55,652 nucleotides of DNA from an uncultured bacterium. Lineage in GTDB: Bacteria > Verrucomicrobiota > Kiritimatiellia > RFP12 > UBA1067. The stretch spans positions 1 through 55,652 of the forward strand of contig CACZDG010000015.1 of assembly GCA_902779865.1 (NCBI GenBank). Reading direction: 5' to 3'. A model generated the notes under the pieces. The model had not been told where the DNA came from. It made no database searches and saw only the letters and a program-made list of their open reading frames with translations. Positions 1 through 55,652 of this stretch are shown here, piece by piece. The translations under genes were made by a program, and so were the position numbers. The stretch's first letter is position 1. Each line of letters begins with the position of its first letter.

Positions 1-2
1 GA

Positions 3-71
3 CGCCTAGACGAGTTCTTCAACTGGCGGTTGCGCAATCTCAAGCAGGTAATCTGCACGAAATCGGCATGA
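3..71 (+). CDS. 3' end of an unidentified gene (partial)
   Basis: An open frame enters from the window edge and ends at TGA 69-71, giving about 22 residues (RLDEFFNWRLRNLKQV...). The composition is protein-like, but the fragment is too short to place in a family. It could equally be chance coding, since no start is visible. Confidence 0.25.
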   Translation, partial: RLDEFFNWRLRNLKQVICTKSA

Positions 72-108
72 CCTTGCAGAAAAAAGTCTTTGCACCCTCG
101 TCATCCGC

Positions 109-534
109 TTGAACGGCGAGACCGTTTCGTTCGCGAAGCCGATACCGCTTGAACCGGGAGAATACCGCATTATCGGCCCCGGCCGACTTGACGCGGACTT
201 TTCGGGCCCGTCAAACACAATCGTGCGCATAAAAGGATGCATCTTCAATAACTTGACTGCGGCAGGATATCGAAAGAACAGGGTGAACTATATTTTAGAA
301 GGCGATGCATATCTAAACTTTGTGAACCTTGATGAAGACTACCGTATTCGCAAATGTATACGACACTTTGATGGGCTCTTGAATGGCAATGGTGGGGATG
401 TCGTGTTTCGCGGACCGCTGACTCGCGAGGAATTAAAAAAAGCCCGTAGCGACAGGCGAAAACGCGAATGGCAAAAAGAGTTGGACGAGACAAATGTAAC
501 ACCGTACGACGATTCTCGTACACGAATTTATTGA
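109..534 (+). CDS. hypothetical protein, possibly 5'-truncated
   Basis: This frame is open from 52 and the first usable start is TTG at 109. There is no ATG and no clear ribosome binding site, so the gene may be a remnant that lost its 5' end. The product is about 141 residues with a beta-rich first half (PLEPGEYRIIGPGRLDADF) and a charged, helical C-terminus rich in Lys/Arg/Glu. There is no signal peptide or membrane segment. I do not recognise the family. A 7-bp stem hairpin (579-597, loop GCTGT) lies 45 bases downstream, without a T-run. Confidence 0.45.
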   Translation: MNGETVSFAKPIPLEPGEYRIIGPGRLDADFSGPSNTIVRIKGCIFNNLTAAGYRKNRVNYILEGDAYLNFVNLDEDYRIRKCIRHFDGLLNGNGGDVVFRGPLTREELKKARSDRRKREWQKELDETNVTPYDDSRTRIY

Positions 535-686
535 TTTCCACATAAGATTTCAGCGCGTACCTTGCAGTATGAAATAGAGGCAAGGGCTGTCCTTGCCACG
601 GAAGAAGGAGCAAGGTCGCGATGTCGCTGGCGAGATTTTTGCAGATGACCGCCCACAGACGGGCGGAAATATGCTATAATATGCGC
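535..686 (+). promoter_or_regulatory. region upstream of structured RNA copy 1: inverted repeat and extended -10
   Basis: A perfect inverted repeat (CCGCCC 649-654 / GGGCGG 661-666, loop ACAGAC) is followed 8 bases later by an extended -10 element (TG 672-673, TATAAT 675-680). This predicts transcription from about 687. No -35 hexamer is recognisable; the inverted repeat occupies that place. The same arrangement precedes RNA copy 2 at 22569-22601 with different arm sequence. A second hairpin (579-597) may close the preceding transcript. Confidence 0.5.
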
Positions 687-874
687 CAGACAATTCAAGA
701 CTTTGCGTTCGACGCATCGTTATGGCTCTGGTGAAACCTGGAAAATTTTACTGTGAGAGCCTGCGACGTGGAGAATGCGCCCACTGGGCGTATCTTCTTC
801 CGTGGCTTCTCACAGGGCTTTCCAGGGCCTCACCAGAACTGCGGCAAGGGATTGCGCCCTCTTTCTTTTGCCGC
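687..874 (+). ncRNA. structured RNA, copy 1 (novel candidate leader RNA)
   Basis: About 188 nt of predicted RNA. Visible helices, 5' to 3': hairpin TGCGT 704-708 / ACGCA 712-716 with TCG loop; a long rod made of 728-734/830-836 (CTGGTGA), 737-744/819-826 (CCTGGAAA), 752-758/808-814 (TGTGAGA), 759-761/804-806 (GCC) and a terminal helix 775-782/786-793 with loop ACT; then a 3' hairpin 841-847/868-874 (GCGGCAA) enclosing GGG 848-850 / CCC 857-859. Copy 2 at 22608-22798 has the same helices in the same order with different paired bases, so the structure is supported by covariation. It starts 7 nt after an extended -10 and ends 36 nt before the ATG at 911, so a cis-regulatory leader is likely. An independent small RNA is the alternative. 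It matches no riboswitch class I can recall. Confidence 0.75.
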
Positions 875-910
875 GATCGCAACAAGGGCAAATGAAAGGA
901 AAAATGAGAG

Positions 911-1552
911 ATGGAAAGTCGCACAAGTAAGGCATTCAAGAAGTGGATGACCAACGAGGACGTTCGGCGTCTTGTCGGTAAAGGCCCCTATGCGCAGGGG
1001 ACAGCCGAGGATCGAGTTACTGCGGTGAACAATGAACTTTGCCATTTTTCATTGACGACCAGTGTGACCGTCTTTGATAAAGAAGGACGAGTTGTGCCAG
1101 ATTTGAAAGCATTTGTCGCTCATGTCAAAGCGATCAAGGACTATTTGTCGCGTGGGCACTATCACGCGAAGCGAAACAAGTATGGAGTTGAATATTTTGC
1201 TGATTTTCTGGAGTGGCTTTCAGGGCGTACAAGATTGAACACCTATGAGAAGGTTGTTTCGTATCTGGACGGCGAAGACTTACCGAATGAGTCATTGCCA
1301 AGTGGAGATGTGTTCAAGGCGTATCTTCTCGACAAATATGGACGCATTACCGGTAACGTGCGCTCCATTTGGAGTCGCGTTCAGAGAGTTCTTCGGACGG
1401 TGCCGCACACGCATGGACATCCGACGTTTGACGAGTTGGTCGCCATTTTTAGGAACATGCACGATTATGTTGGCAATGCCGATAGTGCTGCGAATTGCAA
1501 AGTCGCAATTCGGCATTACATGCGTGCTTTATATGGGCGTACCGAGATTTAA
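911..1552 (+). CDS. hypothetical protein downstream of structured RNA 1
   Basis: A 213-residue soluble protein with no signal peptide or membrane segment. It is rich in charged and aromatic residues and mostly helical in character (AIKDYLSRGHYHAKRNKYGV, then FADFLEWLSGR). I recognise no domain. The start ATG at 911 lies 10 nt after AGGA 897-900; an ATG at 904 opens only a short out-of-frame peptide. It is the first gene of the co-oriented run reaching 11595 and is separated from the structured RNA by 36 nt, so that RNA probably governs its expression. Nucleic-acid binding is conceivable from the charge pattern but is only a guess. Confidence 0.7.
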   Translation: MESRTSKAFKKWMTNEDVRRLVGKGPYAQGTAEDRVTAVNNELCHFSLTTSVTVFDKEGRVVPDLKAFVAHVKAIKDYLSRGHYHAKRNKYGVEYFADFLEWLSGRTRLNTYEKVVSYLDGEDLPNESLPSGDVFKAYLLDKYGRITGNVRSIWSRVQRVLRTVPHTHGHPTFDELVAIFRNMHDYVGNADSAANCKVAIRHYMRALYGRTEI

Positions 1553-1577
1553 CAACAAAACAGAAAGGATCATATTC

Positions 1578-2000
1578 ATGTTACTTGGATGCGAGAACGG
1601 GATGGCCAATGAACGCCACACAGTACCACAAGAACAGGTTCTGGCGATTGGAATGGCTCATGGTCATATGTTGGATGTCCGTATTAATGAGAGGTCATCA
1701 TCTCAACGGGTACGCCCTAGGTTTTATCTAGTGGATGTTAATAAACCCTATTTGATAAATCCAAACCAGATTGAGTGTGTGGTTGGAGAATGGGATAAGG
1801 ACAAGACAAGATATGGCGTGAGAATCTTCTTTACAAGTGGCAACAGCGTGTGGTGCGAAGAAGCTGCTGCACGTGATATCATTTCCGAATTGCTATGGGG
1901 GAAAGATAAAGATGATGACCTTGCTAGTAGCGATTGTTTCAAGGCATTGGAAAAATTTGATGCGGCAAAGAAGAAGTCAAAGCCTTTCCATTTAGGTTGA
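1578..2000 (+). CDS. hypothetical protein, 140 aa
   Basis: The frame is open from 1245, but ATG 1578 is preferred because GAAAGGA sits just upstream and the earlier part overlaps the 911 gene. The protein is cytosolic. A central beta-rich stretch (YLINPNQIECVVGEWDKDKT, then RYGVRIFFTSGNSVWCEEAA) resembles a small barrel followed by a helix, and the C-terminus is acidic and then lysine-rich (KFDAAKKKSKPFHLG). It begins 25 bases after the previous stop and ends 32 bases before the next start, which supports co-transcription. Family unknown. Confidence 0.65.
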   Translation: MLLGCENGMANERHTVPQEQVLAIGMAHGHMLDVRINERSSSQRVRPRFYLVDVNKPYLINPNQIECVVGEWDKDKTRYGVRIFFTSGNSVWCEEAAARDIISELLWGKDKDDDLASSDCFKALEKFDAAKKKSKPFHLG

Positions 2001-2032
2001 TGTCTAACAGAATTGAAACTAGGAGAACAAAA

Positions 2033-4300
2033 ATGAGCAACATCGTTATGTGTGAATACTGTAATGGAACAGGAATCGCCAAATGTGAAACGTGTGGTGG
2101 CAATGGCAAAGTGACATGCCCAGAATGTGACGGAAGTGGCAAGTCCTACTTTATTTGCCCTGAATGCGATAATGGTCGCGTACCTGATCCTCGCGCAATG
2201 GACGACGATGAGACAATGACATGTCCTACTTGCCATGGTGAATATAAAAAAGAGGTTGGTGCCTGCAAGACTTGCAAGGGCACGGGTAAGGTGGATTGCG
2301 AGCCGTGTCATGGAAGTGGTAAGGTTGAGTGCCAGGCGTGTAGTGCCACGGGGAAGTTTGATGTTGATAAGATTGTGAGGGCAGCGATTGTATCGGATTG
2401 GTATGATGTAGAGACGGACAGGAAAGTCATGAAGCATGCGGTGTCCGACGAAGATATCACGATGTTGAAGTCTGCGGCGGAGCAGGGGCATGGCGGTTCG
2501 TGCTACGTGCTTGGCGTACTCAAAGGCGGCAATTGCATTGCCTATGCGGAGGATGGAGATTCATATTTCGCGAAGGGGGCGCAAGCAGGCGATGCAGATT
2601 GCCTTTACGCTCATGCATTTGTTTTATTGCATAAAGGACATCCTGAACAGAAAGAAGCGATAGAGTGCCTTGAACGCTCTGCCAAAAAGGGGAATGTCCA
2701 TGCCCTTGTTGACCTTACGCTGCATTTGCTTGGCAAGATGGATGAATCGGGCATTGCGTCTGAAGACGAGAAGGCACTGCAGTATTGCGACCGCTTGTCT
2801 AACGTAAAAGCTGCAGATGGGTTGAGCCAGCATTTGGTTGAAAAGGCAAACGCAATCGGAAAGTGTTTGCCCAAGATTGCCAAGAATGATGTTGCGGCAA
2901 TGTTTGAGGTTGGGTCGATATGTGATACGTTGTACAAGACAACTGGTAGCAAGCAGGACAAGGCGCTGGCCGAAACTTATTTAGCGAGTGCGGCAAAGAA
3001 AGGGAACGCCGATGCCGTCAGGCAACTTGCGGAGCATAATAGTAAGGACAACCTGTCAGGCTCTATAGAGATACTTGACAAAGCGGCGAAAGGCGGAGAC
3101 AAGAAGGCGGCAGAACGCCTGCAGAGTATTATGCAGGAGTGTCTTACTGGAATTCGCGGCTGGGGTATCCGCGGAGGGACGGAAACTTCTGACAAGTTTG
3201 AAGAATTAAAAGAATGTGCTAGATCTGGTGTGCTTGTCGCGATAAGATTTCTTATAGATGCATATAAAAGTGGAAGGCTATATGAAGGGGTACCGCCGGC
3301 AACCGTTCCAAGTTTCGGCCTTGGAAGTTCCGCTAAGGCTGGGACTTGTGATTTGGATACAGTTGATCGGGAGTCTATTGCATATTGGACGGAGATGGCT
3401 GCGAAAACTGGCGATGGTAATTCCATGCTTGATTATTCCTTAATTTGTCGTGACGGGAAAGGCCGCGATAAGGATATCAATGTGGCTTTTGCATATACGT
3501 GTGAGGGATTTCTGAAAGGCGGATCAAGGCGTAGGGCATTGCGGTTACTCGCTGAGTTTTATAGATGCGCGTACTTTTCCATGCCTGACAGTCAAAAGGC
3601 CTCAGAACTTCTGACTCGTTCTGCAAAAGCTGGTTACTTACCTGCTATTGTTGCAATGGGGGTTCGTTACTGTAAAGGGAAAGGAGTTAAAAAAGATTTG
3701 AGCGAGGCAAAACGCCTATTTGAGATTGCGGCAGATAACGGCTCTAAGGATGCTAAAGAAGAACTCAAAAACATCCCGAAGTCTGTGAAAACCGGCACAA
3801 AACAGATCTGCGGCATTACGAGCAAGTTTATCAAGGACAAAGATCCACTTCCTGCCTATGTCTTAAGCGACTACGAGAAGGCAAAAACCGGAAAGCTATG
3901 GTCGGCAAAACTTGAGAAACAAATCAAGGAGAAAAACAAAGCAAGAAATGCTAAGCTGAAAGAACCTAAAAAACGTTGGTTGTTTGTGGCACTCGGAATC
4001 GTTGGCGGGGTGTTGGGACTCCACTTTCTGTATGTGAAGCGAATGTTCTGGTTCTGGACGTACTGGATTGTGGCGACGTTGGGCGTCTTGCAAATTGAAG
4101 TTGAAGCATTTAGAAATCTGCTTGCGCATGCCTCGCCTACGGTAGCAAAAATACCTATATTTGCTACTGCTGCCGTTCTGATTCTTATTGGCAGTATTTG
4201 CCTGATGAAGAAGGATGGCAAAGGTCGTACGATGAAAGATTTTCGCAAGCGCAAGCCAGTTGATCTTTTGGACTGGGCCAATAAAATCCGACAAAATTAA
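2033..4300 (+). CDS. DnaJ-type zinc-ribbon / Sel1-repeat / TM2-like membrane protein
   Basis: A 755-residue protein; start ATG 2033 has AGGAG seven bases upstream. Residues 1-115 carry eight CxxC motifs, most of the DnaJ CxxCxGxG type (CEYCNGTG, CETCGGNG, CPECDGSG, CKTCKGTG, CEPCHGSG), enough for four zinc sites. Residues about 140-590 are Sel1/TPR-like helical repeats (e.g. AAEQGHGGSCYVLGVL, SAKAGYLPAIVAMGVRYCKG). Near residue 650 come basic residues and two or three hydrophobic segments. The first (GIVGGVLGLHFLYVKRMFWF) resembles a TM2 domain, and the protein ends in a basic cytosolic tail. There is no J domain, so it is not a DnaJ. By family knowledge, Sel1 repeats scaffold protein complexes and CxxCxGxG fingers bind unfolded protein. 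A membrane-tethered adaptor role is inferred. Confidence 0.8.
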   Translation: MSNIVMCEYCNGTGIAKCETCGGNGKVTCPECDGSGKSYFICPECDNGRVPDPRAMDDDETMTCPTCHGEYKKEVGACKTCKGTGKVDCEPCHGSGKVECQACSATGKFDVDKIVRAAIVSDWYDVETDRKVMKHAVSDEDITMLKSAAEQGHGGSCYVLGVLKGGNCIAYAEDGDSYFAKGAQAGDADCLYAHAFVLLHKGHPEQKEAIECLERSAKKGNVHALVDLTLHLLGKMDESGIASEDEKALQYCDRLSNVKAADGLSQHLVEKANAIGKCLPKIAKNDVAAMFEVGSICDTLYKTTGSKQDKALAETYLASAAKKGNADAVRQLAEHNSKDNLSGSIEILDKAAKGGDKKAAERLQSIMQECLTGIRGWGIRGGTETSDKFEELKECARSGVLVAIRFLIDAYKSGRLYEGVPPATVPSFGLGSSAKAGTCDLDTVDRESIAYWTEMAAKTGDGNSMLDYSLICRDGKGRDKDINVAFAYTCEGFLKGGSRRRALRLLAEFYRCAYFSMPDSQKASELLTRSAKAGYLPAIVAMGVRYCKGKGVKKDLSEAKRLFEIAADNGSKDAKEELKNIPKSVKTGTKQICGITSKFIKDKDPLPAYVLSDYEKAKTGKLWSAKLEKQIKEKNKARNAKLKEPKKRWLFVALGIVGGVLGLHFLYVKRMFWFWTYWIVATLGVLQIEVEAFRNLLAHASPTVAKIPIFATAAVLILIGSICLMKKDGKGRTMKDFRKRKPVDLLDWANKIRQN

Positions 4301-4367
4301 TGATCGTTTGGAACGGGCCAAAAAAATTTAAAAAGCTGACCAATAAAAACCAGAAAGGAAAAAGAAA

Positions 4368-5183
4368 ATGAAAAGCATGCTGATAGTACTCGGCGCAATC
4401 GCAGTTGCGGTTGTTGCATATTTCGCCATTGCTCCGCGCGAACAGCGCGAGGCGATGCTCGACAAGGTGGCAGTGTTGGGCGATTCGTCTGGCGGTGAGA
4501 AAACGCCGCGAATCGTCAGGGATCAGCAGCGCAAGGAGCGCATCAGGCAGGAGAACTCATGGACACCCGAAAACAGGACACGTCATCCTATTGAATACTG
4601 TCAGGCTCAGCTTGAGGAAATTCAAAGATATTCTAACGAGCTGGAGGCACGTGCGCATGAGAAGGGTTGTGCAATAGCTGCAGTGAAGCGAGAAGTCGAC
4701 AACATGGAAGCCATGTCTAAAGCGTATGATAAGTTTCTTACAGAAGCGGTGGTTAAGTATGAAGAGTGTGAAACAGCCAATTCATGGCCAGCAACGGCAG
4801 GTGGGTTTCTGCTTTCTAGGGAGAAAATGCAGGACAAGATGATAGATGCTGCGCAGAAAATTGCAGAAAATAAGTTGCGTATGGTGAGTAAAAAGAACCA
4901 GATTGTGTATCTTGAGAAGACTTTGAAAGCAACTCAGGATGAGCAGAAACGCGTTGGCAAGATTCGCGAACATATCCAGAACACAATCAGCGACCAGCGA
5001 ATCAAAAAAGTCATAGATGGAGACAATAGCATCGTAGCGGCACTTAATGAGATTGAAGACGCTGTTGGCAGATTGGGCGTGTCTTATGACGATCCTCCGA
5101 TAGAGAACATTGTCCAGCCGGATGACAAAACGACACGTGAGGAGTTGTTTAAGAAAATTATGGCAGAATATACCAAGAGGTAA
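4368..5183 (+). CDS. N-terminally membrane-anchored coiled-coil protein
   Basis: 271 residues. Residues 3-22 (SMLIVLGAIAVAVVAYFAIA) form one transmembrane anchor or uncleaved signal. The remainder is highly charged and heptad-like (EYCQAQLEEIQRYSNELEAR, KNQIVYLEKTLKATQDEQKR), predicting long coiled coils. There is no recognisable catalytic motif. It resembles phage-shock PspA-type proteins only in being a charged coiled coil. A purine-rich ribosome binding site (AGAAAGG) precedes the ATG. The next gene starts 3 bases after its stop, so translation is probably coupled. It may partner the anchored proteins on either side. Confidence 0.7.
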   Translation: MKSMLIVLGAIAVAVVAYFAIAPREQREAMLDKVAVLGDSSGGEKTPRIVRDQQRKERIRQENSWTPENRTRHPIEYCQAQLEEIQRYSNELEARAHEKGCAIAAVKREVDNMEAMSKAYDKFLTEAVVKYEECETANSWPATAGGFLLSREKMQDKMIDAAQKIAENKLRMVSKKNQIVYLEKTLKATQDEQKRVGKIREHIQNTISDQRIKKVIDGDNSIVAALNEIEDAVGRLGVSYDDPPIENIVQPDDKTTREELFKKIMAEYTKR

Positions 5184-5186
5184 ACG

Positions 5187-5822
5187 ATGCTTGTACTCGT
5201 CTTGCTTGTTGGTGCAGTTGTAATATACATGTTTGGGGATGATATCTCAAAATTTATAGAAACACTCTCCGAATTTCCAGAAACACATCGTAAAGGTTGT
5301 GGTGCGGGGTGCTTGGCAGTTGTTCTAACTGGAGTCGCTTTTGTTTATTTTGCGCATGTGATGTCCGAGAAAGAAAAGGAGGCCGAGAAAGCAAGAGTTG
5401 TCGCCGAGGAGAGGCAAAAACACGAAGCCGAGGTTAGGCGAAGCGAGATGAAAATAGAGAAAATCAAAGCGTTCGCTCTTAAGGAGATGCCTAGTGCTTG
5501 GAGGACATACCAATCAATCCAAAGTGAGATTGACGTACAAAATGGCAAGATAGATGACTTATCGAACTCGCTTCGGTCGTTTGACAGGAATCCTGAGAGA
5601 GATGAGGATTTCTTGCGTATTCGCGGACTTCGCGACACCATGGTTCAGACCCGTGACACATTATGGAAGAGGTTGGAGGATGCGTATTTGGCGGCGAAGA
5701 AATTCGAAGCGGCACCAACAAGCAGAAACAATGAGGAACTCCTGAAGAAGGCACTTGAGGAGGGGATTTCCGAAGCAGATGCAGCGGCGAAGACGTTCAA
5801 GGAAATGAGGTTGGAGAAATGA
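5187..5822 (+). CDS. membrane protein with cytosolic coiled coil, paralogue of next gene
   Basis: 211 residues. Two hydrophobic segments (residues 1-15 and about 36-56) precede a charged helix (EKEKEAEKARVVAEERQKHE) and a conserved C-terminal domain of about 120 residues. That domain is clearly homologous to the downstream lipoprotein: SFDRNPERDED aligns with EFDRNPDADEG, and EDAYLAAKKFEAAPTS with EEAYIAYKKFEASPSH. The start ATG follows GAGG by 6 bases, and the stop overlaps the next start by ATGA. Function unknown. Confidence 0.7.
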   Translation: MLVLVLLVGAVVIYMFGDDISKFIETLSEFPETHRKGCGAGCLAVVLTGVAFVYFAHVMSEKEKEAEKARVVAEERQKHEAEVRRSEMKIEKIKAFALKEMPSAWRTYQSIQSEIDVQNGKIDDLSNSLRSFDRNPERDEDFLRIRGLRDTMVQTRDTLWKRLEDAYLAAKKFEAAPTSRNNEELLKKALEEGISEADAAAKTFKEMRLEK

Positions 5823-6349
5823 GTAGTGATAGGGTCGCAATATTGCTGGTAAGTGTTTGTTTGGTTCTTGCTGGATGCGTTGTGCCGCCTTCGCATCCTT
5901 CTGTCCCGACAGCTAATCCTGCAGTTGCAGAACGCAAGGTATTGCCGTCATCGCACCACAAGAAACGCACGGAGGCGCAGATTCGGATACTGCAGGACTT
6001 CGCAATAAAGGAGTCGCCAGAGGTATGGCGGATCATCCAGACTATGCGCGCCGAAATATCAACCAATGGTGCGAAACTAAAACAATTGCGAAACGAACTT
6101 CTGGAGTTTGACAGAAACCCTGATGCGGATGAGGGTTATAAGTCGCTTGAGAATGGCTTGAGGGAATTTAGCCACGCTTATGATGCTCTTTTAGATAGTT
6201 TGGAAGAGGCTTATATTGCGTATAAGAAATTTGAGGCGTCGCCAAGTCACAAGGGCTATCAAGACGTTATGAAGCACGCCATAGAGAATGGCATTCAAGA
6301 GGCCACTATGGCGACGGAGCGTTATAAGACGATGTCTCGACAAAAGTAA
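5819..6349 (+). CDS. lipoprotein paralogous to the preceding membrane protein
   Basis: 176 residues with a type II signal peptide: basic start, hydrophobic ILLVSVCLVLA, lipobox LAGC, acylated Cys at residue 20. The mature domain (residues 50-176) repeats the C-terminal domain of the upstream gene (FDRNPDADEG, EEAYIAYKKFEASPSH), so the two arose by tandem duplication followed by different membrane anchoring. The 4-base ATGA overlap implies translational coupling. Lgt, encoded at 43972, would supply the lipid. The product is expected at the periplasmic face of the inner or outer membrane. Confidence 0.75.
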   Translation: MSSDRVAILLVSVCLVLAGCVVPPSHPSVPTANPAVAERKVLPSSHHKKRTEAQIRILQDFAIKESPEVWRIIQTMRAEISTNGAKLKQLRNELLEFDRNPDADEGYKSLENGLREFSHAYDALLDSLEEAYIAYKKFEASPSHKGYQDVMKHAIENGIQEATMATERYKTMSRQK

Positions 6350-6382
6350 ACAACAACACTACACAAAGCAAAGGAAGAGACA

Positions 6383-7069
6383 ATGAAAAACAACGCACAC
6401 TGTGGTAGTGAGTTTCCGGGAATGAACGAGTTCTCCGGCGTCAAGATAAACGCGGACGAGGTTCGCGCTGTCGCGAAGAAGTTCGAACGACAGATGAAAT
6501 CGGGGAGGGTGTTCTTCCCTGAAGATGCGCCATTCGCGATGAAGTGCGAGACGCTGCTGAATAACGCGGCTTCCGAAGTTGACTGGCTTTCCGTGTCAGA
6601 AAGGTCGTTCTCGGCAACAGACAAGGTGCTTTATTCAAAGGACGATCTGCCAAAGGTGGTGTCTGTCGGTGAAAGTGACATCATTGCATTGATAGACAAT
6701 ACAAAGAAAGGCTTGTTTGGTAATCTGGCGAAGAAAGCATGCGCAGAAGGCTCTATTATAACAACGAAAGGGGTGCTGGCGTATCGTTTAAGAGAGGGCA
6801 AACTAGTGAATGGGTTTGCAACATGGCGGACAATTGCAGTCTCGTGCGATGGTGGTAATGGTTGGCTTTTCAAGCCTAAGAGTAAGCCGACATCGGTTAA
6901 TAGAGAGTTTCCTTGTGGTTGGTATATTATCATGCCTTTCTATAATTTTCCTGAGAAAAAGCTAGAGCGGAGTGTGGATGAGATAGGAAGGCATTTATGG
7001 CTGATTGCACGTGGCAAGGGTGCTAATTTTGACTACGACGATTGGGCGCCGGAGGCGGCTGACGAATAA
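6383..7069 (+). CDS. hypothetical protein, paralogue of 7091 gene
   Basis: 228 residues, cytosolic, preceded by a good ribosome binding site (AAGGAAGAGACA-ATG). A central segment matches the next gene: DIIALIDNTKKGLFG...ITTKGVLAY...GFATWRTI against DVLMLLDDADSKGFKLFG...LFTKKGVVAL...GFISWEAY. The alternation of a short helix and beta strands ending in a conserved Trp recalls bacterial PH-like domains, but that is only a pattern impression. The C-terminus is acidic (NFDYDDWAPEAADE). Confidence 0.7.
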   Translation: MKNNAHCGSEFPGMNEFSGVKINADEVRAVAKKFERQMKSGRVFFPEDAPFAMKCETLLNNAASEVDWLSVSERSFSATDKVLYSKDDLPKVVSVGESDIIALIDNTKKGLFGNLAKKACAEGSIITTKGVLAYRLREGKLVNGFATWRTIAVSCDGGNGWLFKPKSKPTSVNREFPCGWYIIMPFYNFPEKKLERSVDEIGRHLWLIARGKGANFDYDDWAPEAADE

Positions 7070-7090
7070 ATCAAAGAAAAGGAGGCAACA

Positions 7091-7705
7091 ATGATTAATG
7101 TCGAAGGTATTGCCAAGGTCTTGTCGGACTTCAAGGCAACCCACGCAAAAAATTCGCGCGTTGTTATGAGCGATGCACCAGAAATGGACGAGTTGTTCAG
7201 AAATTTTCGCACCTCGGCGAGAGCGTGTTTTAACGATCCACAGGATGCGTCTGACGCGTTCAGCGTCATGGACAACACGCATTTGGCGAAAAACGATGAG
7301 TTGAAGCGCGTTGCAATAAACCGTGCTGACGTGCTTATGCTTCTTGACGACGCCGATTCCAAGGGTTTTAAATTGTTCGGCAAGCACAAGGAAAAACCGG
7401 GGCAATATGGTATCCTATTCACGAAGAAGGGAGTTGTTGCCCTCAATCGTTCTGGTGATGCGCCTGGAAGAAAGAGTGGTTTCATTTCGTGGGAGGCATA
7501 TCAGTTCTGCCGGGCATTGCTTGTTGATCAGCGCCAAAGCGAGAGATTCGACTACGAGACCGACGCATATCCCGGAAAGTTTGTTTTCATGTGCTACGAT
7601 TGTGGCCTTGAATCAGACGAACTGTATGAGAACGTGATGCGCAAGATTGAAAAACTTCTTGGTTGCAACAATGATTGGGTAGAGATTGTCAAAGCCTGGA
7701 AGTGA
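7091..7705 (+). CDS. hypothetical protein, paralogue of 6383 gene
   Basis: 204 residues, cytosolic, with an AAAAGGAGG ribosome binding site 6 bases before ATG. It shares the core of the preceding gene (FTKKGVVALNRSG, SGFISWEAY) and the same overall order: acidic N-terminal helix, PH-like beta core, C-terminal helix. Tandem duplicates with divergent ends suggest a heteromeric pair or specialised substrates. No catalytic motif is visible. Confidence 0.7.
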   Translation: MINVEGIAKVLSDFKATHAKNSRVVMSDAPEMDELFRNFRTSARACFNDPQDASDAFSVMDNTHLAKNDELKRVAINRADVLMLLDDADSKGFKLFGKHKEKPGQYGILFTKKGVVALNRSGDAPGRKSGFISWEAYQFCRALLVDQRQSERFDYETDAYPGKFVFMCYDCGLESDELYENVMRKIEKLLGCNNDWVEIVKAWK

Positions 7706-7750
7706 GTTCCATGCCTATATTGTAGCGGCGGTTGTAATAGGATAAATTCA

Positions 7751-8053
7751 ATGTTTGAAGTTACCCTATATGGCCGTGAGGTTGTTGTTCGCAGCCGCGT
7801 TTGGTTCGGGCCGTTCCATTCGCGGATGTACGAGGTGTGCGATGTTTCTGGCGGGGAGCCGTATACCCCGATCGCCGTGTTTGATTGTGTTGATGATGTT
7901 TGGAAATACATTGTGGCCGAAGGACACCGTGTAAGAAACTGGAAGTCATGGCTTTTAACAACTATAGACGTGTGTCGCCAGCGCCGCGAGATGGAAGAGC
8001 AGTTCGCTAGTTGGTCGAAGTTGGGCGAAAACCTCCAATCCGGAGATGTATAA
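7751..8053 (+). CDS. small hypothetical protein, 100 aa
   Basis: 100 residues starting at ATG 7751, preceded by AGGAT. The first half is beta-rich and aromatic (MFEVTLYGREVVVRSRVWFG), the second is helical and charged (RQRREMEEQFASWSKLGENL). No signal peptide or known motif. It lies between the paralogue pair and the phosphoesterase with gaps under 50 bases, so it likely belongs to the same transcript. Confidence 0.6.
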   Translation: MFEVTLYGREVVVRSRVWFGPFHSRMYEVCDVSGGEPYTPIAVFDCVDDVWKYIVAEGHRVRNWKSWLLTTIDVCRQRREMEEQFASWSKLGENLQSGDV

Positions 8054-8101
8054 TAAAGGCCTGAAACGTGAAAATGAAAATCTGAGGTTAGTCCTGTATG
8101 A

Positions 8102-8860
8102 ATGAAAGGCGAAACGGTGAAATACGCAATAATATCAGACATCCATGCAAATCCGGCGGCGCTTGAGAGGGTGCTGGCGGACGCGGAGCGGCGTGGCGCA
8201 GAAAAGGTGGTCTGCGCGGGCGACGTGGTGGGGTACGGCCACGATCCGGCGGGGGTGATTAGAATCTTGCGCGAACGGGGGATTCCCACTGTGATGGGCA
8301 ACCATGACGCAGCCGTCGTCGGTTGGCGCGACACGGACGGCATGATCGAATCCGCGCGGGAGGGTACTGAACGGCACCGCCGCGAGCTGAGGGTTGACGA
8401 TCTGGACTGGCTGCGTTCGCTGCCGTACGTGTACGAGACCGATGGTTTTGCTGTCGCGCACGCGAACTTCGCCAATCCGCACTTCATGGACTACATCCAC
8501 GACAGGTTCGAGGCGCGCGATTCAATGACATCCCGCGAAGAGAGGATGCTGTTTGTAGGACACACCCATGTTCCGGCGGTCTTCACGCTCGGATTCTTCT
8601 CCGACCCGCATTTCCCCGACTGCCGTCGCGAGGAGGACGAACGGGACTTTCGCATGAAGGATGGATGCCAGTACCTCGTGAACGTCGGTGCGGTCGGCTA
8701 TCCTCGGGTGAGGCCGTGTTCCAACTACGTCCTCTTCGATCCGGAGAGCGGCGGGGTGCAGTTCCGCGAGGTCGATTTTGACTTCAGGGGCTATGCGGAT
8801 GCGATGAGGGCAAAGTCGATTCCAGTTCCGCCTTGGGTAGAAGAACGGATATATTTCTGA
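8102..8860 (+). CDS. calcineurin-like metallophosphoesterase
   Basis: 252 residues with the full set of metal-binding motifs of the YfcE/MJ0936-type branch: SDIHAN (DxH) near residue 12, GDVVGYG (GDxxxxG), GNHDAAVVG (GNHD), HANFANP and GHTHVP (GHxH). It should bind two divalent metals and hydrolyse a phosphodiester or phosphomonoester in the cytosol; the substrate cannot be told from sequence. ATG 8102 has no clear ribosome binding site. GTG 8117 has AAAGG upstream and starts directly at the first beta strand (KYAIISDIHAN), so it is a serious alternative start. It is the only gene in this run with an assignable enzyme fold. Confidence 0.9.
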   Translation: MKGETVKYAIISDIHANPAALERVLADAERRGAEKVVCAGDVVGYGHDPAGVIRILRERGIPTVMGNHDAAVVGWRDTDGMIESAREGTERHRRELRVDDLDWLRSLPYVYETDGFAVAHANFANPHFMDYIHDRFEARDSMTSREERMLFVGHTHVPAVFTLGFFSDPHFPDCRREEDERDFRMKDGCQYLVNVGAVGYPRVRPCSNYVLFDPESGGVQFREVDFDFRGYADAMRAKSIPVPPWVEERIYF

Positions 8861-8925
8861 GAATACCGTAAGGATGAACTGGAGCTGCCGTTTTAGAATT
8901 GTAGGAAACAAATAGGAGAAAGAAA

Positions 8926-9144
8926 ATGGATAATCCCAATGGAAAGCGTAAAAGGGTCCCAATGTTCAGTGCGGCGGACTTCTTCTCGGGGAAGAAGGAC
9001 GCGAAGCCGGTCGGCTGGATGAGCGATCCGGACGAACCAGGCCCGGTAATTGTCGACCGGAAAACGCTGGAAAGTCTTTTGGACGACAAAGCTACTGGTA
9101 CGGGTGCGGATACTTCAGATGATGAAAGCGTCGCTGTCAAATAA
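8926..9144 (+). CDS. small hydrophilic protein, 72 aa
   Basis: 72 residues with a strong ribosome binding site (TAGGAGAAAGAAA-ATG). Very hydrophilic: basic N-terminus (NPNGKRKRVP), then PMFSAADFFSG and an acidic C-terminus (DTSDDESVAVK). It lacks a membrane segment and is likely at least partly disordered. It ends 19 bases before the next start. Family unknown. Confidence 0.6.
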   Translation: MDNPNGKRKRVPMFSAADFFSGKKDAKPVGWMSDPDEPGPVIVDRKTLESLLDDKATGTGADTSDDESVAVK

Positions 9145-9163
9145 ACGAGAAAGGAAAGAGCTG

Positions 9164-11026
9164 ATGACGAGTAAAACGGTGGTGATTCCAGCAGGTGTTG
9201 GCGAGATAGTCGAAGACGCTATCCCCGATTGTGGCAGAGTGGATAAGTTGTACCTCAAGGAGGGTGCTGCTATTGACTGGTTGCCTGGACATACCATCTG
9301 GGATTGTGTGAAGCTTCCACTGTCTCAGAGAGACGACTTCTTCGGGTCAAAGGAACCGTGGAAGTTCATTACGAATGGTTTCTTTTCGGGAACGGATGTG
9401 CAGCAGCCCGAGTTCACCTTCAAGAAATGCGATGACGAGTGCGTCCGCTGGATGGAACTGAAGCCGCTTGAGTTTCAATATATCTGCTCTTTGGCGTTTG
9501 AGTTGCCGAGAGAGGAATGTGACGAGGTCGTCGGGCGCTGGTTGTTCACCCGGAGTCCTAAAAGCGGTGAGCTTCTGCTTAAGCTCGCCTCTGCTTTTAT
9601 GAAGGGCACGGAAGTCGAGCAGGATATTCCAATGGCTCTCAGATGTTGCGAGCAGGCTTGCTGGTGCGCAACGGGGACTGGAATTCCGTTCGCTCCTGGG
9701 GAGACCTTCAACGGAGTTGAAGTTTATGCGGTTGATCAATCTCTTGATACAGAATGGGTTGACTTGTTCAATCGGGCAAAGAAACTGAAGGAAGAGGTGC
9801 TGACGTATTTTCAGAGGCTCGACCTGCGTATGTTTAAAAAGGTTCTCGAGGGAAATACCATCAGGTATTACTTTATCCCAGACCATGCGTTTGAAGGGCG
9901 GGATGATTTGAGGGATGTGCTTCTGCCTGATGAGCTGTGCGACAAGCACATTCGGATAGGGCAGTTTGCCTTCGCGCGATGCCCGAACCTACGTAGCATT
10001 ACCGTGGCGGGAATATCGGAAGGCTTTGTTCTATCAAGGCAGGTGAATTCCTTTGAAGGCTGTGATTCGCTCTCGGACAGAATACAGTATTCTGCGGATG
10101 GGAAAAAGGTGCTGTTTTGCCTGAACACACCGGAAGTGTGTATTGTCTGTGATCATGTCCGTACAATAGCGGACTTTGCGTTTATTTATAGCAGAAGACT
10201 GCGTAATTTCAGGTGGGGACGGGATGATGCTGGCGCAGAAGTTTGTGTAGAACAAGAAGATGTTATTATTCCAATAGAAAAATTTTGGGAGGAGCCGCGA
10301 AAGATTGGTGTTCGGGCTTTTGAAGGATGCATCGAATTGGTTGGGGTTCGTATAAAGGGACTAGATATCTCATTGGATGCCCGGGCATTTGCAGATTGCC
10401 GCATGCTTTGCGAGTGTATGTTTGGTGATTACAGCTGTTATGGGACCTGTGATGTCCAGGTGGCATTTCTTGACATTTCCGCTCAGGGGGTGTTTGAGGG
10501 ATGCGAGAGGATGCTGCACGTTATGCCATTTGTACGCGACTTGGGATTTCTTGTAATACATGAGTGTTCATTAGGGACGCAGTTTGCCCATTGCAGAGCG
10601 TTAATAGACACTCAGCCAATAATCGCAACATCCATTCCGCCGCAGATGTTCGAGTCGTGCGATACGTTGTCTGAGGTGAAGTGTGTTGGAGCACGGCCAG
10701 ACCTCGTAAAGGCAGTTGTCTCAGGAAAACGTCCTGTCGTGGGTCTGTCGGAGGGTCGTTTTTGCATTTCCACTCGGGCATTCGCCAGTTGCCAATCACT
10801 GGAACTCTTTAAGTTTTGCCGTCTAAGGGTTAGCTTCTGTAGAGGCTATGGCGCAGTTGTTGACTTGATAGAAGACACTCCAAAGCAAGTCATGTTCGAA
10901 CATGAAGCGTTTTTGGATTGCGGTCGACTCAGCCGCCGTGAGACGTCGTTTGCCGGTGCGTTGGAAGGTTCTGATTTGACGGCTTTTTCTGGATGTCCAG
11001 AGTTTGACGGATTCGTAGAGGGTTGA
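9164..11026 (+). CDS. BspA-type leucine-rich-repeat (LRR_5-like) protein
   Basis: 620 residues. The frame is open from 9050, but ATG 9164 follows AAGGAAAGAG and clears the preceding gene. From about residue 230 onward it has degenerate LRR_5/BspA units with the hallmark x-AF-xxCxxL-xx(V/I): QFAFARCPNLRSITVAG, RAFEGCIELVGVRIKG, RAFADCRMLCECMFG, MFESCDTLSEV, RAFASCQSLELFKF, AFLDCGRLS. The N-terminal 230 residues are unrecognised and include KGTEVEQDIPMALRCCEQA, which looks Sel1-like. There is no signal peptide, unlike most surface BspA proteins, so it is probably cytosolic. The stop is 2 bases from the next start. Confidence 0.8.
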   Translation: MTSKTVVIPAGVGEIVEDAIPDCGRVDKLYLKEGAAIDWLPGHTIWDCVKLPLSQRDDFFGSKEPWKFITNGFFSGTDVQQPEFTFKKCDDECVRWMELKPLEFQYICSLAFELPREECDEVVGRWLFTRSPKSGELLLKLASAFMKGTEVEQDIPMALRCCEQACWCATGTGIPFAPGETFNGVEVYAVDQSLDTEWVDLFNRAKKLKEEVLTYFQRLDLRMFKKVLEGNTIRYYFIPDHAFEGRDDLRDVLLPDELCDKHIRIGQFAFARCPNLRSITVAGISEGFVLSRQVNSFEGCDSLSDRIQYSADGKKVLFCLNTPEVCIVCDHVRTIADFAFIYSRRLRNFRWGRDDAGAEVCVEQEDVIIPIEKFWEEPRKIGVRAFEGCIELVGVRIKGLDISLDARAFADCRMLCECMFGDYSCYGTCDVQVAFLDISAQGVFEGCERMLHVMPFVRDLGFLVIHECSLGTQFAHCRALIDTQPIIATSIPPQMFESCDTLSEVKCVGARPDLVKAVVSGKRPVVGLSEGRFCISTRAFASCQSLELFKFCRLRVSFCRGYGAVVDLIEDTPKQVMFEHEAFLDCGRLSRRETSFAGALEGSDLTAFSGCPEFDGFVEG

Positions 11027-11028
11027 AA

Positions 11029-11595
11029 ATGAGTGAAGGAATGAGCATTAAGCAGGAGAAGAGCAACTGGGAGCATCTGGCTGGATGCGACTGGTCTACG
11101 CTACTTCAGTTCCAGCCGCGCTTTGCCGACAAGTGCGACTGGACGAAACTGGACGGCGAGGACTGGGCGATGCTTTTACGTCGCCAGCCGCGTTTCGCCG
11201 ATAAGTGCGATTGGATGAAGTTGGACGGGCACCATTGGATGCTTCTGTTGCGCGCTCGTCCGGAGTTCGCCGATAAATGCGATTGGAGTAAATTGGACGG
11301 TGGCGACTGGATAAACCTCATCGCTGCACGTCCGGAGTTCATCGACCGCTGCGACTGGTCGAAGTTCGGTGCCCGCGACATTGTTCCGATTGTGCGTCAG
11401 TGCGGCAAGCTGGGAGTGCCGATGGCTGCACTTTATCTTGACGAGTGCGACTTCTCGCAGCTCACCGCGTCCGACTGGAGCCAGGTTCTCGTGTTGCGTC
11501 CCGATTTAGTTGACAAGTTCGAGTCCATCGAGCGCGACTGGAGCAAAGACGAAGTAACCGATGATATCGAAGAGATACTCAAGGACTCACCGTGA
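11029..11595 (+). CDS. protein of 24-residue CDW repeats
   Basis: About 188 residues; ATG 11029 with GAGGG six bases upstream, inside the preceding gene's stop region. It is built of tandem 24-residue units with consensus ADKCDWxKLDGxDWxxLLxxxP(R/E)F. Three are near-perfect, with degenerate ones before (LAGCDWSTLLQFQPRF) and after (DECDFSQLTASDWSQVLVLR). The regular Cys, Trp and Leu spacing implies a short helix-turn-helix solenoid. No signal peptide. I do not know the family name. It is the last gene of the co-oriented run. Confidence 0.75.
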   Translation: MSEGMSIKQEKSNWEHLAGCDWSTLLQFQPRFADKCDWTKLDGEDWAMLLRRQPRFADKCDWMKLDGHHWMLLLRARPEFADKCDWSKLDGGDWINLIAARPEFIDRCDWSKFGARDIVPIVRQCGKLGVPMAALYLDECDFSQLTASDWSQVLVLRPDLVDKFESIERDWSKDEVTDDIEEILKDSP

Positions 11596-11850
11596 ACGAG
11601 CTGTTCGGCATGTGTGCAAAGCCACCCTTGAGATTGAGAATTATCGCGTACGATTTTCACACTCACCCAGTAGTATATAAGCGCAGCGTACGTTGTCCAT
11701 CCGGCAACTGCGCGGCCGAAATCAACGGCATTCGCTTCGACGGTATGCCGTGAGTTCCAATTATCTCCTACTCTTGGGCGTTTGAAGGCGAGCATGATAC
11801 GCTGAGGCAATGGTTCTCGAAGATACCATCTGGCCTCGATGTCCTTACTT
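11592..11850 (+). pseudogene. possible decayed ORF
   Basis: A GTG at 11592 overlaps the previous stop (GTGA) and opens a 53-residue frame (MNELFGMCAKPPLRLRIIAY...) ending at TGA 11751-11753. The same frame continues past that stop as protein-like sequence (VPIISYSWAFEGEHDTLRQW). This could be a gene cut by a nonsense mutation or chance. The support is weak. Confidence 0.25.
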
Positions 11851-12143
11851 TACTTTTTTTCTTTCCTGTTGCATTGGCACGGCGGGCTGTGATATACTGG
11901 TTGCGTTTTTGGAGAAGGTATGTTCGTTTTTGATGGACATAAAGTGAGGGCAGAACAGTCCGAAAACGCGGCTCAAAGCCGCGCAGGGCGCTCGTTTTTC
12001 CGCGGGTAACCGCCGTTTCCGAGACAGCAAGCGTACAACAGCAAGATGGGCAGCGCCGTCTTGTTGTTGTACGCTTGTTGTTGTACGCTTGCTGTCACGG
12101 CCTTGATTTCACCAACTGAAGCTTAACCAAAAGGAGAATGAAA
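11851..12143 (+). promoter_or_regulatory. leader of the 12144 gene: promoter and large hairpins
   Basis: A promoter-like pair TTGCAT (-35) and TATACT (-10, about 11893-11898) with an 18-base spacer is followed by about 240 bases of leader. It holds a GC-rich hairpin (GCGGCT / AGCCGC) near 11970 and a remarkable structure at 12023-12096. There, CAAGCGTACAACA (12028-12040) can pair with 12065-12077, while the longer GACAGCAAGCGTACAACA (12023-12040) pairs perfectly over 18 bp with 12079-12096. AGGAG 12132-12136 is the ribosome binding site. Confidence 0.5.
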
Positions 12144-14691
12144 ATGAAAGCAATCGCAAGAGCAAAAACATGGCACCGCGTGCTGGCCGCGTCGGTCGCA
12201 CTCACCGCCGTATGCGGTTTCTCAGAAACGCCCGACTACTTCGTGGAGTGGGTCCAGCCGAGTGCTGCCCTGCATGTTGATACGGGCGTGCGCGGCAAGG
12301 TCGGTGTGAAGGCCGAGGTGCAGTTCATCCACAGGTCAAGCCCCACCTTTCCTGTCCTGCTCGGCTCCTGGGGCGGCAACAAGAAGCGATTCAACCTTGT
12401 TATGCACTGGAACGAACAGGGACGCTGGGAATACGGCGATCAGATGAACAACCTCGGCGGCTTCCCATGGTACGGCTTGCTTACCACGGTCTCTGTGGAA
12501 GTCCCCGCAAACGGCGCGATGTCCTGCACATGGACCAACACCGAGGGTGGGAGCATGAACCACACCATGAATGCCACCGCTACATACGGCCTGCTCGACA
12601 CGGAAACGACGCTGACCCTTTTCGCCTCGCACTACAAGGATGCGTCAAGCGAGAGTTTCAACCAGCCCCACCTTGGCCGACTCTACTACTGCAAGCTGTG
12701 GGAGGGCGACACTGGGGCGTGGACGCTTTCCCGCGACTTCCGCCCCTGCGTGAAGGACGGCGTGGCGGGATTGTACGACTCTGTCGAAGGCGTGATCCAT
12801 TATCCGGCCGGCAACGTGCTCGTCGCGGGTCCTGTGGCATACGACACGATTGCCACGTGGAACGGCGGAACGACGCCGACGGCGGCGGAACTCGCGACAG
12901 CCTCCAACAGGACGTGTACCGACAAAAACGGAGATTCCGTGGCGAGCGCGGTGCCGGACAAGGCGACACTCGTCGTGTTCCCCGCCGGGATCGGGTCCGT
13001 GACGCTTCCGGACGGCTACATCGCTCCGTGGGGTGCCGTAAGGGCGGATGGCAGCGTGGCGCACCCGGCCACGCAGTACGGAACGTACACAAAGGGCCGT
13101 GACTTCGTCATCATTCCCGCCTACGGATATGGAACCTCGGACACCAAAGGCTATTTCACGCAGGATGGAGGAACGGTTGAAATCGGCGGAGACGCGACCA
13201 TCGGACGTACCGGCATTGGCCACTACACCATGACCGGCGGAAGGCTTCATGCCACGGGCAACTTCTACGTGGGGCATAGTTGGTCCGGCAATAATGCCGG
13301 TGACGGTTTGTTCAGCATCAGCGGAGACGCCGTTGCGGAATTGGACAAGGGAATCATCCTTGGAAACAACAGAACCCCCGGAACATTGGCGCTTTCCGGT
13401 GGCACGCTGTTCACGCCGTCTATCAAGAAGGGGAGCAATACGGCGACCGTCACGTTTGACGGCGGCACGGTGGTCGCGACGAACGTGACGGACGGCGCGA
13501 ACTTCATCACAGGGCTGAACAACGTGACATACGGTCCCGGCGGGTTGACGCTCGACACGGCGGCCTACGACGTGACGATGGCGACCGCGAGCGGCGCCAA
13601 CGTAACGGCAGCCGCGGGAAGCACGTTCACGAAGACGGGAAGCGGAACGTTGACCGTCGCCGCAGTCCCACCCGTCGGGAACATGGTCGTCTCCAACGGC
13701 ACTCTCGCACTCTCCGCCTCGTGTGACAACGCAGCGATGTTCGCGCACCGCTGGAGTTTCACGAGCGACCTGACCGACTCCGTGACCGGGACGGCGGGTG
13801 GTGCTACTACCAGTGCCGGCGTCACTTACTCGGATGGCAAGGCAAGTCTGACTGGCGGCAACAAGGGGACGTGTTACATCAACCTCGGCGCGAACAAGCT
13901 GCCGTCCGACAGCGTGACGCTCGAGTTCTGGACGACCATTACCACGCGCAAGATGTGGACGAAGATGTTCTGCCTCGGCAAGGACTCTGGGAACTGTCTC
14001 GCGTTCACGTTGAAGCCGAACGCCAGCGGCGGTACGGAAATCAAGGGGTACTGCTACAACGCCACAACCGGCGCACTCGTGGGCAGTCTCACCCAGACCC
14101 TCGCGAACTGGTCGCTGATCGACAAGATCATCCAGCAGTCGTTCTGCCTGGGGTATTCCTTCTGGAACGATCCCGACGCCTACGCGGACTACGACGAAGT
14201 GCGCGTGTGGAGCGGGGCGCTTTCCGCGGACGCCATTGCGCTCAGCGCGACGAAGGGTCCGGACGCGACGGCGGCGGACATCGCGGAGATCATGGCCGCG
14301 ACAAGCGCGGCCTCTCCCGCTCTTCGCACGCTCACACTTGAATCCGGCGCGACGCTGAGCATCGGCACAGGCAACACGCTCGTGCAGCCCGTCGTGACGG
14401 GCGGCGGCACGGTGAGCGGGCGGCACGCTCGTCGTTTCGGACAAGATGCTCGTGACGTGCGGCGAGACTCTGACAGCCTCAGGCACGATCGACCTCACGA
14501 ACGCGAAGGTGGAGTTCGTCGATCCCGAGAACCTGACGACCGGGTTCTACTTCATCAAGCCCGCGCCGAACGCGACGCTCAGCATCGTCGGCAAGCCCGA
14601 GGCCGTGAATCTGTCGAATGGCTGGCAGATTTCCGTCTCCTCCAGCGGCGCGAAGCTCCAGAAAGTCGGCTTCACGGTCTTGCTGAGATAA
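12144..14691 (+). pseudogene. exported LamG/beta-strand-repeat surface protein, frameshifted
   Basis: The ATG at 12144 (AGGAG spaced 7) is preferred to 12138 (spaced 1). Signal peptide: KTWHRVLAASVALTAVCGFS. Residues about 25-240 form a LamG/ConA-like domain (EWVQPSAALHVDTGVRGKVG). Then comes a region of Gly/Thr beta strands as in autotransporter-associated repeats (TMTGGRLHATGNFYVGHSWS), then a second LamG-like domain (HRWSFTSDLTDSVTG ... YDEVRVWSGAL). At GGG 14418-14420 one extra G shifts the frame. Removing it restores GGTLVVSDKMLVTCGE and a natural end (SGAKLQKVGFTVLLR) at 14691. The shifted frame instead runs to 14816 as Arg/His-rich nonsense. Intact length would be about 848 residues. 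It may be a sequencing error, a real mutation or phase variation. Confidence 0.75.
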
Positions 14692-14703
14692 AGCGTCTAC
14701 GAC

Positions 14704-14761
14704 GCGGCCCGCTCGGCGAGCGGGCCCTACCAGGCGGCGGTCGCGGGGCGACCGCCCTACC
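14704..14761. repeat. tandem pair of palindromic repeats (GCTCGGCGAGC...CCCTACCA family)
   Basis: Two adjacent palindromes: CCCGCTC-GGC-GAGCGGG followed by CCCTACCA, and GGCGGTCGC/CGACCGCC followed by CCCTACC. Related copies occur at 28342-28366, 35141-35172 and 37106-37134. Placed directly after the 14691 stop they may also act as a transcript-end hairpin, though there is no T-run. Confidence 0.7.
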
Positions 14762-14800
14762 CCGGGCTGCGACTGGGAGGTTTCGCACGGAAACGGGGTT

Positions 14801-14819
14801 TTGTGGTATAATATGAGCC
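14801..14819 (+). promoter_or_regulatory. extended -10 promoter, predicted leaderless start
   Basis: TTGTGG-TATAAT (TATAAT 14807-14812) lies only 7 bases before ATG 14820, with no ribosome binding site. Transcription would begin at or next to the start codon. The TG(N) extension and T-rich run upstream recur before other genes in the window. Confidence 0.6.
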
Positions 14820-16577
14820 ATGGAAAGAAAGCCGCTTCAGATTCCCTACGGCGTTGCAGACTTCAAGATCGTCCGCAACGAAGGTTTATATTACATCGAC
14901 AAGACCGGTTACATACCGGTCCTCGAACAGGCCGGGCGGTTCCTTTTCTTCGTTCGCCCGCGCCGGTTCGGCAAGTCGCTGTTCTTGAACATGCTCCGCT
15001 GCTACTACGACCTTGCGGAGAAGGACAACTTCGACTCGCTCTTCGGCGACTTGGAAATCGGGAAGAATCCCACGGAGAACCGAAATCGCTACCAGGTGCT
15101 GACGCTTGACTTCTCGCAAGTGAACAAGGGCGAGGGCAAGACCTTGGAGGAACGCTTTGCGTCATACATTGGCGGATGCCTCGATGGTTTTGTGCGCACA
15201 TACGCCGCCATGTACGGCGAATCATTCGTGAATAGTGTGCTGGCCGCGCAGTCGGGCGACAAGTTCAACAAGCTCGTGCTTGAGGCCAGGCGGCTCGGCC
15301 ACCACCTCTACCTGATGCTCGACGAGTACGACAACTTCACGAACGCGATGCTCCGCGCCGAAGGGGGTGTTGATTACCGCTCCATCACCCACGGGCAGGG
15401 CTTCTACCGCGAGTGGTTCAAGTCGTTCAAGGGGAACTTTGACCGTATCTTTATGACGGGCGTCTCTCCCGTCACGATGGACGACCTTACGAGTGGGTTC
15501 AACATCGCATCGAACATCTCGCAGGACGAGTTCTGCAACACGATGGTCGGCTTCTCCGAAAAGGAGGTGCTGAAGCTGTACACCGACTTCAAGGGCACGG
15601 GGATGTACAAGTCTGGTGAACCGGCCGACTTCGTGCGCGACACCAAGCCGTGGTACGACGGCTACTGCTTTGCGGAGGACAAGCGCGGGAAGGAGACCGT
15701 GTTCAACAGCGACATGTCGCTCTACTTCCTCAACTCGCTTGTGAAGACCGGTAAGCCGCCGAAGGACTGGGTGGACCGGAACATCGCGACCGACTACGAC
15801 AAGCTCGAGATGATCGCCGACATCCAGCGGCGCATGGATCCGGAACGGGCGGAGGACGTCATGTCCCCGATAGAAGCCCTCGCAGCCGAAGGTGAAATCT
15901 GCTTCCCGCTCAGCGAGTCATTTCCCGCCGACCAGATACAGGCCCCGGAGAACTTCCTGTCGCTTTTCTACTACTATGGCATTGTCACGATGAAGGAGCG
16001 GCGCGAAGGCGCTGATTGGTTCAAGATGCCGAATGTCTGCGTCAAACGCCAAGTGTTCGACTATCTCCGCAGCCGCTACGAGCACTCCCGCTCCCCGAAC
16101 TGGCAGGAGTGGGCGCACCTCGCCCGCATGTTCGCCTATCGCGGCGAGTGGCATCCGTTCCTTGAACGCCTCGCGGCGGACTTCGCGGACACCACGCCTG
16201 TGCGCGGCGGCATCCAGGGTGAACACCGCATCCAGGGCTATATGCAGGCGGAGTTCGGGCATCTCGATTTCTATCTCATGGCACCCGAGATGGAGCTCTC
16301 GCGTGGCTTCTGCGACTTCTGCCTCTTTCCGGAGCGATACCGTTCCGCCGACGTGCTGCACAGCTACCTCGTGGAGTTGAAGTTCTCCAAGGCGGACGCC
16401 TCTGAGGCGGACTTGGCCGCAAAGTATCAGGAAGCGCTCGGCCAGCTCGCGAAGTACCGCGCCGACAAGTCGGTGCCGATGCTCGCACGCGGCACGACTT
16501 TGCACCAGATTGTGTTCCAGTTCAAGGGCTCGGAGCTCGTCTGCCTTGAGCAGATCGCCGAAGAGCAGATGCCGTAG
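14820..16577 (+). CDS. AAA-ATPase_like / PD-(D/E)XK nuclease-domain protein
   Basis: 585 residues, matching the very common gut-bacterial family (PF09820 AAA-ATPase_like plus PF08011 PDDEXK_9). The N-terminus has the family's IPYGVADFKIVRNEGLYYID, a degenerate P-loop RPRRFGKSLFLNML (residues about 46-59) and Walker B LMLDEYDN. SPVTMDDLTSGFNIASN and PWYDGYCF are further family landmarks. The C-terminal nuclease-like part has HLDFYLM...GFCDFCLFPE and YLVELKFSKADASEADLAAK (the ELK core). The physiological role of these proteins is unknown; they multiply within genomes and are proposed mobile or defence-related. Translation probably starts on a leaderless mRNA. A 10-bp hairpin (16602-16629) follows the stop. 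Confidence 0.9.
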   Translation: MERKPLQIPYGVADFKIVRNEGLYYIDKTGYIPVLEQAGRFLFFVRPRRFGKSLFLNMLRCYYDLAEKDNFDSLFGDLEIGKNPTENRNRYQVLTLDFSQVNKGEGKTLEERFASYIGGCLDGFVRTYAAMYGESFVNSVLAAQSGDKFNKLVLEARRLGHHLYLMLDEYDNFTNAMLRAEGGVDYRSITHGQGFYREWFKSFKGNFDRIFMTGVSPVTMDDLTSGFNIASNISQDEFCNTMVGFSEKEVLKLYTDFKGTGMYKSGEPADFVRDTKPWYDGYCFAEDKRGKETVFNSDMSLYFLNSLVKTGKPPKDWVDRNIATDYDKLEMIADIQRRMDPERAEDVMSPIEALAAEGEICFPLSESFPADQIQAPENFLSLFYYYGIVTMKERREGADWFKMPNVCVKRQVFDYLRSRYEHSRSPNWQEWAHLARMFAYRGEWHPFLERLAADFADTTPVRGGIQGEHRIQGYMQAEFGHLDFYLMAPEMELSRGFCDFCLFPERYRSADVLHSYLVELKFSKADASEADLAAKYQEALGQLAKYRADKSVPMLARGTTLHQIVFQFKGSELVCLEQIAEEQMP

Positions 16578-16601
16578 GTAGCGACAAGTGGTTTGTGGCT
16601 C

Positions 16602-16629
16602 GTGCGAAGCCATAAAAGAGGCTTCGCAC
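16602..16629 (+). terminator. hairpin after the ATPase gene
   Basis: A perfect 10-bp stem (GTGCGAAGCC 16602-16611 / GGCTTCGCAC 16620-16629) with an ATAAAAGA loop, 25 bases after the stop. No T-run follows directly, so it would be a factor-dependent end or an RNA-stability structure rather than a textbook intrinsic terminator. Confidence 0.45.
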
Positions 16630-17134
16630 AGAGACGGGGGATTTTTGGTAGCGGAGGGTTCTACGACATCGCTCTCGAGCCGCAGTTCCTTCGCTGGCCG
16701 GAGATCGCCCACGCGCCCCGTGACGCTCGTCGGCATAAACTTCAACCCGAAGAAGTGCAACATCGACATGCCGATCATTTAAAGAGTGTAAAGTCGTAAC
16801 GTCCGGACGCCACATCGCGTGTGTCGTGTAGATGATCTTGCAGGAGAGCAGCGGATTCTTGCGCACGAGCGCGCGCATCTGCGTTTTTCACCCATACGTA
16901 TTGGGATTTGGAAACAACCATGACAACTTTCAAGAACAACATTGTCCTGCGGGCGCACCTTGAACATTCAGAATCGTGACAGTTTGAGGATCGGCAAATG
17001 GGCACGGGCGAGTTGATACGCCTGTCGCGAAGCGATCAGGTTGGGTGAGCGCGAAGCGCGAACTGCGAAGCAGCCGCAAGGCCCCGCGCCCGTGCGCCAA
17101 AGGCAAGTTGTTTCAAAAAGTGAGACAGTCCACC
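16630..17134. other. intergenic region with a decayed minus-strand gene and a multi-hairpin element
   Basis: No intact gene. On the minus strand, protein-like pieces in different frames (IPIRMGEK near 16900; RKNPLLSCKIIYTTHAMW near 16830) look like a decayed gene of unknown family. The start (16620-16660) resembles a degraded copy of the promoter region at 14780-14812 (TTCGCAC...GACGGGGGATTTTTGGTA). From 16999 to 17099 an outer stem encloses three hairpins with GAA loops, listed separately. Confidence 0.4.
16999..17099. repeat. cloverleaf-like element with three GCGAAGC-type hairpins
   Basis: Outer arms TGG-GCACGGGCG (16999-17010) and CGCCCGTGC-g-CCA (17087-17099) pair over 12 bp with one bulge. 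Inside are three hairpins with GAA triloops: 17021-17040 (CCTG/CAGG plus TCGC-GAA-GCGA), 17049-17059 (GCGC-GAA-GCGC) and 17063-17073 (CTGC-GAA-GCAG). It lies 3' of both neighbouring genes. It has no tRNA features (no anticodon arm, TTC loop or CCA acceptor logic). Confidence 0.55.
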
Positions 17135-17779
17135 TCAGTCCACATCGCGGAGGGCGGAGAGAATCGCCTCCGGCGTTATGGCCTTGCCTTTGACGCGAAG
17201 GACGATTATGCGCGTGACAAGCGCACTTTCGATGTCGGAGAGGCACACGCCGTCCTTGCGGTCTTGCAGAATACGAAGGAGATCCAACGCCGTGAGCTTG
17301 TACTTCGGGTCGCGTCTGGGCACGAAGAGGTCCGTGAACTTCATGCCGAGGTAGGTTAACGGGCGTATGGTGGTCTCCAGCACGTGGTATGCGGGCGCGA
17401 GCATTAGGCTACGCCTGAGCGGCCGTGCCGCGCAGAGCAGTTTCGGGATGAACTCCGAAACGTACAGCAGGGTTACCGCCGCGCCGAAGCTCCAAACAAC
17501 GTTGGCCGTGGTGTAGTCGGCGAAAAGCGCACTGGCAAGCGCGGCTGTCGATGATGAGTAGATCACGCTTGCGAGGTTGTTGCCGATCAGGAGGGTGGTC
17601 GTGGTACGCGGCATCGAGGATAAAGCCTTCTGGACTGCCTTTGCCTTTTTGCCGCCTTCACGGGCGAGGTGAAGGATTCGCTCACGGCTCACGGAGAGGA
17701 ACGCTGTCTCGGCACCGGCGCAGAACGCTGCAAGGGCGAGTGCGAACAACGCGCAGATGACTAGCAGCAGCACGTTCAT
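17135..17779 (-). CDS. CNNM (DUF21) domain membrane protein without CBS domains
   Basis: 214 residues. The CNNM transmembrane domain is recognisable by FCAGAETAFLSVSRERILHL (the AETA motif), LLIGNNLASVIYSS and YVSEFIPKLLCA (matching GEIxPK). Four hydrophobic segments fall before residue 150. The usual CBS pair and CorC_HlyC domain are missing; only a short tail follows (LTALDLLRILQDRKDGVCLSD). Family members are implicated in Mg2+/Co2+ or Na+ transport. Its ATG overlaps the stop of the upstream full-length paralogue by ATGA, so the two are probably translated together and may form a heterodimer. Confidence 0.85.
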   Translation of the reverse strand: MNVLLLVICALFALALAAFCAGAETAFLSVSRERILHLAREGGKKAKAVQKALSSMPRTTTTLLIGNNLASVIYSSSTAALASALFADYTTANVVWSFGAAVTLLYVSEFIPKLLCAARPLRRSLMLAPAYHVLETTIRPLTYLGMKFTDLFVPRRDPKYKLTALDLLRILQDRKDGVCLSDIESALVTRIIVLRVKGKAITPEAILSALRDVD

Positions 17780-19047
17780 GCGTCGTCCTCCTCCGTCTTT
17801 ACAACGGCGTCGTCCGTTTCGGCGATCAGCTCCTCGTCGGTATCGGCGGCGGGGCGTTTCAATACTTCTAGGCGTACTTGCGTCACACGCCGCTTGCGCC
17901 GCTTGAGCACCGTTGCGCGGCAGCCGTCAGCCTCGATCTCCTGCCCGACGTGCGGGATGCGCTCGGCGTGGAACTGTATCCAGCCGGAGAGTCGGTCTGC
18001 GTCCTCCGCCTCCAGCTCCAAGTCGAGTTCGCGGTTGATCTCGTCGAGGCTTGCCCGGGCGTCGATCTCCCATACGTTTGCGCCCTTGCGCACGATCGCG
18101 GGCTCCTGGTTCGGATTGGAAAATACGCCAGGGCCAACTATCAGCTCAAGCACGTCGCTGGGCGATATTATGCCGGCCGTGCCGCCGTACTCGTCAAGGA
18201 CCACGGCCAGCGGCTTGCGGCTTTTCGCGAAGGTCACGAGAAGGTCGTCCAGCGTCACGGTCTCAGGCACGAATAGCGCGTCCTCGATCTTGCCGGTCTC
18301 CACGTCGATGATTCCCTCGATGGCGTCGGGCGTCCTGTTGTACACCGGTAGGTAGCGGTGCTTCGCAGATTTGCACGCGGCGGCACGGAACGCCTCGTCG
18401 CGGTCCGTGTCGTAGCCCTCGATATCGACGCGCGGCGTCATTTCGTCGTTCGCGCACAGTTCCGAAAGGCGCAGTACGCCCTCGACCATCTCAGCCGCCG
18501 CCATCGGGACTTCGCCATGTTCGGCGGCGGATTCTAGCACGGACACGAGTTCGCCGTCCGAAAGGGCGCGTCTCTCCCGCGCAAGCGCCGGGGCGAACGC
18601 GCGCGACGTGAAGCGCAGGAAGTGGTTGAGCGGAGAGAGAAGGGCACGCCACCACAAAAGGACGCGCGCGCACGCCGGTGCCACCTGCTCCGCGTACTTT
18701 AGGGCGAGGCGCTTGGGCGTGATCTCTCCGAACACTAGCAGGCCGAGCGTCATTACGGGAATCGCGAGCCATCCGCCGCCGTCTATCGCGCCGGCGAAGA
18801 GGCGGTATCCGATCGTCGATATGAGAAAGTTTACGAACGTGTTGGCGATGAGCAACGTGGAGAACAGCACGGCCTGGTCGGAGAGACACCGGCCGATAAG
18901 TGCGTCGGCCTTTTCGCTGCGCGCCTTGATCCGCGCGCGCTGTGCGCCGGAAAGCGAGAACAGCACTGTCTCCGATCCCGAGAAGAACGCCGAGAGGGCG
19001 AACAGGAAGGGCAGCGCGGCGATGGCCACAATGTAATTTACTTGCAT
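17776..19047 (-). CDS. CNNM/CorC-type transporter with CBS pair and CorC_HlyC domain
   Basis: The product is 423 residues from ATG 19047 (MQVNYIVAIAALPF). The frame extends upstream to 19134, but that part precedes the promoter. Domains: DUF21/CNNM membrane domain (residues 1-175; FFSGSETVLFSLSGAQRARI, GEITPKRLALKYAEQ), CBS pair (about 195-320; DEMTPRVDIEGY, LAVVLDEYGGTAGIISPSDV) and a C-terminal CorC_HlyC domain (ANVWEIDARASLDEINRELD). By family knowledge it is a cation (Mg2+) transporter or efflux regulator in the inner membrane. A TACAAT -10 element 8 bases before the ATG predicts a leaderless mRNA. Confidence 0.9.
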   Translation of the reverse strand: MQVNYIVAIAALPFLFALSAFFSGSETVLFSLSGAQRARIKARSEKADALIGRCLSDQAVLFSTLLIANTFVNFLISTIGYRLFAGAIDGGGWLAIPVMTLGLLVFGEITPKRLALKYAEQVAPACARVLLWWRALLSPLNHFLRFTSRAFAPALARERRALSDGELVSVLESAAEHGEVPMAAAEMVEGVLRLSELCANDEMTPRVDIEGYDTDRDEAFRAAACKSAKHRYLPVYNRTPDAIEGIIDVETGKIEDALFVPETVTLDDLLVTFAKSRKPLAVVLDEYGGTAGIISPSDVLELIVGPGVFSNPNQEPAIVRKGANVWEIDARASLDEINRELDLELEAEDADRLSGWIQFHAERIPHVGQEIEADGCRATVLKRRKRRVTQVRLEVLKRPAADTDEELIAETDDAVVKTEEDDA

Positions 19048-19190
19048 GTGGAGATATTGTACCATTTGGCGGCGTGGGAGGCAAGTGCAGGCTTTCCTGT
19101 TTTTTTGCTTGTGCGGTACGAGGGGATTTGGCATAATAACCGCCTGAAGTCCCAGTGCGTGGACAGATGTGAAATACAGAGGCTGAGTTT
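19048..19190. promoter_or_regulatory. divergent promoters for CNNM and GH99-like genes
   Basis: Minus strand: TGG-TACAAT (19056-19061 on the plus strand), 8 bases from ATG 19047, no ribosome binding site. Plus strand: TTTGG-CATAAT (19132-19137), giving a leader of about 45-50 bases to ATG 19191 with GAGG near 19180. Both are extended -10 elements with T-rich upstream sequence. Confidence 0.55.
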
Positions 19191-20741
19191 ATGAAGAAAA
19201 TCATGTTGTCATTGTTAGTCGCTGCGGTGGGCGCGGTGACGTCCGCTGCGCAGTTGGCGGTGGAGGGAAATGCCGAAATGGCAAACGGCAAACTAGTTGG
19301 GCTTTTCTACTTCCTGTGGCTCGGCGAGCACGGAGGCAAGGGGCCCTACGACGTGACGAAGATACTCAAGGCGGATCCGGACGCGGGTAAGAAACCTGAA
19401 AGCGCGCTGTGGGGTCCGTGGGGCGCGTACCACCACTGGGGAGAGCCTCTGTACGGGTACTACTTCTCCGACGACGAGTGGGTCGTTCGCCGTCACATGA
19501 AGCTCATCATGCAGGCGGGGATAGACTTCCTCTTCTTCGATACGACGAACGCCGTAATCTACAAGCATAACGCGATGCTGGTGATGCGGGTTCTTCAGGA
19601 ATACCACGATGCCGGGTGGCGCATCCCGAAGGTGATGTTCTACACGAATACGGCGTCCGGCAAGACGGTGCGGCGCATATACGACGCCATCTACAAGCTG
19701 GGTTTTGCAAAGGATACGTGGTTTGCATTGGACGGGCGTCCGGTGATTGTCGCGAAGGAGGAGGACTGCGACGATGAGACGAAGGCGTTCTTCACGATTG
19801 TCAAGTCGCAGTGGCCGAACGAGCGCGCGAAGAAGGGCGGGTGGCCGTGGATGGATTTTACGCGTCCGCAGCGCGTGTTCCCAGGCGAGAAGGTGGCGAA
19901 GAGCGTGATGAACGTGTCCGTGGCGCAACATCCGACATGTCGTTTCGGTGATTCCGTCATGTACGGCGAGAAGGGCAACTGGGGACGTGCGTTCCACAAC
20001 GGCGCGAACGACCCCGCGCCGGATGCGTGGACGAAGGGATACAATTTCCAGGAACAGTGGAACCGGGCGCACGAGGCGAAGCCGGACATCGTGCTCGTCA
20101 CGGGCTGGAACGAATGGATTGCCGGACGCTGGCGTCGGAAGGACCGTCCGGATCGCCCTGTGATGTTCGTCGATTGCGCGAACTTCGAGTATTCGCGCGA
20201 CATAGAGATGATGCGCGGCGGGTACGGCGACAACTACTTCCTCATGTTACGCGACAACGTACGCCGATTCAAGGGTCTTTCGGATGATGTTGCGCCCAAT
20301 CCGCCGCGTTCGCCGAAACGCTACCGCTGCTTTGCCGACTCGGGAATGCCGCGCAATCACGCCGGGTATGGCACCAACTACGTGAACCGCACACAGCGCA
20401 ACGTGCCGGAGTGGATCGAGGTTGCGCACGACAATACGGCCGTAACGTTCCGCGTGAAAACACGGCAGTCGGTCGTAGGCAAGGATGGCGAGGGCGACTT
20501 CATGCAGATCTTAGTGGACGGCAAGGTGGTGAACCGCCTCGGCGAAGTGAAGGTTTCCGGCGATACGATGAGGCTTACGGTACCGCGCACGGCACTGTGC
20601 CTGAAAAGCGGGGAGTTTCGCTTCGGGTTCAAGTTCGTCGATTCGACCGTGGCGTGCAGGAACGCGCTTGACTGGTACGAATACGGCGTAGTCGAACCCC
20701 TTGGCCGTGTGGAGTTCATCTACATTGGCTGTGACTCATAG
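19191..20741 (+). CDS. secreted GH99/GH71-like glycoside hydrolase
   Basis: 516 residues with a signal peptide (KKIMLSLLVAAVGAVTSAAQ). The catalytic-type domain covers residues about 35-365 and has landmarks of the glycoside hydrolase 99-like/71-like (WbsX-type) group: LVGLFYFLWLGEHGG, YYFSDDEWVVRRHMKLIMQA, GIDFLFFDTTNA, GRPVIVAKEED, and GWNEW near residue 305. Residues 380-516 form a beta-rich accessory domain (VAHDNTAVTFRVKTRQSVVG). By family knowledge it would hydrolyse alpha-linked mannan or glucan in the periplasm or outside the cell; the substrate is not determinable. Its intergenic space with the CNNM pair holds divergent promoters. Confidence 0.8.
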   Translation: MKKIMLSLLVAAVGAVTSAAQLAVEGNAEMANGKLVGLFYFLWLGEHGGKGPYDVTKILKADPDAGKKPESALWGPWGAYHHWGEPLYGYYFSDDEWVVRRHMKLIMQAGIDFLFFDTTNAVIYKHNAMLVMRVLQEYHDAGWRIPKVMFYTNTASGKTVRRIYDAIYKLGFAKDTWFALDGRPVIVAKEEDCDDETKAFFTIVKSQWPNERAKKGGWPWMDFTRPQRVFPGEKVAKSVMNVSVAQHPTCRFGDSVMYGEKGNWGRAFHNGANDPAPDAWTKGYNFQEQWNRAHEAKPDIVLVTGWNEWIAGRWRRKDRPDRPVMFVDCANFEYSRDIEMMRGGYGDNYFLMLRDNVRRFKGLSDDVAPNPPRSPKRYRCFADSGMPRNHAGYGTNYVNRTQRNVPEWIEVAHDNTAVTFRVKTRQSVVGKDGEGDFMQILVDGKVVNRLGEVKVSGDTMRLTVPRTALCLKSGEFRFGFKFVDSTVACRNALDWYEYGVVEPLGRVEFIYIGCDS

Positions 20742-21300
20742 ACTCCACAATGCGCAGGGCACCCGCATGATTTCCATAAAATAATAATAATAAAAACAGA
20801 TTCACGCCCAAAGCCGCAATAAGAGCTTCGCCCGAGACTTTCACGTTAAAGGTAGGGGTTACGCGCCAATACCCCATTCCACGAGGTTCCTATGGCGTTT
20901 TGGCGTATCCCCCTACTTGCGCGATTCCCGCGAATGGGCTTTATTTGCTCAATACACCCATAATAGCGAAATGGCTTTTTATGCATTTTGGAGATACATC
21001 ACACAGATGCGCGGAGACACAGGAAAACAAGGTGAATCTGAAATTTCAACACCAAAACTATCTGTGATTCTGTGTCGATGAGTGAGAAATTGCCTTGAGC
21101 GATCTTTTGCGGACTAAAACACAACCCGGCCAAAAATACGGCGTTTCACGGTGCTTTTCAGACGTTAACTTCAACAATTGCCTACCATTCGGTGTTTTGT
21201 GAAGTCATGCTTTCTTTATATGGTCGTTTTCAGGGCGACGAAGCGATTCTAGGCGGCCTATAATACGGGTAGAACGTCGGATTGGTCGGGGTACACGAAC

Positions 21301-21409
21301 GTGCTAGACCTGGGTGTGACAACTTGCTAGACCTAGGTGTGGCAACTTGTTAGACCTGGGTGTGGCAACTTGTTAGACCTGGGTGTGGCAACCAGTTAGA
21401 CTGGGTGTG
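21301..21409. repeat. 23-bp tandem repeat, about 4.7 copies
   Basis: The units 21301-21323, 21324-21346, 21347-21369, 21370-21392 and a partial 21393-21409 share TTAGACCTGGGTGTGGCAAC; the third and fourth are identical. The units abut without spacers, so this is not CRISPR. An iteron-like binding array or recombination substrate is possible. Confidence 0.85.
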
Positions 21410-21580
21410 CGGGCCTCATACACCCTGACTAGTGAATACCTCATGCGGCATGGCGCGTCTGTAACTTCAAATGTGCCATTCAGGGCAAAATGCGCAATTG
21501 CGAGTTATGCTCGTAGTAGCAATTGTAAACCGCGCTACCTTGAAAGCCAAAAAGGCTTTGTAACCAGCTTCGTGGCAGTG

Positions 21581-21615
21581 TGCCCTGTGCCTCACGAGCG
21601 AGACAGACGGTTCTT
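21581..21615 (+). repeat. 35-bp direct repeat, left of VapBC
   Basis: Matches 22507-22541 with one mismatch. It contains the small palindrome CTCACGAG(C/T)GAG and ends in ACAGACGGTTCTT. Together the two copies bracket the toxin-antitoxin module at a distance of about 925 bases. Confidence 0.8.
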
Positions 21616-21654
21616 GCGGAGAGAAGAAAAATGAGAATTACATGCAAGTTGTAT

Positions 21655-21683
21655 TTGACTTTTCGAAAAGAATATAGCATAAT
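21655..21683 (+). promoter_or_regulatory. vapBC promoter
   Basis: TTGACT (21655-21660) and CATAAT (21678-21683) with a 17-base spacer. The -10 sits in a small palindrome (CATAATG), plausible for autoregulation by the antitoxin. Confidence 0.55.
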
Positions 21684-21715
21684 GATACCACTTCCCTATC
21701 AAAAGGATTTATGCA

Positions 21716-22045
21716 ATGAGCGCACTGCTAGTAAAAGATCCACCAACCGGGCTCTGTGACTGGCTGAAGACCGAGGCGAAGTTCAATCGCCGAAGCGTCA
21801 ACCAGCAGATTTTGATTTGCCTGGAATGGTGCATGAAGACGTACGGAGACGCACAGTTCCGTAATCCGTTCGGCACTTCGTCTGCTGGAAATGATGGTCA
21901 CAGAGGCTTGCACGGCGCTGAGCTTGCAAGGAAATTGGCGGCGCTTGATGCTGTGTCCCCCCGGGACGCTGCTTCTATGAAGCGCGATGCGTCGCGCCTT
22001 AGAAAGTCCAAGGCCAGGGAGCATTCCTATGCCTGTTTTGATTGA
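21716..22045 (+). CDS. antitoxin, ribbon-helix-helix (FitA/VapB-like)
   Basis: 109 residues. The N-terminus has the FitA/Arc-type pattern of a short beta strand then two helices: SALLVKDPPTGLCDWLKTEA then NRRSVNQQILICLEWCM. This part should bind the operator as a dimer. The C-terminus is basic and flexible (ASMKRDASRLRKSKAREHSY), suited to wrapping the toxin. The ribosome binding site is AAAAGGA. Its stop overlaps the toxin start by 17 bases, typical of vapBC operons. Confidence 0.75.
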   Translation: MSALLVKDPPTGLCDWLKTEAKFNRRSVNQQILICLEWCMKTYGDAQFRNPFGTSSAGNDGHRGLHGAELARKLAALDAVSPRDAASMKRDASRLRKSKAREHSYACFD

Positions 22046-22433
22046 CACGGATGTTGCGATTAATCTGATGCGGCAAAGTCCCTACACGCTGGACTGCCTT
22101 GCGCAATGCCAGGACGCGGTTTTCATCTCGTCAATTTCGGTTTCAGAACTTTACTTTGGCGCGTATAATTCCGAGCGCCCAGAAAAGAACGTCGCCCTGC
22201 TTCAGGCCTTCCTGGGGAATTTTCAAGTGCTCACGATTACCTATGGAGTAGCGCATCTCTTTGGAAAACTCAAAGCGTTGCTCAAAAGGCAATCTGTTCA
22301 AGTTGCGCCATTTGACTTGATGATTGGTTCAATAGCCTTGGAGAATGGTTGCATGGTGGCGACTGGCAACATCAGGCATTTTCGCCATATAAAAGAGTTG
22401 CAGTTGAGCGATTGGATCAGGGGCACCATATAG
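22029..22433 (+). CDS. VapC-type PIN-domain ribonuclease toxin
   Basis: 134 residues from ATG 22029 (the open frame extends to 21987, but PIN proteins start at the first strand). The acidic metal-binding set is complete: D6 and D8 in LIDTDVAINL, E40 in SVSELYFGA, D96 in PFDLMIGSIALENG, and the N in ATGNIRHF. By family knowledge it is a Mg2+-dependent endoribonuclease cutting tRNA or rRNA, neutralised by the adjacent antitoxin. Confidence 0.88.
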   Translation: MPVLIDTDVAINLMRQSPYTLDCLAQCQDAVFISSISVSELYFGAYNSERPEKNVALLQAFLGNFQVLTITYGVAHLFGKLKALLKRQSVQVAPFDLMIGSIALENGCMVATGNIRHFRHIKELQLSDWIRGTI

Positions 22434-22506
22434 GGCTTCTGAATTTTCCCCAAATTCCCGCGTGAGATATTGCCACTGATCGGCAGTATGTAGTAGAGGT
22501 GCGGTT

Positions 22507-22541
22507 TGCCCTGTGCCTCACGAGTGAGACAGACGGTTCTT
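22507..22541 (+). repeat. 35-bp direct repeat, right of VapBC
   Basis: Second copy of the 21581-21615 repeat (one C/T difference inside the palindrome). It lies 27 bases before the inverted repeat preceding structured RNA copy 2. Confidence 0.8.
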
Positions 22542-22568
22542 TATGCGAATGCGAAAAAGTTTCATTTT

Positions 22569-22607
22569 CATGCGCACAGACGCATGGAATTATGGTAAAC
22601 TATCCGC
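22569..22607 (+). promoter_or_regulatory. inverted repeat and extended -10 before structured RNA copy 2
   Basis: CATGCG 22569-22574 / CGCATG 22581-22586 with loop CACAGA, then 9 bases to TGG-TAAACT (-10 at 22596-22601). The layout equals that at 649-680, including the ACAGA loop, although the arms differ in sequence. The predicted start is about 22608 in conserved AGACAATT. Confidence 0.5.
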
Positions 22608-22798
22608 AGACAATTTAAGAATCGTTGCATTCGATGCATCGGTTGGCACTGTTGGAACCTGAGAAATTTCATTGCGTGTGCCAGGCGAAGCAGAGAATGC
22701 ACCCGACCGGGTGCATATCTCTCTCGTGGGTCACGCAGGGCTTTCTCAGGGCCTCAACAGGACACGGGAAAAGAGTGTGCCCTCTTTCTTTTTCCGCG
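22608..22798 (+). ncRNA. structured RNA, copy 2 (novel candidate leader RNA)
   Basis: About 191 nt, same helices as copy 1: TGCAT 22626-22630 / ATGCA 22634-22638 with TCG loop; rod helices 22649-22654/22755-22760 (CTGTTG), 22658-22666/22742-22750 (CCTGAGAAA), 22674-22678/22732-22736 (GCGTG); AGAGA/TCTCT; and terminal helix 22697-22704/22709-22716 (ATGCACCC, loop GACC). The 3' hairpin is 22767-22772/22790-22795 (GGAAAA). Base changes relative to copy 1 are compensated on the partner strand. GTGCCCTCT (22777-22785) can alternatively pair perfectly with AGAGGGCAC (22806-22814), next to the ribosome binding site of the gene at 22826. Confidence 0.75.
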
Positions 22799-22825
22799 TT
22801 CGGATAGAGGGCACTGGAATGACAA

Positions 22826-25800
22826 ATGAAAAAGATAATATTGTCTATCCTTGCAGCGTTGCCGCTGGTGTCCATGGCAACGGCGACGTGGTTCGTCGAT
22901 GCGAAACATGGCTCGAATGGTTATTCGGGCTTGAGTTCAATTGCGCCTAAACGGACGATACAGTCGGCCATCAACGCCGCTACTCCAGGCGATTGGATCA
23001 TCGTATTTGGTGGCACGTATGCCGAAAACCTGACGCTCTCCAAGAGGCTCACGCTCTTCTCGCATGAACACGCCGTCACGGTGGTGGAGGGACGCCATGC
23101 CGGACACTGTCTGCTCATTACGGAAAACGCCTCTGGCAGCGTGGTGGACGGATTCGTGTTCACGCATGGTGCACCGACCAACGCCGGCAACAAGTACGGT
23201 GGCGGTATCGATTGTCTTGCAAACGCGACGATTCGCCATTGCGTATTCAAGGACAACGGCAACTCTTCCACGACCTTTGCAGGTGGTCTCCATACGGCCA
23301 ATCGCGCACAGGTGACAATCGAAAACTGCCTCTTCACCGGCAACTACGCCTGGGCCTGCGGCGGCGCGTCGCTCACCGAGGGCGGCAGCACGGCCACGTT
23401 CGACCGTTGCACGATCTACGGTAACCGCTCTGACGACTTCATCGGCAACCAAGGCGGCATCGGCGTTGCCAACACGGGCACGGTGATCGTGAAGAACTCG
23501 ATCCTTTGGGGCAATACCGGAAACCAGATCGCGGCTTACGGCAGCTACTACGGCGCGCAGTCCACCATCCGCGTCTCCTACTCGTGCGTGCAGGGCGGCG
23601 TGGCCGCAAACGGCGCTGGACACTTCTACAACGACGGCGGCAACATCAGCTCCAACCCGATGTTCATCAACATCGCACGGCGCAACTTCTGGTTCCGCGA
23701 CAACTCCCCGTGCTGGCGCATGGGTCATCCCGATTTCTACGAACGCGACGGCTATCGCATCCACATGGGTTTCTGGCCTTCGCGAGTGCGTCCGCTTCCG
23801 CCTCCCGTCTGGACGGTGGAGATCACGCTCAACGCACAGGGCGGCGACTGTTGCACGGACGTAATCAAGCGCTTCGTCAACGACAAGGTGGGCCGATTGC
23901 CAGAGCCGCAGATGGACGGATACGACTTCCTCGGCTGGTTCAACAGGGCTGAAGGCGGACGCCGCATATTCCCAGAAGAACGCGTGCGCTCGAACCGTAC
24001 CTTCTACGCACAGTGGAAGGAGCGCATCCCTCCGCTCTTTGAAGTCGTCGGTAGAACCTCCGGCATCACTTCGCTTGTCCAGCTCAACTACCGCCTTGAA
24101 GACGGTGCGCGGGACGGCAAGCTGTTCTTGAACGGCGAATTGCTGACATCTACCGAGGAAGAGTCGAGCAGCTGGATATGGCAGCCCCAGACGCTTGGCC
24201 CAAATACGCTCGTCTATGATACGGGGCATTCCTCGATCACCACGACGGTCAACGTGGCGGGGCTTTCGTTCTACACCGTTCCCGCGCCCAATCCGCCGAT
24301 GCCCGTAAACAACAACATCCTCATCACGCCGGCCGTCCGCACGATTCCCGAGGGCGGCGCGGGCAAGGCCATCATCGTGCAGGGCGGCGCGTGGACCGCA
24401 GCCACGTCCGATCCGTGGATCGTGCTCGGCGCAACCTCCGGCACGACCGACGAGCCTGTCGCCTACTCCGTGAGCGTCAACACCAACATTGGCGAGCGCG
24501 TGGGCTACGTCTATGTGAGCGGACACGTCCACACGATCACCCAGAAGGGACGCACTGGCGAACTCTCCACCGAGAACATCGAGGTCGAATGCGAAGGCGG
24601 ATCGGAGTCGATCAGCCTCACCTTCGACGGACGCTACGCCTGGGATGCGCACCCTAACGTGGACTGGATCACTGTCTCGCCCACGCACGGCATCGCCTCC
24701 GGCACGATCGACTGCACTATCGCCCCGTACAACGAGGTCGGAACGCGCACGGGCACGGTCACGTTCGGCGACCGCACGGTGACGGTGTTCCAGTACGGAC
24801 GGCGCATCAAGCTTTCGGAATATGCGCTTGAGCGTGATTACCTCACCCACGTGATGCCGATTACTGTCAACGCCCTAGCCATTACCGAGTGGAGCGCCAC
24901 GCCGAACGCAAGCTGGATATCCATCGTCGATGCCGACAACGGACAGGGCCGCAAGGGCGCGGGACTCCTTACCGTGGCGATCTCCGAGAATCCCAGCTAC
25001 CGGGCGCGCACGGGCACTGTCACGATCGGCACCGAGACGTTCACCATCACACAGGCCGGACGCCCCGCATCCGAATGCGAGTTCTCCATCGACCCCGTGA
25101 ACACGACGGCAAGCGTGAACGGCGCGAACGGACACATCGCCGTCACCGCCACGCCAGACCTGCCGTGGACGGTCACGAGTAACGACGGCTGGCTGACACT
25201 GCGGCAATCCACGGCGGTCGGCGACGGCAACGGCAATGTTTTCTACACGGCCTCGCCCAACTCCACGCTCCTTGAGCGCACGGGCACGATTACCGTGACG
25301 CCGACGGATCCGGCCATCTCGGCGATTACCCATACTGTCGTGCAGCCCGGTGCGGTGGCGACGCTTTCGCCGCTTGGATACGAGTTCGAGGCATCCGGCG
25401 GATCAGTGTCGGTGGAAGTGACCGTTCCCGGCTCTGTGGAGTGGTCCGCCGTGGAAGCGCCGGCATGGATCACAATCGTGAACGGGTCCACCCGTGTGGG
25501 TTCCGGCACCGTGACGCTGCAGGCTTCGCCGAACGGGACGATCAACGCGCGCAGCGGTACGGTCAAAATTGCAGAACAACTCTTCAACGTGGCGCAGAAG
25601 GGACGCGGCTTCACGGTCGATTACGACGACGGCGTCGTGTTCAGCACGGACGGCGACATGGACTCCTTCTCCGTCTATCCTGACGGCGACATGTCGTGGG
25701 AGGCCGTGGCGTCCGATCCGTGGATTCAGTTCATGTACGGCAGCAACGTCAGTTCTGGCGCTGGCGAGGTGATCTACGTGGTCGCGCCCTACGAGGGAGA

Positions 25801-28291
25801 CGGAACGATCCGCACCGGCTCCATCACCATCGGTGACAAGGAAATCCTCGTGAGCCAGCGCGCGTATGACCTGAGCATCAGTCCGAGGGCGGCAGAAGTC
25901 TCCGGCAACGCAGGCGCGGGAGAGATCAGCGTCTCCGCCGGCATCGACGACGTGTGGCACGCGATCCGCACGGAACCGTGGATCATCATCGAGAGCGGAT
26001 ACGATTCGGGCACGGGCAGCGGGACGGTGCGCTTCACCTACACGGACAACGACACGGGCCTCACCCGTTCGGGTCGAATCGTGATCGAAGGCGAGGTCTA
26101 TACGATCACGCAGGCATCGCGTGTGCTGGTGGACATCTCCGCGCAGGTTTACGGGCACGGCCACGTGGATGGCGCGGGCACGCACTCGCTTGGCACGCGT
26201 GTGACGCTCACGGCCGTTCCCGACGACGGCTACGAGTTCCAGTACTGGACAGGTGCGGCGGGCAACACGATGCAGAACCCGATTACGGTCACGGCGGACG
26301 TCGCGAAGAGCGTAACGGCCACCTTCGCCCCGCTCACGCCGGAGTTTATCTCCGCACAGTCCTCAACGGACGGCGTCTCCCTCACATGGACAAACCTCGC
26401 CTGGGCGGCGGAATACCGCATCTACCGCGCACCGTCGAGCGAAATACCGTCCGCACCCCTCGTGACGCTCACAGCCGATGGAAACTGCACGTATCTTGAT
26501 ACTACGGGCGACGTGGAGCAGCCGTTCTGGTACTGGGTCGAGGCCGTGGGCACGGATGCCCAGACGGAATCGCAGAACCCGGTGACGGGAAAGAAGCTCA
26601 AGCCCATCGTGATTTCGCCCATCACATACGAAAATCTGCGCGGCGCGTCGCATACGAATCCCTCCACCTACCAGGAGGGGACGACGTGCGCGTTCGCACC
26701 GCCCACGACAATTCCCGGCTACACTTTCGCGGGATGGGATCCCGCCGGGATCTCCGCCGACGTAACGGGCGAGATGACCATCCGCGCCACATGGACGGCC
26801 AACACCTACACGCTCGTTTACCACGCCAACGGCGGTTCCGGCACGATGGACGTAACCATCAGCACATACGACAGCGACGCCCTCGTCGGCACCAACTGCT
26901 TCACGTGGGCAGACCACATCTTCCAGGGCTGGGCCACGAACGAAAACGGCGCGGTCGTTTACGAGGACGGCACGTATGTAAGGAACCTCACCGCCGCGCA
27001 GAACGGCGTCGTTGAACTCTACGCCGTATGGGAAATCGATCCGGAAAGCCTTGTGGTGGCCGATCCCGTCATCACCCCAGCGGACGGTTCCACATTCAAG
27101 ACCGAAACATGCACCGTCACGATCGCCTGCGAAACGCCCGATGCGGTAATCTACTACACCACGAACGAACGTACCCCCACGGCGCAGGACAGATACCGCT
27201 ACACTGGACCGTTCACGATTTCGGGGACGGCGACCATCACCGCGTTTGCCGTGAAGAACGGCAATTCGAGCGACTATGTGGAAGCGACGATCACATACGT
27301 CGAGCCCGTCCCGCTCACGTGGAAGGGCGTTCTGGACGAACCGAAGCTCGGTACGGTCACGACCGGAGGCGACGCCGAATGGCAGATGGTCGAAGATGCT
27401 TCGGCAAAGGTCGGCGACTCCTTCGCCGTAAGCGGCGTCGTTACCGACGACGACGAAGCAGAACACACGACCTACCTCAAGGCGACGGTGAACGGCAAGG
27501 GGACGCTCACGTACTGGTGGCGTGTCGATTGCGAACCCGATCCGCGCGGACGCTTCACCTACGACCACGGCAAAGTGGAAGCCGATGGTACGCTCCTTGA
27601 TCGCAAGGACGGCCAGACCGGCTGGTTGAGCGGTTCGGTCACGTTCGATACCGACGGCGAACATAAAATCATCTGGACGTACGTAGCCGACGGCTATCCC
27701 GCAGATGGCGGCAGTTACGCTGGGCGCATGTGGGTGGATGGCCTTGTTTGGGAGGGCGGCGCTTCGTCGCAACCGGAAATTGAAGGCGATCCCACCGCCA
27801 CCGTCACGGGCGATGCCACAAACGGCTACACAGTCACACCGTCCGCTGGCAACACCGCAGTCACCGTGAACATTCCCTCCGGCATTGACGCCTCCAAAGT
27901 GACCGTCGAAGTCGGCGTGAATGTCGTCGCCGTCATCCACAACGGCGCAAAAATCAAGATCGTGAACCACGGCCACGACATTACCTCGTTCCTAGACATT
28001 CCCAACGACGGTAGGGTGGCGTGTCCCCACGCCGCCGTAGTGAAGGAAGCCATCGCGAAGGAGCCCCTCGACCCCGCCAAGGGCGCGGTCATCAACCTCG
28101 GCAACCCCGCCGATCCCTCACTCACCACGCCCGCCACGCGCCCCGGCCTCACCTACACCTTGCGCGAAGGAAGGACGCTTAACGGCATGTCCAACGGCGC
28201 GACCAAGCAGGGCGACGGCCAACCCTGGACCCCGCCCATCACTATCAAGGGCGGCACCAGCGGCTTCTATTCAATCAAGGTAACCAAGTGA
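22826..28291 (+). CDS. giant exported beta-helix / BACON / InlB-repeat surface protein
   Basis: 1821 residues. Signal peptide KKIILSILAALPLVSMATA. Order of domains: right-handed parallel beta-helix of pectate-lyase type (about 20-310; SAINAATPGDWIIVFGGTYA); InlB B-repeat (about 330-400; GYDFLGWFNRAEGG); linker ending APNPP; seven BACON-type modules (about 500-1095, each closing like GTVTIGTETFTITQAGR with an internal W(I/L)); a divergent bacterial repeat (1098-1165); FN3-like domain (SSTDGVSLTWTNLAWAAEYR); InlB-like repeats (1265-1410); chitobiase-C-like domain (ITPADGSTFKTETC...YYTTNERTP); jelly-roll-like domain with WRVDCE and WVDG; and a C-terminal domain (1655-1821; PGLTYTLREGRTLNGMSNGA) shared with the 37632 gene. 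BACON modules are considered glycan- or mucin-binding. Expected at the cell surface. Ribosome binding site TGGA; structured RNA 2 ends 27 bases upstream. Confidence 0.88.
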   Translation: MKKIILSILAALPLVSMATATWFVDAKHGSNGYSGLSSIAPKRTIQSAINAATPGDWIIVFGGTYAENLTLSKRLTLFSHEHAVTVVEGRHAGHCLLITENASGSVVDGFVFTHGAPTNAGNKYGGGIDCLANATIRHCVFKDNGNSSTTFAGGLHTANRAQVTIENCLFTGNYAWACGGASLTEGGSTATFDRCTIYGNRSDDFIGNQGGIGVANTGTVIVKNSILWGNTGNQIAAYGSYYGAQSTIRVSYSCVQGGVAANGAGHFYNDGGNISSNPMFINIARRNFWFRDNSPCWRMGHPDFYERDGYRIHMGFWPSRVRPLPPPVWTVEITLNAQGGDCCTDVIKRFVNDKVGRLPEPQMDGYDFLGWFNRAEGGRRIFPEERVRSNRTFYAQWKERIPPLFEVVGRTSGITSLVQLNYRLEDGARDGKLFLNGELLTSTEEESSSWIWQPQTLGPNTLVYDTGHSSITTTVNVAGLSFYTVPAPNPPMPVNNNILITPAVRTIPEGGAGKAIIVQGGAWTAATSDPWIVLGATSGTTDEPVAYSVSVNTNIGERVGYVYVSGHVHTITQKGRTGELSTENIEVECEGGSESISLTFDGRYAWDAHPNVDWITVSPTHGIASGTIDCTIAPYNEVGTRTGTVTFGDRTVTVFQYGRRIKLSEYALERDYLTHVMPITVNALAITEWSATPNASWISIVDADNGQGRKGAGLLTVAISENPSYRARTGTVTIGTETFTITQAGRPASECEFSIDPVNTTASVNGANGHIAVTATPDLPWTVTSNDGWLTLRQSTAVGDGNGNVFYTASPNSTLLERTGTITVTPTDPAISAITHTVVQPGAVATLSPLGYEFEASGGSVSVEVTVPGSVEWSAVEAPAWITIVNGSTRVGSGTVTLQASPNGTINARSGTVKIAEQLFNVAQKGRGFTVDYDDGVVFSTDGDMDSFSVYPDGDMSWEAVASDPWIQFMYGSNVSSGAGEVIYVVAPYEGDGTIRTGSITIGDKEILVSQRAYDLSISPRAAEVSGNAGAGEISVSAGIDDVWHAIRTEPWIIIESGYDSGTGSGTVRFTYTDNDTGLTRSGRIVIEGEVYTITQASRVLVDISAQVYGHGHVDGAGTHSLGTRVTLTAVPDDGYEFQYWTGAAGNTMQNPITVTADVAKSVTATFAPLTPEFISAQSSTDGVSLTWTNLAWAAEYRIYRAPSSEIPSAPLVTLTADGNCTYLDTTGDVEQPFWYWVEAVGTDAQTESQNPVTGKKLKPIVISPITYENLRGASHTNPSTYQEGTTCAFAPPTTIPGYTFAGWDPAGISADVTGEMTIRATWTANTYTLVYHANGGSGTMDVTISTYDSDALVGTNCFTWADHIFQGWATNENGAVVYEDGTYVRNLTAAQNGVVELYAVWEIDPESLVVADPVITPADGSTFKTETCTVTIACETPDAVIYYTTNERTPTAQDRYRYTGPFTISGTATITAFAVKNGNSSDYVEATITYVEPVPLTWKGVLDEPKLGTVTTGGDAEWQMVEDASAKVGDSFAVSGVVTDDDEAEHTTYLKATVNGKGTLTYWWRVDCEPDPRGRFTYDHGKVEADGTLLDRKDGQTGWLSGSVTFDTDGEHKIIWTYVADGYPADGGSYAGRMWVDGLVWEGGASSQPEIEGDPTATVTGDATNGYTVTPSAGNTAVTVNIPSGIDASKVTVEVGVNVVAVIHNGAKIKIVNHGHDITSFLDIPNDGRVACPHAAVVKEAIAKEPLDPAKGAVINLGNPADPSLTTPATRPGLTYTLREGRTLNGMSNGATKQGDGQPWTPPITIKGGTSGFYSIKVTK

Positions 28292-28313
28292 CCGTAACGC
28301 ATCCAGATTTCAT

Positions 28314-28400
28314 ACTGGCACAACGTGCATCTCTCCCGTTGCGGTCGCGACGGAGCGCGACCCTCCCACTGGGGCAACGGGCATCTTGCCCGTTGCGAAA
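28314..28400. repeat. palindromic repeats of the CAACGGGCATCTTGCCCGTTG family
   Basis: A degenerate unit (28314-28344), a GGTCGCG/GCGCGACC palindrome ending CCCTCCC (28342-28366) and a near-perfect CAACGGGCA-TCT-TGCCCGTTG unit (28367-28400). They translate as GQRASCPLR-type spurious peptide, so the long plus-strand open frame across 28288-29730 is not a gene. Confidence 0.85.
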
Positions 28401-28410
28401 GCGCAGTAGC

Positions 28411-28689
28411 TCAGAACAAATCTGCGTGTGTGCCGGTGTCGGAAAGCGTCAGTATGAGTTCGCCGCTTGTTGTGAAGAAGTAGAGCAGTACCCAATCGTT
28501 TTCAATGTGACAGTCGCGGAGTCCTTCAAGGTCGCCGGAAAGCGCATGGTCTCTATACTGTGGCGGCAGAGTTTCGCCCATGGCGAGCATGCGGACAACA
28601 GCGGAGATTTTCTTGATGTCCTTGCCCCGCTTAAGCATCTTCTTGAGGCTTTTTCTGTAGCGGGTGGTTTTGCGGATTCCATATTTCAT
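28411..28689 (-). CDS. YafQ/RelE-family mRNA interferase toxin
   Basis: 92 residues. Pattern of the YafQ branch of the RelE superfamily: RKTTRYRKSLKKMLKRGKD at the N-terminus, LPPQYRDHALSGDLEGLRDC (the family's DH.L.G...G.RDCHI stretch), then DWVLLYFF and LTLSDTGTHADLF, with the catalytic-region His near the end. It would cut mRNA on the ribosome. Its ATG overlaps the antitoxin stop by ATGA. Confidence 0.88.
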   Translation of the reverse strand: MKYGIRKTTRYRKSLKKMLKRGKDIKKISAVVRMLAMGETLPPQYRDHALSGDLEGLRDCHIENDWVLLYFFTTSGELILTLSDTGTHADLF

Positions 28690-28955
28690 GCCAGCATGAA
28701 CTCTTCGATCTTGTCGGGATCTGTGCAGGTTGGCGCATTAGGATCGTTGGCAACTTCCTTCGCCTCATTGTATGCGTCCACCAGCCGCTGGTGTTTGCTC
28801 TTCCGAGCGAGTGTGAAAGGGATCCCGCCCACGTCGCGTATCTTGGCCAAGAAGCAGTTGAAGGCCGTGGACATGTTCATGCCGATATCCTCAAGGATAT
28901 CCTCAACATCGGCCTTAAGCTCCGCATCAGTGCGAAATGTAATGCTTGTTGTCAT
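28686..28955 (-). CDS. RelB/DinJ-family antitoxin
   Basis: 89 residues. N-terminal ribbon-helix-helix typical of DinJ: TTSITFRTDAELKADVEDIL then GMNMSTAFNCFLAKI, then the family's GGIPF. The acidic C-terminus binds the toxin. It is the first gene of the two-gene minus-strand module with yafQ. The leader (28956-29020) contains TATAAT-like sequence on the minus strand near 28993. Confidence 0.88.
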   Translation of the reverse strand: MTTSITFRTDAELKADVEDILEDIGMNMSTAFNCFLAKIRDVGGIPFTLARKSKHQRLVDAYNEAKEVANDPNAPTCTDPDKIEEFMLA

Positions 28956-29021
28956 TGTTTGTGCTCCTATTGTACGAAAGAACTCGAGTATTATATCATG
29001 TATTCAGGCTGAATGCAAGTT

Positions 29022-29131
29022 GCGTTCTGCACCACTAGGACAACGTGCATCTCACCCGTTGCAGTTACGCCTGACTGGGAAAGCCGCCATCTTGGCGGCG
29101 ATCTCGGAAACGTCAACTCCAAGCCGTATCG
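29022..29131. repeat. 110-bp direct repeat X (contains palindromes)
   Basis: Begins GCGTTCTGCACCACT and runs through a CAACGTGCA...CCCGTTG palindrome and GCCGCCATCTTGGCGGC to CGTATCG. It is highly similar over about 110 bases to 29559-29668. The pair brackets the Phd-type gene at 29139-29447. Confidence 0.8.
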
Positions 29132-29138
29132 TCCATGG

Positions 29139-29447
29139 TCAGGAGCGGTTCAAAAATTCGAGCGACTCGCGCTTCACTTGTTCGTGCGGAATCCCCTTGC
29201 CCTCGGCGAATTCGCGGCGAGAGATTTCGACATCGCGTGAAAGCTCAATCTGGTCGAAAAGATTGTCCATTGACTCTGCATCCACGAGATACGAGGCGGC
29301 GCGGCCGTTCTGCGTGATGAGGACGGGACGGTGCGTCTCGCGCACACGGGTGATGTACGCGGAAAGATTATTGCGGCATTCCGAGAACGGAACGACATCC
29401 TCGCTCGGACGGCAGCGGCTAATCGGCAAATCATTCGTTTTCGACAT
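29139..29447 (-). CDS. orphan Phd/YefM-family antitoxin
   Basis: 102 residues from ATG 29447, with AGGAGA 6-7 bases upstream. The frame opens at 29720, but that part is repeat sequence. Phd/YefM pattern: VVPFSECRNNLSAYITRVRE then RPVLITQNGRAASYLVDAES, followed by an acidic helix that would engage a toxin. No toxin gene follows: eight bases after the stop, sequence turns into direct repeat X. The toxin may have been lost by recombination between the flanking repeats, or the protein may act as a free repressor. Confidence 0.8.
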   Translation of the reverse strand: MSKTNDLPISRCRPSEDVVPFSECRNNLSAYITRVRETHRPVLITQNGRAASYLVDAESMDNLFDQIELSRDVEISRREFAEGKGIPHEQVKRESLEFLNRS

Positions 29448-29752
29448 GGCAATTTCTCCTTCGGTGTCATCGCCGGATATTGTACAGAATTCTGGCGTAC
29501 AGGTCAATGGTGTATTTGGCGCTACTGGGACACTGGGACAACGGGCATCTTGCCCGTTGCGTTCTGCACCACTGGGACAACGGGCGTCCCGCCCGTTGCG
29601 GTTACGCCTAACTGGGAAAGCCGCCATCTTGGCGGCTACCCCGGAAACGTCAATTCCAGACAGTATCGCGGCATCTAAGGGGAGCGTAAGGCTTGTGTGT
29701 GGAAGCGTAAGGATACGCATGTGGAGGTGAAAGTTGTGAAAGGAGAATTGTG
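29448..29752. repeat. repeat cluster upstream of the Phd gene (includes 110-bp direct repeat Y)
   Basis: 29522-29558 holds one CAACGGGCA-TCT-TGCCCGTTG unit and 29559-29668 is direct repeat Y, matching 29022-29131. The remainder (29669-29752) has a repeated GCGTAAGG motif and the ribosome binding site AGGAG (29741-29745) of the next gene. No gene is seen here. Confidence 0.75.
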
Positions 29753-30697
29753 ATGACAGATTCAGAGCTGATGCAGGAACTTCAGACTAATTCTGAATTT
29801 AATCCCTGGCTTGATGTTGCGAAAGATTGGTTACGTAATGTTAACGAGGGAAATTCAAGAGCCAGTTTCATTCATCCTAATGATGAAGAGGCTGTCAAAC
29901 GTCATAATGAAGCCGCAAAAGTATGGTGCGAAAGGAAGAAGCAAGAGGGAGAGAAAGTATCAGTTGAAGATTTTCAATTGCATAGAGACATTATGCCACA
30001 GCCATTTATTGGAAATCCATGTGCACCAGTATGGGTGTTGTTGACTAACCCAGGATATAGCGAAGCCGATGTATATGATCTAAAATCTGTTGATGAAGGC
30101 CTGGAAAAGTTAGCCACTAAGTCAGTGAGGGTTTTAGAGTTGTCCGATTTGACACCAGAAGCAGCATTGAGTATTCGGCAAAAACTAGTTTGTAAACAGT
30201 TAAAGTTTGAAAGTGGAGATGATGAGGCCTTTTATATTTTGAGGGGGGAATTTAAAACCATGGATAGGAGTGGAATGGCGGTTTTTGGGGGATATAATTG
30301 GTACATGAAATATTTTGTTTGTAACCATAGTTATGTTGCATCAGCTACTAATTATCTTAAAGATTTATCTAGAAATGTTTTTGTTCTAGAATATATTCCC
30401 TACCATTCGAAACAGTATTTTGAGTCAAGGCAGAGATTCCTACATCATAATCTCTGGGAAAATTTGATTAAGCATGGATTGGAATCAAAGATTCTAATTA
30501 TGCGTGGGAATATCTATAAAAAGATACCCGATATTGTGAAAAATAATGATGAATTGAAGGATGAATTTTTTAAGGCTGAGTCTGAACGTCGGATTGTGGT
30601 ATTTAAGGGGCAGAGTGCGAACCTCACACCCGCAAATACATATTGGCCCTGTTCTATTTCTCGAGAGGTAAATCCGCTTTTAAGGATTATGACTTGA
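29753..30697 (+). CDS. uracil-DNA-glycosylase-like hypothetical protein (A+T-rich cassette, gene 1)
   Basis: 314 residues from ATG 29753 (AGGAG spaced 7). Codon use is strikingly A/T-rich compared with neighbours, a sign of transfer. The segment PFIGNPCAPVWVLLTNPGYS resembles the first motif of the uracil-DNA-glycosylase superfamily (GxxP ... NPG), and FVLEYIPYHSKQY and SKILIMRGNIYKKIP fit the later core strands. This is a motif impression only; a catalytic acid or amide could not be fixed. The N-terminal 75 residues are helical. With the downstream nuclease-like gene it forms a two-gene cassette that looks like a defence or DNA-modification module. Confidence 0.65.
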   Translation: MTDSELMQELQTNSEFNPWLDVAKDWLRNVNEGNSRASFIHPNDEEAVKRHNEAAKVWCERKKQEGEKVSVEDFQLHRDIMPQPFIGNPCAPVWVLLTNPGYSEADVYDLKSVDEGLEKLATKSVRVLELSDLTPEAALSIRQKLVCKQLKFESGDDEAFYILRGEFKTMDRSGMAVFGGYNWYMKYFVCNHSYVASATNYLKDLSRNVFVLEYIPYHSKQYFESRQRFLHHNLWENLIKHGLESKILIMRGNIYKKIPDIVKNNDELKDEFFKAESERRIVVFKGQSANLTPANTYWPCSISREVNPLLRIMT

Positions 30698-30730
30698 GAA
30701 ACCAGAAGATATTAAGAGTGGTGTGTGGCA

Positions 30731-31708
30731 ATGTTAAGTAAAACATTTAATGTATTCAAGTCTGCGGTATTTAATACTGCGATTGATGAAGCTTTGGAGC
30801 GTTCATGCCCTAAAGGAATAAAGCGAGAACCTTGTTATACTGCTGCATTGACAAAAGAACTACCGCAAATCTTGAATGACATAATAAACAATAATACTAA
30901 AGGAATGGGGGCGCATCCCAAGTATCGGTTCGGTTCGTGTTATGTTCATCAAAAACCTTATGTGAAATTTGGTCCAAATTTTGGGCTGCGTCGAGAATTG
31001 GGAGATTTACTGGTACTGGCGAAGCGAACAATCAATGGAAATGTCGCGCTTAATTCCGCGTTGTTTCAGTTGAAGAAGACGACTGGCAAGAAACTTCGTA
31101 TTCCTAAAAGTGGCGGAGAGGATGAGCAACTTACATTGTACACGAAATGGGGCAAGCTCAAGATTGATTTGAAGTCTGAAAATACTAAGATCTACGATGT
31201 GACGATCTACGATGTGACGCCTCATGCGGTTTCGCAAGGAGGCTCCTATATGTTTGTCCGACAAGATAGGCAACGTCCAAAGTTTGTCGTCGCAATCCCT
31301 AATCGCGAAATGGAAACGATCTCACTTTCATCGGTTGGATGTTATCAGTATCCCAAATCATTTGGGCATTATTTGTCAGATATGGTTGAATGGCATTGTG
31401 GACGGACTATTGCGCCCAAAGGGGATATAAAAAAAGGATGTGCTGATGATTGGAGTAAATTGATATGGCGGGTGATTGATTTGCTTGAAGGTGCAAGTTG
31501 TAATTGTAAGGGGTACGGAGTTGTTGAGCGGGATAATGGATCTGGAGATTTGGCATTCTTGATGAACAGCCCCAAAATTGATTCTATTGGCGAATCAGAA
31601 AAAATGAATGCAGATGCTGAAATGACTTCAGAACCTAATATGACTGGATTTGGAGTTATTTACATTGAGGAATCTGATGATTCAGAAAACAGGAGAGTGA
31701 GAGAATGA
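30731..31708 (+). CDS. candidate PD-(D/E)XK-type nuclease (A+T-rich cassette, gene 2)
   Basis: 325 residues from ATG 30731 (GTG 30725 is an alternative; the ribosome binding site is weak). Shares the A/T-rich composition of gene 1. RELGDLLVLAKRTI followed by NSALFQLKKTTGKK has the layout of a restriction-nuclease core: acidic residue in the E(L)GD strand, then (Q)xK in the next strand. QLTLYTKWGKLKIDL, VRQDRQRPKFVVAIP and a helical C-terminus with an acidic tail follow. A QxK variant core is known in several restriction and repair nucleases. The assignment is inference. Its stop overlaps the next ATG by ATGA although that gene is of different composition. Confidence 0.6.
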   Translation: MLSKTFNVFKSAVFNTAIDEALERSCPKGIKREPCYTAALTKELPQILNDIINNNTKGMGAHPKYRFGSCYVHQKPYVKFGPNFGLRRELGDLLVLAKRTINGNVALNSALFQLKKTTGKKLRIPKSGGEDEQLTLYTKWGKLKIDLKSENTKIYDVTIYDVTPHAVSQGGSYMFVRQDRQRPKFVVAIPNREMETISLSSVGCYQYPKSFGHYLSDMVEWHCGRTIAPKGDIKKGCADDWSKLIWRVIDLLEGASCNCKGYGVVERDNGSGDLAFLMNSPKIDSIGESEKMNADAEMTSEPNMTGFGVIYIEESDDSENRRVRE

Positions 31709-32715
31709 AAACGAAAAGAGTCAGTATGTATGGTGTGGCACTGGTGACGGCGCTCTTTACCAGTAGTGCCTTTGTCGCATCTGCCGCTACGCCAACCGTC
31801 TCAAACGTGACGGCGAAGCAGCGGTATCCGTGGAACGGGATGGTGGACATCACTTGCACCGTGTCTGGGATTAACGGAACGACCAACGGCCTTGAGTTTT
31901 CTGTGGCGGCGGTGAATTCGGGTAACGTCCATAACGTTTCCCAATTCTGGGTTGTCAAGAATGGAACAAACTCCACCGACCGTAAAGTCCACACAAACGG
32001 CACATATCACCTTGTATGGGACTCCAAGGCTGATTTCGACAACCAGATTTGTTCCAACATGGTTATGCGAGTCAACATTGCCGTTTTTCACGACAAAGTG
32101 CAACTCTGGGAGAACGGCCCGTACTGGGCCACAACGAATATTGGCGCAGATAATCCTGAAGATTACGGCTACTACTTCTGGTGGGGCGATACCGTTGGCT
32201 ATAAGCGCGTGAACGACGCCTGGGTGGCGAGCGATGGTTCGTCGTCGAACTACTCGTTTCGTGCTAACAACACACCGACCTATAATAAGAGTATTGCCAC
32301 CTTGCAAAGCGAAGGTTGGATCACGGCGGGCAGCGTTCTTACCCATGCACATGATGCGGCGCACATCCATTGGGGTGGTAATTGGCGCATGCCGACGGAG
32401 CAGGAACTTTCTGACCTTTCCAGCAATTGCGACTGGACATGGGCGACGCGGAACGGCGTGAACGGCTATGTCGTAAAAGGCACAGGCGCGTACGCCTCAG
32501 CGAGTATCTTCCTCCCCTGCGCCGGCTACGGGAACGGGACTTCGCTCAACAATGCCAATGCCGGTTCGGAGGGCGACTACTGGTCGTCCGTCCCGTACTC
32601 GGACCGCAGCTACGCGTGGAGCCTCGGCTTCAAATCGAGTTACCACTCCACGAACGGCCACTACTTCCGCAACTACGGGCAGTCCGTCCGTCCCGTGCAA
32701 GGGTTCACCGAATAG
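31705..32715 (+). CDS. exported FISUMP/DUF1566-like protein
   Basis: 336 residues. Signal peptide SMYGVALVTALFTSSAFVASA. Residues 30-130 form an Ig-like beta domain (VSNVTAKQRYPWNGMVDITC). Residues about 135-336 match the FISUMP/DUF1566 (C-type-lectin-like) pattern: YWATTNIGADNPEDYGYYFW, WGGNWRMPTEQELSDLSSNC, GDYWSSVPYSDRSYAWSLGF and the closing GQSVRPVQGF. It is thought to be a surface or glycan-associated domain. AGGAG lies upstream of the ATG; the 4-base overlap with the nuclease-like gene couples the two. Confidence 0.85.
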   Translation: MKTKRVSMYGVALVTALFTSSAFVASAATPTVSNVTAKQRYPWNGMVDITCTVSGINGTTNGLEFSVAAVNSGNVHNVSQFWVVKNGTNSTDRKVHTNGTYHLVWDSKADFDNQICSNMVMRVNIAVFHDKVQLWENGPYWATTNIGADNPEDYGYYFWWGDTVGYKRVNDAWVASDGSSSNYSFRANNTPTYNKSIATLQSEGWITAGSVLTHAHDAAHIHWGGNWRMPTEQELSDLSSNCDWTWATRNGVNGYVVKGTGAYASASIFLPCAGYGNGTSLNNANAGSEGDYWSSVPYSDRSYAWSLGFKSSYHSTNGHYFRNYGQSVRPVQGFTE

Positions 32716-32905
32716 CGAGCGAAGCGAGCGTATTCAATTCTTTAATTCTTTAATTCTTCAATTCTTTAACGAGGATACAGTGGCGTCCATTGAGAACAGC
32801 CTGAAACATGAGGCCGAGGTGGGACCGGGGAAAATACGACTCATCACCTCGGGCGAGTTCGTGCGCGCCTACAACCACAGTGAGACAAAAAATTGGAGGT
32901 CTGTT
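32716..32905 (+). other. intergenic segment with an ATTCTTTAATTC repeat and a coding remnant
   Basis: 32732-32769 is a low-complexity run of ATTCTTTA(A)TTC units, resembling 53610-53638. A GTG at 32780 with GAGG upstream opens in the same frame as the next gene and encodes ASIENSLKHEAEVGPGKIR then LITSGEFVRAYNHSE. This looks like the N-terminus of an unrelated cytosolic protein fused in frame by chance, so the downstream ATG 32906 is the better start. Confidence 0.45.
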
Positions 32906-35900
32906 ATGAGGATGAGAAAAAGTGTTGTTTTGATGGCGATGGCATTCTCCGCGATGTTCGGTCATGCCGGCGATTCCGCGCCATTCGTGCTGGACAATGC
33001 CACGTCGCCGTCCGGCGAGTCGGTAGTTCTGCCGTGGAACGCCGAATGGATTGGCGGGAACGCCAATGCAACGGTGGTCATCACTGACAACGGAACTGAA
33101 GTTAAACGCGCCACCGGCATTGGTGAATTTACACTGAATATCTCATGCGGGAGTGGAAATCACCAGCTTGAATATTCGACTTTCATAGGAGGCATCAAGC
33201 AAGGTGAGACCTACACGGCCGAAGTCGAACTGACACATATCGCGGTCGAAACGAAAGTGGCAAAGGCGGCAACTTGTACGGAAGCTGGCTGGACGCACGA
33301 AGTGAAATGTAGTAGGTGTAACGTAGTATTGGCGAATTCAACGACGATTTCTGCGCTGGGGCATGTTGAGGTTGAGACTAAGGCGGCTAAGGCGGCGACA
33401 TGCACTGAAGACGGTTGGACGCACGAGGTGAAGTGTAGTAGGTGTAATGTGGTACTTGAGTCGTCAACGGTATTGCCTAATCTTGGTGGTGGTGGTCATG
33501 TGTCAGTCGAGACGAAGGCGGCGAGGGCTGCGACATGTACGGAAGACGGCTGGACGCACGAGGTTAAATGTGACCGCTGCAATGTCGTGCTGGAGGCATC
33601 TACGACGATCCCGGCACTCGGACATGTGCGGCATACAACCATTACTGCCATCGAGCCGACATGTACGACTGACGGACGGACGGCGGAGGTCGTGTGTACG
33701 CGATGCAACGCGACGTTGGAGGTGTCGTCGGTAGTTTCAGCGCTAGGCCATGTACGACAAACGACCATTTCTGCCATTGAACCAACCTGTACGACTGACG
33801 GACGGACGGCGGAGGTTGTGTGTTCGCGGTGTGGCATTACGCTTGAGACGAGCGAAGTTTTGCCTTCGTTTGGTGGGCATTCCGGGGCAATCACCAAATC
33901 TGCCGTTGAGCCGACGAGCAGCACGGCGGGAAAGACGGCGGAGATAACGTGTACGCGGTGCGGTACGGTGTTGCAGGCACAGACGGTCATCCCAGCGCTT
34001 GGTTACATCCGCAATGTGATGGCGCGGCAGCTCTGGCCGCACAAGAAGGTGGAGGTGTGCTACGAAGTGGCTGAGGATATCGGAGAGGTCGCGGCGGGGA
34101 CGACTCTACCAACGATCACATGCAAGTACAGCAGCACGACAATGACGGCAAACTCGTCTTACATTTACGGCGACACGGCGTGTAAACCGGGTAACCATCG
34201 TATTGTATGGGATTTTGAAGGCCAGTCGATCTCGATAAATCAATCTAGCGTGGCCTTTATCGTCGGCTACTCGTCGGTTAGCGGTGTTTCGAGCGCGGTG
34301 GCTGTCAATACGTCGAGTTCGGTTGCCAATGGCATGAACGTTGCCGGAACGGTCGAGCTTGGCTATTCGTCGTTTGCGGATTGTGAGGTGAGGGTTGATA
34401 TCGATGGAGTAGCGGTGTTGTCGTCCACAAACTCGGGCGTGTTCGCGTGGCAGCCGAGGACGACGGGGACGCATACGCTGAAGCACGTGTCGGGCAATTA
34501 CACTTGGACTCGTACTGTGAACGTGACGAGCCTAGCCTACGACACTCCGCCAGCACCTAACCCGCCTACGGCGGCGGATGCGAATATTGCGCTGGGTTCG
34601 ACGTCAAAGGCATTTGATACGCCGTCCGCCGGCAGCGGTTCCATCACGACCTCTGGCAGCGGCAAATGGACGGCGACTGTATCGGATAGCTGGATTACCA
34701 TACCGTCGGCGTTGGCAAGCCGCAACGCGGGGTTGCCTGTCGTGTATCAAGTGGCAGCCAATGCCGGGGTGGAGGAGCGCACTGGGTATATCTATGTGAG
34801 CGGGCACGTTTTCACCATCACGCAGGCGGGCGTTGGCGCGGCGCTTGATAGCTACTCAGCAGACTTTGAGATGGAAGGGGGCAATGGTTCGTTTACCGTT
34901 ATGGCAGATGCGCAGACGAGCTGGAAGGTGAGGAGCAACGCTGATTGGATATCGGTTTCCGTTGAGGGAACAGGGAACGGGGAATGGGGAACGGTTGGCG
35001 TTGGCGAGCAACGGGTGATTTATAACGTTGCGCCGTTCAACGAGGTGTCGTCGCGGAGCGGCACGATCACGGCGGCGGGCTGTACCTTCACGGTGAACCA
35101 GACGGGACGGAAGATGAAGTTGGTGGTGGCGGAGCCAGGGGGGACGGCTGGCTCGGAGAGCCAGCCCTACCATGTGGAGCGGGATTACTTGAGCCATGTG
35201 ATCAGTGTCACGGTGAATGCGCTGGCGTCAACGCAATGGGATATCGAACTTGACGGCACGTGGATTTCCGTTGTTGATGGCGGGACAGGGCACGGCAGCG
35301 GGAGCGTTGCGATTGGCATCAACGAGAATCCGAGCTGGCTTGCTAGAAGCGGAACGGTCCGTATCGGCACTGAAACGCTGACGATCCATCAGACGGAGCG
35401 TCCTTCTGCGGCACTCGAATTCGACATCAGCCCCGAGAACACGACGGCGTCGGTGAAGGGCGCTAATGCGCTCATCTCCGTGACTGCCACGCCCGACCTC
35501 CCGTGGACGGCGCAGAGCCAGGCGAACTGGCTCACCATCATGCCCGCATTCCAAAGTGGTGCTGGCGCCGGCAACGTAATTTACGCGGCCTCTCCCAATC
35601 CGACTATGGCAAGCCGAAGCGGATCGATAGTTGTCCAGTGCGCCGATGGGAACATCGGTGCGGCCACCCACACGGTTTCGCAGCCTGCCGCGACGGCGAT
35701 GATTTCGGCATCCAGCCACACGTTCAACGCGGCCGGGGAGTCGTTCGGCGTGGAAGTGACAACCGACGACATCGTGAACTGGACGGTCATGGAAAACATC
35801 GGCTGGATTTCCATCGTCGGTTCCACCAGCCGGATCGGCCCTGGAACTGTCACGCTTGCCGCGTCCGAGAACCTCACGGTCAATTCCCGCGAGGCGAGCG

Positions 35901-37630
35901 TTACAATCGCCGGCCATCCGTTTGCCGTCTTGCAGAAGGGTCGCACGGTTGAGGTGGAATACGAATCGCGCGTGTTCGGCACGGCGTCCGACTACGCGAC
36001 CCTCGACGTGCATCCGGATGGCAATGTGCAGTGGGTTGCGGTTTCCTCCGATCCTTCGTGGTTGACAATCTGGGGTGATGATGGATGTGACTATGATGAC
36101 TACGGCAATGTGATCGCCACAGGCGACCACACTATCGAATACATTGTTACCGACTACGTCGGCGACGGCACCCCGCGTACGGGCACGATCACAATCGGCG
36201 ACAAGACGGTTTACATCACCCAGCGTCCGTACGACCTCTCGATCAACCCGTCCGCGGCAACGGTTTCCGGTAATGCGGGTGCGGGCTCTGTTGGCGTGCC
36301 GGCTTCGGTCGGACAGGTCTGGGACGCCATCGCCACCGAGCCGTGGATCGTGATCGAAAGCGGCTACGATTCCGGCACCGGCAGCGGTACGGTGCGCTAC
36401 ACCTACTTTGACAACGACACTGGCGAGACGCGCACGGGCAAGATCATCATCGCCGGCGAGGCATACACCATCACCCAGGCCGCCCGTCAGATGGTGTCGA
36501 TAGGCGTCACGACGAGAGTCGTGACGGGGAACGGGGAACTGGGAACGGGGAACGGCGGCGTCGTGAGCGGCGCGGGCACATACGACCGTGGAACAAGCAT
36601 CACGCTCACAGCAGTCGCCAACGACGGCTATTCGTTTGTGAACTGGCTGTTGCCCGATGGCTCTGTCCTGTCCGGTGGCACTCTTTCCACAGTTGCCGAT
36701 GTCGATAAAGAAATCATCGCCAACTTCCGCCGCATCCCCGTGTACAGCGTCAACGGGGAGGGCGTGCGCGAGGGAATGAGCAAAACCTTCACCGCGCCCG
36801 CCGACGTGATCGACGAGGTCGGCACGCGGAAGCTCATCTGCCGTGGCACGAGCCGCTATCCAGAGAAGGGCACGAGCTTCACGCTCGTAGTGACCGAGGA
36901 TATAGATTTCGAATGGGATCTCTGGACGACCAACTACCTTGTGACCGTGGAGCAGTCCGCTGGTGGCACGATCCTTTCGGGAGGGTCGCGCCCCGTCGCG
37001 ACCGGCATTTGGGTTGCGGCCGGCACCGCCATCGACCTCACCGCAGTGCCAGAGAGCGGCAAAGCCTTCTTCAGGTGGACCGGGGATGCCGCTGACGAAC
37101 TGAATGCGGCGCGCTCGGCGAGCGCGCCCTACCAGGCTTCGCTCTCAATAAACGCCCCTGTGGCAATAGGTGCCGTCTTCGGCACGTTCAACGACACGTT
37201 GGCTACGGCACTTGACGCGCCGACGCTCGCATTCACCACGGGCGGCGACGCCGCGTGGCTACCCGTGATCGACGCAACCGCTCAGACCGGCTACACATCC
37301 GCCCGCAGCGGCACAATTGGCGCGGAATCGGAGACGTGGCTCGATACGACGCTTGAAGGCTCGGGCACGCTCACGTTCCGTTGGCGCGTAGATTGCGAAA
37401 AGGACGACGGCGGCGGCGCCACATGGGATCGCCTTGCGGTGTTCACGAACGGCGTGGAGTCCGTCCGCATCGACGGCAAGACGGACTGGCAGACGGTCGA
37501 GCTGCCCATCAACGGCAAGACGACCATCCGCTGGTCGTTCTACCGCGACGATTGGGACGAACCTGGCCAGACGTTCGAAAACGCAGCCTGGGTTGACGGT
37601 GTGATTTTTACAGCGAAGGAGGGAGAATAA
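32906..37630 (+). CDS. giant exported protein: Cys-pair repeats plus BACON chassis
   Basis: 1574 residues from ATG 32906 (TTGGAGGT five bases upstream). Signal peptide RKSVVLMAMAFSAMFGHAG. Residues about 110-367 hold six tandem units of about 43 residues (AATCTEDGWTHEVKCSRCNV then VIPALGH). Five have one Cys plus a CxxC and the sixth has lost the first Cys; such units are familiar from Firmicutes surface proteins. Two Ig-like domains lead to the APNPP linker near residue 549, then seven BACON-type modules (about 550-1195), InlB-like repeats and a terminal WRVDCE/WVDG jelly-roll-like domain. It lacks the C-terminal domain of its two paralogues. At least four interspersed repeats are inserted in frame (34966, 35141, 36525, 37106). 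Confidence 0.85.
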   Translation: MRMRKSVVLMAMAFSAMFGHAGDSAPFVLDNATSPSGESVVLPWNAEWIGGNANATVVITDNGTEVKRATGIGEFTLNISCGSGNHQLEYSTFIGGIKQGETYTAEVELTHIAVETKVAKAATCTEAGWTHEVKCSRCNVVLANSTTISALGHVEVETKAAKAATCTEDGWTHEVKCSRCNVVLESSTVLPNLGGGGHVSVETKAARAATCTEDGWTHEVKCDRCNVVLEASTTIPALGHVRHTTITAIEPTCTTDGRTAEVVCTRCNATLEVSSVVSALGHVRQTTISAIEPTCTTDGRTAEVVCSRCGITLETSEVLPSFGGHSGAITKSAVEPTSSTAGKTAEITCTRCGTVLQAQTVIPALGYIRNVMARQLWPHKKVEVCYEVAEDIGEVAAGTTLPTITCKYSSTTMTANSSYIYGDTACKPGNHRIVWDFEGQSISINQSSVAFIVGYSSVSGVSSAVAVNTSSSVANGMNVAGTVELGYSSFADCEVRVDIDGVAVLSSTNSGVFAWQPRTTGTHTLKHVSGNYTWTRTVNVTSLAYDTPPAPNPPTAADANIALGSTSKAFDTPSAGSGSITTSGSGKWTATVSDSWITIPSALASRNAGLPVVYQVAANAGVEERTGYIYVSGHVFTITQAGVGAALDSYSADFEMEGGNGSFTVMADAQTSWKVRSNADWISVSVEGTGNGEWGTVGVGEQRVIYNVAPFNEVSSRSGTITAAGCTFTVNQTGRKMKLVVAEPGGTAGSESQPYHVERDYLSHVISVTVNALASTQWDIELDGTWISVVDGGTGHGSGSVAIGINENPSWLARSGTVRIGTETLTIHQTERPSAALEFDISPENTTASVKGANALISVTATPDLPWTAQSQANWLTIMPAFQSGAGAGNVIYAASPNPTMASRSGSIVVQCADGNIGAATHTVSQPAATAMISASSHTFNAAGESFGVEVTTDDIVNWTVMENIGWISIVGSTSRIGPGTVTLAASENLTVNSREASVTIAGHPFAVLQKGRTVEVEYESRVFGTASDYATLDVHPDGNVQWVAVSSDPSWLTIWGDDGCDYDDYGNVIATGDHTIEYIVTDYVGDGTPRTGTITIGDKTVYITQRPYDLSINPSAATVSGNAGAGSVGVPASVGQVWDAIATEPWIVIESGYDSGTGSGTVRYTYFDNDTGETRTGKIIIAGEAYTITQAARQMVSIGVTTRVVTGNGELGTGNGGVVSGAGTYDRGTSITLTAVANDGYSFVNWLLPDGSVLSGGTLSTVADVDKEIIANFRRIPVYSVNGEGVREGMSKTFTAPADVIDEVGTRKLICRGTSRYPEKGTSFTLVVTEDIDFEWDLWTTNYLVTVEQSAGGTILSGGSRPVATGIWVAAGTAIDLTAVPESGKAFFRWTGDAADELNAARSASAPYQASLSINAPVAIGAVFGTFNDTLATALDAPTLAFTTGGDAAWLPVIDATAQTGYTSARSGTIGAESETWLDTTLEGSGTLTFRWRVDCEKDDGGGATWDRLAVFTNGVESVRIDGKTDWQTVELPINGKTTIRWSFYRDDWDEPGQTFENAAWVDGVIFTAKEGE
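34966..34994. repeat. GGGAACGGGGAA repeat inserted in frame
   Basis: A run of GGGAACGGGGAATGGGGAAC type encodes GTGNGEWGTVG inside the second BACON module. The corresponding position in the two paralogues lacks it. Confidence 0.6.
35141..35172. repeat. GGCTGGCTCGGAGAGCCAGCCCTACCA palindrome inserted in frame
   Basis: The palindrome plus CCCTACCA adds about 13 residues (PGGTAGSESQPYH) before ERDYLSH. The paralogue at 22826 reads LSEYALERDYLTH directly at this point. Confidence 0.7.
36525..36555. repeat. second GGGAACGGGGAA repeat inserted in frame
   Basis: Encodes VTGNGELGTGNGG in the divergent bacterial repeat, where the paralogues read AQVYGHGHVDGAG and AGVEGHGGHVSGG. A length expansion from the repeat is evident. 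Confidence 0.6.
37106..37134. repeat. GCGCGCTCGGCGAGCGCGCCCTACCA palindrome inserted in frame
   Basis: Nearly the same element as 14704-14732. Here it encodes AARSASAPYQA within an InlB-like repeat. Confidence 0.7.
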
Positions 37631-37631
37631 A

Positions 37632-40600
37632 ATGAAAACCATAAAAGCAATCTCCGCATCTCTGCGACTCTGCGTCTCTGCGTTAAAAATCTCACTCGCA
37701 ATGGCGGCAAGTGCGCCTTTCCTATCGCTTGCTGCGCCGAACCCGCCGACGTCGCAGGACCCGATGATCGCCATCACGCCGGTGAACCGTTCGATGGAGC
37801 AGAACGGCGGCACGGCGGCGATCAACACGTCCGGCAGTGGCACGTGGAGAGCGTCGGTCTCCGACAACTGGATACTGCTTACGAGCTCAAGCGGTACGGC
37901 GGGTTATCCCGTAGGCTACACCGTGAGCGCGAACAACGGCGTTGAGACGCGTATCGGTTATGTGTATGTGAGCGGATACGTCCACACGATTACGCAAGCC
38001 GGACTCGGAGCGACGTTGGGAAGCTATTCCGCAGATTTTGAGACTGCTGGCGGCACTGGGAGCGTGACGGTAAACGCGCCGTCCGGCAAGACGTGGCACG
38101 CGAAGAGCAACGTTGATTGGATTACCGTATCGACGACATCCGGAACTGGAACGCGATCGCTCAATTTCACCGTGGCCAGGTACGACGAGGTTTCCACCCG
38201 TAGCGGCACGCTGACGATTGCCGACAACACGTTTACGGTCAATCAGGCGGGGCGCAGGATGCAGCTCACGTCGTACAGCGCGACCTCGGACTACTTCGCC
38301 GAGACGATCAAGATTCGCGTCAACGCGCTCGCCATCACGGAGTGGAGCGTAAGCGTCAATGCGGACTGGATGACTATCTCCGATGCTGGAAACGGCAGGG
38401 GTGGCGACGAGGTGAAGGTGTCGCTTGCCGAGAACCCGAGCTACAACGAGCGCAACGGCGTGGTGACGATAGGCACTGAGCAATTCGCGGTGAGGCAACT
38501 TGGACGCACGGCGCTAGTATTCAAGATCAATCCGACCGAGGTTCCGACGTTTGGCGCCGATGGGACGAGCGGCGAGAGAATTACGGTAACGGCCACGCCA
38601 GACCTTGGGTGGACGGCGTCAAGTTCGGCGGACTGGATAGAGCTATACTCCGGCTACGCATCAGGTTCCGGCAACGGAAACGTGGTGTACAAGGTAAAGC
38701 CCAATCCGACGCTCTATCCGCGTTCAGGAACAATCACGGTCACGGCGGCGGACAGCGCGGTGGCGGTGAAGCGGCTGGAAATCAGCCAGGAGGCCGCCGT
38801 GGCGTCGCTTACGGTTGACGAGTATGAATTCGAGGCGGCGGGCGAATCGCTGACAATAGGGGTCAACACGGGGAGCATTGTCGGGTGGAACGTCATCAAT
38901 TCGCTTGAATGGCTGTCTGTATCGGGATTGTCGATGGTGGGGCCGGCGAACATCACGCTTACTGCGTCCGCCAATACTTCCGTTCAGCCCAGAAGCGGCA
39001 CGATACGCATAGCCGACCACGATTTCCGCGTCAGCCAGAAAGGACGCGGCGTTTCGGTGAGCTACGACGAGACGAAGATATTCGACACCGACGGCAAGAC
39101 GACGGGCGAGAACGTGGACAACGTAATCGCCGTCACGGCGGACGCGGATGTGGAATGGACGGCTGTGGCGTCCGATCCTACGTGGATCATCATCTACGAG
39201 GGCATGTCTGGCAGGGGCAATGGAACCGTGAAGTACATCGTCGCACCGTATGTCGGGTCAGGCGAACTCCGGACGGGTATGATCACGATCGGCTCGGAGA
39301 TTGTGTATGTGACGCAGCGTCCGTACGAGCTTTCCATCGAACCGAACGGGCAGTGGGTGGACGGCAATTCCGGTGCGGGCGAAATTCAGGTGGCGCTTGA
39401 CATCGACGGCGTATGGAACGCCATCGCCACGGAGCCGTGGATCATACTCGACAAGAAATACAACGCCGGAACGGGAAGCGGCAAGGTCCTCTTTGCCTAC
39501 ACCGACAACAACACGGGCAAGGAGCGTACAGGCAAGATTGTGATCGCCGGCGAAATCTACACGCTCACGCAGGCGGCGCGGCAGATCATCGCAATCGGCG
39601 CGGGCGTGGAAGGGCACGGCGGCCATGTGAGCGGCGGCGGTTCATATAATCTTGGTTCCGAGGTCACGCTTGAGGCTACGGCTGACGACGGGTATGCGTT
39701 CAGTCATTGGATTCTACCGGGCGGTGGAACGGACGCGACAAGTGCGTCCCTCGCCGTGACGGCGACGTCGTCGGCGGAATACAATGCGGTATTCACGTCG
39801 GTTCCTCCACAGCTTGCTATTGCGGCAACGTCGCTGAGAGGCGTTAGGCTAGAATGGGCGAACCTTGCCTGGGCTACGCGGTACGACGTGTGGCGCGGCA
39901 CGTCTTCCGACAGGGGGCAGGCGAGCAAGATTACCACGCTCACCAACGACGGGGTCTGCGAATATCTGGACGCATCTGGGGTAGAAAACCAGAGCTACTG
40001 GTATTGGGTCGAGGCGGTCGGCGTGGAAGATGACGTGTGGAGCAACGGCGTTCAGGGACGGCGCGAGAAGAAGACTTTCTCGATAACGTACACCAACCTT
40101 CGCGGAACGACGCATTCCAATCCGGCAACCTACCGCGAGGGGGGCACGGTCACGTTCTCCGCTCCGTCGTCGCGCAGGGGCTATACGTTTGCGGGCTGGT
40201 CGCCGAGCCAGATTACAGCCGACACCTCTGGCGACGTTACGATCCGTGCCGTCTGGATACAGAACGAGTATTCGGTGCGTTTTGACCTGAACGGGGCAGA
40301 TGGCGCGATGGCGGACGAGCGTTACACATACGGTCTTTGGAAGTATCTCACGCCGACCAATTTCACGCGCACGGGTTACGTGTTCGCGGGATGGTCCGAT
40401 ACGGCGGATGCGACAAGCGCGTCCCTCCCGCTGTATGCCGATGCCGAATCTCTCAAGAACCTCACGACCGAGTTGAACGGAGTTGTCACGCTCTATGCCG
40501 TGTGGAACGCGCTTCTGGGCGTGGAGAACGATCCGTATGCCGTGGTGTCTGGGAACGACAGTGAGGGATTTGTCATCAAGCCGTCGAATGGAATGTCGGA

Positions 40601-41036
40601 AGTCGTGGTCATCATGCCAGCCGGTTTTGATCCGTCGAAGGTGACGATTGAGGTTGCTCCGGAAGTGGCTTCGCTCGTTTCGCACGGTGCAACGATTAAG
40701 GTGATGAAGGGCGTCCATGACATAACCGCCTATCTCAACATCCCCAGCGCGGGAGGGACACAATTCATTGCCTCCGCCACCGTCAAGCAGGAAGTCGCAA
40801 ACGAAGCGCTCGATCCGACAAAGGGTGCGTCGTTCAAGGTAGTTGGCAATACGCCGACTCTGACCACTTCCGCCACGAAGCCCGGCCTCACCTACACGCT
40901 CCGCGAGGGTGCGACGCTCAAGACTATGTCCGACGGCGCCACCAAGCAGGGCGACGGCCAACCTTGGACGCCGACGATTACCGTCAAGGGCGGAAAATCA
41001 GGTTTTTATACCATTAAAGTGGATAAGCCGCTTTGA
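37632..41036 (+). CDS. exported BACON-chassis protein without an N-terminal head
   Basis: 1134 residues; AAGGAGGGAGAATAAA precedes ATG, one base after the previous stop. The signal peptide (KTIKAISASLRLCVSALKIS then LAMAASAPFLSLA) is encoded by an interspersed CTGCGTCTCTGCG repeat (37651-37693). The mature protein begins at the same APNPP linker that precedes the BACON region in both paralogues, then seven BACON-type modules (35-650), a bacterial repeat (653-720), FN3-like domain (ATSLRGVRLEWANLAWATRY), InlB-like repeats (816-960) and the C-terminal domain (960-1134; PGLTYTLREGATLKTMSDGA, GFYTIKV). Likely co-transcribed with the preceding gene. Surface glycan binding is inferred from BACON. 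Confidence 0.85.
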   Translation: MKTIKAISASLRLCVSALKISLAMAASAPFLSLAAPNPPTSQDPMIAITPVNRSMEQNGGTAAINTSGSGTWRASVSDNWILLTSSSGTAGYPVGYTVSANNGVETRIGYVYVSGYVHTITQAGLGATLGSYSADFETAGGTGSVTVNAPSGKTWHAKSNVDWITVSTTSGTGTRSLNFTVARYDEVSTRSGTLTIADNTFTVNQAGRRMQLTSYSATSDYFAETIKIRVNALAITEWSVSVNADWMTISDAGNGRGGDEVKVSLAENPSYNERNGVVTIGTEQFAVRQLGRTALVFKINPTEVPTFGADGTSGERITVTATPDLGWTASSSADWIELYSGYASGSGNGNVVYKVKPNPTLYPRSGTITVTAADSAVAVKRLEISQEAAVASLTVDEYEFEAAGESLTIGVNTGSIVGWNVINSLEWLSVSGLSMVGPANITLTASANTSVQPRSGTIRIADHDFRVSQKGRGVSVSYDETKIFDTDGKTTGENVDNVIAVTADADVEWTAVASDPTWIIIYEGMSGRGNGTVKYIVAPYVGSGELRTGMITIGSEIVYVTQRPYELSIEPNGQWVDGNSGAGEIQVALDIDGVWNAIATEPWIILDKKYNAGTGSGKVLFAYTDNNTGKERTGKIVIAGEIYTLTQAARQIIAIGAGVEGHGGHVSGGGSYNLGSEVTLEATADDGYAFSHWILPGGGTDATSASLAVTATSSAEYNAVFTSVPPQLAIAATSLRGVRLEWANLAWATRYDVWRGTSSDRGQASKITTLTNDGVCEYLDASGVENQSYWYWVEAVGVEDDVWSNGVQGRREKKTFSITYTNLRGTTHSNPATYREGGTVTFSAPSSRRGYTFAGWSPSQITADTSGDVTIRAVWIQNEYSVRFDLNGADGAMADERYTYGLWKYLTPTNFTRTGYVFAGWSDTADATSASLPLYADAESLKNLTTELNGVVTLYAVWNALLGVENDPYAVVSGNDSEGFVIKPSNGMSEVVVIMPAGFDPSKVTIEVAPEVASLVSHGATIKVMKGVHDITAYLNIPSAGGTQFIASATVKQEVANEALDPTKGASFKVVGNTPTLTTSATKPGLTYTLREGATLKTMSDGATKQGDGQPWTPTITVKGGKSGFYTIKVDKPL
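37651..37693. repeat. CTCTGCGACTCTGCGTCTCTGCG repeat encoding a signal peptide
   Basis: The reverse complement reads as the AACGCAGAGACGCAGAG type of intergenic repeat. It encodes ISASLRLCVSALKIS, the hydrophobic part of the export signal of the 37632 gene. A degraded relative may lie near 21005-21090. Confidence 0.6.
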
Positions 41037-41152
41037 AACAGTCACGAAGACATGCGATGATGCGGGCCATGGTCCGCTAGAGAACCCAGTTCGTCCTTGA
41101 CGACGTGACGTAGCCGGCTTTTACGCCGAAATCGTATCTCTTATTTCGTCCG

Positions 41153-41914
41153 CTAACGCTTTGACGGATGGACGTAGTTGGCGTCGAGAGGGACGTCGTC
41201 GTTCGTGAGCTTCTGTTTCTTGAAGCGACGGTAGCTTTCGGTTACGTCATCGGCGGGGACGTTTGAAGGACCGCGCGGCGCTCCCCACGTGCGCCAGAAC
41301 CATGTGCCCTTGGGTGTGGCGCGAGATGCGTAGATGCGCTTGGACGGGTCTTTCGCGTCCGCCTCCGCGGCGAACGGGGCGAACCAGCCGCCGTCGATTG
41401 CTGGCGGGTTTCCGTCGCTGCAGAAGTGCCAGCCGTCATCCCAGTACTCGGGCCAGGAGTGGTTGCCGGGAATTGTGGTCCAGTTGCATCCGGCGAGGCG
41501 AGCGGGGATTCCAACGCTGCGGTATGCGCAGACCTGGAGAATCGTAAGTCCGGTGCAACTCGCCATGTGGATGCGCATGGAGTGGAAGGGGGACTGGTTC
41601 GCCTTGTCGCGTTTCGTGGAGTAGTGGACGTCGAGCAGGTCCCAGATGGCGGCGTTGATTTTCTTCACTGCCTCTGTGGGCGTGCGTGATCCGCGCACTA
41701 CTGGCGTGAATATCTTCGTGAAGAGCGGACGCCAGTCGTCCGCCTCTTCGTCGATGACGCGGTCGGGAATGATGTACTCCGTACGGAGTTCTTCCGTTAT
41801 CTTTTCGCGCCACGGCGCGTCCACGGGGGCGTCGTCCTGTTTGATGAGCGTGCAGCCAGCGGTGCAGACCGTGGCGACTAGAAGGGCGTATGTCAGTTTT
41901 TTCATTTCAAACAC
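41153..41914 (-). CDS. transglutaminase-like lipoprotein
   Basis: Up to 253 residues. GTG 41914 has GGA five bases upstream; ATG 41905 (KKLTYALLVA...) is the alternative start. Lipobox VCTAGC gives an acylated Cys. The transglutaminase-like fold is shown by a Cys in MASCTGLTILQVCAYRSVGI, His in GNHSWPEYWDD, and Asp in SDGNPPAIDGG, forming the usual Cys-His-Asp triad; GIPARLAG is the strand typical of the family. Probable periplasmic or outer-membrane enzyme, a peptidase- or amidase-like activity rather than cross-linking. It ends just after the BACON gene cluster, transcribed toward it. Confidence 0.82.
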   Translation of the reverse strand: MFEMKKLTYALLVATVCTAGCTLIKQDDAPVDAPWREKITEELRTEYIIPDRVIDEEADDWRPLFTKIFTPVVRGSRTPTEAVKKINAAIWDLLDVHYSTKRDKANQSPFHSMRIHMASCTGLTILQVCAYRSVGIPARLAGCNWTTIPGNHSWPEYWDDGWHFCSDGNPPAIDGGWFAPFAAEADAKDPSKRIYASRATPKGTWFWRTWGAPRGPSNVPADDVTESYRRFKKQKLTNDDVPLDANYVHPSKR

Positions 41915-41924
41915 TTCTGTCCTT

Positions 41925-42590
41925 TCAGTCTTTGCGCATAACGAGTTTCGAAGCGGCTACGTACGCGGCGACGAGCGCGAGCGCGCCGAGTATGACCCAC
42001 AGGAGGTGCGCGTCGAGCATATCCTTACCACGGTGGACGAGTTCCTTGTAGGTGATGTCTCCGGCGGAGCGTCCAAGCGCGTATCCCACGCCTGCGAGTA
42101 TGGCGGTCCAGATGCCGGCACCGAGTCCGGTGAAGAACGTGAACTTGCCAAGCGGCATCTTGGAAAGTCCTGCGGGAATCGAGATGAGCTGGCGGATAAC
42201 GGGTACGAGGCGGCATACGAACGTCGTTGCGCCGCCGTATTTGTTGAACACTTCGCATGCGCGGTCGAGAGCTTCTGGCTTGATGAAGAACCATTTGCCG
42301 TACTTCCGCAGGAACGGTTCGCCGAGCTTCGCCGAAAGGAAGTAGTTGAAATACGCTCCGGCGAGCGAACCAGCGAGGCCGACGACCGTCGCGAGCACGA
42401 GGTCCGGCACGGGCGCGTGCAGGGATAGTTCTCCGCGCGCCGCGAGGAAACCGGCGGGTATCATCACGATTTCGCTCGGGAACGGGATGAACGAGCTTTC
42501 AATCGCCATGAACGCGAAGATGAGCGCGTAGCCCCATACGGGGGCGAGTGCGGCGATTGAGTCGAGGTGGGCTGCGAGTGCGTCTAGCAT
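41925..42590 (-). CDS. DedA-family membrane protein
   Basis: 221 residues with the DedA/VTT pattern: ESSFIPFPSEIVMIPAGFLA (acidic and proline-rich re-entrant loop), GAYFNYFLSAKLGEPFLRKY, and the conserved FVCRLVPVIRQLISIPAGLS with GLGAGIWTAILAGVGYALG. Several transmembrane helices. DedA proteins are inner-membrane transporters or scramblases involved in lipid-carrier recycling and envelope integrity. Ten bases separate it from the downstream lipoprotein, so they form an operon. Confidence 0.92.
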   Translation of the reverse strand: MLDALAAHLDSIAALAPVWGYALIFAFMAIESSFIPFPSEIVMIPAGFLAARGELSLHAPVPDLVLATVVGLAGSLAGAYFNYFLSAKLGEPFLRKYGKWFFIKPEALDRACEVFNKYGGATTFVCRLVPVIRQLISIPAGLSKMPLGKFTFFTGLGAGIWTAILAGVGYALGRSAGDITYKELVHRGKDMLDAHLLWVILGALALVAAYVAASKLVMRKD

Positions 42591-42631
42591 TTGCTTCTTC
42601 TTTCTAGTGATTTTTAGGTTTCTAGTGATTT

Positions 42632-43639
42632 CTAGGTTAGTTGGAACTTGAGGAACTGATCGCGGGAGTACGGGCGCGGAATAACGCGTGTTGCGGTTGA
42701 GCCGTCCGTGACGACCTTCACCGTCACGTCGCTCGAGAAGGCGTCAGTACGGCTCCACGCGCAGACGATTCGTGCGGCGGCGTCAAGGTCCGCTTCCGAT
42801 GCGACGTGCGGGAGAAGGGCGGTGGGACCCGGAACCGAGACCGGTGCGACAATCGTCTCGGCGGCGGCGCGGCGTTCGGCGAGCAGTTTGTTTTCCTGCG
42901 CGTCGCGTCCGAGTGTCACGCCGGTGCCGTCTGGCAGGCGGAAGCGACGGCCCGTTGTCAGAAGTTCCACGAGGCGGCGGTCGTCGAGTCCTTCGTGGTC
43001 GAGAAGGTCCTTGAGCTTGCGTCCGAACGCCTTTTCCGTCAACTTACATCCGCCAGCGGGGGACGGGTAGTCTGTGAGGCCGAACTTCTTTGCGAGTTCC
43101 ATCTGTGGTTCGCGTCGGCGTCCGGAGAGCGCGAGCAGCTTCGACCTGTCAAGGCGTCCCTCCTGTTCCGGGATGGTGGGCGCGAGCAGCTGGGCGCAGA
43201 GCGGACGCACGAGGCGTCCTAGAAGCCCGCTTGATTTCTCCACCACGCCGAGCGACTGTTTGTTTTGGCTCATGGGGCGCTGGTTCAGTACTTCGCCCGT
43301 TGCGACGAAGTCGTATCCGAGGCTGGACATCAGCTCTCCGGCGCGGCGGATCATGGTGGCGTGGCAGTCGATGCACGGGTTCATCGCGCCGCCAAAGCCG
43401 TGTGGAGGGGCCTTGACGAGCGCGATCTCGTCATCCGTGAAGTCGATGACGTGCAGCTTCACGTCGAGCGCGGCGGCGGCTTTGCGTGCTGTGGCGGCGC
43501 TGAAAAACGGCGTTTCAAAGGTGACGGCCTCCACCTCTGCACCCGCCTCGCGCAACACGCATATCGCGAGCTGCGAGTCGAGTCCGCCAGAAAGTAGAGA
43601 CAGTCCGCGGCATTTTATGGTATAATCTTCTTTGCCCAT
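42632..43639 (-). CDS. PP-loop tRNA thiolation-type enzyme (TrmU/ThiI-like)
   Basis: 335 residues from ATG 43639; the frame extends to 43798, but the family starts at this Met. ATP-pyrophosphatase loop LLSGGLDSQLAICVLREAG near residue 17; NPCIDCHATMIRRAGELM with a CxxC pair; VATGEVLNQRPMSQNKQS; and PSPAGGCKLTEKAFGRKLKD. The C-terminus (VTLGRDAQENKLLAERRAAA) resembles the NFACT-R-type tail found in a group of 2-thiouridylase-like proteins. It probably adenylates and thiolates a tRNA uridine. A TAAACT -10 (43648-43653, minus strand) lies 8 bases upstream, predicting a leaderless mRNA. 41 bases separate it from dedA. Confidence 0.85.
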   Translation of the reverse strand: MGKEDYTIKCRGLSLLSGGLDSQLAICVLREAGAEVEAVTFETPFFSAATARKAAAALDVKLHVIDFTDDEIALVKAPPHGFGGAMNPCIDCHATMIRRAGELMSSLGYDFVATGEVLNQRPMSQNKQSLGVVEKSSGLLGRLVRPLCAQLLAPTIPEQEGRLDRSKLLALSGRRREPQMELAKKFGLTDYPSPAGGCKLTEKAFGRKLKDLLDHEGLDDRRLVELLTTGRRFRLPDGTGVTLGRDAQENKLLAERRAAAETIVAPVSVPGPTALLPHVASEADLDAAARIVCAWSRTDAFSSDVTVKVVTDGSTATRVIPRPYSRDQFLKFQLT

Positions 43640-43653
43640 GGCAGAAGAGTTTA
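43621..43653. promoter_or_regulatory. facing promoters between thiolase and lgt operon
   Basis: Plus strand: TATGG-TATAAT (43621-43626), predicted start near 43633. Minus strand: TTG-TAAACT (43648-43653), predicted start near 43641, at the ATG of the minus gene. The two predicted transcripts would overlap by roughly ten bases at their 5' ends. Confidence 0.5.
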
Positions 43654-43657
43654 CAAC

Positions 43658-43972
43658 ATGAAGAGCGTTTTTGCAACAGTATTCGCCGCGACATTCGGCA
43701 TCCAGCCGCTTCCGCAGCCGGACGGACCACTTGAGCCGTCCGTCCAAAACGAAGTGGATCGGGCGGTCTCGCTCGGCGAGCGGTGGCTTGCGGCGCATGC
43801 GCCGGTTGCCTGCACGAACGTGCCGTCCGCCGACCTCTTCGCCACGAACGGGCTCACGCGCGACCGAATTGCGATCAAGCTAGTTTCGCTGCAGCGTTCC
43901 GGCGGCTGGTGGCTCATGGAGACGAACGCGGCACCGACGCATCTTGCCGTCGAAATCCTGAAAGGACTCTGA
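43658..43972 (+). CDS. small hypothetical exported protein before lgt
   Basis: 104 residues; N-terminus KSVFATVFAATFGIQPLPQP may be a weak signal peptide. The rest is a compact domain with SLGERWLAAHAPVACTNVPS, GLTRDRIAIKLVSLQRSGGW and WLMETNAAPTHLAVEILKGL. No family is recognised. Its TGA shares a base with the lgt ATG (TGATG), indicating translational coupling. Confidence 0.6.
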   Translation: MKSVFATVFAATFGIQPLPQPDGPLEPSVQNEVDRAVSLGERWLAAHAPVACTNVPSADLFATNGLTRDRIAIKLVSLQRSGGWWLMETNAAPTHLAVEILKGL

Positions 43973-44802
43973 TGCATCCCGATTTGATACCCGGCCTTCC
44001 GATAAAGACTTACGGTTTCTGCATGGCGCTCGGCTTCCTCGCCGCGTGGCAGGTGATGGCGTGGCTGTGCCGACGCACGGGGCGCGCGCAGGAGCAGGTG
44101 TCCAACCTCCTGATGGCGATGATGCTGAGCGGCATCGTCGGAGCAAGGCTCGAGTACGTGCGTGAGTTCTGGAGCATGGAGTTCGCGGCGGATCCGATGG
44201 CCGTGTTCAAGATATGGCAGGGCGGGCTCGTATTCTACGGCGGACTGGTCCTCGCGATAGCGGTTTTCATCGGGTGGTGCGTCGTGAAGCGCGAGCGCGT
44301 CGCGCCGCTGGCGGATCTCTTTGTGACGGTGATTCCGCTCGCGCACGCGTTCGGGCGCGTGGGATGCTTCTTCTACGGATGCTGCTACGGACGGCTTTCC
44401 ACGAGCGCGTGCGCCGTGGCGTTCCCGCGCCGTTCGCCGGCGTGGATGGCGCAGCTCGGTGCGGGGCAGATCGCCGAGGGCGCGGGCGAGTCTTTGCCCG
44501 TGCTGCCAACGCAGCTCTTCGAGGCGGTGGCGGTGCTGGCGCTCTTTGCGGTGCTGTTGTTCGTGTTCCTACGCAACTGGAAGTCAAGGCCGGGCCTGAC
44601 TACGGGGTGTTATCTTTCCGGCTATGCCTGCATCCGCTTCGGCATGGAATTCCTGCGCGGAGACATGCGAGACCGCGTGGGAGCCCTTTCTATAGGGCAA
44701 ACGGTCTCCCTCGGACTGCTTTTCCTTGGATTTACGTTTGTTGCAGTTTCTCTATTGCGTTTTCGCGCTAAAAATTGTAAACTAGAAGGACCAACAGATT
44801 AG
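43972..44802 (+). CDS. lgt: prolipoprotein diacylglyceryl transferase
   Basis: 276 residues from ATG 43972, which overlaps the preceding stop. Multi-pass membrane protein with the Lgt pattern: IKTYGFCMALGFLAAW, GIVGARLEYV, GGLVFYGGLVLA and the signature GRVGCFFYGCCYGR, a variant of GRxGNFxNxE seen in several phyla. LPTQLFEAVAVLALF and the C-terminal RFGMEFLRGD are also conserved. It transfers diacylglycerol from phosphatidylglycerol to the lipobox Cys of prolipoproteins, such as those encoded at 5819 and 41153. Confidence 0.93.
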   Translation: MHPDLIPGLPIKTYGFCMALGFLAAWQVMAWLCRRTGRAQEQVSNLLMAMMLSGIVGARLEYVREFWSMEFAADPMAVFKIWQGGLVFYGGLVLAIAVFIGWCVVKRERVAPLADLFVTVIPLAHAFGRVGCFFYGCCYGRLSTSACAVAFPRRSPAWMAQLGAGQIAEGAGESLPVLPTQLFEAVAVLALFAVLLFVFLRNWKSRPGLTTGCYLSGYACIRFGMEFLRGDMRDRVGALSIGQTVSLGLLFLGFTFVAVSLLRFRAKNCKLEGPTD

Positions 44803-44813
44803 GAGAAAATTTG

Positions 44814-45938
44814 ATGATGCGGAAAAAATCAGTTAAAACGGCTTTGGCCGTGTCTGCAATCGCCGTTTTGGGCGTGACGGGCTCCGTGTGCGCACAGGAC
44901 GAGGAGGCTGCTTCGGAGGCCAGGCAAGAAGACAAGTCTGCGGCGGACGTGTTGAAGCCGGTTGACACGAAGGTGTTCTCGTCGCTGTTCAAGTGTCGTC
45001 TCGTGGATGGCACCGTCGAGATACGCAAGCAAGGCGAAGATACGTGGGTGAAGGCTAAGGAGGGCCACTACTATCCGCTTGGCTCGTCGATTCGCACCAT
45101 GTCCGAACTAGGCGCGCCGGTGAGGGTGGAAATCAGCTTCGGCACCGACTGCATCCTATGGACCACCAACGTGGCCGAAATCGCGACGCGCCCCATTGAG
45201 ATAGGCGAGAACACCCGCACCGTAGAGCTTAAGTCCGGAAGGATCAACCTCAACCTGCCGCGTGTCCTGAAGAATGGTCTCTTCTTCGTGGCCGCCCCGT
45301 ATTTCACGTGTTCCAACCTTGCCGGCGAAAGCTGGTTCGACTACAAGCCGACCGGCGACGGTGACGAAGCCGTGGTACACTGCAAGACCGGCCTCATCAC
45401 GCTGACCGGCCGCCACTACAAGATTGAACGCATGGGTGCGGCGTACCAGGTGCGCATCCGCTCCACTGCCGACGACCTCTTTTCGTGGATTCGCGGGGAA
45501 AGCGGTGCGAACAAGATACTGCTCGACCAGGGCATGATCGCGGAGAAGAACTTTGAGACGGGCGAGACCAAGGACGTCCCCAAGACCCTCGAATTCCCGC
45601 TTGCGCCCAAGAACGCCGTAAAGATTTTCAGGCGTCGCTCGCCGGTTAGCGGGAACATGATCGTATCCATGATGACATTCGACGCGGCTGGCGTGATACA
45701 GAACCGCTGCGCGTTCGCGGAAGGGCGCTCGAACGTCAATTCTGGCGAACTGGTGGCCAAGCCGCTTCCGGTCGTGGACGCAGATGCCGTGGCAAAGGCC
45801 ACTGCTGGTGACGAAGCTGCGGCGGAGAAACCTGCCAAGAAGGCGAACGCAGACGAGGCGGCACCTGCAGAGGAACCGGCCCCCGCTCCCGCCAAGGAGG
45901 AGAAGCCGGCGGCTGACAACGGCGATTCGGATATTTGA
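44814..45938 (+). CDS. exported FecR-like protein
   Basis: 374 residues; ATG 44814 with AGGAG nine bases upstream (a second ATG follows directly). Signal peptide TALAVSAIAVLGVTGSVCAQ. Residues about 50-210 resemble a FecR domain: VDGTVEIRKQGEDTWVKAKE, YPLGSSIRTMSELGAPVRVE (ALGxxIxT-like) and FGTDCILWTTNVAEIATRPI. The C-terminus is a low-complexity Ala/Glu/Pro/Lys tail (AAPAEEPAPAPAKEEKPAAD). A TAAACT -10 (44778-44783) at the end of lgt may drive it. Periplasmic sensor or scaffold role inferred. Confidence 0.75.
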   Translation: MMRKKSVKTALAVSAIAVLGVTGSVCAQDEEAASEARQEDKSAADVLKPVDTKVFSSLFKCRLVDGTVEIRKQGEDTWVKAKEGHYYPLGSSIRTMSELGAPVRVEISFGTDCILWTTNVAEIATRPIEIGENTRTVELKSGRINLNLPRVLKNGLFFVAAPYFTCSNLAGESWFDYKPTGDGDEAVVHCKTGLITLTGRHYKIERMGAAYQVRIRSTADDLFSWIRGESGANKILLDQGMIAEKNFETGETKDVPKTLEFPLAPKNAVKIFRRRSPVSGNMIVSMMTFDAAGVIQNRCAFAEGRSNVNSGELVAKPLPVVDADAVAKATAGDEAAAEKPAKKANADEAAPAEEPAPAPAKEEKPAADNGDSDI

Positions 45939-45996
45939 TTTGCGTCGCAAGGCGCAGGTCGTTCAAACAAACAGTAAAGACAAAAGGAAATAGAAA

Positions 45997-47682
45997 GTGG
46001 TTATTCATCATTTCAACCGGCTCATTCGCAACAAGTGGGTCTGGGGTGTTTTCGCGGTTCTGATTTCGGCGTTCTTCGCGTTCGATTTCATATTCGACGG
46101 GCGCGGAGGCGACCCGCGGTCCGACGGGGCCGGTAAGATGGCGGACGAGACGGTCTCCGCCGACTGGTTCAGCGCGTGCAGGCGCGACGTGCTGACCGAG
46201 ATGCGCCTCCAGTACGGGCGCGAGTTCCCGATGAAGTCGGACGCGCTCAACCGCGAGACGTGGTCGCGCATCGGAATGCTCAAGGTTGCCGAGGACATGC
46301 ACCTTACCGCCACCGACGCCGACGTTCGCAGCGCCATCACTTCGGCGTTTCCGGACGGCAAGGGCGGCATCAACGTGATGCAGTACCGCGAGGTGTGCTC
46401 CAGAGTGGAAATGACGCCCGAGCAGTTCGAGGCGTACATCCGCCGCCAGATCGCCATCACCCGCGTGCAGCGCACCGCAGCCACGGCCAACTGGGTCTCG
46501 CCCCTCGAGCTCTCCAGCGAGCTGCGTGACGAGAACGACAAGATCACGGTGCGCGTTGCGACGTTCCAGCACAAGAACGCCGCCGCGGTGAAGCTCGACG
46601 ACGCTGCGCTCAAGTCCTACTACGAGGCGAACACGAACTCGCTGGCGCTGCCGGACCTCGTGGCCGTCAAGTACGTCAAGGTGCCGGCGGACGCCGCCGA
46701 CCGCCTCGCCAAGTTCAAGATCTCCGACGACGAGCTGCAGTCGTACTTCGACGACGTGAGCGACCGCTTCGGCACGAACGCCGTGCTCGCCACCGTCAAG
46801 CCCCAGCTTGAGAAGGAGCTGCAGCTCAAGAAGTCGATCGAGGATTTCTGCACCACCCTTGAAAGCCGCGTCTGTCCGTCCGACGTCAAGGCCGACGACA
46901 CCACCGACCGCCTCGCGAAGATCGCGGCCGAGGACAAGCTCTCCGTCAAGGACTCCCCGCTCTTCGCTCTGTCGAACGACAAGTTCGTGGAGGGCTTCAT
47001 GACGCGCCCTGACAGGATTCTCCCCGACTGCAAGGAGTTCCTCGCGTCGGCCGGCGAGCTTGACCAGTCGAGCCCGTTCTTCCGTTACCGCGTGGTTCCC
47101 GGCACGAACGCCGTCTATGTGATCGGCCTCGACACCAACCGCTGCACCAAGGCCCGTATCCCGACTTTCGCCGAAGTGCAAAAGAACGCCAAGGTACGCG
47201 CTGACGCTCTGGCCGACCTCAAGGCAAAGGACTTCAAGAAGAGTGTTGACGCAGTGCGCGATGCGGTTCTTGCAGATCTCAAGAAGCGTAAGACCGACAA
47301 GCTCGACCCGAAGGTGTTCGGCGATGCGAACGTATCGACCTCCATCACCTTCGTTGCCAGCACGGCAATGCGCTCGCGTGCGTTCCCCAACTCCTACTCC
47401 GTCGTACCCGCCGCCTCGCGCCTGAAGAAGGGCGAGCTTTCCGAGTTGATCACGACTGGGCTTCCCGGCAACGGCGTGGTGGTTTACGTCGAGGACCGCG
47501 TCCCCGGCGAGGCGGTGCAGATGTCCGCTTCCAACCAGGCTCGCGAGATGGCTGCGCGTGCACTCACCCCGTTTGCAGTGAAGGCGTGGAGCGACGCGAA
47601 CATGTTGCGCCTCAACGTCAAGCCCAGCGACTGGACTTCGATGAAGGAAATCACGGATGAAGGTGAGGATCTGCAGGACTGA
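45997..47682 (+). CDS. PpiD/SurA-type membrane-anchored folding factor
   Basis: 561 residues, GTG start at 45997 preceded by AAAGGAAATAGAAA. One N-terminal anchor ([20 protein letters not shown]), then a SurA_N-type helical chaperone region ([40 protein letters not shown]) and repeated helical and beta segments as in PpiD. The parvulin catalytic core is not clearly intact: no typical GxxLG/IxxGx signature was found, so it may be chaperone-only. It acts on the periplasmic side. The 3' end overlaps the dut start by 26 bases. Confidence 0.8.
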
Positions 47683-48085
47683 TCCTGCGGCCCAATTGCC
47701 CGCATACGCCCATCCCGGCGACGCCGGGATGGACGTTCGTTCAGTTGTTGACCTTACGATTGCCCCCGGCGAGCGCGCGCTCGTGCGCACGGGGCTCGTC
47801 CTGATGCTCCCGCCCAACGCCGAGGCGCAGGTGCGTCCGCGCTCCGGACTCGCCCTCAAGCATGGCGTTACGGTGTTGAACACGCCGGGCACCATCGACT
47901 CGGGCTACCGCGGCGAAGTGGGCGTGATACTGATCAATCTCGGTGCAGAGCCTTTCAAGGTCGAGAAGGGCATGAAGATCGCCCAGCTCGTAATCGCTCC
48001 CGTGACGCAGGCCGAAATCGTTGAGGTCTCCGAAATAGACTCCACGGACCGTGGTGCCGGCGGATTCGGCTCCACGGGCGTATAA
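47657..48085 (+). CDS. dut: deoxyuridine 5'-triphosphate nucleotidohydrolase
   Basis: 142 residues with all five trimeric dUTPase motifs: [11 protein letters not shown] (1), [14 protein letters not shown] (2), [20 protein letters not shown] (3), [11 protein letters not shown] (4) and [10 protein letters not shown] (5). Hydrolyses dUTP to dUMP and pyrophosphate, keeping uracil out of DNA. AAGGA lies 8 bases before the ATG, within the 3' end of the preceding gene. Confidence 0.96.
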
Positions 48086-48106
48086 GCTCCCGGAGCGTTG
48101 TTTCTT

Positions 48107-48655
48107 ATGCTACTGGATATAGTGAAATATGGTTCGGCGGTGCTACGCGAGACGGCCACGCCCGTTCCGGTCGTTACGCCGGACCTTGTGCGTCTCGCCG
48201 AGAACATGCTTGAGACGATGTACCACGCTAAGGGCGTGGGACTCGCCGCGCAGCAGGTTGGGCGGCTTGAGTCGGTGTGCGTGATAGACGTGCCGCAGAG
48301 CTGCGAGGAGGATGACGAGACAAAGGCGTTCAACGCATCCGTCAAGATGCCGCTCGTCATGTTCAATCCGCTCATAATCGCCAAGGAAGGTTCGCAGGAC
48401 GGCAAGGAGGGGTGCCTCAGTTTCCCAAACATGGGCGGGAAGGTGGTGCGCGCGAACCAGGTGACGTGCCAGTTCACGGACGCCGCCGGACGGATGCAGA
48501 TAATAACCGTGAGGGGTTTTCTCGCGCGTGCCGTGCAGCACGAGACCGACCATCTGAACGGCGTATTGTACGTGGACCTCATGAGCGCTGTCGAAAAGCT
48601 TGCGCTCGCCGACAAACTGAAGAAACTTGCAAAGAAAAACGGCGGTAATCTCTGA
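48107..48655 (+). CDS. def: peptide deformylase
   Basis: 182 residues from ATG 48107 (TTG 48098 is nearer to GGAG but would add only three residues). Signature motifs: GVGLAAQQVG (motif 1), KEGCLSFPNM (motif 2, metal Cys) and AVQHETDHLNGVLYVD (motif 3, HExxH). Removes the formyl group from the initiator Met; Fe2+ or Zn2+ dependent. There is a short insertion between motifs 1 and 2 (QSCEEDDETKAFNASVK). The stop shares a base with the argS ATG (TGATG). Confidence 0.96.
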   Translation: MLLDIVKYGSAVLRETATPVPVVTPDLVRLAENMLETMYHAKGVGLAAQQVGRLESVCVIDVPQSCEEDDETKAFNASVKMPLVMFNPLIIAKEGSQDGKEGCLSFPNMGGKVVRANQVTCQFTDAAGRMQIITVRGFLARAVQHETDHLNGVLYVDLMSAVEKLALADKLKKLAKKNGGNL

Positions 48656-50340
48656 TGGAATTCGATTCTCTTGAAAGTTGGCTGAAGGCGGGATTCGAGG
48701 CCGCCTTCCCTGGCAACGATTTCTCCGACGTCAAGGCGCTTCCGGCGACCGACGCTAAGTTCGGCGACTTCCAGTGCAATGACGCTCTGGCTGCAGCGAA
48801 GAAGCTCCATGCGCCCCCGCGCAAGATCGCCGAGGCGGTGTTCGCGCAACTTGAGGCATCGCGTCCGGCGTCCGTGGCGAAGCTCGAACTTGCAGGGCCG
48901 GGATTCCTCAACATCACCGTGTCGCCTGATTGGATCGCCGCGCGTCTCGCGTCGCTCGCGGCGGACGCGCACCTCGGCGTGCCGCAGACTGGCGCAGGCA
49001 AGAAGGTCGTGATCGACTACTCGTCCCCCAACGCCGCGAAGCAGATGCACATTGGCCACATCCGCTCCACCGTGATCGGCAACGCCATAGACCGCATCTT
49101 CCGTTCGCTCGGCTACGACGTGATAGCGGACAACCACCTCGGCGACTGGGGTACGCAGTTCGGAATCCTCATCAAGGGCTACCGCGATTGCCTTACGCAG
49201 GAGGAACGCGACAACCTCACCGTCCAGAACCTCGAGAAGTGCTACGTGCTCTCAGCCGCGAAGGCGAAGGAGGACGAATCGTGGAAGGACGCCTGCCGCG
49301 AGGAGTTGGTGAAGCTCCAGCGCGGTGACGCGGACGACGTGGCGCTGTGGAAGCGCTTCATCGAGATCTCCATCGCGGAGTTCGACCGCATGTACGCGAA
49401 GCTCGGCGTGAAGTTCGATACCTACCGCGGCGAGTCGTTCTACAACGACATGATGCCTGGTGTGGTGGAGCAGCTGAAGAAGGTCGGCCTTGCCGAACCT
49501 TCAGAGGGCGCACTCGTCGTCAAGTTCGAGGCTGAGAAGCTGCCCGTCGCCATCGTGCAGAAGTCAGATGGAGGATTCAACTACACGACGAGCGACATCG
49601 CGTGCGTGGAGAGCCGCGTGAAGGACTACGACCCCGAACGAATCATCTACGTGACGGACGACCGCCAGCAGCTCCACTTCAAGCAGTTCTTCATCATCTG
49701 CGAAAAGTTGGGCTACACGGTCAAGCTGGTACACGTGCCGTTCGGCCTGATGAGCTACGGAGGCAAGGCGATATCCACGCGCGAAGGCAACCTCATCAAG
49801 CTCGACGACCTTCTCGCCGAGGCCGTGCGCCGTGCATACGAGATAGTCAAGGATCGCGGCGGCGACGAGAAACTCGCCGAGCAAATCGGCTTTGGCGCCG
49901 TCAAGTACGCAGACCTTTCGCACGACCCTGGCACGGCGATTGACTTCGACTGGGATAAGGCGCTTGCGCTTGAAGGCAACTCCGGGCCGTACCTCCAGTA
50001 CGCCTACGCGCGCGTATGCTCGCTTCTCGACAAGGCTGGCAATCCCGATCTTTCGGGTACGGCGTTCAGCTGCGGCGAACCGGCGGAAAGGCAGCTCGCG
50101 TTGCAGTTGCTTCAGTTCGGTGCCACGGTGAAGCGCGCTGCGGAAAGTTACAAGCCGTCAGCACTCGCCGACTACCTCTTCCAGACCGCGCAGCTCTACA
50201 GTTCGTTCTACCAGCGCTCGCCGATACTCAAGAGCGAACCTGCGGTGCGCGATGCGCGTCTGCGCCTCTGTTCGCTCTTCGGAGCTGTGTTATCGGCGGG
50301 ACTTCACCTGCTTGGCATCGAGACGCCGCCGCGTATCTAG
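48655..50340 (+). CDS. argS: arginyl-tRNA synthetase
   Basis: 561 residues, usual length for the family. N-terminal Add1 domain (residues 1-115; KFGDFQCNDALAAAKKLHAP), catalytic Rossmann domain with SPNAAKQMHIGHIRSTVIGN (HIGH near residue 132), NHLGDWGTQFGILI, the degenerate KMSKS region KAISTREGNLIKLDDLL near residue 371, and a C-terminal anticodon-binding DALR domain (YLQYAYARVCSLLDKAGN onward). Charges tRNA-Arg with arginine in the cytosol. Coupled to def by a one-base overlap. Confidence 0.97.
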   Translation: MEFDSLESWLKAGFEAAFPGNDFSDVKALPATDAKFGDFQCNDALAAAKKLHAPPRKIAEAVFAQLEASRPASVAKLELAGPGFLNITVSPDWIAARLASLAADAHLGVPQTGAGKKVVIDYSSPNAAKQMHIGHIRSTVIGNAIDRIFRSLGYDVIADNHLGDWGTQFGILIKGYRDCLTQEERDNLTVQNLEKCYVLSAAKAKEDESWKDACREELVKLQRGDADDVALWKRFIEISIAEFDRMYAKLGVKFDTYRGESFYNDMMPGVVEQLKKVGLAEPSEGALVVKFEAEKLPVAIVQKSDGGFNYTTSDIACVESRVKDYDPERIIYVTDDRQQLHFKQFFIICEKLGYTVKLVHVPFGLMSYGGKAISTREGNLIKLDDLLAEAVRRAYEIVKDRGGDEKLAEQIGFGAVKYADLSHDPGTAIDFDWDKALALEGNSGPYLQYAYARVCSLLDKAGNPDLSGTAFSCGEPAERQLALQLLQFGATVKRAAESYKPSALADYLFQTAQLYSSFYQRSPILKSEPAVRDARLRLCSLFGAVLSAGLHLLGIETPPRI

Positions 50341-50349
50341 CGCCGTCCA

Positions 50350-51030
50350 TTACCAGAACGCCCACGCGCCGCTGAATATCACGTGGAGTGCGAGCAGCAG
50401 GTTCGTGGTGACGTGCGCCATGATTGCGCTGACTAGCCCGAAGCGAATTGCGGTGAAGCCGTAAAGAGCTCCGGCCATCGCCGCGGCGAGCGGACGGTCG
50501 TGTTCAAGCGTAAAGAGGAACACCATCCACAGAAACGCCGAAAGGTCGAAGCGCGAAGGCGGCACGGCAAGGAAGTCGCGCTGCTGCAGCCAGCGGTAGA
50601 GGAACGAGCGGAAGAACACCTCCTCGACAGGCGCAATCACGAACGCGCTGCCGATGAGCTTTGCGATGGTTAACGCCCATCCGCATACCGCAGGATCGTA
50701 CGGCGACGGTTCGCTTGAAGGCGTAGGCAGTGATCCAATGGGCCAGCAAAACCACGTGCGGTAGAAATCCGAAACCTCCGGCACGATCCACAACACCGTC
50801 ACCAGCACGCCAACAAGGATTCCAATAGGGACAACGTGCATCTTGCCCATTGCACACTGTGGCAACGGGCGTCTCACCCGTTGCAGTTGCCAGCATAAAA
50901 GCCCCACTACGGCCGTTGCCGCCGTGCGCAAGGCATACGCCCACGCGGTTGCTGGCAACGTCGATTGAAGTGCAATCCACGTGGCGAACGGCGTGGTGTA
51001 TAGTAAAATGTCTCTAGTCTCTCGCTTCAT
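50350..51030 (-). CDS. CPBP-family intramembrane metalloprotease with inserted repeat
   Basis: 226 residues, about six hydrophobic segments. CPBP (CAAX protease, ABI) motifs: APVEEVFFRSFLYRWLQQ (motif 1, EExxxR-like), FTLEHDRPLAAAMAGALYGF (motif 2, His) and IMAHVTTNLLLALH (motif 3, HxxxN). The loop RVRRPLPQCAMGKMHVVPIG is encoded by a palindromic repeat of the CAACGGGC...GCCCGTTG family (50826-50891) inserted in frame between transmembrane segments 2 and 3. TTTTGG-TATAAT (51039-51044 minus) is 8 bases from the ATG with no ribosome binding site. Convergent with argS, 9 bases between stops. Confidence 0.85.
   Translation of the reverse strand: MKRETRDILLYTTPFATWIALQSTLPATAWAYALRTAATAVVGLLCWQLQRVRRPLPQCAMGKMHVVPIGILVGVLVTVLWIVPEVSDFYRTWFCWPIGSLPTPSSEPSPYDPAVCGWALTIAKLIGSAFVIAPVEEVFFRSFLYRWLQQRDFLAVPPSRFDLSAFLWMVFLFTLEHDRPLAAAMAGALYGFTAIRFGLVSAIMAHVTTNLLLALHVIFSGAWAFW
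50826..50891. repeat. palindromic repeat pair inside the CPBP gene
   Basis: Two adjacent units of the family at 28314 and 29522: GGGACAACGTGCATCTTGCC and GGCAACGGGCGTCTCACCCG-TTGCAG. It maintains the frame of the host gene. Confidence 0.75.
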
Positions 51031-51044
51031 GGCCGTAGATTATA

Positions 51045-51341
51045 CCAAAAAATTGCACACTGTGATCCGAGCAAATGCAATGTAATTTGATGTCGGGCTG
51101 AATCTTGGTATTTTGATTTCTGTACATTGACATTCAAGGGCGGATTAAGGTATAATAGTATTGTTTTGCAGTGAAAATCAAAGGAAATCATCGTGTACTT
51201 GAAGCGAGTAATCGACCACAGAAAGGACGCAACCCATGAAACCCTTTGCACGAATAATACTCGTCTCATCCCTTGCGCGGGAGGAGGGAATGGGAGAGGT
51301 AGCCACAAAGAACACAAAGGAACAAAGAAAGGAACGGGACT
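51045..51341 (+). promoter_or_regulatory. upstream region of the 51342 gene
   Basis: A good -10 (TATAAT 51151-51156, preceded by AAGG) begins a leader of about 180 bases. Near its end (51300-51332) sits a CCACAAAGAACACAAAGGAAC repeat, the type that recurs in intergenic DNA of related genomes. A 42-codon frame starting at ATG 51236 runs across the repeat and overlaps the gene; it is probably not real. Confidence 0.45.
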
Positions 51342-52007
51342 ATGAAATGCTTCTGGTGTGGTAAAGAATTACACGACAACGGCATAGGTTGCTTTCCATG
51401 TCCGTATTGCGGCGCAGAAATCAGAACAGGGAAAAATCGTTCGCGGGAAGAACCGCCCTCAGAATGGTTTCCTGACGAAGATGAAGACGGGCGTAATGAT
51501 GACACGCTTCTTGCATTGCAGCCGCCCAGGTATCTGAAGGTCGAAACGGCTATCGACGGTATGTGGCCTGTGACTACCATAACGTTCAAGAGATTCGATT
51601 TTCAAGTGCTGTTCCTCATCCCGTTTACTTGCGTCTGGGCTGGCGGTTCAATGTGGACGCTTTACGGGCAGCAGATTGTTGAGCGGACTTTCGATCTCAA
51701 GGCTACGCTTTTCGGCATTCCATTTCTGATTGGCAGCGTCGTGCTTGTTGCGCATTGTCTGTTCCTGTTGTTCGGCAAGCGGGTGCTTACGCTTTCCGGC
51801 GGAAACGGCAGATACTTTGTCGGCATAGGGCAAATTGGTAGAACCGTACGCTTCAAGTACGACCGCAATACTCAAGTCGAAAGCTACGGGCCTATTTGCA
51901 TCACCAACAAGCACGACTCCAACTCGGTTTGCATCTGTTCCGGCTTCAGTAACGATGCGCTAAGGTATGTCGCAGCGATTCTGCGAAGGGAGTGCAAGCG
52001 TGTCTGA
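51342..52007 (+). CDS. zinc-ribbon membrane protein
   Basis: 221 residues; AAAGGAACGGGACT precedes ATG. N-terminal zinc ribbon with two CxxC pairs (MKCFWCGKEL ... FPCPYCGAEI), an acidic linker (EEPPSEWFPDEDEDGRNDD), two transmembrane segments (FQVLFLIPFTCVWAGGSMWT and LFGIPFLIGSVVLVAHCLFL) and a C-terminal beta domain (LSGGNGRYFVGIGQIGRTVR) that may be PH-like. Function unknown; it looks like a small sensor or membrane adaptor. Confidence 0.75.
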   Translation: MKCFWCGKELHDNGIGCFPCPYCGAEIRTGKNRSREEPPSEWFPDEDEDGRNDDTLLALQPPRYLKVETAIDGMWPVTTITFKRFDFQVLFLIPFTCVWAGGSMWTLYGQQIVERTFDLKATLFGIPFLIGSVVLVAHCLFLLFGKRVLTLSGGNGRYFVGIGQIGRTVRFKYDRNTQVESYGPICITNKHDSNSVCICSGFSNDALRYVAAILRRECKRV

Positions 52008-52097
52008 GAACGATTATAGATTGACACTTCGCTCGCCAAGTTCACCATGTGGTGGAATCCTTCCAACAATGGCTTGTGCATTGGGCGTCAGAGTGGC

Positions 52098-52181
52098 ATT
52101 CGCTCATTTTTTCGGGAATAGTTCCGTCATATTCGCTCATCTTTTCGGATTATTTGGTGTTGTATTCGCTCATTTTTTCGG
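52098..52181. repeat. three 18-bp direct repeats with 33-bp period
   Basis: ATTCGCTCATTTTTTCGG at 52098-52115, 52131-52148 (one change) and 52164-52181. Starts are exactly 33 bases apart, and the 15-base spacers differ. They end 30 bases before the -10 of the ATPase gene at 52229. Confidence 0.85.
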
Positions 52182-52228
52182 AGTGGCACTTGCGCTTGCG
52201 GCCATAATGTGATAATATAACCCTCGTC

Positions 52229-53575
52229 ATGAGAAAAGAATCGCGATATTTGCGTCGGAAGTTCGACACTTGGTTGGAGTCGTGGAAGCTTGACCCCACC
52301 CATAAGCCGCTTCTTGTCAAGGGGGCTCGTCAGGTTGGCAAGACGGAGTCGATTCGGCATTTCGCAAATGACCATTACGACAATGTCATAGAAGTCAACT
52401 TCGTCTTCCAGCCGGAGTTCAAGCAGATCACTGCGGACGGCTACAAGGCCGAGCGAGTCATAAAGCGTATGTCTGCGCTTGACCCTATGTTGCGGTTCAT
52501 TCCCAGGCGTACGCTCCTGTTTTTTGATGAGATTCAGGAGTTCCCAGATGTCGCGACGACGTTCAAGGATTTCAAGGAGGATGGCCGCTTCGACATAATT
52601 TCAAGCGGCTCTATGCTTGGGGTTCACTACAAGCAGATTGCCAGCATTCCCGTCGGCTATAAGACGGATTACAATCTTTCGTCACTGGATTTTGAGGAAT
52701 TCCTGTGGGCCTGCGGCTACGATTCAGCTTTCGTTGATGGGCTCTACGCGCACATGGTGGAACGGCGTTCGTTCGACGACATGACGCTCGACCTGATGGA
52801 TAGATGTTTTCTTGACTATTGCGCGTTGGGTGGAATGCCCGAAATCCTGAGAAACTACTTTGACAGGGGTACGTTTGAAGGTGCGTCGGCACTTCAGCGC
52901 GAGTTGTTCCTCGCGTATCGGGATGACGTGCGGAAGTATGCGGAGGGCGTTGACCAGACGCGTATCCTGAACGTGCTAGACCATGTGGCGCAGCAACTCG
53001 CAAAGGAGAACAAGAAGTTCCAGGTGTCCAAGGTGGCGAAGGACGCGAGGTTCAAGGACTACCGCGGATGCGTTGATTGGCTTAAGGACGCGGGCGTGGT
53101 AAACGTCTGCCATGCGATGCCTTTCCCGGAGCTGCCGATTGGAGGCAACCAGTGCGAGGACAAGTTCAAGATATATCTTGCTGACAGCGGACTCCTCCTT
53201 GGGCAGCTTGACGCCGAATCTGAGCGAGACTTTCGCGCAAACCGCAACCTTGGCACGTACAAGGGCGGGCTATTTGAAAATATTGTCGGCGAGGCGCTGG
53301 CGAAGAGCGGCGCTCCGCTCGTTTACTACAAGCGTGATGATTCGACGCTTGAGATGGATTTCTTCTTGCGCAATGCGGAAAACCTTGTGCCAGTAGAAGT
53401 GAAAGCTGGATCATCCAAGGCCAAGTCGCTCAGGACGCTGATCTCCAGCGACCATTACCCTGACATCACATGGGGAATAAAATTGGTCAAAGGTAATGTT
53501 GGATTCGCCAACGGCGTGTTGACGCTCCCGCAGTGGACGGCGTTCCTGCTCAAAAGACTTATGGCGTCGCCGTGA
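52229..53575 (+). CDS. AAA ATPase with DUF4143 domain
   Basis: 448 residues. AAA_14 domain with Walker A VKGARQVGKTESIRHFA (residue about 30) and Walker B RTLLFFDEIQEFPDVATTF, sensor IISSGSMLGVHY. The C-terminal DUF4143 nuclease-like domain has YKGGLFENIVGEALAKSGAP and the PD-(D/E)XK-like core LEMDFFLRN ... LVPVEVKAGSSKAKSLRTL. Common in gut bacteria and archaea, often multi-copy; role unknown. The -10 (GATAAT/TAATAT 52211-52218) lies about 10 bases from the ATG, so the leader is very short or absent. Confidence 0.92.
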   Translation: MRKESRYLRRKFDTWLESWKLDPTHKPLLVKGARQVGKTESIRHFANDHYDNVIEVNFVFQPEFKQITADGYKAERVIKRMSALDPMLRFIPRRTLLFFDEIQEFPDVATTFKDFKEDGRFDIISSGSMLGVHYKQIASIPVGYKTDYNLSSLDFEEFLWACGYDSAFVDGLYAHMVERRSFDDMTLDLMDRCFLDYCALGGMPEILRNYFDRGTFEGASALQRELFLAYRDDVRKYAEGVDQTRILNVLDHVAQQLAKENKKFQVSKVAKDARFKDYRGCVDWLKDAGVVNVCHAMPFPELPIGGNQCEDKFKIYLADSGLLLGQLDAESERDFRANRNLGTYKGGLFENIVGEALAKSGAPLVYYKRDDSTLEMDFFLRNAENLVPVEVKAGSSKAKSLRTLISSDHYPDITWGIKLVKGNVGFANGVLTLPQWTAFLLKRLMASP

Positions 53576-53681
53576 CGTATCACTGGGTTGAATGGTGGTT
53601 CCGTGAGATTCTTTTCAATTCTTTTTCAATTCTTTTCGTGAATTTACACTGCGCGGCGGGGAAATGTGATATACTAGCCGC

Positions 53682-55082
53682 ATGAAAATTACTTTTTTTG
53701 GAGCGGCACAGACTGTCACGGGGTCCATGCACCTCGTTGAGGCGAACGGCAAGCGCATCTTGCTGGACTGCGGGCTTTACCAAGGGCACCGCAAAGAGGC
53801 GTTCGAGCGCAATAGGAACATGCCCGTAGATCCGGCGAAGCTCGACGCGGTGATCCTTTCGCACGCGCACATCGACCATTCAGGCAACTTGCCGCAGCTT
53901 GTGCGGCGCGGGTTCCGAGGTAAGGTGTACGCGCGTTCCTCCACTATCGATCTCGTACAGGTGATGTTGCGCGATAGCTGCTGGTTGCAGCAGCGAGACC
54001 TCGAGTACGTGAACAAGAAGCGCCGCGCACAGGGCAAGCGGCTGTTCGAGCCGCTGTACACGGAAGAGGACCTTGAGGCCCTGCTTCCGCTCTTCACGCC
54101 GCTTCACCTTCACCAGCCGCTTGAGATATTCAAGGGAATCACCCTCACGTTCTACAACGCCGGGCACATCCTTGGCAGCGCACAGGTGGTGCTGGACGTC
54201 GCCGGCGGCACCGGACACAGCCACCGTCTGCTTTTCAGCGGCGACATCGGCCAGCCAAACCAGCCAATCCTCCGCCACTACGAATATCCGCAGGACGCGG
54301 ACATCGTCCTGATCGAATCCACTTACGCCGACCGGCTGCATCCGTCCGCCGAGGACGTTGAAGGCCGTTTGAAAGGTTACATCGACGACATCATACAGCA
54401 GCGCTCGAAGCTCATCATCCCGGCGTTCTCCGTCGGTCGCACGCAGCAGATTCTCTATTACCTGAATCGTCTCCTTGCTGCGGGGCGCATACGTCAGATT
54501 CCGGTGTACATCGATTCGCCGCTTTCGCAGAAGGCCACGAAGATATACGAACACCACACGGGCTGCTACAACGAAGAGGCGATGCGTCTCGTGAAATCCG
54601 GCGTGAATCCGCTCACGTTCCCGGGGATGCAGTTCATTGAGACGCCGCAGCAGTCAATGTCGCTGAACGACCTGCGCGGACCGATGGTCATCATCGCGGC
54701 GAGCGGGATGTGCGAAGGCGGGCGCGTGGTACACCACCTCAAGGCAGCAGTGGGAGATCCGCGCAACATCGTCCTGATCGTCGGCTTCCAGGCGGAAGGC
54801 ACGCTCGGACGCAGGCTTGTGGAGCACAAGGACGACACCGTAAAGATGCTCGGCGAGGAGGTCAAGCTGGAGGCGCGCGTCCACACGATCAACGCCCTCT
54901 CTGCACATGCCGACAGGAATGGACTCATGGACTGGTACGACGGCGTGAAGGGCCGCGTGAAGCAGGCGTTCGCCGTACACGGCGAGCCCGACCGCGTGAA
55001 GATAATGACAGAGCTTCTCGCGGAACACGGATGCCCTCGCCCCGTTGCGCCGGTTGAAGGCCAGAGCTTCGTATTCGACTGA
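53682..55082 (+). CDS. MBL-fold beta-CASP nuclease (RMMBL)
   Basis: 466 residues, the usual length of bacterial beta-CASP RNases of the YSH1/CPSF73-like group. Metallo-beta-lactamase motifs: SHAHIDHSGNLPQLVRRG (HxHxDH), NAGHILGSAQVVLDV and SGDIGQPNQPIL; beta-CASP motif A DIVLIESTYADRLH; then IPAFSVGRTQQILYYLNRLL, AASGMCEGGRVVHHL and the RMMBL motif INALSAHADRNGLMDWYDG. Zinc-dependent RNA endonuclease or exonuclease, cytosolic. TGA-TATACT (-10 53670-53675) is 6 bases from the ATG, predicting a leaderless mRNA. Confidence 0.94.
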   Translation: MKITFFGAAQTVTGSMHLVEANGKRILLDCGLYQGHRKEAFERNRNMPVDPAKLDAVILSHAHIDHSGNLPQLVRRGFRGKVYARSSTIDLVQVMLRDSCWLQQRDLEYVNKKRRAQGKRLFEPLYTEEDLEALLPLFTPLHLHQPLEIFKGITLTFYNAGHILGSAQVVLDVAGGTGHSHRLLFSGDIGQPNQPILRHYEYPQDADIVLIESTYADRLHPSAEDVEGRLKGYIDDIIQQRSKLIIPAFSVGRTQQILYYLNRLLAAGRIRQIPVYIDSPLSQKATKIYEHHTGCYNEEAMRLVKSGVNPLTFPGMQFIETPQQSMSLNDLRGPMVIIAASGMCEGGRVVHHLKAAVGDPRNIVLIVGFQAEGTLGRRLVEHKDDTVKMLGEEVKLEARVHTINALSAHADRNGLMDWYDGVKGRVKQAFAVHGEPDRVKIMTELLAEHGCPRPVAPVEGQSFVFD

Positions 55083-55189
55083 TGTTGCGTGTTTGCGTAG
55101 CCTTGAACCGCACGCGATTTTAGAAGTGTGAGAACCGAATAATCTCTACAGGCAGAATCTTTTGCCTTGCCGCACGGTGCTGGTTTTGG

Positions 55190-55247
55190 TATATTATCAG
55201 CCCGGTTGCGGGCTTTAGGATGTAGTCCGCCCAGATAAGGAAAAAAG
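55190..55247 (+). promoter_or_regulatory. carB promoter and leader
   Basis: TTTTGG-TATATT (-10 55190-55195) followed by a leader of about 45-50 bases with a small CCGGTTGCGGG hairpin and AAGG nine bases before ATG 55248. No PyrR-type or other known attenuator is evident. Confidence 0.5.
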
Positions 55248-55652
55248 ATGAAGCGAGCAGATGTGGACAAGGTGCTGATCATTGGATCGGGACCTATCGT
55301 TATTGGACAGGCGTGCGAGTTCGACTACTCGGGCACGCAGGCGTGCAAGGCCCTCCGGGCCTGCGGGTACAAGGTGGTATTGGTGAACTCCAACCCGGCC
55401 ACCATCATGACGGACCCGGTGATGGCGGACGCCACGTACATCGAGCCGCTCAACGAGGAACGCCTCGAGCAGATCATCGCGAAGGAGAGGCCGGATGCCA
55501 TTTTGCCGAATCTCGGCGGGCAGACCGGCCTCAATCTTTCCACGAGCCTCGCGAAGAAGGGCATCCTGGACAAGTACGGCGTGAAGGTGATCGGCGTGAA
55601 CCTGGACGCCATCGAGCGCGGCGAGGACCGCGAGGTGTTCAAGGAGACGATG
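55248..55652 (+). CDS. carB: carbamoyl-phosphate synthase large subunit (5' part)
   Basis: The first 135 residues; the gene runs off the window. The N-terminal carboxyphosphate domain is unmistakable: [80 protein letters not shown] and [20 protein letters not shown]. It forms carbamoyl phosphate from bicarbonate, ammonia from glutamine and two ATP, for pyrimidine and arginine synthesis, with CarA. carA is not adjacent upstream. Confidence 0.97.

Follow-up and report, generated by a model that had tools for sequence, protein, structure and literature searches.

The window analysed here is the 55,652 nt contig CACZDG010000015.1 (assembly GCA_902779865.1), from an uncultured bacterium of the lineage RFP12; UBA1067. 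It carries two copies of a structured RNA, both on the forward strand, each followed by a gene. They exist where the original prediction had placed them, and their alignment gave a mutual identity of about 75%. In copy 1, a variable dyad (CCGCCC/GGGCGG, 649-666) lies just 5' of a promoter element recognised by its sequence, the extended -10 TGCTATAAT (672-680), and transcription would start near 687. Segment 1 (702-728) comprises hairpin H1 (702-719) and GGCTC (724-728). The 5' strands of three helices come next: P2 (728-734, pairing with 830-836), P3 (737-744, with 819-826) and P4 (751-758, with 808-815). Segment 2 (757-782) extends from GAGCC, which pairs with segment 1, to the 5' strand of P5, which pairs with segment 3. 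Segment 3 (786-805), the 3' strand of P5 with its flank, is used both in a putative antiterminator (2:3) and in a putative terminator (3:4), whose 3' strand is segment 4 (839-859), followed by the U-tract TCTTTCTTTT (860-869). The gene behind it (911-1552) encodes a 213-aa protein with no Pfam match, and the genes behind copy 1 keep mostly to one strand as far as 11595. By eye, look-alikes of this protein are also seen behind two other copies of the RNA (L026 and L098).

Copy 2 has the same parts. A variable dyad (22569-22586) stands 5' of the extended -10 TGGTAAACT (22593-22601), and segment 1 (22625-22649) consists of H1 and GGCAC. The 5' strands (22649-22678) are those of P2 (22649-22654), P3 (22658-22666) and P4 (22672-22678). 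Segment 2 (22678-22704) runs from GTGCC (22678-22682, by eye) to the 5' strand of P5, and segment 3 (22709-22729) holds the 3' strand of P5 and its flank. The remaining 3' strands (22731-22760) belong to P4 (22731-22737), P3 (22742-22750) and P2 (22755-22760), and segment 4 (22763-22782), the 3' strand of the putative terminator, is followed by the U-tract TCTTTCTTTTT (22783-22793). The ends first proposed for the two RNAs, 874 and 22798, thus fall a few bases beyond the U-tracts. The gene behind copy 2 (22826-28291) encodes an 1821-aa protein that contains BACON, Flg_new and CHB_HEX_C domains and whose N-terminus suggests secretion. Upstream, the TG, the TA and the last T of the extended -10 vary little or not at all across 35 homologues, and the 36 nt before it fold with a mean of -10.9 kcal/mol against -5.7 for shuffled sequences in the 35 type I copies, though not in each of them. 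Directly 3' of the extended -10, AGACAATT is common to both window copies, as first described, but among other type I copies it is frequent rather than fixed.

The original prediction held that these RNAs are under selection for structure, and compensatory changes across many homologues support this. All five helices that it listed were found in each copy, and compared with dinucleotide shuffles both copies fold much better (z = -7.2 and -6.4, with 0 of 200 shuffles equally good in each case). RNAalifold predicted 43 pairs from 35 homologues, and 28 of these show one or more double compensatory changes. Among 53 homologues of greater diversity, 96.4% of the cells were paired, each of the 43 pairs had changed on both sides, and a covariation score of 0.725 was reached, against 0.243 when shuffled; this alignment leans towards the model because it was fitted to it. 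In the same 53 model-fitted copies, ten internal-loop positions beside P3 are 94-100% identical (A 53/53, A 52/53, A 50/53, U 52/53; G 53/53, G 49/52, C 51/53; G 52/53, C 50/52, C 52/53) while other positions in the loops vary, so that the core resembles an aptamer with fixed unpaired nucleotides.

The helices first described, hairpin H1 and the nested P2-P5, are therefore real, but they make up just one of two competing folds: the putative terminator (3:4 plus the U-tract) and the alternative 1:2 helix had been overlooked. Likewise GCCCTCTTTCTTTT, taken for constant and unpaired, is the end of segment 4 with the U-tract, and segment 4 is not simply unpaired. Complementarity alternates along the four segments. 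Over 73 rows of the alignment and 60 permutations of the partners, the duplex energies were -20.2 against -12.5 permuted for 1:2 (sd 0.42), -23.5 against -14.5 for 2:3, that is P5 (sd 0.45), and -24.6 against -14.6 for 3:4 (sd 0.54). All three exceeded permutation within taxonomic groups too (about 15 sd). The control duplexes stood at chance in these rows for 1:3 (-9.2 against -9.5) and 1:4 (-11.9 against -11.6), and 2:4 was slightly above it (-13.2 against -12.4, sd 0.32; 2.4-2.8 sd). One antisense row of 74 had been excluded before the duplex, U and energy statistics. Elsewhere, 4 of 102 rows (three of them antisense matches, the fourth a 3' piece that lacks the core) were excluded before the statistics; an earlier pairing analysis still included them. 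The 10 nt behind segment 4 contain 5.3-6.7 U by group against 1.6-3.1 further downstream, the 34 rows labelled Bacteroidota including 3 viral contigs. The U-tract is a property of the groups and not of each row: at least 6 U in the next 10 nt after the best 3:4 stem were counted in 57 of 98 rows, and in some rows the stem and the U-tract are not adjacent. In the 35 type I rows, 93.5% of the pairs of the second state are formed, against 34-55% when the strands are slid. Few 3:4 pairs vary in type I, and two of five pair measures failed there against shuffles (both-side changes 109/500, further pair types 238/500). With 33 nt in the window copies, the loop of the putative terminator is long. Several 3:4 helices, that of copy 1 included, are weak or contain interruptions, and segment 4 can alternatively pair downstream in types I-III (P6). 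The computed energies of the rival folds are fairly close, and in 66 of 73 rows the computation prefers the core fold, with group means of 4.4-12.5 kcal/mol, so that something must disfavour the core for the OFF state to arise.

Covariance models made from relatives detected the RNA in 86 of the 115 genomes searched for the host's family, in 118 of 162 for its order and in 75 of 288 for its phylum, as well as in 17 of 296 Bacteroidota genomes; 12 unrelated genomes gave no match. The relatives are gut Kiritimatiellae. Phages and plasmids searched with a window copy gave no match. In IMG/VR, the sole contig with a type I pattern (L205) had no covariance-model match, while 7 of the 12 contigs with a Bacteroidota-type pattern carry the RNA; two further pattern-bearing loci with Bacteroidota titles from the genome scan (L149 and L157) had no covariance-model match. 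The many homologues with compensatory changes that the original prediction had called for were thus found, and the window copies are members of a large, multi-copy, two-phylum leader family of gut bacteria. The shared regulatory input that it had proposed is supported, while the reach into Bacteroidota and other Verrucomicrobiota had been missed. The original prediction had also matched the RNA to no riboswitch or ncRNA class, which agrees with Rfam 15: the window contains no family at the gathering cut-off, and in sets of 5 and 20 loci the only gathering-level matches lie outside the RNAs (one abiF RNA and two tRNAs). At a relaxed E-value, there were 4 matches in window positions 600-950 (best E 1.1) and 5 in seven loci, of which the two to the mir-335 and ZFAT-AS1_3 models overlapped an RNA; all of these matches fell far under their own cut-offs.

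The genes behind the leaders are unrelated, as had been noted for the window and as holds across the first downstream genes of the family by Pfam. They include LRR/BspA and PEP-CTERM proteins, DNA methyltransferases, KAP, SPFH and DarT; on one plasmid, a beta-lactamase lies behind a weaker match. A same-strand ORF follows 97 of 98 rows, a count that says little because the search covered that strand only. From these 98 rows came 97 downstream-gene references, of which 78 were chosen by hand for Pfam and PADLOC; of 49 later picks, 40 were carried on, together with 4 plasmid genes. The picks were heuristic and some are surely wrong (those of L002 and L136 were replaced by hand). Of 126 upstream ORFs, 85 chosen by hand were scanned, 43 of them from type I loci. 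Among the 25 commonest of the 51 and of the 63 Pfam families in the 78 and 44 first downstream genes, no common pathway was seen, which weakens a metabolite-pathway riboswitch and leaves a signal-sensing one unaffected. Two genome comparisons show one and the same leader ahead of different genes, with the divergence starting at the U-tract. Such closely similar leaders had suggested an integron or another site-specific recombination site. This idea was set aside because no integron integrase reached the cut-off in the host's own genome (92% complete; TIGR02249, 7 matches, 0 over it) and because the breakpoint coincides with the end of the putative attenuator.

Judged from the aligned sequences, the family combines alternating complementarity (1:2, 2:3, 3:4), a U-rich tract behind segment 4 and a conserved P2-P3-P4 core inside which segments 2 and 3 lie. 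We regard it as probable that the RNA acts in cis, as a riboswitch-like leader with which the mRNA begins and which would attenuate transcription by switching between two folds. In the ON state, the core P2-P5 would form, segment 2 would hold segment 3 and RNA polymerase would read through. In the OFF state, segment 1 would capture segment 2, leaving segment 3 free to pair with segment 4 in a terminator stem that reaches about 20 bp at most and has interruptions in some copies, with the U-tract behind it. The P2-P4 core is likely the sensor, and the near-fixed internal loops between its three helices are likely a binding site for a small molecule or a protein stabilising one fold. Since one leader type stands ahead of unrelated genes, one signal could control many cargo genes. 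More tentatively, and with the odds rather against it, the family may be a new riboswitch class in which a molecule that signals alarm or status in general, such as a nucleotide second messenger, is bound directly by the P2-P4 core; one signal would then switch anti-phage, toxin, surface and other acquired cargo in Bacteroidota and Verrucomicrobiota, and newly arriving cargo would come under a leader that is already in place.

A mainly translational switch, in which the ribosome-binding site is hidden or freed by the alternative pairings and termination plays little part, seems unlikely, although several observations fit it. Segment 4 of the f3 family contains a AAAGGAAG-like sequence with the start codon directly behind it (by eye). 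In type I, the downstream strand can pair with the Shine-Dalgarno region (mean 8.21 against 7.59 permuted, maximum 7.86; 98 rows), and P6 pairing is also raised (8.37 against 6.59, maximum 6.92; 98 rows). However, rows with strong downstream pairing (84 of 98) do not exceed the permuted mean of 84.8, and architecture and U-tract are kept in Bacteroidota, which largely do without Shine-Dalgarno pairing. Under the attenuator reading, the Shine-Dalgarno-like sequence within f3 segment 4 means that the OFF fold would block translation too. A leader peptide starting from UUG, AUG or GUG in segment 4 was also considered; such bases are seen by eye in many copies and are absent in others (e.g. L014, L026 and L039), and they are explicable by pairing with segment 3.

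A single compact fold without any switch, such as a protein-binding or catalytic RNA in which 1:2 and 3:4 are simultaneous pseudoknots, appears somewhat less probable still. The segments adjoining P2 do pair into the core and would be pseudoknots in one fold, and the computed preference for the core suits this reading, which we had first adopted. It was replaced once both pairings were seen to fit together in one alternative secondary structure. Against it, many rows would need segment 3 paired with segments 2 and 4 together along most of its length, and segment 1 pairs with the 5' strand of P5 past the GGCTC helix (-9.5 against -6.9 permuted and -7.8 within groups). We give little credence to a processive-antitermination leader of the EAR, put or JUMPstart-like kind, by which polymerase would read long operons. 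Unrelated cargo, the long one-strand run behind copy 1 and the 1821-aa gene behind copy 2 agree with it, but operon length does not look uniform among 12 loci whose ORFs were chosen by length alone. Operons are long in the window, whereas they are short in L219 and probably in L216, where, in the latter in part, one gene is followed by opposite-strand ORFs. It also leaves the 1:2 / 3:4 alternation unexplained. A stand-alone small RNA lying upstream of genes by chance, for which the RNA's own promoter-like element and terminator-like 3' end might speak, is scarcely credible, since in 10 f3-type loci (L206, L207, L208, L215, L216, L219, L220, L223, L225 and the second in L171) the ATG lies 24-28 nt 3' of P2, on or adjoining the U-tract, and the RNA is a leader there.

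DNA methyltransferases, a DarT-like gene, SPFH and surface proteins all stand behind this one device, so that finding its presumed ligand would uncover a cue shared by accessory genes for their expression in major gut bacteria. The family offers two-phylum, multi-copy leaders with no match at Rfam 15 cut-offs and a clear, testable mechanism, and the leader could be used as it stands to regulate genes in organisms for which few tools exist.

Among known systems, trp-type attenuators have four strands, with 1:2 and a 3:4-U terminator against a 2:3 antiterminator, and the same scheme would apply to segments 1-4 here. Unlike them, this family has a conserved P2-P4 core wrapped around segments 2 and 3, occurs in many copies per genome ahead of unrelated genes instead of one biosynthetic operon, and is without an established leader peptide. 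PyrR and ANTAR leaders are, in outline, protein-dependent attenuators in which antiterminator and terminator helices compete; this competition would be shared, whereas the present family is without an Rfam relative at cut-off. JUMPstart/ops and EAR leaders similarly place a single leader ahead of exchangeable gene clusters, but their anatomy is different and the leaders here do not seem restricted to long operons. In the motif descriptions of PMC2864571, whose motif table has a row for JUMPstart, crcB and pfl RNAs are transcription-controlling riboswitch candidates with predicted terminators overlapping the motif. As described there, they share with our family a conserved core overlapping the terminator, a 5' leader position, diverse genes and several phyla; they differ in that the putative switching strand here lies deep in the core (the 3' strand of P5) and no common pathway was seen. 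The RNA would thus be of a known kind, the transcription attenuator, in what appears to be a new, core-wrapped and multi-copy form with unrelated cargo and no match at the Rfam 15 cut-offs.

The two RNA stretches were located in the window where the original prediction had put them (about 687-874, copy 1, and 22608-22798, copy 2), and all five helices that it described were found in both. The copies are about 75% identical, promoter-like region included, and each folds far better than its shuffled versions (z = -7.2 and -6.4). The Rfam check proposed along with that prediction was run; no family attains its cut-off over the RNAs, and relaxed searches gave matches only far below cut-off. No description of this RNA was found in literature searches or in passages of the surveys PMC8040213 and PMC2864571; pieces of it may be among the thousands of candidates of PMC8040213.

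In the copies inspected, the 5' to 3' order is a promoter-like element, the 5' hairpin H1, a short strand adjoining P2 and a long hairpin made of the nested core helices P2-P3-P4-P5; directly 3' of P2 come a purine-rich segment and then a U-rich tract. P2-P5 covary strongly: 43 of 43 model pairs change on both sides somewhere, and the covariation score is 0.725 (shuffled, 0.243; slid, 0.07-0.14). Ten positions of the loop bases flanking P3 are 94-100% identical among 53 copies, while the other positions vary. A copy-specific dyad ends a few bases 5' of the -10 in most of the 35 type I (window-like) copies (window 649-666 for copy 1 and 22569-22586 for copy 2). This stretch has a mean fold of -10.9 kcal/mol in the 35 copies versus -5.7 kcal/mol shuffled; it may be an upstream terminator, an operator or something else. 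A 41-nt direct repeat, 93% identical, lies at 21575-21615 and 22501-22541, the second just 5' of leader copy 2, and a 23-nt tandem repeat occupies 21275-21412. By eye, the roughly 100 nt 5' of subtype II/III leaders (e.g. loci L135, L136 and L138) are strongly alike between loci and may form a further 5' domain.

A blastn search of 98 genomes (own and relatives, E <= 0.001) gave matches in 26, all from the host's own family, from which 35 full-length copies were drawn for the type I alignment. At least one double compensatory change was seen there in 28 of 43 predicted pairs. The covariance-model search of related genomes, a check also proposed with the original prediction, recovered many homologues with compensatory changes: the model R1, whose E-values are rough, detected the RNA in 86 of the 115 host-family genomes (15/19 genera) and, for the whole order with the family counted in, in 118 of 162 (21/33 genera). 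Twenty weaker R1 matches inspected by eye (17 below 80 bits) keep the helix order with different sequences and look like divergent subtypes. The host's own genome holds at least ten members, the search giving 18 matches at E <= 1, some antisense or chance. When public genomes were scanned with a pattern, 59 stretches matched; many come from rumen and gut records under the titles Kiritimatiellae, Verrucomicrobia or Lentisphaerae, and others are chance matches in unrelated bacteria. We scored 41 of 60 pattern-scan loci (one viral) with R1, omitting 19 on contigs largely seen already. Eighteen reached at least 36 bits, among them Muribaculaceae, Bacteroidaceae, Bacteroides and Prevotella; two at 17 bits were regarded as chance, and 21, including two Bacteroidota-titled loci, had no score. 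A second model, R2, was built from 53 diverse copies and gave 3 to 6 matches per genome (E <= 0.01) in five genomes reached via the pattern scan. At E <= 1e-6, it detected the RNA in 17 of 296 Bacteroidota genomes (centre genome counted) and in 75 of 288 from the host's phylum (37/151 genera; some were model members). R2 gave no match in 12 unrelated genomes, the same search scoring 5/5 in the genomes reached via the pattern scan.

Seven named Bacteroidales records of a plasmid collection matched one Bacteroidota copy by blastn. Six were inspected with R2: four were well confirmed at 41-46 bits (Prevotella, P. distasonis, B. finegoldii, Phocaeicola), the P. distasonis leader preceding a DUF4433/DarT-like gene, and two were weak. 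The 24-bit match on Bacteroides uniformis pBUN1 (locus L306, NZ_AP019725.1, 3478-3726) lies directly 5' of the beta-lactamase gene blaMUN-1, and the 18-bit match, in P. distasonis F1-28, about 375 nt upstream of a DUF6088-AbiEii pair.

The genes behind the leaders are varied. Among 78 first downstream genes (heuristic picks; 25 of 51 matched families listed), Pfam matches include LRR_5 (5), PEP-CTERM (4), EcoRI methylase (3), Sel1 (2), FGE-sulfatase (2), SPFH/Band 7 models (2 each), KAP NTPase, glycosyltransferases and others. Among 44 further genes are a D12 DNA methyltransferase, DUF4007, PLD/SNF2 proteins, DarT, DUF6088, SPFH, sigma factors and TonB plug domains. Some of the 78 match anti-phage models, methyltransferases foremost; defence models were also matched by the upstream control set of 85 ORFs (43 from type I loci), because 22 of these are protein kinases. 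A Ser/Thr protein kinase gene precedes many type I leaders (e.g. 1663-2904 in locus L041), and window ORF 109-534 resembles, by eye, the C-terminal part of such proteins. Kinase, RNA and variable cargo may be one unit. In two genome comparisons (loci L066/L067 and L069/L070), the sequences share 92-96% identity across upstream region and leader but are followed by unrelated genes, the breakpoint falling inside or just past the U-tract. The leader behaves as a unit with its end at the U-tract. In one comparison, neither the usual promoter nor the 5' part could be made out by eye in the shared copy, which may therefore be a remnant. Core-less 3' pieces resembling segment 4 (the last strand of the folds described below), U-tract and hairpin P6 precede genes at loci L049, L050, L052 and L040 (1424-1555); other sequence lies upstream of them in place of the core, similar by eye between L049 and L050.

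Two pairings were found beyond the core. The strand before P2 pairs with that after the P4 5' side (mean 4.91 vs 3.61 permuted, maximum 3.86, 102 rows), and the P5 3' strand with the post-P2 segment (9.53 vs 7.11, maximum 7.47, 98 rows); both were seen again in 73 rows. We initially read them as pseudoknots. When the second pairing was forced in a folding program, the 5' region paired with the P5 5' strand, giving instead a complete second fold (six examples shown). Each RNA was then cut into four segments (702-728, 757-782, 786-805 and 839-859 with U-tract 860-869 in copy 1; 22625-22649, 22678-22704, 22709-22729 and 22763-22782 with U-tract 22783-22793 in copy 2). Against 60 permutations, 1:2, 2:3 (which includes P5) and 3:4 stood out by at least 18 sd overall and about 15 sd within groups, 2:4 was slightly above (2.4 and 2.8 sd), and 1:3 and 1:4 did not beat permutation. 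The 1:2 pairing extends past the short helix (-9.5 vs -6.9), and the 10 nt after segment 4 hold 5.3-6.7 U by group versus 1.6-3.1 downstream. In the 35 type I rows, pairs of the second fold are formed in 93.5% of cells versus 34-55% slid, with a covariation score above all 500 shuffles; two of five measures were no better than shuffles, since few 3:4 pairs vary within type I.

In the arrangement we propose, 2:3 would act as antiterminator, 3:4 with the U-tract as terminator and 1:2 as anti-antiterminator; the two folds would exchange, the P2-P4 core would sense something, and polymerase would be stopped at the U-tract. For 66 of 73 rows, the computed energies favour the core fold (by group means of 4.4-12.5 kcal/mol), so the RNA on its own may be ON by default; alternatively, the terminator may prevail through timing. 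In the f3 family, segment 4 contains a Shine-Dalgarno-like sequence, and in 10 loci the gene begins on or beside the U-tract; the OFF fold would therefore block translation too. In types I-III, the additional hairpin P6, together with a weaker pairing to the ribosome-binding region, suggests a further, translational layer. At the level of sequence, conservation of the 1:2, 2:3 and 3:4 pairings and of the U-tract is shown, and in this respect the RNA is built like an attenuator.
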